This document shows positions 1-36,679 of a stretch of DNA of 36,679 bases, in pieces. The DNA comes from Bathymodiolus japonicus methanotrophic gill symbiont. Lineage in GTDB: Bacteria > Pseudomonadota > Gammaproteobacteria > Methylococcales > Methylomonadaceae. A program made the position numbers and the translations under genes. Location of the stretch: NCBI RefSeq assembly GCF_019721995.1, contig NZ_BLYC01000031.1:1-36679 (forward strand). The letters are read 5' to 3'. The notes beneath the pieces were generated by a model that made no database searches, was not told where the DNA came from, and saw only the letters and a list, made by a program, of their open reading frames with translations. Positions within the stretch are counted from its first letter, which is position 1. Every line of letters starts with the position of its first letter.

Positions 1-1
1 T

Positions 2-1330
2 AAGGTTGAAGCTGATAAAACTCAGTCGACTGTTTATAAAAACTTGCTTGGAAACATTATCAAAGAAGTTGATAACAGAGGCTTTACATCAACTCGCACT
101 TTTGACTTTGATGGAAAAATGATTGGCAGTTATACGCCAGATTCAGGTAACGAAGTATTTGCTTGGGATGGCTCGGGCAAGCTGATAGTGCATAATAAAG
201 GCATTGAACATAATACCTATACTTATGACATCCATGAAAGAGCATTAACAGCAACACGCACCGAGGGGGATATGGCACGTACTGTTCATTACACATGGGA
301 TGATCAGGTCAAGGGGTTCTTTAACCTAGGCAGGCTCACAGGAATTCAGGATAAAGGAAATCATATTAATGTTAATTATGACAATGACGGGAACATTACC
401 CAGAAAATATGGAATGTTGCTGCAAAACAGTATGATTATGAATTCCTTTATTACCCGAATGCTATCCCGCTATCTGTGACTTACCCTGATAAATCTTCTG
501 TAACTTATAGTTACAATAAGACTGGTGAATTAGCTACCGTATCTTACGCTGGCGAGACGAAAGCAGTTAATCCAGATGCAACTATAGGGTTTAGTGATTA
601 TGGCATTACATTAAAGCCACAGCAGATAAATTATGGTAAGTCTGTTTCATTGAAACGAGCCATTGATGGCTGGGGTCGCTCTATAGAAGATACATTCTCT
701 CAAGGTGATAAAGTTATTTCATCACTAAAATACGGATGGGATAATACGGGCAACATAACATCGCAAACTCGGGATGGTAAAGTTACTCAATATACATTCG
801 ATATGAGAAAGAGACTGGTTAATGCTAAAAGTCCAACACTTGATTTAAGCTATCAGTATGATGCTAACAACAATCTTTTGCAGAATGGAGCTAACAAGTT
901 TACCGTTGAAAGTAAAACAAACAGACTCGCCACTGGGACAATCGCTGGTAAACCTGTGACGTTTAAGCATGATGCGCTAGGCAGGTTACTAGGTGATGGT
1001 GAAGAATCCTATGCGTACGGTGACAGTGGGCGACTTGAATCTATAAAGAATGGTGGCAACACGGTATCAATTAGCTATTTCAATAGAAAGAAGTTACAGG
1101 ATAACGTAGCAATTTACTTAGATGGTGGCTTGGAAATTGTCAAAGCCGGGCACAAAAAGCGCATCCAGTCTTTCAGTCAAACGTGGGAAGTAATACACCC
1201 AGATGGAAAGATTGATTACATATTCCCAGACAGATTGAGAAGTAACTTAATGAGTGTTGATTCAAAAACATTAACGCCTACATCATCTTTTGAATATGAA
1301 CCTTACGGAAAAGCGCATGCTACTAAGTAA
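2..1330 (+). CDS. Rhs/YD-repeat protein, 3' part
   Basis: This is the C-terminal 442 codons of an Rhs-family protein, a large secreted or surface polymorphic-toxin carrier that forms a beta cage. The frame is open from base 2 with no start, so the gene begins outside the window. Degenerate YD repeats run along its length (for example YDNDGN, YSYNKTGELA, YQYDANNN, KHDALGRLLG). It ends with FEYEPYGKAHATK, a place where Rhs cores usually pass into a variable toxin tip, but here a stop follows directly. Either the tip was lost or this is a short orphan variant. The next frame starts 14 bases before this stop. The family assignment is firm; its role here is unknown. Confidence 0.85.
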   Translation, partial: KVEADKTQSTVYKNLLGNIIKEVDNRGFTSTRTFDFDGKMIGSYTPDSGNEVFAWDGSGKLIVHNKGIEHNTYTYDIHERALTATRTEGDMARTVHYTWDDQVKGFFNLGRLTGIQDKGNHINVNYDNDGNITQKIWNVAAKQYDYEFLYYPNAIPLSVTYPDKSSVTYSYNKTGELATVSYAGETKAVNPDATIGFSDYGITLKPQQINYGKSVSLKRAIDGWGRSIEDTFSQGDKVISSLKYGWDNTGNITSQTRDGKVTQYTFDMRKRLVNAKSPTLDLSYQYDANNNLLQNGANKFTVESKTNRLATGTIAGKPVTFKHDALGRLLGDGEESYAYGDSGRLESIKNGGNTVSISYFNRKKLQDNVAIYLDGGLEIVKAGHKKRIQSFSQTWEVIHPDGKIDYIFPDRLRSNLMSVDSKTLTPTSSFEYEPYGKAHATK

Positions 1331-1529
1331 AGTTATCTCTCTTATGCTCTTGGCAGTTTGTGCTGAGAGTATGGCAGGTGAACAAAGCCCCCGATTTATT
1401 GGGGGCGATTCATCATCTAATTTAATTCATCTTGGAGACAAGCATGGTTCTGTCGCAAGTATTGTTGAAAATGCAGGAAGCCTGGTCTTCAGGCATAACT
1501 ATCCTGCTAAAGCCATAAATTGCTTATAA
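1317..1529 (+). pseudogene. Small secreted protein truncated by an IS6 end
   Basis: An ATG at 1317 overlaps the last codons of the Rhs gene and opens a frame with a signal-peptide-like start: a short charged head (MLLSK), a hydrophobic stretch (VISLMLLAVCA) and a likely cleavage region at AESMAG. From 1446 the sequence is the end of an IS6-family element (GGTTCTGTCGCA), so only about 43 residues belong to the original gene and the rest is IS-encoded tail. The position directly behind an Rhs gene would suit a partner or immunity-type protein, but nothing in the short remnant confirms that. Confidence 0.5.
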
Positions 1530-1609
1530 GCAGGAATTTTTTCCTCAGACAATTGTCGCTTTCGGATCATATGTGCCGTTTCAATTCCATCAATGGTTGC
1601 TTGAGCGGA
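1446..1609 (-). mobile_element. IS6-family element, 3' end fragment
   Basis: The fragment starts with the element terminus GGTTCTGTCGCA and reads, on the minus strand, as the last ~35 codons of the IS6-type transposase seen more completely at 33818-34789 (ATIDGIETAH, QFMALAG at the end). It is cut at 1610 by the CGCTGAAAATC end of a cassette A fragment. Confidence 0.85.
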
Positions 1610-1666
1610 CGCTGAAAATCAGGGAAACGTAGCCTAAGCGAAGTGATGATTTTTAGTCCGCGATAG
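1610..1666 (-). repeat. Cassette A, CGCTG-end fragment
   Basis: These 57 bases match the CGCTGAAAATC end of the 295-bp cassette A through GTCCGCGATAG. The rest of the cassette is missing and IS30 sequence follows. The four bases outside the end are CGGA, which keeps the C at position -4 seen in the other copies. Confidence 0.85.
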
Positions 1667-2038
1667 TTCACCCCCTGCCTTTTTGTCCGCCAGAATATGC
1701 TGGTAGATTGTTTCATGATGAAGACTAATTATACCTTCTTGTTTTGACCGCCCTGCAATCTGCTCAGGACTACAGTCATTCTCAATGCGAACATTAACAA
1801 TGCCTTTTATTTCATCCGTTAATTTAACCTCTTTAGGCTTGTTTTTGTGTCGTTCTTGGGCAAAATCTTCTGCTTGTTTATGCCTGTAGCCTCTTTGACC
1901 TGTATTGCGTTTAATCTCGCGTGAAATATTGCTTTGGCTTCGTTCTAAGGCTTCTGCTATTTTATTCTGTGAAGTTCCCTTTTCTAATTCAATTTCTATA
2001 TAATATCTTTCTTCAGGACATAGGTGTGTATAGCTCAT
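1667..2038 (-). pseudogene. IS30-family transposase, N-terminal part
   Basis: The minus-strand frame starts MSYTHLCPEERYYIE and carries the IS30 N-terminal helix-turn-helix (KIAEALERSQSNISREIKRN) and the conserved CSPEQIAGR and HHETIYQHI segments. After about 124 residues the frame runs into cassette A sequence (the last residues SRTKNHHFA are cassette-encoded), so the catalytic DDE domain is gone. The element's outer end lies in 2039-2157, which has no other gene. Not functional. Confidence 0.85.
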
Positions 2039-2157
2039 TTGTAGCCTCTGTAAATTGTTTGGTAGCTTTTTACTTTACACCTATGTCTTGTCTTAATTCA
2101 ACAGGTGTTAGTCTAGCCAATACTTGCAGAGGGTTATGCACTTATTATACGAATTCG

Positions 2158-2396
2158 GGTAACATCATCGAACAGGATCACCGATTTATCAAAAAGATAA
2201 CAAAACCGATGATGGGCTTTAAAGCGTTTCACTCCGCCCAAGCAACAATTGATGGAATTGAAACGGCACATATCATCCGAAAGGGGCAATTGTCTGAGGA
2301 AAATATTCCTGCTTATAAGCAGTTTATGGCTTTAGCAGGATAGTTATGCCTGAAGACTAGGAGGTCTGTGCTTTTGATAATTATTGCGACAGAACC
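2158..2396 (+). mobile_element. IS6-family element, 3' end fragment
   Basis: The plus strand encodes the last ~60 residues of the IS6 transposase (NIIEQDHRFIKKITKPMM through QFMALAG, stop at 2343), followed by the 53-bp tail and terminus TGCGACAGAACC at 2396. It faces the fragment at 1446-1609 with an IS30 remnant between them. The EQDHRFIKK stretch carries the catalytic glutamate region of the IS6 DDE domain. Confidence 0.85.
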
Positions 2397-2398
2397 TT

Positions 2399-2460
2399 GT
2401 TCTGCTGGGTGAAGGTAAGAGTTTGATGGCAATTGGATGGAAAAACTTGAACATCGAGTA
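2399..2460 (+). repeat. 61-bp repeat shared with 8992-9052
   Basis: The stretch beginning TTCTGCTGGGTGAAGG and ending with CATCGAGTA occurs again at 8992-9052 with only a few differences. It has no reading frame of note and lies between IS ends in both places. It may be the tail of an unrecognised transposon. Confidence 0.6.
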
Positions 2461-2608
2461 GCAGGTATTGAGCTAATGAAAATGATCAAAAAAGGGCAAA
2501 TGATCGGAGGAGATGGTTTGTCTCCTGCAGGACAGTTTTATTCATTAGCCGCATAAAGACCGGTTATAACTGGTTTTTACACGCACGATAAACTTTTGAG
2601 ACAGAACC
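2461..2608 (+). mobile_element. Second IS6-like element, 3' end fragment
   Basis: A short frame ends GIELMKMIKKGQMIGG...FYSLAA with its stop at 2556. This resembles the C-terminus of IS6-type transposases but differs from the common copy here. The terminus at 2608 reads GAGACAGAACC, a variant of the TGCGACAGAACC end. It is therefore a remnant of a second, diverged IS6-like element. Confidence 0.55.
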
Positions 2609-2637
2609 TTAATTAACTAATTAGGAGAATAGGGTAA

Positions 2638-3513
2638 ATGGACATAATAATAGATGGTGAGATTATAAATGTACACTATAAGAAATTATCAATGGGTAAT
2701 AGTGACACAATATCTTGCACTGGATATGGCAAGATAGAGATTGATGAATTGATATTTAAGGAATCACAAAGTGCGGGGGGGAACATGCCTACTATCATGA
2801 CACTACCTACAAAAAGTAACGCGCCACAAAACGGGGAGGATGGGCGTAATGGAGAGGTTGGTTTACAAGGTAGACCGGGTACGGATAGTGAATGTATACC
2901 TTGGGATGATATGTATGCAAGTGCTGATGCAGCAGGTGGCGGAACAGGAGGAAATGGGGAGATAGGGACAAAAGGTCATGATGGTGCAGATGGTGGCAAT
3001 ACACACGATCTATCTATCAAGATAAATAAAATAACTAATCCCGGTCAGTTAGCTATTATTGACCAACCTGGCGCCGGCTGGAATGGTGGAAGGGGCGGCA
3101 GTGGGGGAGCAGGCGGTGCAGGTGGTAATGGTGGAAAACCTATTACATGTGACCTTCAACATGCTCATCCCGGTAATGGAGGTAATGGCGGCAATGGCGG
3201 CAATGGGAGTGATGGCGGCAATGGCGGCAATGGCGGCAATGGTTGCAAAATTGAACTAACAATACCCGTAAATTCAGGTATGAAAAGATGGACTAGATCA
3301 AATATAGGAGTAGCAGGACAGGGAGGACAGGGAGGAATAGTTGGCGAAGGTGGTAGCGGAGGCCCCGAAGGTGGGCAAGGTTTAGATTTACTGCCAGAAG
3401 AAAAGGGACTGTCAATATCGGGTAAAGCAGGTACTAACGGAAATATACCGGGTAAAGCTGGTCAGAATGGTAAGCCCGGTATTGCAGGTTCGATAACAAT
3501 TACAACGGTATAA
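2638..3513 (+). CDS. Glycine-rich collagen-like protein 1
   Basis: This 291-residue protein has an N-terminal beta-type region (residues 1-45), a collagen-like Gly-X-Y stretch (about 65-85), a short beta segment (LSIKINKI, 125-132), a long GGN/GGX triplet block (about 149-202), a second beta segment (KIELTIP), another GQGG-rich part and a closing GKAGQNGKPG motif. Gly-Gly-Asn triplets suit polyglycine-II helices, known from phage adhesins and antifreeze proteins, so a surface or structural role is likely but unproven. No signal peptide or membrane segment is visible. AGGAG lies about 10 bases before the ATG. It is followed after 4 bases by a paralog, so the two form an operon. Confidence 0.8.
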   Translation: MDIIIDGEIINVHYKKLSMGNSDTISCTGYGKIEIDELIFKESQSAGGNMPTIMTLPTKSNAPQNGEDGRNGEVGLQGRPGTDSECIPWDDMYASADAAGGGTGGNGEIGTKGHDGADGGNTHDLSIKINKITNPGQLAIIDQPGAGWNGGRGGSGGAGGAGGNGGKPITCDLQHAHPGNGGNGGNGGNGSDGGNGGNGGNGCKIELTIPVNSGMKRWTRSNIGVAGQGGQGGIVGEGGSGGPEGGQGLDLLPEEKGLSISGKAGTNGNIPGKAGQNGKPGIAGSITITTV

Positions 3514-3517
3514 GATA

Positions 3518-4402
3518 ATGGCTGATAAAACAATAAGTGCGAAAAATCCACTAGTTATTCCAGTTGGCGTAGCCGGAGAAGAGTACGGGACAATAACGGT
3601 AGAAGAGGGCGGCTATATAGACATTATGGGTTCAGGAGGGATTACCATAGATAATCTAAAAGTAGTGGGTGAGCTACCCTTTCCTTTCATACTCGTTCAT
3701 GCGGCAGATGCTCAAAGTGGACAACAAGGGAAAAAAGGAGTTGCTGGCATCAATGGATTGAAAGGAGCAGATGGTACGTGTAATGGCGCCATATCAAGGT
3801 ACGATGCGACACCGGGTACAGATGGTTCTGATTCAGTATCAGGCATGAATGGGACAAATGGAATGACTGGACTAAAATCCCCTGATATTTCAATCACCAT
3901 AAAAAACATCACAATAGCTGATTCACTTATCAACCGATTTACTATTATCAATAAAGGCGGTAAAGGCGGTAAAGGTGGGGATGCTTACAACGACCCCAGC
4001 AAAGGTGACGATCAATGGCGTTCAGAGCAAGGAGGCTATGGCGGAGATGGTGGAGAATATAAATTTTGTGGCGGTAGTTCATCCTATGGTGCTAACGGCG
4101 GCAATGGTGGCAATGGCTGCAAGGGGGATAATGGCGGCAATGGCGGAAATGGCGGAAATGGGGGCTCAGTCGTTATGACCGTACCAGCTGCTTACAAGAA
4201 TGAGTTTGTAACGCTCTGTTTACCGGGAGAAGGAGGAGATGGTGGCAAGGCAAATCTCGTTGGTAGAGGGCAATATGGCGGACTGGGTAAACTGAATAGA
4301 AGCGCGAGAGTAACGGGCAGGAGTGGTTCGTTTGGTGATACACAAGGGAGAGATGGAAGCAGTGGTTCACCCGGTGTAAAAGGCAGTATAAAATTTAATT
4401 AA
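3518..4402 (+). CDS. Glycine-rich collagen-like protein 2
   Basis: This 294-residue paralog of the upstream protein has the same order of parts: N-terminal beta region (1-60), Gly-X-Y collagen-like stretch (67-120), beta segment (ISITIKNITI), GGK/GGN triplets (about 147-216), a second beta segment (VVMTVP), a GEGGDGG part and a GSPGVKG end. Its ATG lies 4 bases after the previous stop and it has no strong ribosome site of its own, so translational coupling is likely. A tandem duplication with divergence is the simplest origin. No enzyme motif is seen; the two could form a mixed triple or PGII bundle (inference). Confidence 0.8.
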   Translation: MADKTISAKNPLVIPVGVAGEEYGTITVEEGGYIDIMGSGGITIDNLKVVGELPFPFILVHAADAQSGQQGKKGVAGINGLKGADGTCNGAISRYDATPGTDGSDSVSGMNGTNGMTGLKSPDISITIKNITIADSLINRFTIINKGGKGGKGGDAYNDPSKGDDQWRSEQGGYGGDGGEYKFCGGSSSYGANGGNGGNGCKGDNGGNGGNGGNGGSVVMTVPAAYKNEFVTLCLPGEGGDGGKANLVGRGQYGGLGKLNRSARVTGRSGSFGDTQGRDGSSGSPGVKGSIKFN

Positions 4403-4439
4403 CCTATAACTCGACCCTCAAGTTTTTGAACAAAATAAT

Positions 4440-4584
4440 TCTAAACTACCGCTTGTTGGGGGTATCTAAGCCCATTAAAGACCTACAAAAACCTTTAGTT
4501 GGTGTGTATGGTAGGGGTTAGCTGTTAAAGTGCCTTAGTGAAGAGCTGCCGCGCCATGTTTACTGTGAGTTATATTTTTTAGAG
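4440..4584 (-). repeat. Diverged inverted copy of the duplicated non-coding segment
   Basis: Read on the minus strand, this gene-free stretch matches 10160-10310 and 22600-22740: the order ACTCACAG, an ACATGGCGCG motif, AGCTCT, CTTTAACAGCTAACCCCTA, then GGTTTTTGTGGGTCTTTAA is kept. It is more diverged than the other two are from each other, so it is an older third copy. It ends where an IS6 terminus begins. Confidence 0.65.
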
Positions 4585-4740
4585 GGTTCTGTCGCATAAA
4601 TCCCCCTTCCCGACGTTATCTGCTATCATAATTATCAATTTCAATAAAAGGTGGATCACATGCTCAGCTTCAAAGGCACTCACTTTCAAAAAGATGTCAT
4701 TCTTTATGCTGTTTTCTTTTATGCCAGGTATGGCGTTTCG
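4585..4740 (+). mobile_element. IS6-family element, 5' end fragment
   Basis: It starts with the terminus GGTTCTGTCGCA. An ATG at 4660, after AAAGGTGG, begins the transposase N-terminus MLSFKGTHFQKD through YARYGVS, 27 codons, before the IS701-like element interrupts it. This is the only place in the window showing the true IS6 start. Confidence 0.85.
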
Positions 4741-4748
4741 TAAAGTAT

Positions 4749-5872
4749 AGAAGTTACGCATTGACAGGCAATGCTAAACTATGAACATTGAAAACACCAA
4801 AGCCATCGGAAAGCCAAGTCTTGATAAGAGAAATAACACGCCCATCAACAGCCCGCTGCACCTTACCGATGTATATTAGCTTTTTATTAAGTGAGCCAAA
4901 ACAGGCCAGTTGTCGGCGATTAGGAGAAGTGATGTCGATATCACATGATAGTGTAAACCGATTTCTGAATCGCGAACTTTATACTGGACGAGACTTATAC
5001 AATGAAGCCAGTACCACATTGAATTTAAAGGGAGGAACCTTGAGTGTAGACGATAGTGTCCTTGATAAACCTTATAGTCAGTATATGGAACTTGTCAGCC
5101 ATTTTTGGTCAGGTAAACATCATCGAGCGGTTAAAGGAATCAATCTTGTGACTTTGTATTACACCGATATTCAAGGGAAGCATCAACCCGTTAATTTTCG
5201 AGTGGTCGACAAAGCAGAAGGAAAGACAAAAAATGACTATTTTCAAGATATGCTGGATGAAGTATTGGCTTGGGGGCTTGATCCTGATTTTGTTACGGGA
5301 GACAGCTGGTACAGTTGTGTGAGTAATCTTAAACTGATTAGAAATCATCAGATAGGTTTGCTCTTTGCATTGGAAAGCAACCGCTTGGTCTCATTGGAAA
5401 AAGGGACATGGTTACAGGTTCAACAGCTGGATATTCCAGAAGATGGCTTGATGGTTTGGCTCAAGAATTTTGGGTTTGTAAAATTATTTCGGACGAACTT
5501 GAAAGACCAAGTTCGCCATTATATAAGCTCACTACCTGATAAAGAGAAAACAATGGTTTTTGATAATAAAGCGTTTACCGAACAACATGATAGGCATTGG
5601 CAGATTGAGCAGTATCATCGAGCGATAAAGCAGGTATGCAATATAGAGCGATTCCAGGTTCGCAGTAAAGGAGCTATAAAGAACCACCTTTTTGCTGCAA
5701 TTTGTGGGTTTGTTCAACTACAAAAACTCAGATTTGCTGAAGTGATTAATAATTGCTATAGCGTGCAGCGAAATTTATTCAAAGATGTGATAGCTTCGTT
5801 CATTGGAACCTTTATGCCAAAGTTGAATCATTTGAATCCAGAATTTCAATCTGTCGTCAATGCGTAACTTCT
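4749..5872 (+). mobile_element. IS701-like insertion sequence, complete
   Basis: The element is bounded by inverted repeats reading AGAAGTTACGCATTGAC at 4749-4765 and its reverse complement at 5856-5872, 17 matching bases. It holds one transposase gene and nothing else. It lies in an IS6 copy on the left, but the IS6 sequence does not resume on the right, so a deletion or rearrangement followed. No clear target duplication can be read. Confidence 0.8.
4788..5867 (+). CDS. IS701-family transposase
   Basis: The 359-residue DDE transposase appears intact. It starts with a substrate-binding head (CTLPMYISFLLSEPK, SHDSVNRFLNREL). The catalytic sites are visible: the first aspartate in LSVDDSVLDK, the second in TGDSWYS, and the glutamate in WQIEQYHR, followed by the family signature NIERFQVRSKGAIKNH. 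Length and motif order match the IS701 group. It fills the element almost end to end, with its stop 5 bases inside the right end, and is the best candidate for an active enzyme here besides the first IS3 copy. Confidence 0.85.
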   Translation: MKTPKPSESQVLIREITRPSTARCTLPMYISFLLSEPKQASCRRLGEVMSISHDSVNRFLNRELYTGRDLYNEASTTLNLKGGTLSVDDSVLDKPYSQYMELVSHFWSGKHHRAVKGINLVTLYYTDIQGKHQPVNFRVVDKAEGKTKNDYFQDMLDEVLAWGLDPDFVTGDSWYSCVSNLKLIRNHQIGLLFALESNRLVSLEKGTWLQVQQLDIPEDGLMVWLKNFGFVKLFRTNLKDQVRHYISSLPDKEKTMVFDNKAFTEQHDRHWQIEQYHRAIKQVCNIERFQVRSKGAIKNHLFAAICGFVQLQKLRFAEVINNCYSVQRNLFKDVIASFIGTFMPKLNHLNPEFQSVVNA

Positions 5873-5903
5873 AAAGTAGTTCAAATAAATATTAGGGTAT
5901 TTT

Positions 5904-5987
5904 ATGACTAAATACAGGTTTAATCCTGAACTATTCCCTAAGCAAACAGATAAAAGCATAAATGACGGTATCATGCATTTTTTCTGA
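5904..5987 (+). pseudogene. Short orphan reading frame, possible gene head
   Basis: A 27-codon frame (MTKYRFNPELFPKQTD...) begins at an ATG between the IS701 element and cassette B. It reads like the start of a soluble protein that is then cut or out of frame. I do not recognise it. The rest of 5873-6082 holds nothing I can name. Confidence 0.25.
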
Positions 5988-6082
5988 TTTAGAAAAGCAA
6001 ATTGTTTTACGCGTTAAACGTTTAATCCATGTTCTTAAATTTAGGTTTTTACGCTCTATTTTTTGCGTATTTTTCTTTCCAA

Positions 6083-6341
6083 CGCTGTCAGCCCCGGACG
6101 GGCTGATAGTCTCCAGAAGGCGCAGGGTTGTTGCCAATCCGAAGTGCGCGATAGCGCGCGAGGGATGCTAAAATTTTATCCCGAATAGCCGTAGAGCCAT
6201 TTGTGGTAGCCATGACTGAGCTGCTTTGTGCTCAGTCTGTGGCGGACGCAGGGCGGCTGGAGCATCTCCTATTCGCTGCGTAGGTGAACGAATTACGGCG
6301 ACAGGAGTCCCGGAATTTCGTGAGGTAGCATGGCGCGCCTG
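6083..6341 (+). repeat. Cassette B copy
   Basis: A near-full copy, from CGCTGTCAGCCCCGGAC to GGCGCGCCTG, 259 bp, slightly changed around 6118-6140. The left flank is CCAA, so a C sits at -4. The right side joins an IS6 fragment in reverse orientation, so this copy is a recombination joint rather than a clean insertion. Confidence 0.85.
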
Positions 6342-6548
6342 AAAGCCCATCATCGGTTTTGTTATTTTTTTGATAAAGCGATGATCCTGTTCGATGATGT
6401 TATTCAAATATTTAACTTGTAATATGTCAATCATAGTGGCAAACCCAGCGATGATTAACAAGTGGTTAATATTGGCTAATCCTGCATAGTTAGCGCCACT
6501 TTTATCCATAACGACCTTATCAGGAAAGGGGGGGTATGCGACAGAACC
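6342..6548 (-). mobile_element. IS6-family fragment with internal deletion
   Basis: The minus strand encodes the middle of the IS6 transposase (VVMDKSGANYAGLANIN...IIEQDHRFIKKITKPMMGF). At its head the sequence jumps within about 7 bases of the outer terminus TGCGACAGAACC at 6548. The first ~115 codons were therefore deleted while the end was kept. It is cut on the left by cassette B. Confidence 0.8.
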
Positions 6549-6584
6549 TTATTTTCTATTAATTTGAACCTTTATTACTTCGGG

Positions 6585-6861
6585 TCATGCGCCACTATTT
6601 CGGGTTTTAAATTCCTCGAACATCTCCAAAAACAAGACATTCATTGACTTACTACGCATTGATGCATACGCCTTAAACTCATTTCTTGCGCTCTCTGGTA
6701 CTCTTATTTGCATGAGAACAAGCGAGCTAGGCGGCGTTTGTTCTGTCGCTGCTGCTGGCTTTGGCTAGTATGGTCTCCTCTAAATCAATCGTGTTAGGGT
6801 CAAGCCCTGTTTTGCCTTTTGTGTCTGTTTTTTTGCTTACTGGTGGTTTTAGATTTGCCAT
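6585..6861 (-). pseudogene. Ribbon-helix-helix plasmid partition partner, frameshifted
   Basis: On the minus strand an ATG at 6861 begins MANLKPPVSKKTDTKGK, a typical basic disordered head of a small ParG/ParB-like partner. After about 36 codons the frame meets a stop, but one frame over it continues ...QIRVPESARNEFKAYASM...NVLFLEMFEEFK, a ribbon-helix-helix domain, to a stop at 6585. The span is 277 bases, one more than a multiple of three, which fits a single-base frameshift. A GGGGAG sequence precedes the ATG. The end of a ParA gene sits just upstream, so this is the second gene of a dead parA-parB locus. Confidence 0.7.
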
Positions 6862-6862
6862 G

Positions 6863-6929
6863 TTATGCGCTCCCCTGCTTCGCTGTTTGTTGCTCTGTTG
6901 CTTTGTTAAATAATTGCTCTATGATTTTA
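6863..6929 (-). pseudogene. ParA ATPase, C-terminal remnant
   Basis: The minus strand reads IIEQLFNKATEQQTAKQGSA and a stop at 6863, one base before the ATG of the RHH gene. The terminal IIEQL helix and the position directly ahead of an RHH gene fit a ParA tail. The rest was removed when the IS3 element at 6930 inserted or recombined. Confidence 0.5.
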
Positions 6930-8235
6930 TATAATCCCCCAGCAAATCCAGACAAGAAATCAAAGCAATCTTATTCCAAATTAGTTACTATTTGTAAAAA
7001 ATTGGAGTATTAAAATGAGCAGAAAAAGAACGGTCTACAGTGCTGAATTTAAAAGCAAGTTGGTATTAGAAGTTTTAAAGAATGAAAAAACACTGCAAGA
7101 AATTGCCAGTGCAAATAACATCACACCTAAGAACCTACAAAACTGGAAAAAAATATTCTTAGACAATGCAGAAATAGCAATGGAGCCCTCCAAAGCCGTT
7201 AAAGATTACAAAGAGGATCTATTAGCAGCTCAAGAACAAAATGAGATGCTCACAAAAATCGTAGGAAAAATGACGGTTGAAAAGGAGTGGCTCGAAAAAA
7301 AGCTAAAAAGCTTGGACTCATCTGATAGAAAACAGTTGATTGAGCCCAAGCTTAACACTCTACCTCTAACACAGCAGTGTGCATTATTAGGATTAAATAG
7401 AAGCAATCTCTATTACAAAAAAAGAGAGAATAAAAAGAAAGAAGAGATCAAAACTCAGATTAATCACATTTTTAAAGACATCCCTATTTATGGTGCGGCT
7501 AAAGTACACCAGCAGTTGCTTGAAGGTGGTTTTAAAGTCAGTTTAAACACGGTGGCGAGTTATCGGCAGCAGATGGGCTTGAAAGCCGTATTAGCGGTAA
7601 AACAAGTCAATACAACGATCCCCATAAAAGAACATAAAAAATATACTTATAAGCTTAGAGATCTTGATATATCACACGCTAACCAAGTTTGGAGTACAGA
7701 TATAACCTATATTAAAACCAAAGAAGGGATGGTTTATTTAGCGGCGATTATTGATTGGCACTCAAAAGCAGTGCTCGCCCATAAAATATCAAACACAATG
7801 GATTCTTTTTTAGTTATGGATGTATTAGATGAAGCGCTTTCTCTCTACGGAACACCTGAAATTTTTAATACGGATCAAGGCAGTCAATACACCAGTGAAA
7901 TTCATACCCAACGACTAAAAAACAAAGGCATTACTATTTCTATGGATGGAAAAGGACGAGCAACGGATAATATTTGTATTGAACGGTTTTGGCGAAGTGC
8001 AAAATGTGAGCGTATTTATTTAAATGAATATGGTTCAATTAGAGCGTTAATAGAAGATGTTGATGACTATATTGAGTTTTATAATCATCAACGGTTTCAT
8101 GAAACCCTGGACTATAAAAAACCAATGAATGTATATAGAGAAAGTATTTTAGCTAATGAACAGCAGAATGAAGCGGCTTAGGAATATGGAATAAGGATTG
8201 TTGAAAAATCTGTCTTGACTCTTTGGGGTGCTATA
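6930..8235 (+). mobile_element. IS3-family element, copy 1 (intact)
   Basis: This 1306-bp element has imperfect ends TATAATCCCCCAGC and GGGGTGCTATA. Two more copies lie at 29594-30898 and 35187-36491 with the same boundaries. This is the only one with a single uninterrupted transposase frame. No target duplication is seen, so flanks may have recombined. Confidence 0.85.
7015..8181 (+). CDS. IS3-family transposase, fused OrfAB
   Basis: The protein is 388 residues. An OrfA-like helix-turn-helix occupies about residues 5-50 (LQEIASANNITPKNLQNWKK), a heptad-rich coiled coil about 65-100, an HTH_21-like segment about 145-190 and an rve DDE core after 220. Catalytic residues are D229 (STDITYI), D287 (NTDQGSQYTS) and E323 (CIERFWRSAK). 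IS3 elements usually make this product by frameshifting between two frames, but here OrfA and OrfB are one frame. A TTGGAGT ribosome site precedes the ATG. Likely active; it may drive the two other copies in trans. Confidence 0.9.
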   Translation: MSRKRTVYSAEFKSKLVLEVLKNEKTLQEIASANNITPKNLQNWKKIFLDNAEIAMEPSKAVKDYKEDLLAAQEQNEMLTKIVGKMTVEKEWLEKKLKSLDSSDRKQLIEPKLNTLPLTQQCALLGLNRSNLYYKKRENKKKEEIKTQINHIFKDIPIYGAAKVHQQLLEGGFKVSLNTVASYRQQMGLKAVLAVKQVNTTIPIKEHKKYTYKLRDLDISHANQVWSTDITYIKTKEGMVYLAAIIDWHSKAVLAHKISNTMDSFLVMDVLDEALSLYGTPEIFNTDQGSQYTSEIHTQRLKNKGITISMDGKGRATDNICIERFWRSAKCERIYLNEYGSIRALIEDVDDYIEFYNHQRFHETLDYKKPMNVYRESILANEQQNEAA

Positions 8236-8492
8236 CAAGGCTTGATTTTCCCACCCCGCCTTTTTGGTTTAATAATGAAATAATCATTTTTATTGTTTCC
8301 CCTACATATAATAAAAACATTGAACACAATATAACCAATACTTAAATAAATTACAATACCTTTAATAAATACATCAAAAACAATACATTTATTAATACAC
8401 ACAAAAACACTATAAATATATTTTATATTAAAACAAATACAACCAGTACTTATTGTACTAATAGGTATATATTCCTTTACTTAGCTGGTAGC

Positions 8493-8520
8493 ATGTAGTA
8501 GATACTACTATCTACTACAT
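8493..8520. promoter_or_regulatory. Inverted repeat, likely KfrA operator
   Basis: Two perfect 11-bp arms, ATGTAGTAGAT and ATCTACTACAT, are separated by 6 bases and end 15 bases before the ATG of the kfrA-like gene. KfrA proteins are known to repress their own promoter by binding a palindromic operator, so this is the expected place and form. The short TAGTAGAT units are also repeated inside the spacer. Confidence 0.6.
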
Positions 8521-8535
8521 AAATCAGGTGAAATT

Positions 8536-8715
8536 ATGGAACGCAAAAGCAAGGTAACGCAAAGCGCGGCTAATGCTGCATGTGAGCAATTACAGGCCGA
8601 TAGTAAAAACGTGACTGTAAACGCCGTTATAGGCATTACTGGAGATTATCGTTATTTTAATGATGTGGTGAGAATGTTTTTCTCCAGCATGGTGTTTTAT
8701 CCATTTGTCGCATAA
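8536..8715 (+). pseudogene. KfrA-like DNA-binding protein, 5' fragment
   Basis: The frame opens MERKSKVTQSAANAACEQLQ and continues KNVTVNAVIGITG, matching the KfrA_N helix-turn-helix pattern of plasmid proteins. From about 8644 the sequence is the end of an IS6-like element, so the long coiled coil that normally follows is missing and the last ~23 residues are IS-encoded. KfrA proteins support plasmid segregation and regulate their own operon. The upstream palindrome supports the call. Confidence 0.65.
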
Positions 8716-8767
8716 AAACAGGTTGCAGTTGATTTTCACACAAATATTAATTTTTTGCGACAGAACC
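8644..8767 (-). mobile_element. IS6-like element end, type 2
   Basis: The sequence ends at 8767 in TTTTTTGCGACAGAACC. Read backwards it matches 27458-27580 (TATTTGTGT, AAAATCAACTG, CTGTTTTTATG). It is the left end of an IS6-like element different from the common copy and has no transposase code left. Confidence 0.65.
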
Positions 8768-9000
8768 CTGGAAGCTTTATGAAGGATGGGGGCGTGAGGC
8801 CAAACAATTAGATAAAGAGGGATCAAGCCGTGGCCTGATTCTGAGTCTTTTGTTTGACCATGGCCTTCTCCCGCTGAAAATCCTGGAAACGGAGCTTTAG
8901 CGAAGGATGTGTTTCAACTGATGCCATCAGGAAAACATATGATTGGCAGGGATTTAGGGCGCTTAGGCCCAACAGCATCATTAAAGTATTGTTCTGCTGG
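8768..9000 (+). other. Unassigned gene fragments around a cassette A remnant
   Basis: Before the cassette piece at 8872-8906, the plus strand reads WKLYEGWGREAKQLDKEG and on to FDHGLL. After it, the plus strand reads DVFQLMPSGKHMIGRDLG through CSAG and a stop. They may be two parts of one gene split by a cassette, but I do not recognise the family. Confidence 0.3.
8872..8906 (-). repeat. Cassette A, CGCTG-end remnant
   Basis: About 35 bases match the CGCTGAAAATCCTGG end of cassette A, including AGCTTTAGCGAAG. The flank is CTCC, with a C at -4. The rest of the cassette is missing. Confidence 0.7.
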
Positions 9001-9052
9001 GTGAAGGTAAGAGTTTGATGGAAATAGGATGGAAAAACTTGAGCATCGAGTA
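8992..9052 (+). repeat. Second copy of the 61-bp repeat
   Basis: It matches 2399-2460 (TTCTGCTGGGTGAAGG ... CATCGAGTA). It lies just ahead of the promoter region of the gene at 9140. Confidence 0.6.
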
Positions 9053-9091
9053 ACAGTTGTAATTTTTAATTAGTATAGATAAATGACCATG

Positions 9092-9115
9092 TGAAACTAG
9101 GATTCCCTAGTTTCA
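9092..9115. promoter_or_regulatory. 10-bp perfect hairpin upstream of the 9140 gene
   Basis: Arms TGAAACTAGG and CCTAGTTTCA enclose the loop ATTC, 24 bases before the ATG at 9140. There is no T run on either side, so an operator or 5' leader structure is more likely than a terminator. Confidence 0.5.
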
Positions 9116-9139
9116 TTAAAAAATATAGAGGATGAGAAA

Positions 9140-9427
9140 ATGGAATATTACAAAGAACACGCTTTTATTTTTATACCTGCATTGCTGTTGGTATTTGGTA
9201 CAGCTTATGCCTTATCAGGTTGGGACAATAAACCTGAGATACCAGTAAGTGAGACTAAGCAACCCCGGACTGCTGAGGTTGTCCGTGAAACCTTTGCTGA
9301 TTATGTTCCAGAGGTGCCTAGCAAACCAGAGGTGCATGTGGAGATTGATCATGATCATGAAGAGTTAGACTTAAATGATCCATTAGCAAGCCCCTCTTTT
9401 GATACGATGGAGGAGGGTTTTCAATAG
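9140..9427 (+). CDS. Small single-pass membrane protein
   Basis: This 95-residue protein has an N-terminal hydrophobic segment (residues 8-25, AFIFIPALLLVFGTAYAL) that could be an anchor or uncleaved signal, then a polar, proline-rich and acidic tail with an HDHEELDL stretch. AGAGGA lies 7 bases before the ATG. Its stop overlaps the region where the next frame opens, so the two are probably cotranscribed. I do not recognise the family; the shape suits a small envelope protein of a conjugative or plasmid-maintenance operon. Confidence 0.65.
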   Translation: MEYYKEHAFIFIPALLLVFGTAYALSGWDNKPEIPVSETKQPRTAEVVRETFADYVPEVPSKPEVHVEIDHDHEELDLNDPLASPSFDTMEEGFQ

Positions 9428-9468
9428 TTTCATATAAAGACCAACCAATACCTCAACTATTTAAAGAT

Positions 9469-9999
9469 ATGACAAAGAAGGCTATTGAAGAGATTGCAGA
9501 ACGAGGATACGCATCAGCTGAGGAATCAGATGTACGCCAAATTTCGACAGCCCTTGAGTCTCGCTTTAAACATCTGATGTTATCTTATGACGAAGCCGCT
9601 AACCAACTGGTTAAAGAACCCGCAAACTTAGAGGGTACGCCATTTGATGATGTGGAACTACTTGGCGCACACACTTCAGGCTCTAATCATGACGGAAAAT
9701 GGACGAATATATCCCGTTTTTATAAATTCGATGATTTGGGAGTAGTGAAACTGAGTGAAGTTGATTATATTACGAGTAGAGGTCGCATACAAATGACTCA
9801 GGAGTTAATTAATGAGGCTGTTAACGGTATACCTGCGATGTACAGAGTTAATGTGAGTAATTCAGGGGCAGCTGAATCTTTAGTCTTTTGGGTAACTGAT
9901 TCAAAAGAGTACGTACTGTATGCTGAGAAAAACGGTGCTAAGGATGAATCAGTGAAACAGAGACTCCTAGAGTTGGCACGATCTATCCCAGTAGATTAA
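9469..9999 (+). CDS. Plasmid protein of unknown function
   Basis: This soluble protein has 176 residues from the first ATG, with mixed alpha-beta character and no recognised domain. The frame stays open upstream to just after 9402. The ATG at 9469 has no ribosome site, while AGGAGGG at 9411-9417 sits 6 bases before an in-frame ATA at 9424 that overlaps the previous stop as ATAG. The real start may be that rare codon, adding IVSYKDQPIPQLFKD. The last ~39 codons, from about 9881, begin the segment duplicated at 22318. Probably in an operon with the membrane protein upstream. Confidence 0.65.
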   Translation: MTKKAIEEIAERGYASAEESDVRQISTALESRFKHLMLSYDEAANQLVKEPANLEGTPFDDVELLGAHTSGSNHDGKWTNISRFYKFDDLGVVKLSEVDYITSRGRIQMTQELINEAVNGIPAMYRVNVSNSGAAESLVFWVTDSKEYVLYAEKNGAKDESVKQRLLELARSIPVD

Positions 10000-10566
10000 C
10001 GCACACAGGCGGGTTCTGTCGCAAAAGATACGTATTTGTGTAAACCTGGTTATGAACCTGTTTTTTATCTTCGCCCAGGGAGTAAGTAACTTTTTTATCG
10101 TATCTGTAATCTTCTATCTTGGGCGCGCCTGATGTTTTTACAATTGAATCCGAGTACTCTAAAAAGGATAACTCACAGTACACATGGCGCGCCAGCTCTC
10201 CGCTAAGGCGTTTTATATCGCTTTTAAGGCGCTTTAACAGCTAACCCCTACTATACACCAATTAAGGGTTTTTGTGGGTCTTTAAGGGGACTTACATGCC
10301 CCGCCAATAAGCGATTGACTAATTTGGTGTGTGTATGTGGTTTGTTATAGCTGTTACAGAAAACAAAGATTAAACGGTAAACCATTTCAAAATAAAGAGT
10401 TGGCTTATTGCAACAAGCAACAGTATTCTGGGGACTCTTTGCCCTAGGGAGGAAGTAACTTTTTAAACTTCATAATAAAACGCTATTTAGTGTGCAACAT
10501 AATATAGATTGTACTATACCTATAATCCTTTTATAATCAAAGACTAGGGTTACTGTCACGTACAAC

Positions 10567-10826
10567 CGCTGTCAGCCCCGGACGGGCTGATAGTCTCCAG
10601 AAGGCGCAGGGAAATTTGCCAATCCGAAGTGCGCGATAGCGCGCGAGGGAGGCTAAAATTTTATCCCGAATAGCCGTAGAGCCATTTGTGGTAGCCATCA
10701 CTGAGCTGCTTTGTGCTCAGTCTGTGGCGGACGCAGGGCGGCTGGAGCATCTCCTATTCGCTGCGTAGGTGAACGAATTACGGCGACAGGAGTCCCGGAA
10801 TTTCGTGAGGTAGCATGGCGCGCCTG
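10567..10826 (+). repeat. Cassette B, clean insertion with known empty site
   Basis: The full 260-bp copy runs from CGCTGTCAGCC to GGCGCGCCTG. The flanks GTACAAC and CTATGG are directly joined in copy 2 of the duplicated segment near 22999. The cassette therefore inserted with no target duplication and no loss (the boundary is ambiguous by one C). The base at -4 is C (CAAC). Confidence 0.9.
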
Positions 10827-10911
10827 CTATGGATATTTATACGAAATCATTATATTTACAATTTAGGATTTTATAGTTACCCCTCTTTGGCCGCCTTTCT
10901 TGGAGCTTTTT

Positions 10912-11031
10912 TTATTGAATATCTACGGTCAGCGGATTTTCAGAAGTATCCAGTTCAGGGAAAGCCACAGCTCTCAAGCGTTTATTCATCTCAGCTTCAA
11001 AACACACCATGTTCTGGGGCAACACGCACAT
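10912..11031 (-). CDS. Possible small protein (39 aa)
   Basis: The minus-strand frame MCVLPQNMVCFEAEMNKRLR continues through VAFPELDTSENPLTVDIQ. The same codons are open in copy 2, where the ATG is changed to ATA, so it may be the tail of a longer lost gene. The plus strand is also open here, so coding status is uncertain. Confidence 0.25.
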   Translation of the reverse strand: MCVLPQNMVCFEAEMNKRLRAVAFPELDTSENPLTVDIQ

Positions 11032-11097
11032 GACTTCATTTCAACTAATTATTAAACGTGAATGAAATCAATTTCTTGCTCAATTAGGATAAATTAT

Positions 11098-11116
11098 CAT
11101 GGTTGGGAAAACCATA
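11098..11116. other. Hairpin in the duplicated segment
   Basis: CATGGTT and AACCATA flank GGGAA. The hairpin is kept in both copies of the duplicated segment (second near 23274). Its function is unknown; no T run follows directly. Confidence 0.35.
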
Positions 11117-11304
11117 GTTTCCCTTTGGGTTTAATTACTGCAATCCCTTAAACTGTATAATATAACCAATCGCTTGTTCATCAGAGCAATTTGAGTAGAC
11201 CTTTAATTTAGCGGACTCTCAGCCCTAGTGGGAAGTAACTTTTTTTAGCGTATATCCGGTATATTCATATTCCCTTATATAAGAAAATACAAGGGAATCT
11301 GACT

Positions 11305-11556
11305 CTAATGGATTGAGCTATCAGCTTTACTTAAAGGCGGCATAAAATAAGCCCTCCTATTGTGCTTCACATTAAGACCCTTTAACACTTTTTTTACAGC
11401 CATCTGGTTCGACCTGTTAGTTATTATACTCTCAGGCAACTCATTGATTATCTCGGAGTTAGTCATTTTAATTGTTCTATTACTAAGTACCTCACCCGTT
11501 TTGTCATCAGTAAACTCAAACTCAAACACCTCCAAAACTATATCTTTCAATGACAT
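11305..11556 (-). CDS. Small hypothetical protein (83 aa)
   Basis: The minus-strand protein MSLKDIVLEVFEFEFTDD... has a beta-rich acidic first half and a basic second half (VKKVLKGLNVKHNRRAYF). Composition is that of a real soluble protein; the plus-strand frame over the same bases is Leu/Ile/Val-heavy and looks like a shadow. There is no recognised domain and no good ribosome site. It could be a small regulator. Confidence 0.45.
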   Translation of the reverse strand: MSLKDIVLEVFEFEFTDDKTGEVLSNRTIKMTNSEIINELPESIITNRSNQMAVKKVLKGLNVKHNRRAYFMPPLSKADSSIH

Positions 11557-11589
11557 ATTATGCTTTGGAATTAGTCCACGGGATTAGAA

Positions 11590-11850
11590 AGGCGCAGAGA
11601 GTGCAAAAAAAGCCCCGTATTTGTTCCCGTGGAAGCGAACACAAGCTTTATGTTACAGGCAGATATTAAAGGCGCACAGGCAACGGCTAAAGGCTTGCGT
11701 CATGGCTTCGGGGTGAATGCTTCAATTAAAACCAGAAACCCGCGATTAATTCAAAAATGGCTAGGGCATACCAGCATAGAAAATACCATGATTTATATGG
11801 ACGCAATCGGACAGGAAGAACGCGAAACCGCTTTAAAAATGTGGGAATAA
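11590..11850 (+). pseudogene. Tyrosine recombinase, C-terminal remnant
   Basis: The frame contains GLRHGFGVNAS, then QKWLGHTSIENTMIYMD, the box II pattern of phage-type integrases with the nucleophile tyrosine in MIYMD. Just upstream, AQRVQKKPRIC is in a different frame, so a frameshift near 11630 separates it from the RHG part. The N-terminal DNA-binding half is absent. It is likely a relic of a plasmid- or phage-borne integrase. Confidence 0.65.
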
Positions 11851-11899
11851 AACGGTTTTTGTAACAATAAATGTAACTACTCAGCGTGTTTTTTAACTT

Positions 11900-12179
11900 C
11901 GCTGAAAATCATGGAAACGTAGCTTAGCGAAGTGGTGATTTTTAGTCCCTGATAGGCGACAGGGCAATTCGCTGATTCGACGTGTGCTAGCAGCACGCGA
12001 GAGGAGCAAGAATTGCATTCCGAATAGCCGTCCAGCCAGTGAGGTAGTAATGACGAAGCGTCTTTTGTGCGTAGTCGTTGCGGACGCAGGGCGTTCAGGG
12101 CATCTCCCATCCGCTGCGTAGGTGAACGAATTATGGCGACAGGAGTCCCGGAATTTCGTGAGGTAGCATGGCGCGCCTG
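11900..12179 (+). repeat. Cassette C copy 1
   Basis: This 280-bp cassette begins CGCTGAAAATCATGG like cassette A and ends GGCGCGCCTG like cassette B. Its right part, from TTCCGAATAGCCG onward, is clearly homologous to B. It is the only full copy whose outer base at -4 is not C (flank ACTT). Right of it lies an IS66 gene end. Confidence 0.85.
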
Positions 12180-12245
12180 AATCCAGATGCATTGGATCAG
12201 TTTTTACCCTGGAACCTGACTGAAAAAATCAAGCCGTTAAAGTAA
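12180..12245 (+). pseudogene. IS66-type transposase, C-terminal remnant
   Basis: The last 21 codons, NPDALDQFLPWNLTEKIKPL and a lysine before the stop, resemble the IS66 TnpC end with its LPWN motif. The cassette has replaced everything upstream. Base 12246 onward may contain the element's end. Confidence 0.5.
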
Positions 12246-12399
12246 GTGGCGTAACTTGTCTAGGTGGGAAGCTTCGCTTACGTTTTTTTGAACTGGTGAA
12301 GTTATGTAAACTCTTTCTTTTTTGCTGCGCAATTTAAAAAAATGGGGATATTACCCATCTTTTTATCCTTTTTTTTCTGTGTATTGGCACTTTCCTCCT

Positions 12400-12600
12400 T
12401 TCCAAGCTTTAAAAGCTTTAAAAGCTTTCAGCCTTATATCCCTATGATTTTAAATACGAAATAGGGTGATATAACGAGTAATTTACGGTGATATAACGAG
12501 TAATTTACGGTGATATAACGAGTAATTTACGGTGATATAACGAGTAATTTACGGTGATATAACGAATTTTTTTATTTATCTCCTGTTATATTCTACAATG
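12400..12600 (+). other. Iteron origin of replication for the Rep_3 initiator
   Basis: Three tandem AAGCTTTAA units (about 12405-12430) are followed by five direct repeats of a 22-bp iteron starting near 12466, 12487, 12509, 12531 and 12553. The core is GGTGATATAACGA; the last copy is cut to its core. AT-rich sequence and the initiator start follow directly. This is the usual layout of theta-replicating iteron plasmids, where the initiator binds the iterons and represses its own promoter. Confidence 0.85.
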
Positions 12601-12641
12601 TAACGAGATTATATTTTTTACTCTTTATATTTGGGTCCCGA

Positions 12642-13493
12642 ATGAAAACAAACATGGTAAGAAAACACAATGATGTAATCGAAGCTTGTTACTATATGAG
12701 TGTGCCAGAATTACGTTTGATTTATTCTTGTATTTCAAAGATTGGATTTGAGAAAACCATCAGCAAAGAAGAGCCTTTTTATATTTCAGCGATGGAATAT
12801 TCAGAAGCATTTGGGATTGATCCAAAAAACGTGCATAGAGAAATAAGAAAAGCGGTAAATTCTATTTGGGATAGGGAGTTAGTCATCAAGCGAGAAGGAA
12901 GGAAGCCCTTACGATGCCGCTGGGTATCAGCTGATGCTGAATATGAAGATGGAGGTGCAGAAATACATTTTTCTAGTCAAGTAATACCGTACCTGATTAA
13001 TTTACAAAAAAAGGGCTCCTTTACGATTTATCGTCTTGAAAATATAGGAGGGTTGAAATCAGCATATGGGATTCGGCTCTATGAACTATTGGTTCAATAT
13101 AAAAAAATTGGCGAACGTGAAATTGAGGTTAAGGAAATTAGGGAGACTCTGTCGTTAGGCACTAAGTACAAAACTATGTGTGATTTTAAAAAGTGGGTTC
13201 TGGATGTTGCAACTAAGGAAATAAATACTGAAACAGACCTGAATGTAAGCTATAAAAACATCAAATGTGGCCGTTCGATTGTTGCCTTTCACTTCAGCAT
13301 TAAAAAGAAGCGTAAAACCCTAGGAACACATCCTAATAGCCCTAAAAAGTATCTTTCGCCAGAAGATACGTACAAAGAATTCCAAAAATCTCGTTTTAGG
13401 CATATACAGAGCTATAAAGAAGGCTTTGAAATTCTGGAAAAAGAAGGCTACACGTTAAGCAAAACAGCTTTTATGATGAAATATAAAAAATAG
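12642..13493 (+). CDS. Rep_3 family replication initiator
   Basis: The 283-residue initiator has two winged-helix domains. The N-terminal part begins VRKHNDVIEACYYMSVPELRLIY, the usual Rep_3 opening, and the second has YGIRLYELLVQYKK and REIEVKEIRETLSLG. The C-terminal ~50 residues are basic and less conserved. It should bind the iterons just upstream and recruit the host replisome; dimers of such proteins repress their own gene. An internal ATG at 12654 is an alternative start. The gene appears intact, so this is likely the working replicon. Confidence 0.9.
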   Translation: MKTNMVRKHNDVIEACYYMSVPELRLIYSCISKIGFEKTISKEEPFYISAMEYSEAFGIDPKNVHREIRKAVNSIWDRELVIKREGRKPLRCRWVSADAEYEDGGAEIHFSSQVIPYLINLQKKGSFTIYRLENIGGLKSAYGIRLYELLVQYKKIGEREIEVKEIRETLSLGTKYKTMCDFKKWVLDVATKEINTETDLNVSYKNIKCGRSIVAFHFSIKKKRKTLGTHPNSPKKYLSPEDTYKEFQKSRFRHIQSYKEGFEILEKEGYTLSKTAFMMKYKK

Positions 13494-13567
13494 AGTTCAT
13501 AGCGGGCTACTTAACCCAAAATATCGGACTTCTAGCTAAGCCTTTTTATATGTTTTATCCCTACAAA

Positions 13568-13616
13568 CGCTGAAAATCATCACTTCGCTTAGGCTCCGTT
13601 TCCCTGATTTTCAGCG
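13568..13616. repeat. 49-bp solo end of cassette A
   Basis: This short unit has CGCTGAAAATC at the left and its reverse complement GATTTTCAGCG at the right, with the cassette A subterminal sequence between. Both outer flanks (CAAA and, read inward, CCTC) have a C at -4. It could be a minimal palindromic derivative of cassette A. Confidence 0.75.
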
Positions 13617-13807
13617 GAGGTTGGTGATAGGGGTTTAGGAGGTGGGGTTGTATTCTATACGATTGATGATGGACGACATGGTTTAGAGGCTGCGCCAGAT
13701 AAATTAAAGAATCTTGTGTGGGGATGTCATGGTGTTACGGTTGGATTAGGCGGTATAAAAATTGGAGATGGTCGATATAACTCCGATACAATTCTTTACA
13801 ATACATC
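13617..13807 (+). pseudogene. DUF1566-like gene, N-side fragment
   Basis: The open frame GDRGLGGGVVFYTIDDGRHG continues with LEAAPDKLKNLVWGC and ends at YNSDTILYNT. The GGGxVFY...GLEAAP...WGC pattern is typical of DUF1566/Lcl-type extracellular proteins of gammaproteobacteria. There is no start and no stop: the left edge is a solo cassette end and the right edge a full cassette B. The matching C-side piece, NAQIVDEYKLNGYSDW..., lies at 23872-24174. Confidence 0.65.
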
Positions 13808-14067
13808 CGCTGTCAGCCCCGGACGGGCTGATAGTCTCCAGAAGGCGCAGGGAAATTTGCCAATCCGAAGTGCGCGATAGCGCGCGAGGGAGGCTAAAAT
13901 TTTATCCCGAATAGCCGTAGAGCCATTTGTGGTAGCCATGACTGAGCTGCTTTGTGCTCAGTCTGTGGCGGACGCAGGGCGGCTGGAGCATCTCCTATTC
14001 GCTGCGTAGGTGAACGAATTACGGCGACAGGAGTCCCGGAATTTCGTGAGGTAGCATGGCGCGCCTG
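13808..14067 (+). repeat. Cassette B copy
   Basis: A full 260-bp copy, CGCTGTCAGCC to GGCGCGCCTG. The left flank is CATC (C at -4). The left neighbour is a cut gene and the right neighbour the terminal region of repA. Confidence 0.9.
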
Positions 14068-14118
14068 TTACTTTGAGCTTGCCTACTTAATTGAATACTC
14101 ATAGCCCAGTTTCGTATT

Positions 14119-15090
14119 TCACATAGAGCCTTTATTTTGTATAGCTTTTTTCAAATTCCGTATATTATCTTTATTGCCTAGTCGTTCTCTTGCTTGATCG
14201 TATGTTTCTCCAACCCTTGCGTGTTTTTCTATTTCTTTTTTACTTACATGCTTAGGCAACATGTCATGCGATTTTTTATTAACTTCTTGGTGGTCCTCTT
14301 TTCTGCTTATCAAAACCACATCATCTTGAATGCTTACATTGTATTCTGGTAAATGGTTACTTTCAGCAAGCTGCTTCATGTTGAATCGTAGCTTCCTTAT
14401 TGTTGTTACTGTCCCAATTTTTTCTTTAAGGTTTTCTAGTTTTATTTTCCATGCAATTTGGCTGCCACAGTGCTTTCTCGCTAACTCATATATCCTTCGC
14501 TCCGTCGGTTTTCTTAATCTAAAATAGTCTTTATCTATTGTTAGAACTTCATCACCAAGAATCGAATTATAAAACCAGTCCGATAATTTAACTTCTACAA
14601 GAATAGATTTACCGCCTTTATCCTCTTTAACCGTTTCCCAATAATCAATCAAACCAAAATCTCTCGTAATTTCTTTACCATTTGTTTTGATGTTTGTTTG
14701 TATTCTAGTACCGCTCAACCTCTCCAGCGATTCATTAAGCTGTTTATATTGCGTACCACCTGTTTTTTTATTTGTAGATAAAAAATAGTCATAGCTTGTA
14801 AATCTGACAATTTTAGAAATGCACTCACCTTGGTTTTTAGAGTTCATTAGCGAACTCGCTAAATACATTAATATATCTTTATCAAAAATAGTCGCAAGTC
14901 CCGTGTAACTCGGTTTTATCTTGATATTAACCCCTTTATAGTCGTACTCAAGAAGTCGATGATCTGGTTTAGTTGATAAACTAAAAACAGGGTGCTCCAT
15001 TGATGCCAGATCGTCTTTAAACGAATCAAAAATATCACAGATAAAAAAATCTGTTTGTTTATATCTATCGGGCATTAAATTTTTAGTCAT
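14119..15090 (-). CDS. repA: Replication initiator protein A (RPA family)
   Basis: This 323-residue protein resembles plasmid and phage RepA/RPA initiators (PF10134): an N-terminal FFICDIFDSFKDDLASMEHPVFSL opening, central winged-helix regions (YLASSLMN...TSYDYFLSTNK; YFRLRKPTERRIYELARKHCG) and a basic tail. The gene is intact, on the minus strand, 700 bases from the Rep_3 gene and facing it. Two direct repeats directly upstream (15091-15172) are candidate binding sites. Two unrelated initiators this close suggest fusion of two plasmids. The assignment rests on the PTERRIYELARKH region and overall layout. Confidence 0.8.
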   Translation of the reverse strand: MTKNLMPDRYKQTDFFICDIFDSFKDDLASMEHPVFSLSTKPDHRLLEYDYKGVNIKIKPSYTGLATIFDKDILMYLASSLMNSKNQGECISKIVRFTSYDYFLSTNKKTGGTQYKQLNESLERLSGTRIQTNIKTNGKEITRDFGLIDYWETVKEDKGGKSILVEVKLSDWFYNSILGDEVLTIDKDYFRLRKPTERRIYELARKHCGSQIAWKIKLENLKEKIGTVTTIRKLRFNMKQLAESNHLPEYNVSIQDDVVLISRKEDHQEVNKKSHDMLPKHVSKKEIEKHARVGETYDQARERLGNKDNIRNLKKAIQNKGSM

Positions 15091-15172
15091 AGTATCGGCA
15101 TATCAAGAACATTTTTTGTTTTATTCTATCGAACTTTTCATTAAAAGTATCGGCATATTAAGAACATTATAA
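15091..15172 (-). promoter_or_regulatory. Direct repeats upstream of repA
   Basis: Two copies of a ~21-bp unit reading AGTATCGGCATAT followed by AAGAACATT (plus-strand view; one base differs) begin near 15091 and 15149. They overlap the start region of repA, so they could be initiator binding sites, an operator or both. Confidence 0.6.
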
Positions 15173-15254
15173 CTTTAGTAGCATTCTTGGAACGCTTAAA
15201 AAATTACATGATATGAGTATCAAGGGATACAGAAGTTTTTTTAGGCTGTAACTA

Positions 15255-15474
15255 TATCTAACCTGAAGTTTCCCAATTATTGAGTAGCTGAAATACACAA
15301 TGCTGGTGTATCGAGGTTTATTTTAGGTGGTTTTGCCATGTTTATAGCAACCCCCTACTTAATTCCCCTTAGGCAATAGCATTTGAAATGAATGAAAAGA
15401 CTATTTTTTTCATATAGTTGTAGCATAGTTTCAATTTTACCATAAATAATTATTGGGAAACTTCAGTATCTAAC
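15255..15474. mobile_element. MITE with 15-bp inverted ends and 8-bp target duplication
   Basis: The 204-bp element at 15263-15466 has perfect terminal inverted repeats CTGAAGTTTCCCAAT and ATTGGGAAACTTCAG. It is flanked on both sides by TATCTAAC, an exact 8-bp duplication (15255-15262 and 15467-15474). It contains no gene. Eight-base duplications suit several IS families; the parent element is not in the window. The perfect duplication shows a recent, undisturbed insertion. Confidence 0.9.
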
Positions 15475-15620
15475 TTATCTAACTGGATTTCTAAACTTAT
15501 TTTTTTAAACAAAAATCAAAAAAACATATTTTTAAAGTCATCAATGATGATTTTTAATCAATATATCAAACGTTAAATGCTCTACAGTAAACAAAAGTAT
15601 ATCTTTCTATCTCTCACACT
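15475..15620. other. AT-rich gap
   Basis: AT-rich, non-coding sequence between the MITE and cassette A. I see no gene, repeat or clear promoter in it. Confidence 0.4.
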
Positions 15621-15915
15621 CGCTGAAAATCAGGGAAACGTAGCCTAAGCGAAGTGATGATTTTTAGTCCGCGATAGCCGTAGGGCCGTTGTTTTGTCGG
15701 AGTCTGAGCGTTAGCGAAGGTGGAGACAAAATAAAAGGCCATCCGACACGGCGTCAAGTCATTTGGAGCCTATGTTCCGACCCCTTGTTGGGTCGGGACG
15801 AGGTGACGAGGACGAATCGGGGCCGCCGGAGGCATAAGTGGTCGCGTTAAGTTTTTGCTGCTTGCTTGGGCTGGGATGCCCAAAACAAGCTTTCGCAAAA
15901 ATAGCGACTCCCCGA
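15621..15915 (-). repeat. Cassette A copy
   Basis: A full 295-bp copy in reverse orientation, from CGCTGAAAATC to CTCCCCGA. Flanks are CACT (C at -4) and ATTAAAAA. It shows the internal hairpins CGACCC/GGGTCG and GGGC/GCCC. Confidence 0.9.
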
Positions 15916-16018
15916 ATTAAAAATTTAAATCATCTTAAAACAGCTATTAACGATTACTTCTGAATAAAGTTTTAGGTTCCCCTCGATCTCTAATAGAGAG
16001 CACTAAAGATTGATAAAT

Positions 16019-16050
16019 TTCCCTACATCTTCTGGAGACTATCAACCTAT
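16019..16050 (-). repeat. Decayed cassette B end
   Basis: The stretch around TCTTCTGGAGACTATCAACC matches the CGCTG-side of cassette B (CTTCTGGAGACTATCAGCC) but has lost the terminal hairpin. It is an old remnant. Confidence 0.5.
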
Positions 16051-16150
16051 TTAAATCTAATATCGGTTGTTTTAAAGTTACTTACCTTAATTCCTGTTCC
16101 CATCTTAAAGTTTTATTGGAACTTTTTAGATGTTAAAAAATATATTAAAT

Positions 16151-16233
16151 GAGTATCTTTTTAATATTATTTATAGACACACACTAAAAATACGTTATAC
16201 TTTAATTTAGAGTTAAAAAGATATCTTTTTAAC
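16151..16233. promoter_or_regulatory. Partition operator: 22-bp perfect palindrome and half-sites
   Basis: A perfect 22-bp palindrome at 16212-16233 is built from TAAAAAGATA and TATCTTTTTA half-sites; another half-site is at 16154-16163. The same TATCTTTTTA box recurs downstream of the operon at 17282. RHH partition proteins bind such repeated boxes to repress parA and to mark the centromere. A plausible -10 (TATACT) is at about 16196. Confidence 0.65.
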
Positions 16234-16261
16234 ATTTTAAAGATATTAAAAAGGATAGTAA

Positions 16262-16921
16262 ATGCCAAAAATCTATATAGGTGGAAATAAAGGTGGAACT
16301 GGTAAGACCACATTAACTGTTAACCTTGCTGCGCTTTTAGCAAGTCAAAATAAAGATGTAATGATCATTGATGCTGATTTACAAAAATCTTCCACAATGT
16401 GGAATGATGAACGCTCGCAAAAACTTTCAGATGATGTAAAAGAAATTTACAGTGTTCAAAAGCAGTCAGGTGATTTATCGGGTGCGATTAGAGATTTAAA
16501 TAGACGCTATGAGTATGTTTTTTTAGATGCTGCGGGTGTTGATCAAAAAAACCTAAGACATGGTCTAATTACAGCAGACGTTTTTCTTGTGCCATTTAAG
16601 CCGACCCAGTTTGATCTTAATAACCTAATTTTGCTTCAACCAATTATTGAAGAGGCTTTAATTGTAAACCCTGAATTAAACGTTTACGCGGTGATATCTA
16701 TGAGCCCAACAAACCCAAGAGTTAAAGAGGTTGATGAGGCTAAGGATTTTTTAAGAGAATTTCCTCAAATTAGAATTTTAGAGACATTTATCTGTGAACG
16801 CAGTATTTATCATTTATCTGCGTCAGAAGGATTAGGTGTTACAGAGTTAAAAGCAAAAACAGAGTCCAACAAAAAAGCTCAGAAAGAAATTATTAATTTA
16901 TTAAAAGAAATTGGAGTTTAA
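16262..16921 (+). CDS. parA: ParA partition ATPase
   Basis: A 219-residue ParA/MinD-type ATPase. The deviant Walker A motif GGNKGGTGKTT is at residues 7-17 with the signature first lysine; IIDADLQ follows at about 34-40 and the Walker B-like YVFLDAAG at about 85. No N-terminal helix-turn-helix is present, which puts it in the short type Ib group whose partner is an RHH protein. That partner starts 2 bases downstream. ATP-bound ParA would coat the nucleoid and move the partner-bound plasmid. The frame is intact. Confidence 0.9.
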   Translation: MPKIYIGGNKGGTGKTTLTVNLAALLASQNKDVMIIDADLQKSSTMWNDERSQKLSDDVKEIYSVQKQSGDLSGAIRDLNRRYEYVFLDAAGVDQKNLRHGLITADVFLVPFKPTQFDLNNLILLQPIIEEALIVNPELNVYAVISMSPTNPRVKEVDEAKDFLREFPQIRILETFICERSIYHLSASEGLGVTELKAKTESNKKAQKEIINLLKEIGV

Positions 16922-16923
16922 TA

Positions 16924-17262
16924 ATGGCTGTTAAAAAAGCAAGTGCACTGGTAGGAAAACCGCTTGAAGCACAAGAAGAATCAACGAAAGTTGTAACAGC
17001 TAAAAGCTTTACAGCAAAAGGAGGCCTATCACAAGAAGAGTTGTTAAAAAAAGAACAACGTAGAAAAGAAAGAGAAGCCAAAGCACAACAACTCATTGAT
17101 GAGAAAAATCCTAGGGCAAATAAAACTGCGTTATCGATGACAATTCGTTGGAATCAATTTGAATCAGATCAGTTAGAGAAATTACAAGACGCACTAGGGC
17201 TAACAAGAGTTGGCGTTATTCGTTTAGCTGTTAATCAGTTAATAAAAAAAGAGCTGACATAA
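16924..17262 (+). CDS. RHH partition partner (ParB/ParG-like)
   Basis: This 112-residue protein has a long charged flexible head (residues 1-65, rich in Lys, Glu and Gln) and a C-terminal ribbon-helix-helix (TALSMTIRWNQFESDQLEKL, then LTRVGVIRLAVNQLIKKEL). The strand segment ALSMTIRW would enter the DNA groove. It should bind the TATCTTTTTA boxes flanking the operon and stimulate ParA through its head. It starts 2 bases after parA, so translation is coupled. Confidence 0.8.
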   Translation: MAVKKASALVGKPLEAQEESTKVVTAKSFTAKGGLSQEELLKKEQRRKEREAKAQQLIDEKNPRANKTALSMTIRWNQFESDQLEKLQDALGLTRVGVIRLAVNQLIKKELT

Positions 17263-17279
17263 CTTTTTGAGTATTATTT

Positions 17280-17297
17280 AGTATCTTTTTAGATACT
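17280..17297. promoter_or_regulatory. Inverted repeat downstream of the partition genes
   Basis: AGTATCT and AGATACT flank TTTT. The sequence contains the same TATCTTTTTA box as the operator upstream, so it may be part of the centromere as well as, or instead of, a weak terminator. Confidence 0.5.
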
Positions 17298-17540
17298 CAT
17301 TTAATGTATAAAAAGATTGTTTTTAATATATTAAGAATATATGTTTTTTACTTGGATTTTTTATCAACTTATTTTTTTAGAACACCCTATTAAAAACTAG
17401 AATACATCAAAAAAGACGCGAAAATACGTGGAGCCGTTACACTCGACGTTCAAGTTTTCAGATATATACTTCACGCGGTCACGGTTGCGGATTTTGAAAA
17501 CATCTGAAATTTCGGATTTAAAAGTGTCTTTATTTCTTAG
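17298..17540. other. Gap before the Tn3 transposase
   Basis: AT-rich sequence with no recognised gene. The part after about 17400 may hold the missing head of the TnpA reading frame, but it is not open in that frame (stop at 17538). Confidence 0.4.
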
Positions 17541-18512
17541 ATTCAACTAACAGGGGTATTTCAGGGCAACATCACTCGTCAACGCATCAATCAGCAAAAG
17601 CAAATTATTCTCAAACTGTTTGATTATCAAACCAGGTCAATGGAACAGATAATTCAGGTTGAGGCACACATAGGTGAATTGCTCCGATACTACCCCAAAG
17701 TTCATGACGCATTTCGTCAACTACTGGTCTACCTTGATAATCAAAAAATTGTTATTCCGACCTACCGAAGTTTGCAGGATATGTTTACTCAATCCTTTGT
17801 TAATGAACGCGACAGGCTTGATCAGCTCATATTGTTAATGCCCCTTGGGCAACAAGAACAGTTATCTGAATTGATCGACCGGGAAGATGGGATAACCAAG
17901 CTAAACATCATACGTGCCGATCAAAAAAATTTCACCTACACCGCTATCAGTGCTGAGGTTGAAAAGGCATTGGAGCTTGAGGGCTTGTATAAATTTGCAA
18001 AGGGTTTTCTTCCAACCCTTCTGTTATCCAAAAATGCCATTCGTTATTATGCTGATATAGCAGGACAATATGCGGCTTCCCGGTTGAGAAGGTTAGACAA
18101 GCCGCAACAATGGCTGCATGGCCTTTGTTTTATTTATTATCGATATCAACAAATCATGGATAATTTAATCACCAGCTTTATGTACCATACAAGGGCTATT
18201 ACGGTTGATGCGAAGGCTTATGCGAAGAAGGCTGCAGGTGAGTACCATTCTGGCTTGGTTGTTGATTTACCCAAGTTGGCCAAGTTTCTCAAGTGGTTCC
18301 CAAGCCGCAAGTCGGGACTGGATCATGATGAACTAAACCAAGCGGCCTACAAAATATTGCCGGAAGGGCAGTTTCCAGCGTTAGCTCAATTTTTGCAGGG
18401 TAGTACCTTTGACACAAAAGCGTCCATGCGTGAATTTTATTTCAAATCGTCACGTTCATTCGCGCTTTATTTGAGGCCAATTCTACTGGCTGTACCCTTT
18501 GTATTTTACAAA

Positions 18513-18807
18513 TCGGGGAGTCGCTATTTTTGCGAAAGCTTGTTTTGGGCATCCCAGCCCAAGCAAGCAGCAAAAACTTAACGCGACCACTTATGCCTCC
18601 GGCGGCCCCGATTCGTCCTCGTCACCTCGTCCCGACCCAACAAGGGGTCGGAACATAGGCTCCAAATGACTTGACGCCGTGTCGGATGGCCTTTTATTTT
18701 GTCTCCACCTTCGCTAACGCTCAGACTCCGACAAAATAACGGCCCTACGGCTATCGCGGACTAAAAATCATCACTTCGCTTAGGCTACGTTTCCCTGATT
18801 TTCAGCG
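18513..18807 (+). repeat. Cassette A inside tnpA (site 1)
   Basis: A full 295-bp copy, TCGGGGAGTCGC to GATTTTCAGCG. The flanks TTTTACAAA and GAAGACAAC join in frame to read VFYK-EDNDIMALIDL, with no duplicated bases. Read from the CGCTG end the outer bases are CTTC. Confidence 0.95.
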
Positions 18808-19451
18808 GAAGACAACGATATCATGGCGCTCATTGATTTAATGAAAATGCACTATGGTAGTGGCAAAGGCCCATCTACGTTTAAATTACCACAAGATATA
18901 GAAGACACCCTATCAAAGACACAGCTCCCTTATTTGAAAAAAGATTCAGATGATGCGCAGGTAGATCCTCATTTATTCGAGTTTTTCGTTTACCATAAGA
19001 TGTATCGTCGCCTGGATAAAGGCCTGCTCTGTTGTAATGAAAGTGTTTCTTACTGCGACATCGATCATGATTTGATTAGCGATGCATTAGTCGATGATGT
19101 TGAAAAAATAGCCAATGAGTTTGGCTATCCAAAAATTCCAATTTATTGTGATGAACGCTTGGACGCAGCTCTTATGACGCTAGATTCCACATGGAATAGA
19201 ACGACAAAACGAATCAGTGACGGTGAAAATTTAGCGTTCAATATCAAAGAAATGAAAACGGGTGAGCAGCAGGACTGGAGTTTGGGTTATGACAGCCTGG
19301 ATAAATTGGATGATGCTTTTTTCAGAACCCTATCTCAAGTAGAAATACCTAGCATCATGATGTATATAGGTGATCACATTGGCATGTGGCGATCCTTTAC
19401 TCATATGAAAACCCGATACAATAAAAAAAAGACGCCCATAGTATTGGCCAT

Positions 19452-19711
19452 CGCTGTCAGCCCCGGACGGGCTGATAGTCTCCAGAAGGCGCAGGGAAAT
19501 TTGCCAATCCGAAGTGCGCGATAGCGCGCGAGGGAGGCTAAAATTTTATCCCGAATAGCCGTAGAGCCATTTGTGGTAGCCATGACTGAGCTGCTTTGTG
19601 CTCAGTCTGTGGCGGACGCAGGGCGGCTGGAGCATCTCCTATTCGCTGCGTAGGTGAACGAATTACGGCGACAGGAGTCCCGGAATTTCGTGAGGTAGCA
19701 TGGCGCGCCTG
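19452..19711 (+). repeat. Cassette B inside tnpA (site 2)
   Basis: A full 260-bp copy. Removing it joins GTATTGGCCAT to TAATGCTTG, giving PIVLAI-NACILSDAF in frame with no duplication. The outer bases at the CGCTG end are CCAT. Confidence 0.95.
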
Positions 19712-20590
19712 TAATGCTTGTATTTTATCGGATGCTTTTGGTATTGGCATTGAAAAGATGGCTGAGATGTCTGATCTTAATTACAACCTGATGCGTTCAA
19801 CTCATGAAGATTTTATGCGCATAGAGACGTTATGCGCTGCGAATGACATGGTGGGCAACCTGATTCATTCGCTGCCTATTTTTAAACTGTGGAATATAAT
19901 GGATGACAAAATGCTGGCCGATGCTGACGGGCTAAAAATTAGCAACTAGTGAAAGCACCATTCAATCAAGATATTCAAAAAAATATCTTGGAAAATCCCC
20001 AGGGCTATCGATTTATACATTGATTGCAAACTTTGTTGCCGCCAATGCTAAAAATATTGGGCTTAACGAATATGAAGGGCACGCTCTTTACGACGTCATT
20101 CAGGGAAATAAAACAAACATTAACATTGATATGGTGACAGGAGACAATCACTCTCTCAATAAGCTCAACTTCGTCATATTGGATTCTATCGATGTTGATT
20201 ATGTTCCTAGCATTAAAGACATAAAGGACGCGGCAAACAACTTGTATTCAGTAAAAACGACTGACAACTATACTGGGATTATTCGCTCACAGGGAGTCAT
20301 CGATAAAAACCTGATTAAATCGAAAAAAAGCGGCATCTTGCGGGTATTACTTTCTTTACTACTACAAGAAAACACGCAAAGTACCATCGTTAGAAAATTA
20401 AACTCTTATGCGCGTTATACCGGACTTAAAAAAGCACTGATTGAATATAATTCAATATTTAAAAGTACCCATGTGTTAAATTTAATTGATAACATGGCTC
20501 TGCGAAAAGCCATACGAACAGCTAGGAATAGAACGGAGGCTTATCACCAACTACAAGGGCTCATCAGGAAAATTTATCGTGGAATTTTTA

Positions 20591-20885
20591 TCGGGGAGTC
20601 GCTATTTTTGCGAAAGCTTGTTTTGGGCATCCCAGCCCAAGCAAGCAGCAAAAACTTAACGCGACCACTTATGCCTCCGGCGGCCCCGATTCGTCCTCGT
20701 CACCTCGTCCCGACCCAACAAGGGGTCGGAACATAGGCTCCAAATGACTTGACGCCGTGTCGGATGGCCTTTTATTTTGTCTCCACCTTCGCTAACGCTC
20801 AGACTCCGACAAAACAACGGCCCTACGGCTATCGCGGACTAAAAATCTTCACTTCGCTTAGGCTACGTTTCCCTGATTTTCAGCG
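20591..20885 (+). repeat. Cassette A inside tnpA (site 3)
   Basis: A full 295-bp copy. Removal joins GGAATTTTTA to AAGGTAAAAAG, reading YRGIF-KGKKIENNQIS in frame. The outer bases at the CGCTG end are CCTT. Confidence 0.95.
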
Positions 20886-21180
20886 AAGGTAAAAAGATAG
20901 AAAACAATCAAATCAGCGCACATGCAGTAAGGCTCGTTGCAAATTCCATCATCGCCTATAACGCCATTATTTTAAACACCGTTTATGAACGGATGCTTGC
21001 CGCTGGAACGAGCCAGGAAATTGTTGATGAATTTGCCAGAATCTCACCCATTGCCTGGTCGCATATTGCATTCACTGGCAAGTATAATTTTAGAAAAAGC
21101 GATGGTGATATTGATGTAGATGCGATGGTAAATGAGCTTGAAAAACATTTAAAACGGTATTTCTGGAAAGTGGATTAGCT

Positions 21181-21218
21181 CAGAACGAACACTTTTGGGG
21201 GTTCTTCCACAGGACCCC
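21181..21218 (-). repeat. Tn3-type terminal inverted repeat
   Basis: Three bases after the tnpA stop, a 38-bp stretch ends in GACCCC. Read inward it starts GGGGTCCTGTGGAAG, the GGGGTC start and 38-bp length usual for Tn3 ends. Beyond it lies a truncated ISAzo13 gene, so this is the transposon boundary. Confidence 0.55.
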
Positions 21219-22317
21219 TATTAGAGTGTGACCCAAAAACTATCCGCCAAGGAAAAAAAGAACTCACCGAATTAGAACTGGATATAACAGGAATCAGACA
21301 ACCTGGAGGCGGTCGAAAAAAAAGACCTCTACCCCTGAATACAGTGGAATAGATCAAGACTTTTTAGATATTCTTCAACAGCATACAGCAGGCAATCCAA
21401 TGAATTCATCTATTAGGTGGACTTATCTAAAGCCGCGTGAAATCGTCAGTGAATTATTAAAAAAGGGTTATTCTGTCAGTCGTAATATCGTTCGATATTT
21501 ATTAAAAAAACATGAATATGTTAAGCGCAAAGCCCAGAAAAACATTACGATGGGTGGTCATCCTGACCGCAATGCTCAATTTGAAAATATTACCCAATTG
21601 AAGCAGGACTACCTGGATGCGGGAAACCCTGTTATTAGTATGGATACCAAAAAGAAAGCGTTATTGGGTACTTTTTATCGTAATGGATCGCTCTATACAC
21701 AAGCAGCCATTCAAACGAATGATCATGATTTCCCTAGCTCTGCAACAGGCAGTGTTATTCCTCATGGGTTTTATGACCTCAAACGAAACACAGGATATAT
21801 CACGCTTGGAACGAGTCATGATACCAGTGAATTTGCCTGTGATAGCTTATTTCAATGGTGGGTAAACGAGGGTATTATTCATTATCCTAAAGCAAAATCA
21901 TTGTTGATCCTTTGCGATGCTGGAGGGAGTAACAGCTCACGGCACTACATTTTTAAAGAAGATTTACAAAAGACTGCGAATGCACTTGGATTGGAAATTA
22001 GGATTGCCCACTATCCTCCTTATCCCTCCCAGTATAATCCCATTGAACATCGTTTTTTTCCTCATGTTACTCGTGCTTGTGAAGGTGTTGTATTTGACTC
22101 GGTTGAAACAGTTAAAGCATTGATTTCTAGAACATCAACGTCAAAAGGACTAACAACAATTGTTCACATACTCGACAAAATATACGAGACAGGACGAAAA
22201 TATGCCGCTGACTTCAAAGAAATAATGCCGATTGTATTTGATACACATTTACCAAAATGGAATTACCGTGCAATTCCTCAAAAATAATTAATATCGGGAA
22301 GTTGTTTCGTGCTTATT
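21219..22317 (+). pseudogene. ISAzo13-family transposase, truncated and frameshifted
   Basis: The frame begins inside the gene (ECDPKTIRQGKKELTELE), meets a stop at about 21350 and continues one frame over as IDQDFLDILQQHTAGNPMNSS, so one base was lost near 21347. The main part (21400-22287) carries the DDE core of ISAzo13 elements: VISMDTKKKALLG, LILCDAGGSNSSRH and YPPYPSQYNPIEHRFF. The N-terminus was cut by the Tn3 end. The 3' flank to about 22317 is the IS end, after which the duplicated plasmid segment resumes. Confidence 0.85.
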
Positions 22318-23403
22318 CCTTAGTCTCTTGGGCAACGGATTCAAAAAAGTACGTACTGTATGCTGAGAAAAACGGGGCTAAGGATGAGGGGGTGAAACAG
22401 AGACTCCTAGAATTGGCACGATCTATCCCAGTAGATTAAAGCACACAGGCGGGTTCTGTCGCAAAAGATACGTATTTGTGTAAACCTGGTTATGAACCTG
22501 TTTTTTTTTCTTCGCCCAGGGGGTAAGTAACTTTTTTATCGTATCTGTAATCTTCTATATTGGGCGCGCCTGATGTTTTTACAATTGAATACGAGTACTC
22601 TAAAAAGGATAACTCACAGCACACATGGCGCGCCAGCTCTTCGCTAAGGCGTTTTATATCGCTTTTAAGGCGCTTTAACAGCTAACCCCTATCATACATA
22701 CCCGTTAAAGGTTTTTGTGGGTCTTTAAGGGGCTTACATGCCCCCCAATAAGCGATTGACTAATTTGGGTGTGTGGTTTGTTATAGCTGTTACAGAAAAC
22801 AAAGATTAAACGGTAAACCATTCCAAAATAAAGGGTTGGCTTATTGCAACAAGCAACAGTATTCTGGGGACTCTTTACCCTAGGGAGGGAGTAACTTTTT
22901 AAACTTCATAATAAAACGCTATTTAGTGTGCAACCTAATATAGATTGTACTATACCTATAGTCCTTTTATAATCAAAGACTAGGGTTACTGTCATGTACA
23001 ACCTATGGATATTTATACGAAATCATTACATTTACAATTTAGGGTTTTATAGCTACCCCTCTTTGGCCGCCTTTCTTGGAGCTTTTTTTATTGAACATCT
23101 ACGGTCAGCGGATTTTCAGAAGTATCCAGTTCAGGGAAAGCCACAGCTCTCAAGCGTTTATTCATCTCAGCTTCAAAACACACCATGTTCTGGGGCAACA
23201 CGCGTATGACTTCATTTCAACTAATTATTAAACGTGCATGAAATCAATTTCTTGCTCAATTAGGATAAATTATCATGGTTGGGAAAACCATAGTTTCCAT
23301 TTTGGTTTAATTACTGCAATCCCTTAAACAGTATAATATAACCAATCGCTTGTTCATCAGAGCAATTTGAGTAGACCTTTAATTTAGCAGACTCTCAGCC
23401 CTA
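22318..23403 (+). repeat. Duplicated segment, copy 2 (1086 bp)
   Basis: A copy of 9879-11227 without the cassette. It starts with the last ~37 codons of the 9469 gene (VLYAEKNGAKDEGVKQRLLE) behind the ISAzo13 end and stops at a reverse cassette B. It carries two GGCGCGCC sites (near 22563 and 22627), two AAGTAACTTTTT motifs (near 22526 and 22888) and the empty cassette site GTACAACCTATGG near 22999. The open frame at 22994-23209 is conserved in copy 1 except for its ATG, so coding there is doubtful. Confidence 0.85.
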
Positions 23404-23662
23404 CAGGCGCGCCATGCTACCTCACGAAATTCCGGGACTCCTGTCGCCGTAATTCGTTCACCTACGCAGCGAATAGGAGATGCTCCAGCCGCCCTGCGTC
23501 CGCCATGACTGAGCACAAAGCAGCTCAGTCATGGCTGCCACAAATGGCTCTACGGCTATTCGGGATAAAATTTTAGCCTCCCTCGCGCGCTATCGCGCAC
23601 TTCGGATTGGCAAATTTCCCTGCGCCTTCTGGAGACTATCAGCCCGTCCGGGGCTGACAGCG
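23404..23662 (-). repeat. Cassette B copy, reverse
   Basis: A 259-bp copy from CAGGCGCGCC to GGCTGACAGCG. Its left neighbour is the end of the duplicated segment and the right a transposase scrap. These do not join into anything known, so this copy marks a recombination joint. The flank at the CGCTG end, read inward, is CATT. Confidence 0.85.
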
Positions 23663-23752
23663 AATGTGTTGTATGACCTTCCAGAAAAAAGAAAACCAAA
23701 GCAGCGGGGCCGGAATAAAAAGTATGGTCAGCGTCTAGGATCGGCTACAGAC
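23663..23752 (+). pseudogene. Transposase scrap between cassette pieces
   Basis: The frame NVLYDLPEKRKPKQRGRNKK continues with YGQRLGS. The charged RGRxKKYG pattern is typical of DDE transposases of the IS4/IS701 type between catalytic motifs. It is 90 bases, enclosed by cassette B and a partial cassette C. Confidence 0.45.
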
Positions 23753-23871
23753 ATGGCGCGCCATGCTACCTCACAACATTCTGGGACTCCTGTCACCAAC
23801 ATTCATTCGCCTACGCAGCGAATGGGAGATGCCCTGGTCGCCCTGCGTCCGTCTCAACTACGCACAAAACC
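23753..23871 (-). repeat. Cassette C, partial and diverged
   Basis: Starting at GGCGCGCCATGCTACC, the sequence follows the GGCGCGCC half of cassette C (GGGAGATGCCCTGGTCGCC, CTACGCACAAAA) with more changes than other copies, then stops. A DUF1566-like gene half follows directly. Confidence 0.75.
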
Positions 23872-24174
23872 AATGCCCAGATAGTAGACGAGTACAAGCT
23901 CAATGGTTATAGTGACTGGTTTATCCCTTCAACAGGGGAATTAGTATTAATGTACAAAAACCTATGGGAACCGAGAATTTACCCTTTTAGGTTTAGAATG
24001 TATGTAAGTTCAAGTGAGGCTATAGAAGATTATCATGGCACGGATAAGGTTAGCATATATGCCTACCAATCGGTGGAGGCCATCGTATTTGGGGATAAAA
24101 AGAGTGAAGAAATGGATATTACCGGCACAGTGAAAGACGCAGCTCAAGACACGCGAGCTATTCGTGAATTCTAA
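23872..24174 (+). pseudogene. DUF1566-like gene, C-side fragment
   Basis: The open frame NAQIVDEYKLNGYSDWFIPS continues TGELVLMYKNL, YVSSSEAIEDYHG and ends KDAAQDTRAIREF with a stop. The NGYSDWFIPS...EL..MY.NL...SSSE...RAIREF pattern is the C-terminal half of DUF1566/Lcl proteins. No start codon or N-terminal half is present. The N-side half at 13617-13807 ends where this one would continue. Confidence 0.65.
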
Positions 24175-24187
24175 TTGTCGATTCTAA

Positions 24188-24224
24188 CGCTGTCATCCAC
24201 GAACGGGATGATGGTCTCCAGAAG
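24188..24224 (+). repeat. Cassette B, CGCTG-end remnant
   Basis: 37 bases, CGCTGTCATCCACGAACGGG to CTCCAGAAG, match the B end. Both hairpin arms are changed together (CATCC/GGATG where full copies have CAGCCC/GGGCTG), so pairing is kept. The flank CTAA has a C at -4. It truncates the protelomerase gene. Confidence 0.75.
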
Positions 24225-24263
24225 AATCTATCCAAGCTCAAATCTCAATGCCTAGAGGACAAC

Positions 24264-25193
24264 GTGAGCCTTTATAACGATTTATGCAACCTTAGGATAG
24301 AGCTTAAACCTTATTACGGACTAACACCCGTTAACACCATTGCAGATTCAACAAGAAAATCATCACAAAAGAATTTAAACCTAAAGCACTCTAATGTACG
24401 GCTCGTTTCTCGACAAAGAATAAATAGCATATTTGAGACACTTGCAACGAGTGATAACTGGATAAACCTATCCATTTACATCGCATTAGCCAGTGGACGG
24501 CGGTGCATCGAGGTTTTATCAACTGGCGACTTTGCTCCAGCCAAGGGATGTAATAGAACAGCGCACATTGAGTTCTCAGGGCAAGCCAAAACAAAAGGTC
24601 GAGATAATGTCGGCGCACTCAATATTCCTATCCTAGTGCCACTCAAGGACTTTAATAAAATATGGAAAAAGCTACGCGAGATACTAAGCCGCTCCATTTT
24701 CCTTGGTAAACCCGTCCCCAACCTTACTCACGACGAGATCAACACAAGCCTGTCAAAGGCTCTCAATAATCGAGTTAAAGCACTGCTGGGCAAGCCGTTT
24801 ACGTTTAAAGACTTAAGAGCTATTTACGCAACAAGCGCTAGCCAGACATTCCATGACCCAAACAAGCGCACGATTGAATCATTCTTTTGCGAGATACTCG
24901 GACATGCAGAGGATGATCTATCAACCCAGTTAAGCTACAAAGGCATCTCTATTGTCGACGAGCTAGACGATGACGCGCTACTTGATGCAGTTGAGCACCT
25001 GAGCACAGAAAGAGTCAGACACAAAGGCGCAATAAGCGTAAACATAGAAAAGCTAAAGCTAAAAGACGCACCTGTCAAACGCACAAACTCAGTGGCTATA
25101 ATCCGCGCTCACGAATTCACAAAGGATACCATCACCAAAAATCCCAGCGCACAAATAACACAAACACTACTCACAAAACTTAAAGCAAAATGA
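24264..25193 (+). CDS. Protelomerase (telomere resolvase) catalytic and C-terminal part
   Basis: The 309 codons align with the catalytic core of N15 TelN-type protelomerases. These enzymes cut and rejoin a palindromic site to make covalently closed hairpin telomeres on linear plasmids. The five active-site residues are visible: arginine in LASGRRCIEV (79/80), lysine in EFSGQAK (109), arginine in KDLRAIYA (185), histidine in EILGH (214) and the nucleophile tyrosine in QLSYKG (225). TelN has the matching segments SGRRMIEI, FSGQAKK, DSRAIYA, EILGH and LHYKQF. TelN is about 630 residues; the N-terminal ~190 that clamp DNA are missing, replaced by a cassette B end at 24188. The GTG start is a track choice; the frame is open to about 24155. 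Likely inactive without the N-terminal domain. Confidence 0.85.
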   Translation: MSLYNDLCNLRIELKPYYGLTPVNTIADSTRKSSQKNLNLKHSNVRLVSRQRINSIFETLATSDNWINLSIYIALASGRRCIEVLSTGDFAPAKGCNRTAHIEFSGQAKTKGRDNVGALNIPILVPLKDFNKIWKKLREILSRSIFLGKPVPNLTHDEINTSLSKALNNRVKALLGKPFTFKDLRAIYATSASQTFHDPNKRTIESFFCEILGHAEDDLSTQLSYKGISIVDELDDDALLDAVEHLSTERVRHKGAISVNIEKLKLKDAPVKRTNSVAIIRAHEFTKDTITKNPSAQITQTLLTKLKAK

Positions 25194-25514
25194 ATACTTG
25201 ATTTTCATTCAATCCGCATTTAATAATTACTATTAGTGAGGCTTTATTATCTTGATAACTCACATTAAGACGTATGTATCACACCGTGCAGAGATAAATA
25301 ACCCTGTGACATTACTATGCGTAAATTGTGAGCAACAATTCTTATATCGTAGTTACCCACAAGAACTGTTGATAAAAGTGTGTGCTACTTTTGTGTAACT
25401 GACTGAAAGCCACAATACATATAGGCTAGGGTTATATTGTACATTTCTTGTACAGGGCATTTATTAAGCTACATTTGATTCACCGTTTTACTATGCTCCT
25501 AAGTTATACGCGCC
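25194..25514. other. Gap after the protelomerase with inverted repeats
   Basis: No gene is seen. It holds an imperfect nested inverted repeat at 25351-25400 (AGTTAC...AAAAGT against ACTTTTGTGTAACT) and TGTACA-TTTCT-TGTACA at 25438-25454. The last bases before cassette C read GTTATACGCGCC. A telomere resolution site would be expected near such a gene, but no large perfect palindrome is present. Confidence 0.4.
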
Positions 25515-25794
25515 CAGGCGCGCCATGCTACCTCACGAAACTCTGGGACTCCTGTCGCCATAATTCGTTCACCTACGCAGCGGATGGGAGATGCCCTGAA
25601 CGTCCTGCGTCCGCAACGACTACGCACAAAAGCCGCTTCGTCATTACTACCTCACTGGCTGGACGGCTATTCGGAATGCAATTCTTGCTCCTCTCGCGTG
25701 CTGCTAGCACACGTCGAATCAGCGAATTGCCCTGTCGCCTATCAGGGACTAAAAATCACCACTTCGCTAAGCTCCGTTTCCATGATTTTCAGCG
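25515..25794 (-). repeat. Cassette C copy 2
   Basis: A full 280-bp copy in reverse, CAGGCGCGCC to GATTTTCAGCG. The outer bases at the CGCTG end are CAGA (C at -4). It is very close to copy 1. Confidence 0.85.
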
Positions 25795-26205
25795 TCTGAA
25801 TAATTCGGAGCACTGTGTCTGTGCGACATAAATATCCATCCTATGGTGCACTGGTGGCTTGAAATGAAAAACCATACAGGGACGTGAGTCTTATTGAGAA
25901 GACGGCAGTGAGTGCCGTCGTTGGTGCGTTATCGTGAGATATTTGTTGCTAGTGTTTTGAATTGCAATACTATGATTTTTTGAGCGTAAATAAAGACTAA
26001 TCGCAGTCTAAGTCTAATTTCACTGTGTTGCTTAATTGACCCTTTTATACGTTGTTACTTTAAGATTTCGAGATCAAAAACTTGGAAACTCGCGTTTATA
26101 GTTAACCGTCATAAACACCTGAATATTGCAAGGTTCATGCGTCAGGGCTGGGCTTTAGCAGGATAGTTATGCCTGAAGACTAGGTTTTCTGCATTTCCAA
26201 TAATA
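25795..26205. other. Gap with a hairpin and an IS6 scrap
   Basis: No convincing gene. A perfect hairpin GACGGCA-GTGAG-TGCCGTC lies at 25901-25919 without a following T run. 26152-26186 is a 35-base piece of the IS6 3' end (GCTTTAGCAGGATAG...CCTGAAGAC). Confidence 0.5.
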
Positions 26206-26500
26206 TCGGGGAGTCGCTATTTTTGCGAAAGCTTGTTTTGGGCATCCCAGCCCAAGCAAGCAGCAAAAACTTAACGCGACCACTTATGCCTCCGGCGGCC
26301 CCGATTCGTCCTCGTCACCTCGTCCCGACCCAACAAGGGGTCGGAACATAGGCTCCAAATGACTTGACGCCGTGTCGGATGGCCTTTTATTTTGTCTCCA
26401 CCTTCGCTAACGCTCAGACTCCGACAAAATAACGGCCCTACGGCTATCGCGGACTAAAAATCATCACTTCGCTTAGGCTCCGTTTCCCTGATTTTCAGCG
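26206..26500 (+). repeat. Cassette A copy
   Basis: A full 295-bp copy, TCGGGGAG to TTCAGCG. The outer bases at the CGCTG end are CAAG. An IS6 terminus (TGCGACAGAACC, ending 26514) follows 3 bases later. Confidence 0.9.
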
Positions 26501-26542
26501 CTTGCGACAGAACCAGTACGCGCACTAAAATAGGAGCAATAA

Positions 26543-26836
26543 TCGGGGAGTCGCTATTTTTGCGAAAGCTTGTTTTGGGCATCCCAGCCCAAGCAAGCAG
26601 CAAAAACTTAACGCGACCACTTATGCCTCCGGCTGCCCCGATTCGTCCTCGTCACCTCGTCCCGACCCACAAGGGGTCGGAACATAGGCTCCAAATGACT
26701 TGACGCCGTGTCGGATGGCCTTTTATTTTGTCTCCACCTTCGCTAACGCTCAGACTCCGACAAAACAACGGCCCTACGGCTATCGCGGACTAAAAATCAT
26801 CACTTCGCTAAAGCTCCGTTTCCAGGATTTTCAGCG
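26543..26836 (+). repeat. Cassette A copy
   Basis: A 294-bp copy missing one A near 26666 and with one GGC to GCT change. The outer bases at the CGCTG end are CATG. It lies 42 bases after the previous copy, in direct orientation. Confidence 0.9.
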
Positions 26837-26837
26837 C

Positions 26838-26969
26838 ATGAAGCTATACATCGCACTAATAACACTAGCGATGTGCTTACCGACTCAACTACCTAAGCCA
26901 GTAAAAAAGTACATTAACCAAAATAACATTATTGTAAGGATCATAAAATATGAAACCTTATCAAATTGA
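26838..26969 (+). CDS. Short secreted-type peptide, possibly truncated
   Basis: The 43-residue frame MKLYIALITLAMCLPTQLPK starts one base after a cassette and has a hydrophobic head resembling a signal peptide, then a basic tail. The next frame starts inside its end (26950). I do not recognise it; it may be the tail of a gene whose head was separated by the cassette. Confidence 0.3.
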   Translation: MKLYIALITLAMCLPTQLPKPVKKYINQNNIIVRIIKYETLSN

Positions 26970-27063
26970 AGCAATTCGTCAGAAAGTAGCCCTGTTTCCG
27001 AAGGAATGTGGCATTTGTTATATCCTGGGGTCGACACAGAATTCGGAACATAAACCCCCTTAA
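26950..27063 (+). pseudogene. Gene head cut by a Tn3 end
   Basis: The frame MKPYQIEAIRQKVALFPKEC overlaps the previous one by 20 bases, in the manner of an operon. It runs into the Tn3 inverted repeat at 27027 after about 26 codons and stops in it. The family is unknown. Confidence 0.35.
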
Positions 27064-27064
27064 G
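27027..27064 (+). repeat. Tn3-family terminal inverted repeat (38 bp)
   Basis: The 38 bases begin GGGGTCGACACAGAATTCGG and end CCCCCTTAAG, the length, GGGG start and TAAG end of Tn3/Tn21-type terminal repeats. A resolvase gene end overlaps it from the right, as in transposons with the resolvase at one tip. Confidence 0.75.
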
Positions 27065-27357
27065 ATTTTTTCAATACCTTTTTTCCACTTTCTCGCAGAG
27101 ATCCATCAGGAGCAACATAACGATAAAGTGTTTGTCTGGTAATCCCGATTTCCTTACATAAGTCAGAAACCTTGGTTTCAGGTTTTCCCATAGCAGCTGC
27201 AGCTAATCTTAATTTTGCGTGAGTCATTTTGTAGGAAGCCCCGCCTTTTCTACCACTAGCACGAGCAGAAGCCAATCCATCTTTAGTTCTTTCTGAAATC
27301 AAATCTCTTTCAAACTCAGCCAGTGCCGCAAATATTCCAAAGACTAACTTGCCTGAG
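27060..27357 (-). pseudogene. tnpR: Serine resolvase/invertase, C-terminal part
   Basis: The minus strand reads GKLVFGIFAALAEFERDLIS, then ERTKDGLASARASGRKGG, the long E helix of serine recombinases. A helix-turn-helix follows (VSDLCKEIGITRQTLYRYV). The N-terminal catalytic serine domain is missing; the sequence is cut at 27358 by cassette A. The gene stop lies in a Tn3 inverted repeat, so it was the resolvase of that transposon. Confidence 0.85.
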
Positions 27358-27454
27358 GGGAGTCGCTATTTTTGCGAAAGCTTGTTTTGGGCATCCCAGC
27401 CCAAGCAAGCAGCAAAAACTTAACGCGACCACTTATGCCTCCGGCGGCCCCGAT
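27358..27454 (+). repeat. Cassette A, left-end fragment
   Basis: About 97 bases from GGGGAGTCGC to GGCCCCGAT, the TCGGGG-side third of cassette A. It is cut on the right by an IS6-type terminus. Confidence 0.85.
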
Positions 27455-27457
27455 CCG

Positions 27458-27731
27458 GGTTCTGTCGCAAAAAATAAATATTTGTGTAAAAATCAACTGT
27501 AACCTGTTTTTATGAAACCAATGGATAAGACATCATCCAGGAGAAAAACTCTCTCATCCTATCATTAAAATTACGATAATATAGTTGTAAAGCCAAGTAG
27601 CATGCGCCATTCAGGAAAATAATAAATTAAAAAATAGTACCATTTTTAGTTGAACACGCGGATCTTCTTTGGCTGAAATTAAATCTTATGATCGTATGTA
27701 ATAGGGTGATTTTGTTTTTTGCGACAGAACC
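27458..27731. mobile_element. MITE-like element with IS6-type ends
   Basis: A 274-bp unit runs from GGTTCTGTCGCAAAAAATAA to TTTTTTGCGACAGAACC, with terminal inverted repeats of about 17 bases and no gene. Its left part matches 8644-8767 in reverse and its right part 29203-29238. It is probably an internally deleted derivative of a second IS6-like element. Confidence 0.65.
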
Positions 27732-28764
27732 ATAAAGCGTCTATAATCCATATTCGTAAAATTGCATCGACCTTTAATGCCTGTAAATTTTCGTTGACCA
27801 AAAGCCACCATGCCATCACATTCACCACTAAAGAGGGAATTTGATTGCGTAGTTTTTTAGCGGTTTTGTTATTATCTGGTATGGTTTGTTTTTTCGCGAT
27901 TTCTTCGAAGCAACGGACTCTTTTTTCAAGTTTATCGAGCAATATGCCCTCAGTTTGCGGCTGGTTATTCAACAATGAAAACGGATGCAGATCCTCTGAC
28001 TCGGTGGTATCAGCCTGTTGTTTTTCAGCGTTCGACAATCGCCTGCCTAATGAAGCCCCCAACCATCGCACGGCATCCTGTTGTGCATGAAAAATATCCG
28101 CCCCCGATTCACACCCAAAACCTGTGATCGCCATTTTTATTAAGGCTTTGGCACGATCCGTCACCGCATGATTAACATGAACACCCAGGCCCTTAAGGCG
28201 TAGCTCTACATGAGTAAACCAGGTATCAAAGCAACGGTCAGTTGCCACACTCTCTAAAATCAAGTAGCCTGAACGTAAATCCATTAAGACTAAAATTAAG
28301 AAATGACCGAAAAAGGTTTCATCCATAGCAACAACTGACTCTCGCGTTGTCCATTCAACCTGGTTTTCACATAGTGTTTGAAACTCCGGCAATAACCCTT
28401 CCATTCTCTGGAGTTGTCTCAGAAAAGTAGACGGTGATGAACCAATGTGCGTATCCATACGAATTAATTTAAAATAATCGGATAACTTATCGGCACCCAC
28501 CCCACATTCAAAGCCAAAATGGTAAATAGTCGCAAAGAATAATAATCGCGTCCACTCATTTCCTGCCTCAGTTTCCCATAGATAAGACTCAGGGTTCTGG
28601 TTGCGCTTCTTTCTAGCATTTTCGCTACGATGAACACTGCTTTTTGTTCCTGAAATGGCTTGGGCTATTTCACGTAAACTTTTTTGTCCGTACTTACTCT
28701 ACAGCGCCCTTAATAATTGATTTTCTAGTCGCCTGTACTTTGGCAGTTGTATTGTTTTTTTCAT
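27732..28764 (-). pseudogene. DDE transposase (DUF6399-like), nonsense mutation and truncated end
   Basis: The minus-strand gene starts at 28764 (MKKTIQLPKYRRLENQLLRAL), has an in-frame TAG after 21 codons, then continues GQKSLREIAQAISGTKSSVHR (a helix-turn-helix) and the catalytic region. MDETFFGHFLILVLMDLRSG gives the first aspartate, VTDRAKALIKMAITG the second, and ADIFHAQQDAVRWLG follows. The pattern matches DUF6399-type transposases. The C-terminus ends at an IS6-like end at 27731. Both defects make it inactive. Confidence 0.75.
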
Positions 28765-28784
28765 ACGATTATCATACAAAATTA

Positions 28785-29127
28785 TCTGCATAACATTAAA
28801 TTTTGTCCCGCTTTAGACGGGAAGCCCAAGATTATTCTAATTGAAGATGGTGCCCCGTATCATGGAAGCGGTGTTGTTAAGGAATTTAAGTTAGCTAATG
28901 TAGATCGTTTGACAGTAGAACGTCTCCCTGCGTTCTCGCCGGATTTTAATCCGATTGAGAAATTATGGAAAAATACGAAACGCGATTCGACTCATATGAA
29001 GTATTTTAAAACTTTTGAAGATCTTCATGATTCAGTTGTGCAAACTTTTAACACTTATATGCATGATGCCAGTAAAGTGATTTGTGTTATGCAAAAATTG
29101 CGGGAAGATTTCGTTGTTACCGCCTAA
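28785..29127 (+). pseudogene. IS630-family transposase, C-terminal half
   Basis: The frame carries the DDE_3 core: ILIEDGAPYHGSG (second aspartate) and LPAFSPDFNPIEKLWKNTKR (glutamate in PIEKLW), and ends normally at REDFVVTA. The first half, with the helix-turn-helix and first aspartate, is absent. Bases 29128-29202 are the 3' flank of the element. Confidence 0.85.
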
Positions 29128-29202
29128 GTTTAAGCGCTCCAAATTTGGAAATTATTTATCTGAGAAACTATAGGTGGGAAAAATAGACGCTTACATAGAT
29201 CC

Positions 29203-29238
29203 GGTAATAGGATTATTTTGTTTTTTTGCGACAGAAAC
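29203..29238 (+). repeat. IS6-like terminus
   Basis: GGTAATAGGATTATTTTG followed by TTTTTTTGCGACAGAAAC matches the right end of the element at 27458-27731 (with the last base changed). It truncates the following gene. Confidence 0.6.
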
Positions 29239-29541
29239 GTATTTCTCGATAAGAATACTACACGCATCAATTATTGATGGACGAACTTCCAATATATAAT
29301 CCATGACTTCCTTATCAATTCGTTCTAAATAGTCTTTGCTGAAATTCTCTCTTGCGTTTTTGTCTGGGAAATCATCTGTTTCTGATACAATCCCTACGAT
29401 AGGAGAAAAGGTCAAGTCTTCAGCTAGGTCGTATTGATTTCTCAAAAAGACCAGCTTTCGACATCCTTCGATAAATTCAATATCGTCGGTCATCAACAGC
29501 AAACAAGTACTAGTAATTTCTTTCTGGGCAATTTCTTCCAT
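29239..29541 (-). pseudogene. DUF2489-like protein lacking its C-terminus
   Basis: The minus-strand frame starts MEEIAQKEITSTCLLLMTDD and contains CRKLVFLRNQYDL, SPIVGIVSETDDFPD and an acidic helical C-terminal part. The ..ETD..P motif and layout resemble DUF2489-type proteins often found next to toxin-type genes. After about 101 residues the frame runs into an IS6-like end. AAGGGGAAA lies before the ATG, and the preceding gene ends 2 bases upstream, so it was the second gene of an operon. Confidence 0.5.
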
Positions 29542-29543
29542 GG

Positions 29544-29593
29544 TTATTTCCCCTTAAGATATTCTTGAACTATCGTTTTGGGTTCAACACGCA
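29544..29593 (-). pseudogene. 3' end of a gene cut by IS3 copy 2
   Basis: The minus strand reads RVEPKTIVQEYLKGK and a stop, 2 bases before the ATG of the DUF2489-like gene. Only the tail survives; the rest is beyond the IS3 insertion. Close spacing suggests a two-gene unit such as a toxin-immunity or toxin-antitoxin pair, but this is not shown. Confidence 0.4.
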
Positions 29594-30898
29594 TATAATC
29601 CCCCAGCAAATCCAGACAAGAAATCAAAGCAATCTTATTCCAAATTAGTTACTATTTGTAAAAAATTGGAGTATTAAAATGAGCAGAAAAAGAACGGTCT
29701 ACAGTGCTGAATTTAAAAGCAAGTTGGTATTAGAAGTTTTAAAGAATGAAAAAACACTGCAAGAAATTGCCAGTGCAAATAACATCACACCTAAGAACCT
29801 ACAAAACTGGAAAAAAATATTCTTAGACAATGCAGAAATAGCAATGGAGCCCTCCAAAGCCGTTAAAGATTACAAAGAGGATCTATTAGCAGCTCAAGAA
29901 CAAAATGAGATGCTCACAAAAATCGTAGGAAAAATGACGGTTGAAAAGGAGTGGCTCGAAAAAAAGCTAAAAAGCTTGGACTCATCTGATAGAAAACAGT
30001 TGATTGAGCCCAAGCTTAACACTCTACCTCTAACACAGCAGTGTGCATTATTAGGATTAAATAGAAGCAATCTCTATTACAAAAAAAGAGAGAATAAAAA
30101 GAAAGAAGAGATCAAAACTCAGATTAATCACATTTTTAAAGACATCCCTATTTATGGTGCGGCTAAAGTACACCAGCAGTTGCTTGAGGTGGTTTTAAAG
30201 TCAGTTTAAACACGGTGGCGAGTTATCGGCAGCAGATGGGCTTGAAAGCCGTATTAGCGGTAAAACAAGTCAATACAACGATCCCCATAAAAGAACATAA
30301 AAAATATACTTATAAGCTTAGAGATCTTGATATATCACACGCTAACCAAGTTTGGAGCACAGATATAACCTATATTAAAACCAAAGAAGGGATGGTTTAT
30401 TTAGCGGCGATTATTGATTGGCACTCAAAAGCAGTGCTCGCCCATAAAATATCAAACACAATGGATTCTTTTTTAGTTATGGATGTATTAGATGAAGCGC
30501 TTTCTCTCTACGGAACACCTGAAATTTTTAATACGGATCAAGGCAGTCAATACACCAGTGAAATTCATACCCAACGACTAAAAAACAAAGGCATTACTAT
30601 TTCTATGGATGGAAAAGGACGAGCAACGGATAATATTTGTATTGAACGGTTTTGGCGAAGTGCAAAATGTGAGCGTATTTATTTAAATGAATATGGTTCA
30701 ATTAGAGCGTTAATAGAAGATGTTGATGACTATATTGAGTTTTATAATCATCAACGGTTTCATGAAACCCTGGACTATAAAAAACCAATGAATGTATATA
30801 GAGAAAGTATTTTAGCTAATGAACAGCAGAATGAAGCGGCTTAGGAATATGGAATAAGGATTGTTGAAAAATCTGTCTTGACTCTTTGGGGTGCTATA
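29594..30898 (+). mobile_element. IS3-family element, copy 2 (frameshifted)
   Basis: This copy is almost identical to that at 6930-8235 but lacks one A at about 30188 (TTGAGGTGG instead of TTGAAGGTGG). The break splits the transposase after residue 170 into frames 29679-30209 and 30215-30844. Not slippery sequence, so this copy is dead. A truncated cassette A abuts its right end. Confidence 0.9.
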
Positions 30899-31154
30899 GC
30901 CCAGCCCAAGCAAGCAGCAAAAACTTAACGCGACCACTTATGCCTCCGGCGGCCCCGATTCGTCCTCGTCACCTCGTCCCGACCCAACAAGGGGTCGGAA
31001 CATAGGCTCCAAATGACTTGACGCCGTGTCGGATGGCCTTTTATTTTGTCTCCACCTTCGCTAACGCTCAGACTCCGACAAAACAACGGCCCTACGGCTA
31101 TCGCGGACTAAAAATCTTCACTTCGCTAAAGCTCCGTTTCCAGGATTTTCAGCG
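30899..31154 (+). repeat. Cassette A, left side removed
   Basis: About 256 bases from GCCCAGCCCAAGC to GATTTTCAGCG. The first ~39 bases were replaced by IS3. The outer bases at the CGCTG end are CATC. An IS6 gene fragment follows. Confidence 0.9.
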
Positions 31155-31343
31155 GATGATGGGCTTTAAAGCGTTTCACTCCGCTCAAGCAACCATTGAT
31201 GGAATTGAAACGGCACATATGATCCGAAAGGGACAGTTGTCTGAGGAAAGTATTCCTGCTTATAAGCAGTTTATGGCTTTAGCAGGATAGTTATGCCTGA
31301 ATACCAGGAGGTCTGCGCTTTTGATAATTATTGCGACAGAACC
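31155..31343 (+). mobile_element. IS6-family element, 3' end fragment
   Basis: It starts at codons MMGFKAFHSAQATIDGIETA, ends with the stop at 31290 and the terminus TGCGACAGAACC at 31343. The left edge is the CGCTG end of cassette A. Confidence 0.85.
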
Positions 31344-31897
31344 ATATCGACTCTATCTGAAAATAAGCCTGCTTAAAGTCTGCATCGTTATTAATTAGAC
31401 TAGCATCAACCCGAACCCCTAGCTTTAAACCATCGCCCGAGGGACTGATAAAGCAAAAAACAATATTAGGTTTTGTTATCAAGTCCGACTTAGCTAAGTG
31501 AACATCTTCCAGATGGTCTAGGTCTACAATCAATAAACCGCTCGACTTCTCGAAAGTCCCATTTTTTACGGACTGACCTAACTTGAATGTACCGTTGAAG
31601 CTAACAGCCTCACAAATAATCGCCTTTTGTTTTTTATAAGCTTTCTCACTTTTCTCTCGCAAATCCCTTAATGATTGAGTAACCGGCTCATATTTAGGGG
31701 ATCTAATCACCAATAACATCATCAAGGGATTTATTAGAGTGGTTTTTCGGAGTGTTTACCCGGGGCATGTATGAAACGTTGCCGATGCCTTTACAATCAG
31801 GTGCAGGGTTCGCTTGACGTTTTGTTTTTGATGTAGATACCCCAGTGGCACAATCGGTGTTATCTTGAATGGGGGTGTTTTTATGTAGTTTATTCAT
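31344..31897 (-). pseudogene. VirE/BT4734-type primase head, frameshifted and truncated
   Basis: The minus strand opens at 31897 with a polar head (MNKLHKNTPIQDNTDC...), reaches SNKSLDDVIGD and a stop near 31703, and continues one frame over as RSPKYEPVTQSLRDLREKSE. It then carries GTFEKSSGLLIVDLDHLEDV and FCFISPSGDGLKLGVRVDAS, the pattern of the BT4734-like (VirE N-terminal) domain found at the front of plasmid and phage primases. An IS6 end removes everything after FQIESI. Probably the primase of a lost replicon part. Confidence 0.65.
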
Positions 31898-32063
31898 GCT
31901 TTTAGCAGAACAACTAGACTTTCTTGAAATACATGATATAATGTATTTGTAGTATTAGAAAATCTTGTTAGATGCTCTGTGTTGTCCTCATAGTTGTCTA
32001 GCAATTAAAGCCCTATAAAGAATCTCCCCGGCTAAAGGTTTCATCTTTATAGTGCGTAGTAAA
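31898..32063. other. Upstream region of the primase-like gene
   Basis: AT-rich, without a gene. TATAATGTAT near 31937 could be a promoter element on either strand. Nothing else is evident. Confidence 0.3.
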
Positions 32064-32159
32064 AATAAGTCCTGCTCCCCATTAATTTATTTTGATGGGG
32101 AGCAGGACTTATTCCATATATCTAGCTGTTTCTCACAGCTATTATATAATATAATAGCT
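32064..32159. other. Cluster of strong inverted repeats
   Basis: Three structures lie in 96 bases: a perfect 19-bp stem at 32064-32082/32095-32113 (arm AATAAGTCCTGCTCCCCAT, 12-base loop), AGCTGT-TTCTC-ACAGCT at 32124-32140, and a 23-bp perfect palindrome with a single central A at 32137-32159 (arm AGCTATTATAT). No T-run follows the stems. They may be a plasmid origin, a recombination or telomere-type site, or a leader structure. Confidence 0.6.
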
Positions 32160-32370
32160 ACTTTATTTTGGATTGCAAGTCTTTTTCAAGATATTTTTAA
32201 CACTTATCCCAAAACCAAGCCTCCTGCCCCACTTATATAAAAAACAGACACCGGTCTAACCCATGCCGGCTTTGCGGTTCTGTTGTATTGAATTAATAAT
32301 CCCCCGATTAGATCTCTTCACCTGCTCTACCCACTCAAAAAATATAGTGAAGCCTGGAGTCCCCCTCGTG
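32160..32370. other. Gap without a gene
   Basis: AT-rich and non-coding on inspection; a GGTTCTGTTGTATTG stretch at 32276 resembles a decayed IS6 terminus. Confidence 0.3.
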
Positions 32371-32440
32371 TTTTGCTGGGAAAGGGGGACAGATGAATAA
32401 GTTGTGTTATATAAACAGTTTATCTGTCCCCTGTTTTTAT
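32371..32440. repeat. Inverted repeat GGGGACAGAT/ATCTGTCCCC
   Basis: Two perfect 10-bp arms near 32386 and 32431 enclose about 35 bases. Together with the GGAGTCCCCCTC upstream this could form a stable RNA or DNA structure at the start of the following frame. Confidence 0.45.
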
Positions 32441-32740
32441 GAATACGTGGGGTGTAGGCTCTTGCTCTGTAATAAACTCACAGATGAACCTTACGGCATA
32501 ATTAAGTCTGTACGACAAAGCCACCAAGGACACCTGTTGGGATGTAAAGCGAGAGTGAGATATGCTCGGATAGCGGGGGAGAGTAGGTCTTGCTTTATGG
32601 CTCGAGTGAGCGGCATACCTAAGGGAGGGATAAATAAAGTATGCTTCAAAGATTCGGGGACTGCTCTCGATAGAGTGGCAGAGGTTATCGAGATAGCTAC
32701 ATTCGCTGAAAATCCTGGAAACGGAGCTTTAGCGAAGTGA
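32393..32740 (+). CDS. Open frame of doubtful coding value
   Basis: The 115-codon frame MNKLCYINSLSVPCFYEYVG... is basic and cysteine-rich and has no recognised domain; from 32704 it is cassette A sequence. The DNA from 32440 to 32703 has a structured, RNA-like look (short self-complementary blocks such as CTCGATAGAG), so it may be part of a structured RNA instead of a gene. I cannot decide between these. Confidence 0.25.
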   Translation: MNKLCYINSLSVPCFYEYVGCRLLLCNKLTDEPYGIIKSVRQSHQGHLLGCKARVRYARIAGESRSCFMARVSGIPKGGINKVCFKDSGTALDRVAEVIEIATFAENPGNGALAK

Positions 32741-32995
32741 AGATTTTTAGTCCGCGATAGCCGTAGGGCCGTTGTTTTGTCGGAGTCTGAGCGTTAGCGA
32801 AGGTGGAGACAAAATAAAAGGCCATCCGACACGGCGTCAAGTCATTTGGAGCCTATGTTCCGACCCCTTGTTGGGTCGGGACGAGGTGACGAGGACGAAT
32901 CGGGGCCGCCGGAGGCATAAGTGGTCGCGTTAAGTTTTTGCTGCTTGCTTGGGCTGGGATGCCCAAAACAAGCCGCAAAAATAGCGACTCCCCGA
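32704..32995 (-). repeat. Cassette A copy
   Basis: A 292-bp copy in reverse, CGCTGAAAATC to CTCCCCGA, with a 3-base deletion near 32973. Flanks are CATT (C at -4) and AAGACT. Confidence 0.9.
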
Positions 32996-33013
32996 AAGAC
33001 TATTTATTTCCTT

Positions 33014-33070
33014 CGCTGAAAATCAGGGAAACGTAGCCTAAGCGAAGTGATGATTTCTAGTCCCCGATTA
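33014..33070 (-). repeat. Cassette A, CGCTG-end fragment
   Basis: About 57 bases, CGCTGAAAATCAGGG to TCCCCGATT, the right end of cassette A joined directly to a CCCCGA-like end, as if the middle were deleted. The flank CCTT has a C at -4. The bases 33071-33168 hold no gene I recognise. Confidence 0.75.
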
Positions 33071-33168
33071 TCATTCAACAATACTCTTCGCTGTTGATAC
33101 GTACCATTTGCCACCGCACCTAGTTTATTCATTCTTTAACTACGCATCCCCTTGGCAGCCCTAACAAT

Positions 33169-33428
33169 CGCTGTCAGCCCCGGACGGGCTGATAGTCTCC
33201 AGAAGGCGCAGGGAAATTTGCCAATCCGAAGTGCGCGATAGCGCGCGAGGGAGGCTAAAATTTTATCCCGAATAGTTGTAGAGCCATTTGTGGTAGCCAT
33301 GACTGAGCTGCTTTGTGCTCAGTCTGTGGCGGACGCAGGGCGGCTGGAGCATCTCCTATTCGCTGCGTAGGTGAACGAATTACGGCGACAGGAGTCCCGG
33401 AATTTCGTGAGGTAGCATGGCGCGCCTG
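33169..33428 (+). repeat. Cassette B copy
   Basis: A full 260-bp copy; flank CAAT (C at -4). The right edge abuts a broken cassette A. Confidence 0.9.
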
Positions 33429-33557
33429 TTGTTGGGTCGGGACGAGGTGACGAGGACGAATCGGGGCCGCCGGAGGCATAAGTGGTCGCGTTAAGTTTTT
33501 GCTGCTTGCTTGGGCTGGGATGCCCAAAACAAGCTTTCGCAAAAATAGCGACTCCCC
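33429..33557 (-). repeat. Cassette A, TCGGGG-end fragment
   Basis: 129 bases from TTGTTGGGTCGGG to GCGACTCCCC, the TCGGGG-side part of cassette A, sandwiched between two cassette B copies. The second B begins inside its terminal C run. Confidence 0.85.
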
Positions 33558-33817
33558 CGCTGTCAGCCCCGGACGGGCTGATAGTCTCCAGAAGGCGCAG
33601 GGAAATTTGCCAATCCGAAGTGCGCGATAGCGCGCGAGGGAGGCTAAAATTTTATCCCGAATAGCCGTAGAGCCATTTGTGGTAGCCATGACTGAGCTGC
33701 TTTGTGCTCAGTCTGTGGCGGACGCAGGGCGGCTGGAGCATCTCCTATTCGCTGCGTAGGTGAACGAATTACGGCGACAGGAGTCCCGGAATTTCGTGAG
33801 GTAGCATGGCGCGCCTG
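33558..33817 (+). repeat. Cassette B copy
   Basis: A full 260-bp copy. On the right it enters the IS6 transposase gene at the YARYG codons, so the IS6 head has been lost to the left. The flank is CCCC. Confidence 0.9.
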
Positions 33818-34789
33818 TATGTCAGGTATGGCGTTTCGTATCGCGACCTTGAAGAAATTATGGAAGAAAGAGGTGTTGAAGTGGATCATGCTACGCTCAA
33901 TCGTTGGGTTATCCGTTATTCTCCTGCCATTGCTGTGAAAGCTAAATCTCAGAAACGAGGAACCAATAAATCGTGGCGCATGGATGAAACGTATATCAAA
34001 GTTATCGGGGAGTCGCTATTTTTGCGAAAGCTTGTTTTGGGCATCCCAGCCCAAGCAAGCAGCAAAAACTTAACGCGACCACTTATGCCTCCGGCGGCCC
34101 CGATTCGTCCTCGTCACCTCGTCCCGACCCAACAAGGGGTCGGAACATAGGCTCCAAATGACTTGACGCCGTGTCGGATGGCCTTTTATTTTGTCTCCAC
34201 CTTCGCTAACGCTCAGACTCCGACAAAACAACGACCCTACGGCTATCGCGGACTAAAAATCTTCACTTCGCTAAAGCTCCGTTTCCAGGATTTTCAGCGA
34301 GGGTCAGTGGACCTATTTATACCGAGCTGTTGATAGTCACGGGGATACGCTTGATTTCATGCTTTCTGAGTACCGTGATGAAGAGGCTGCAACCGCATTT
34401 TTCAAACAAACGATTAACAATAATGGCTTTCCTGATAAGGTCGTTATGGATAAAAGTGGCGCTAACTATGCAGGATTAGCCAATATTAACCTCTTGTTAA
34501 TCCTCGCTGGGTTTGCCACTATGATCGACATATTACAGGTTAAATATTTGAATAACATCATCGAACAGGATCATCGCTTTATCAAAAAAATAACAAAACC
34601 GATGATGTGCTTTAAAGCGTTTCACTCCGCCCAAGCAACAATTGATGGAATTGAAACGGCACATATGATCCGAAAGGGGCAATTGTCTGAGGAAAATATT
34701 CCTGCTTATAAGCAGTTTATGGCTTTAGCAGGATAGTTATGCCTGAAGACCAGGAGGTCTGTGCTTTTGATAATTATTGCGACAGAACC
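33818..34789 (+). pseudogene. IS6-family transposase, headless, interrupted by cassette A
   Basis: The longest IS6 copy. After removal of 34005-34299 it reads YVRYGVSYRDLEEIMEERG, RWVIRYSPAI, then SWRMDETYIKV-KGQW (first catalytic aspartate in MDETY), LYRAVDSHGDTLDFMLS, VVMDKSGANYAG (second aspartate) and IIEQDHRFIKK (glutamate), ending QFMALAG at 34736. The terminus TGCGACAGAACC is at 34778-34789. The first ~20 codons are replaced by cassette B; the missing head is preserved at 4660-4740. Confidence 0.9.
34005..34299 (+). repeat. Cassette A inside the IS6 gene
   Basis: A full 295-bp copy. Removing it joins ATATCAAAGTTA to AGGGTCAGTGG, giving the conserved IS6 motif YIKVKGQW in frame with no duplicated bases. 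The outer bases at the CGCTG end are CCCT. Confidence 0.95.
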
Positions 34790-34886
34790 ATTTATCAACG
34801 TGCCGTAAACAAGGTCTAAGTGCAACTCAGGCAATGACCCTGGTCTTTGAGGGAAAGTTACCTGAATTTGCTTTATAATTTCATTG
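34790..34886. other. Gap between IS6 end and hairpin
   Basis: No gene seen; a short frame around CAACGTGCCGTAAACAAGG may be another IS scrap. Confidence 0.3.
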
Positions 34887-34911
34887 AACTACTCAGCTCC
34901 GCTGAGTAGTT
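34887..34911. terminator. Strong hairpin before the lipoprotein gene
   Basis: Perfect 11-bp arms AACTACTCAGC and GCTGAGTAGTT around TCC. No U run follows, so it is either a weak terminator or a leader/operator structure for the gene 33 bases downstream. Confidence 0.45.
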
Positions 34912-34943
34912 ACGGAATATTCAACTAAAAGAAATAAAATAAT

Positions 34944-35186
34944 ATGAAAACTCTGTATGCAATTTTGGGAATAATAATTTCATTAACAACACTTAATGGA
35001 TGTATGAGGGCTGTAGACATGAGTTTAGGAGAACAAGGAGGGGTAGGCGTTGTTTATGACACAAAAGAACCCTCGCCATTACTCAGGAAGGAAGCAGAAC
35101 AAGGAGATTCTCAAGCACAATACAACTTAGGATTCATGTATCACGAAGGAGAAGTGTTGTTCAGGACTACAAAGAATCCGTTAAAT
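34944..35186 (+). pseudogene. Sel1-repeat lipoprotein, truncated by IS3 copy 3
   Basis: The frame MKTLYAILGIIISLTTLNGC is a lipoprotein signal peptide with a lipobox-like LNGC at residues 17-20. One Sel1 repeat begins at about 50 (KEAEQGDSQAQYNLGFMYHEG). After this a base is missing: one frame over the sequence continues VVQDYKESVK, the usual Sel1 linker, before the IS3 element at 35187. Sel1 lipoproteins act in envelope or effector functions by protein binding; this copy is dead. Confidence 0.75.
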
Positions 35187-36491
35187 TATAATCCCCCAGC
35201 AAATCCAGACAAGAAATCAAAGCAATCTTATTCCAAATTAGTTACTATTTGTAAAAAATTGGAGTATTAAAATGAGCAGAAAAAGAACGGTCTACAGTGC
35301 TGAATTTAAAAGCAAGTTGGTATTAGAAGTTTTAAAGAATGAAAAAACACTGCAAGAAATTGCCAGTGCAAATAACATCACACCTAAGAACCTACAAAAC
35401 TGGAAAAAAATATTCTTAGACAATGCAGAAATAGCAATGGAGCCCTCCAAAGCCGTTAAAGATTACAAAGAGGATCTATTAGCAGCTCAAGAACAAAATG
35501 AGATGCTCACAAAAATCGTAGGAAAAATGACGGTTGAAAAGGAGTGGCTCGAAAAAAAGCTAAAAAGCTTGGACTCATCTGATAGAAAACAGTTGATTGA
35601 GCCCAAGCTTAACACTCTACCTCTAACACAGCAGTGTGCATTATTAGGATTAAATAGAAGCAATCTCTATTACAAAAAAGAGAGAATAAAAAGAAAGAAG
35701 AGATCAAAACTCAGATTAATCACATTTTTAAAGACATCCCTATTTATGGTGCGGCTAAAGTACACCAGCAGTTGCTTGAAGGTGGTTTTAAAGTCAGTTT
35801 AAACACGGTGGCGAGTTATCGGCAGCAGATGGGCTTGAAAGCCGTATTAGCGGTAAAACAAGTCAATACAACGATCCCCATAAAAGAACATAAAAAATAT
35901 ACTTATAAGCTTAGAGATCTTGATATATCACACGCTAACCAAGTTTGGAGTACAGATATAACCTATATTAAAACCAAAGAAGGGATGGTTTATTTAGCGG
36001 CGATTATTGATTGGCACTCAAAAGCAGTGCTCGCCCATAAAATATCAAACACAATGGATTCTTTTTTAGTTATGGATGTATTAGATGAAGCGCTTTCTCT
36101 CTACGGAACACCTGAAATTTTTAATACGGATCAAGGCAGTCAATACACCAGTGAAATTCATACCCAACGACTAAAAAACAAAGGCATTACTATTTCTATG
36201 GATGGAAAAGGACGAGCAACGGATAATATTTGTATTGAACGGTTTTGGCGAAGTGCAAAATGTGAGCGTATTTATTTAAATGAATATGGTTCAATTAGAG
36301 CGTTAATAGAAGATGTTGATGACTATATTGAGTTTTATAATCATCAACGGTTTCATGAAACCCTGGACTATAAAAAACCAATGAATGTATATAGAGAAAG
36401 TATTTTAGCTAATGAACAGCAGAATGAAGCGGCTTAGGAATATGGAATAAGGATTGTTGAAAAATCTGTCTTGACTCTTTGGGGTGCTATA
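35187..36491 (+). mobile_element. IS3-family element, copy 3 (A6G frameshift)
   Basis: Identical to copy 1 except for a run of six As instead of seven at about 35683-35688 (ACAAAAAAGAG). The transposase is split into 35272-35802 and a second frame that runs to 36437. The A6G heptamer is the slippery signal many IS3 elements use, and a -1 slip here rejoins the two frames exactly. It may thus still make the full transposase at low level, or simply carry a sequencing or replication error. Confidence 0.85.
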
Positions 36492-36679
36492 ATATCCGAT
36501 ATTAAAGGGCGATATTAAAAAGCGTTGTCGTGAATTGATAATTCAGGTATGTGATGCAGAGGATGTCCAGATCTTAAAAGAGGGTAAGTAAAGATCATGT
36601 CCACATGCATATAGAATATCCTCCAAAATTATGTATCAGTTATTTAGTAAAGCGGTTGAAAGGTTGTACTTCTCGCATG
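36492..36679 (+). pseudogene. tnpA: IS200/IS605 TnpA (HUH nuclease), fragment
   Basis: The sequence reads DIKKRCRELIIQVCDAEDVQ then ILKEG, and one frame over DHVHMHIEYPPKLCISYLVK and KGCTSRM at the window edge. DHVHM is the HUH metal-binding motif of Y1 transposases, which cut and join single-stranded DNA and make no target duplication. Two bases appear missing at GGGTAAGTAAAG, and the head was removed by IS3. The catalytic tyrosine would lie beyond the window. Confidence 0.75.

Follow-up and report, generated by a model that had tools for sequence, protein, structure and literature searches.

The window analysed here, the whole 36,679-nt stretch of contig NZ_BLYC01000031.1 from the Bathymodiolus japonicus methanotrophic gill symbiont, contains many copies of a short and apparently protein-free mobile element, 260–295 bp long, in which we recognised no protein gene (Table 1). 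Two types occur in it, A (with termini CGCTGAAAATC...GCGACTCCCCGA) and B (CGCTGTCAGCC...CGCGCCTG), together with a composite, C, that combines an A-type left hairpin with a B-type core and right end. The left hairpin sits 2 nt (CG) inside the left end and shows, on the strand that begins with CGCTG, CTG/TAG pairing with one G·T pair in types A, B and D and in relatives. The elements have in common a structured core of around 160 nt with invariant U·G pairs. On the CGCTG-first strand the core covaries strongly: 92.4% of its cells are paired, and double changes number 594, compared with 184 in shuffles and 59–122 in slid controls. Neither the window nor the element cores at 20 loci had an Rfam match.

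Table 1. Element copies and fragments in the window. Left ends were located by pattern and cores by model R2 (solo left ends by pattern only).
Feature	Left flank	Coordinates	Strand	Basis
A-type left hairpin without remainder	CGGA	1610..1656	+	end pattern
B element	CCAA	6083..6341	+	end pattern, R2
A-type left end; right end and core not found	CTCC	8872..8903	+	end pattern; R2
B element	CAAC	10567..10826	+	end pattern, R2; empty site (looser search)
C element, the one exception in the window	ACTT	11900..12179	+	end pattern, R2
Solo palindrome of two A-type left ends placed head to head; −4 is C on either side	CAAA / CCTC	13568..13616	.	end pattern
B element	CATC	13808..14067	+	end pattern, R2
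A element	CACT	15621..15915	+	end pattern, R2
A element	CTTC	18513..18807	-	end pattern, R2
B element, adjoins Tn3-type transposase fragment (Pfam match starts directly after)	CCAT	19452..19711	+	end pattern, R2
A element	CCTT	20591..20885	-	end pattern, R2
B element	CATT	23404..23662	-	end pattern, R2
C element	CAGA	25515..25794	-	end pattern, R2
A element	CAAG	26206..26500	-	end pattern, R2
A element	CATG	26543..26836	-	end pattern, R2
A element, left end 31154, core end 30952, right end unlike searched form	CATC	30952..31154	-	end pattern, R2
A element	CATT	32704..32995	+	end pattern, R2
A-type left hairpin without remainder	CCTT	33014..33060	+	end pattern
B element	CAAT	33169..33428	+	end pattern, R2
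B element, directly follows A fragment (33429-33557)	CCCC	33558..33817	+	end pattern, R2
A element	CCCT	34005..34299	-	end pattern, R2

The initial annotation of this DNA had noted a C four bases outside the CGCTG end (position −4) of every copy except that at 11900, and 21 of the 22 ends located by pattern in the window agree with it. In a sample of the host genome (1.63 Mb of 4.97 Mb, window counted in), C occupies −4 in 384 of 390 complete copies, a count that omits 75 of 465 left ends for which the search pattern gave no right end; the background is 25.8% C at the same position of 3,429 other CGCTG sites. The proportion is 215 of 221 in the discovery contigs and 169 of 169 in hold-out contigs C3–C6, which were fetched only once the rule had been seen (binomial p < 1e-99 for each set), and 369 of 375 when repeated left flanks are dropped. 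Position −4 carries 1.87 bits in the genome sample, with 0.09–0.34 bits at each of positions −3 to −1. C is rare at −5 (4.5% versus 21% background), and G is rare at −3 (10%) and at −1 (3.8%), where T is preferred (49%). Base frequencies beyond the right end revealed no preference comparable to the C at −4. Four of the six exceptions have C at −3 instead. Across loci taken mostly from other genomes, at least two of them listed twice, 52 of 56 placeable left ends (from 75 model matches) have C at −4. These counts confirm that the target rule is real.

At a site with a known empty copy the C had been assigned to the target, and un-inserted sites agree. Using a strict criterion in which both flanks must abut exactly, and which would miss messy junctions, we found an empty target for 159 of the 390 copies; C was already present at −4 in 156 of these 159 (142 of 145 distinct targets). 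An earlier, looser search had found empty sites for 90 out of 224 copies, and in 86 cases the boundaries were the same. At the 159 sites that can be checked in this way insertion is clean and without target site duplication, which, together with the C at −4, bears out the proposed end-specific target choice without duplication; left and right flanks share three bases in 13 of the 390 copies and four bases in 3. The element's own final four bases (CCTG or CCGA) also start with C in all 159 copies with a strict empty site, a figure that rests on few independent lineages because this C belongs to a fixed element motif.

Clean junctions, a folded end and a fixed base flanking one end only would also suit a site-specific recombinase, either one acting on an integron-like folded single-strand substrate or a tyrosine recombinase with a short core. 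We regard this as highly improbable, because at these clean junctions target and element have a core sequence of only a single C in common. Integron cassettes insert 3′ of G (GTT core), whereas G beside the element's end is depleted and not required.

The copies are also oriented with respect to replication. As judged by GC skew, the CGCTG-first strand is the lagging-strand template in around 80% of copies in the host genome (288 versus 74), whereas only around 57% of ORFs are leading, and a distant single-contig genome (G337) has a bias of 68 versus 14. The window contig (9 to 7) and contig C6 (20 to 22, skew near zero) show none. Group II introns and other elements that target forks would also fit such a strand bias.

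We think it probable that these elements are non-autonomous and transpose as a single strand of DNA, coupled to the replication fork, by an IS200/IS605-like route with a degenerate CNNN^ site and an enzyme supplied in trans. Acting at the left hairpin and at a right-end structure, this enzyme would fold and bind the CGCTG-first strand. It would nick twice on the 3′ side of a CNNN: that of the left junction, and the one with which the element itself ends (CCTG or CCGA). The ends would then be joined into a single-stranded circle, to be pasted into single-stranded fork DNA on the 3′ side of an accessible CNNN. The route would thus be IS200/IS605 peel-and-paste, with one strong base and weak preferences replacing the fixed tetranucleotide.

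Like the IS200/IS605 elements (IS608, ISDra2) and their non-autonomous derivatives (PATEs), the element shows no target duplication, inserts into the lagging-strand template and has a hairpin near its end. IS200/IS605 enzymes cut on the 3′ side of a 4-base site, at the left and at the right terminus (PMC6006769), a rule that the candidate cleavage sites here would follow. Unlike those systems, the element has only one strongly fixed site base, with no fixed 4–5-nt target beside its left end. IS608-type elements pick their tetranucleotide through a DNA guide beside the hairpin, and for both IS608 and REP a guide of 4 nt has been described on the 5′ side of the hairpin's foot (PMC6006769, PMC8266576); with 2 nt between cut and hairpin, the element has no room for one. 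It further differs from IS200/IS605 in its large conserved structured core, and neither a TnpA with these ends nor a TnpB match was found in the host genome. The initial annotation had pointed to HUH (IS91, IS200/IS605, Helitron) or site-specific recombinase systems. Of these, a single-strand HUH route in IS200/IS605 style is favoured by the fork strand bias, the hairpin 2 nt inside the end and the right-end C. IS91 is not supported, Y2_Tnp having no match in the host genome at E up to 1 (with a weak control, 2 of 14 genomes). Helitrons insert between A and T and have a 3′ CTRR end, and the element's flank base frequencies do not fit A/T insertion. The evidence favours an IS200/IS605-style route as a likeness in behaviour, short of membership in IS200/IS605 or REP, since no enzyme of any of these kinds was found with the element's ends.

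The host genome has 29 Y1 matches at E up to 1, 21 of them over the cut-off, including IS200-like genes, one intact 222-amino-acid RAYT-like gene (L108) and one broken RAYT-like gene. The ends of the Y1 genes inspected (L101, L104, L108, L110 and L123, and L171 of a relative) differ from those of the element, and a scan for its left ends near Y1 genes returned only ordinary copies. Neither a long copy with element ends carrying a Y1 gene nor a tandem right–left junction was found in 0.84 Mb of the host genome. TnpB (PF07282) had no match there, and IscB had none in a search whose control was silent too. In the first sample, forty-one of 245 left ends lacked the searched right end within 330 bp and were considered as possible autonomous copies, with no gene found between matching ends; the pattern had overlooked some A copies because they end in CCCCA, and the others look truncated, nested or interrupted. 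L171, a Y1 gene within D-type pieces, proved to be IS200-like, with its own ends and inserted in a broken copy. Clustering of ORFs around 168 loci yielded no common transposase, several large clusters being frames through the element and others ordinary genes. A HUH/Y1 motif scan (the G000 sample, 20 stretches of G337 and 19 other loci) gave two hits, the L108 gene and a frame that was not convincing. In the open-access papers searched we found no description of the element.

It is unlikely that these copies are oversized REP units mobilised by a TnpAREP-like (RAYT) protein such as the L108 product. High copy number, hairpin ends and presumed mobilisation in trans are common to the element and to REP sequences and BIMEs, and the host has that intact RAYT-like gene. 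TnpAREP proteins cleave REP units at a CT or CA dinucleotide (PMC8266576), a site that is likewise very short and contains C. However, the element's C lies four bases ahead of the cut, its hairpin lacks a GTAG/GTGG foot on the 5′ side, and 260–295 bp with a common multi-helix core contrasts with REP units of 21–65 nt; moreover, the flanks of L108 and L123 lack element hairpins, the L108 gene having different hairpins of its own. A RAYT-like gene of a relative, L177, has CGCTGG hairpins beside GTA/TAC and was judged by eye to be a different REP type.

Alternatively, no living system may lie behind the copies: a single insertion sequence, now extinct, would have left them as ordinary products of its decay, and the C rule as a trace of its transposase. 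In line with this, no autonomous copy was found. We consider this very unlikely: full copies are mostly 98–100% alike, which together with the 159 empty sites in repeated DNA implies recent activity in the host genome, and the core has been kept, with compensatory change, across a class.

The core turned up in 83 of 301 genomes from the order and in 33 of 369 from the class, with culturable methanotrophs such as Methylotuvimicrobium buryatense 5G among the carriers; one other genome holds at least 150 copies, and in G337 C occupies −4 in 80 of 82. A phylum search with model R2 and seven candidates scored per genome recovered the host genome only (1 of 398); recovering 12 of 12 known carriers took up to 150 scored candidates, so the phylum-wide negative is weak. 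The A element had no match in a phage collection, and viral contigs gave no match to the A pattern and two to the gamma left-end pattern. Group II introns occur in relatives, some of them inside left hairpins.

Those introns, the structured core with its invariant U·G pairs, the absence of duplication and the lagging-strand-template bias would all suit a structured RNA that inserts into single-stranded fork DNA and is reverse transcribed in trans, as a group II intron might; we hold this to be rather doubtful. Group II introns pair with their target over several bases, whereas the element's flank has no conserved multi-base stretch. The element is also much shorter, and searches of the window and of the element cores at 20 loci gave no hit to the group II model (RF00029, domain V–VI). 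HEARO and omega-RNA elements (IscB, TnpB) are mobile, with a conserved structured RNA core and many gene-less copies. The element resembles them in both respects but lacks an Rfam match, and its host lacks a TnpB match.

Beyond the favoured single-strand route, we tentatively raise the possibility of a class-wide protein-free family in which the roughly 160-nt core is a working RNA, or a folded single DNA strand, that helps to choose or process targets with a host enzyme, giving the C-N-N-N^ rule across distant gammaproteobacterial families. An element that inserts so precisely, although its target rule fixes a single base four positions away, would paste DNA strand-specifically with almost no restriction. 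With 390 copies of around 280 bp in 1.63 Mb, elements account for around 7% of the host sequence sampled, which, with the copy number in the other genome, points to large-scale shaping of genomes.

The initial annotation proposed that a C lies four bases outside the CGCTG left end (position −4) of a short mobile repeat, and in the window this rule was indeed held by 21 of 22 such ends, with a single breaker (see table). Beyond the window we examined stretches of the host genome (together with the window 1.63 of 4.97 Mb), counting complete copies in which both left and right ends are present; of the 465 left ends, 75 had no partner right end matching the search pattern and were excluded. C was found at −4 in 215/221 complete copies on the contigs used first and in 169/169 on four contigs obtained later, compared with 25.8% of the 3,429 other CGCTG sites in the host genome sample. 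Removing repeated left flanks gave 369/375, and the information at −4 was 1.87 bits across complete copies of the sample. Four of the six exceptions carry C at −3 instead. Weaker trends mark the left flank (C is rare at −5, and G at −1 and −3), and no comparable base rule was seen in the outer flank of the right end.

Using a strict criterion, an uninserted site in the sample with left and right flanks abutting, we located an empty site for 159 of 390 copies, with C already at −4 in 156; C at −4 is part of the target. As the flanks abut, target duplication is absent at these 159 sites, to which the judgement is confined. A looser, earlier search had found empty sites for 90/224 copies, 86 with the same boundaries. 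The last four bases of the element start with C in all 159 copies having a strict empty site (CCTG 93, CCGA 47, CCAA 7, CCGC 7, CCGT 3, CCAT 1 and CCTA 1), a right-end C that rests on few lineages because terminal bases travel with the element.

With the best 8–9 candidates per genome scored, R1, a search model of the element core, detected the core in 83/301 genomes of the order (29/50 genera) and in 33/369 genomes of the class (27/272 genera), three of these 33 carriers belonging to the order itself. A second core model, R2, matched the host's own genome alone in a phylum sample of 398 genomes, a weak negative given that R2 recovers 12/12 known carriers once scoring is extended to as many as 150 candidates. 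Similarity searching with family B matched 18/151 genomes of the host's family; exact-pattern carriers include Methylotuvimicrobium buryatense 5G, Methylomonas, Methylomicrobium and Methylicorpusculum, and copies occur on plasmid records from Methyloprofundus, Methylobacter and Methylomonas. These carriers point to a methanotrophic lifestyle of the host. Among 75 model matches, 56 allowed the left end to be located, with C at −4 in 52; one of the four misses, L206, is a copy interrupted by a group II intron. Intron 3′ ends of this class (Rfam RF00029) lie inside A-type left hairpins at L206 and L215, in two other genomes. A distant single-contig genome from another family, G337, holds at least 150 copies; in 20 stretches of 20 kb picked near listed copies, C was at −4 in 80/82 left ends and was likewise scarce at −5. 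Two IMG/VR viral contigs (L378 and L379) each carry a gamma-type element copy, and in one Methylicorpusculum MAG UmuC-like polymerase genes, recognized by eye and motif, lie near elements (L298, L309 and L362).

Host contigs with positive GC skew carried 80/19, 66/10 and 33/3 copies on the plus/minus strands, and those with negative skew 4/31 and 16/40; no such bias was seen on a hold-out contig with skew near zero (20/22) or on the window contig (9/7). Over the contigs counted, the CGCTG-first strand was the leading-strand sequence in 288 copies and the opposite in 74, whereas only around 57% of ORFs are leading. In G337, orientation relative to skew was 68 to 14, across both skew halves. Element orientation follows the replication fork, and from these counts the CGCTG-first strand mostly enters the lagging-strand template. 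Relative to the nearest ORF, 215 copies were antisense and 147 sense (host genome sample, loci L061–L100 and L219–L258).

The three abundant families (A, ~295 bp; B, 260 bp; C, 280 bp) and the rarer D (four complete copies in the first sample) combine interchangeable left hairpins and bodies, C having a B-type body with an A-type left hairpin and D an A-type body with a left hairpin of a different kind. The final two bases of A copies in the host sample vary (GA 103, AA 23, GC 18, GT 6, CG 2, AT 1), only partly by sub-lineage. Pfam scans, which covered 20 of 37 ORFs listed for the window, recognized no protein gene within elements, and chance reading frames do cross copies. Common to all families is a core of ~160 nt, in which 17/41 predicted pairs changed on both sides among 16 sequences (two from the host's own genome) and 20/45 among six A/D-type sequences. 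Across 71 distinct sequences 92.4% of cells were paired, with 594 double changes versus 184 in shuffled and at most 122 in slid controls, counts biased toward structure by an alignment fitted to the model. The fold, with conserved U·G pairs, sits on the CGCTG-first strand, and no Rfam match to the core was found in the window or in 20 loci. For an IS200/IS605 derivative, the conserved core is larger than necessary; it may function as RNA.

The window is possibly a linear plasmid, judging by its gene content: it combines Rep3, RPA and ParA genes with a telomere resolvase gene whose listed plasmid relatives, 28–29% identical, are mostly annotated as protelomerase.

Features of the window contig
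Position	Feature	Remark
11900	Element copy	Flank ACTT; sole breaker of the C rule
12440–12571	Iteron-like 22-nt tandem repeats	Directly upstream of the Rep3 gene
13568–13616	Solo palindrome, two left ends head to head	C at −4 on either side; may be a minimal mobile form
24264–25193	Telomere resolvase (ResT/TelK) gene	

Searching the host's own genome for Y1 enzymes gave 29 matches with E values of 1 or less, 21 of them above the cut-off; they comprise IS200-like genes, an intact and a broken RAYT-like gene (L108 and L123) and some unrelated weak matches. The inspected Y1 genes have ends that differ from those of the element; up to 1.5 kb around these loci and 28 Y1 loci of relatives we found ordinary copies and no gene flanked by matching ends. 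L108 encodes 222 amino acids and has the hairpins AAAGGGGACG and CGTCCCCTTT on its two sides. The own genome gave no TnpB match and no Y2 match, the latter against a weak control; a search for IscB also yielded no hit, with a control that stayed silent too.

Single-strand peel-and-paste is described for IS608 and ISDra2 (PMC6006769), and our data are consistent with a mechanism in that style because they combine strand bias, clean junctions, a left hairpin set back by 2 nt from the terminus, and a C equidistant at both cut sites. Such a scheme would involve a single-strand circle intermediate and an enzyme performing the peel-and-paste; these, and the order of the transposition steps, we infer. 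The IS608-type guide occupies four bases on the 5′ side of the hairpin foot, whereas the left end here has no room for one. REP units have CT or CA cleavage sites (PMC8266576) and are the closest parallel to such a short target site. The element behaves as an IS200/IS605 derivative would and is a candidate for membership of that family.
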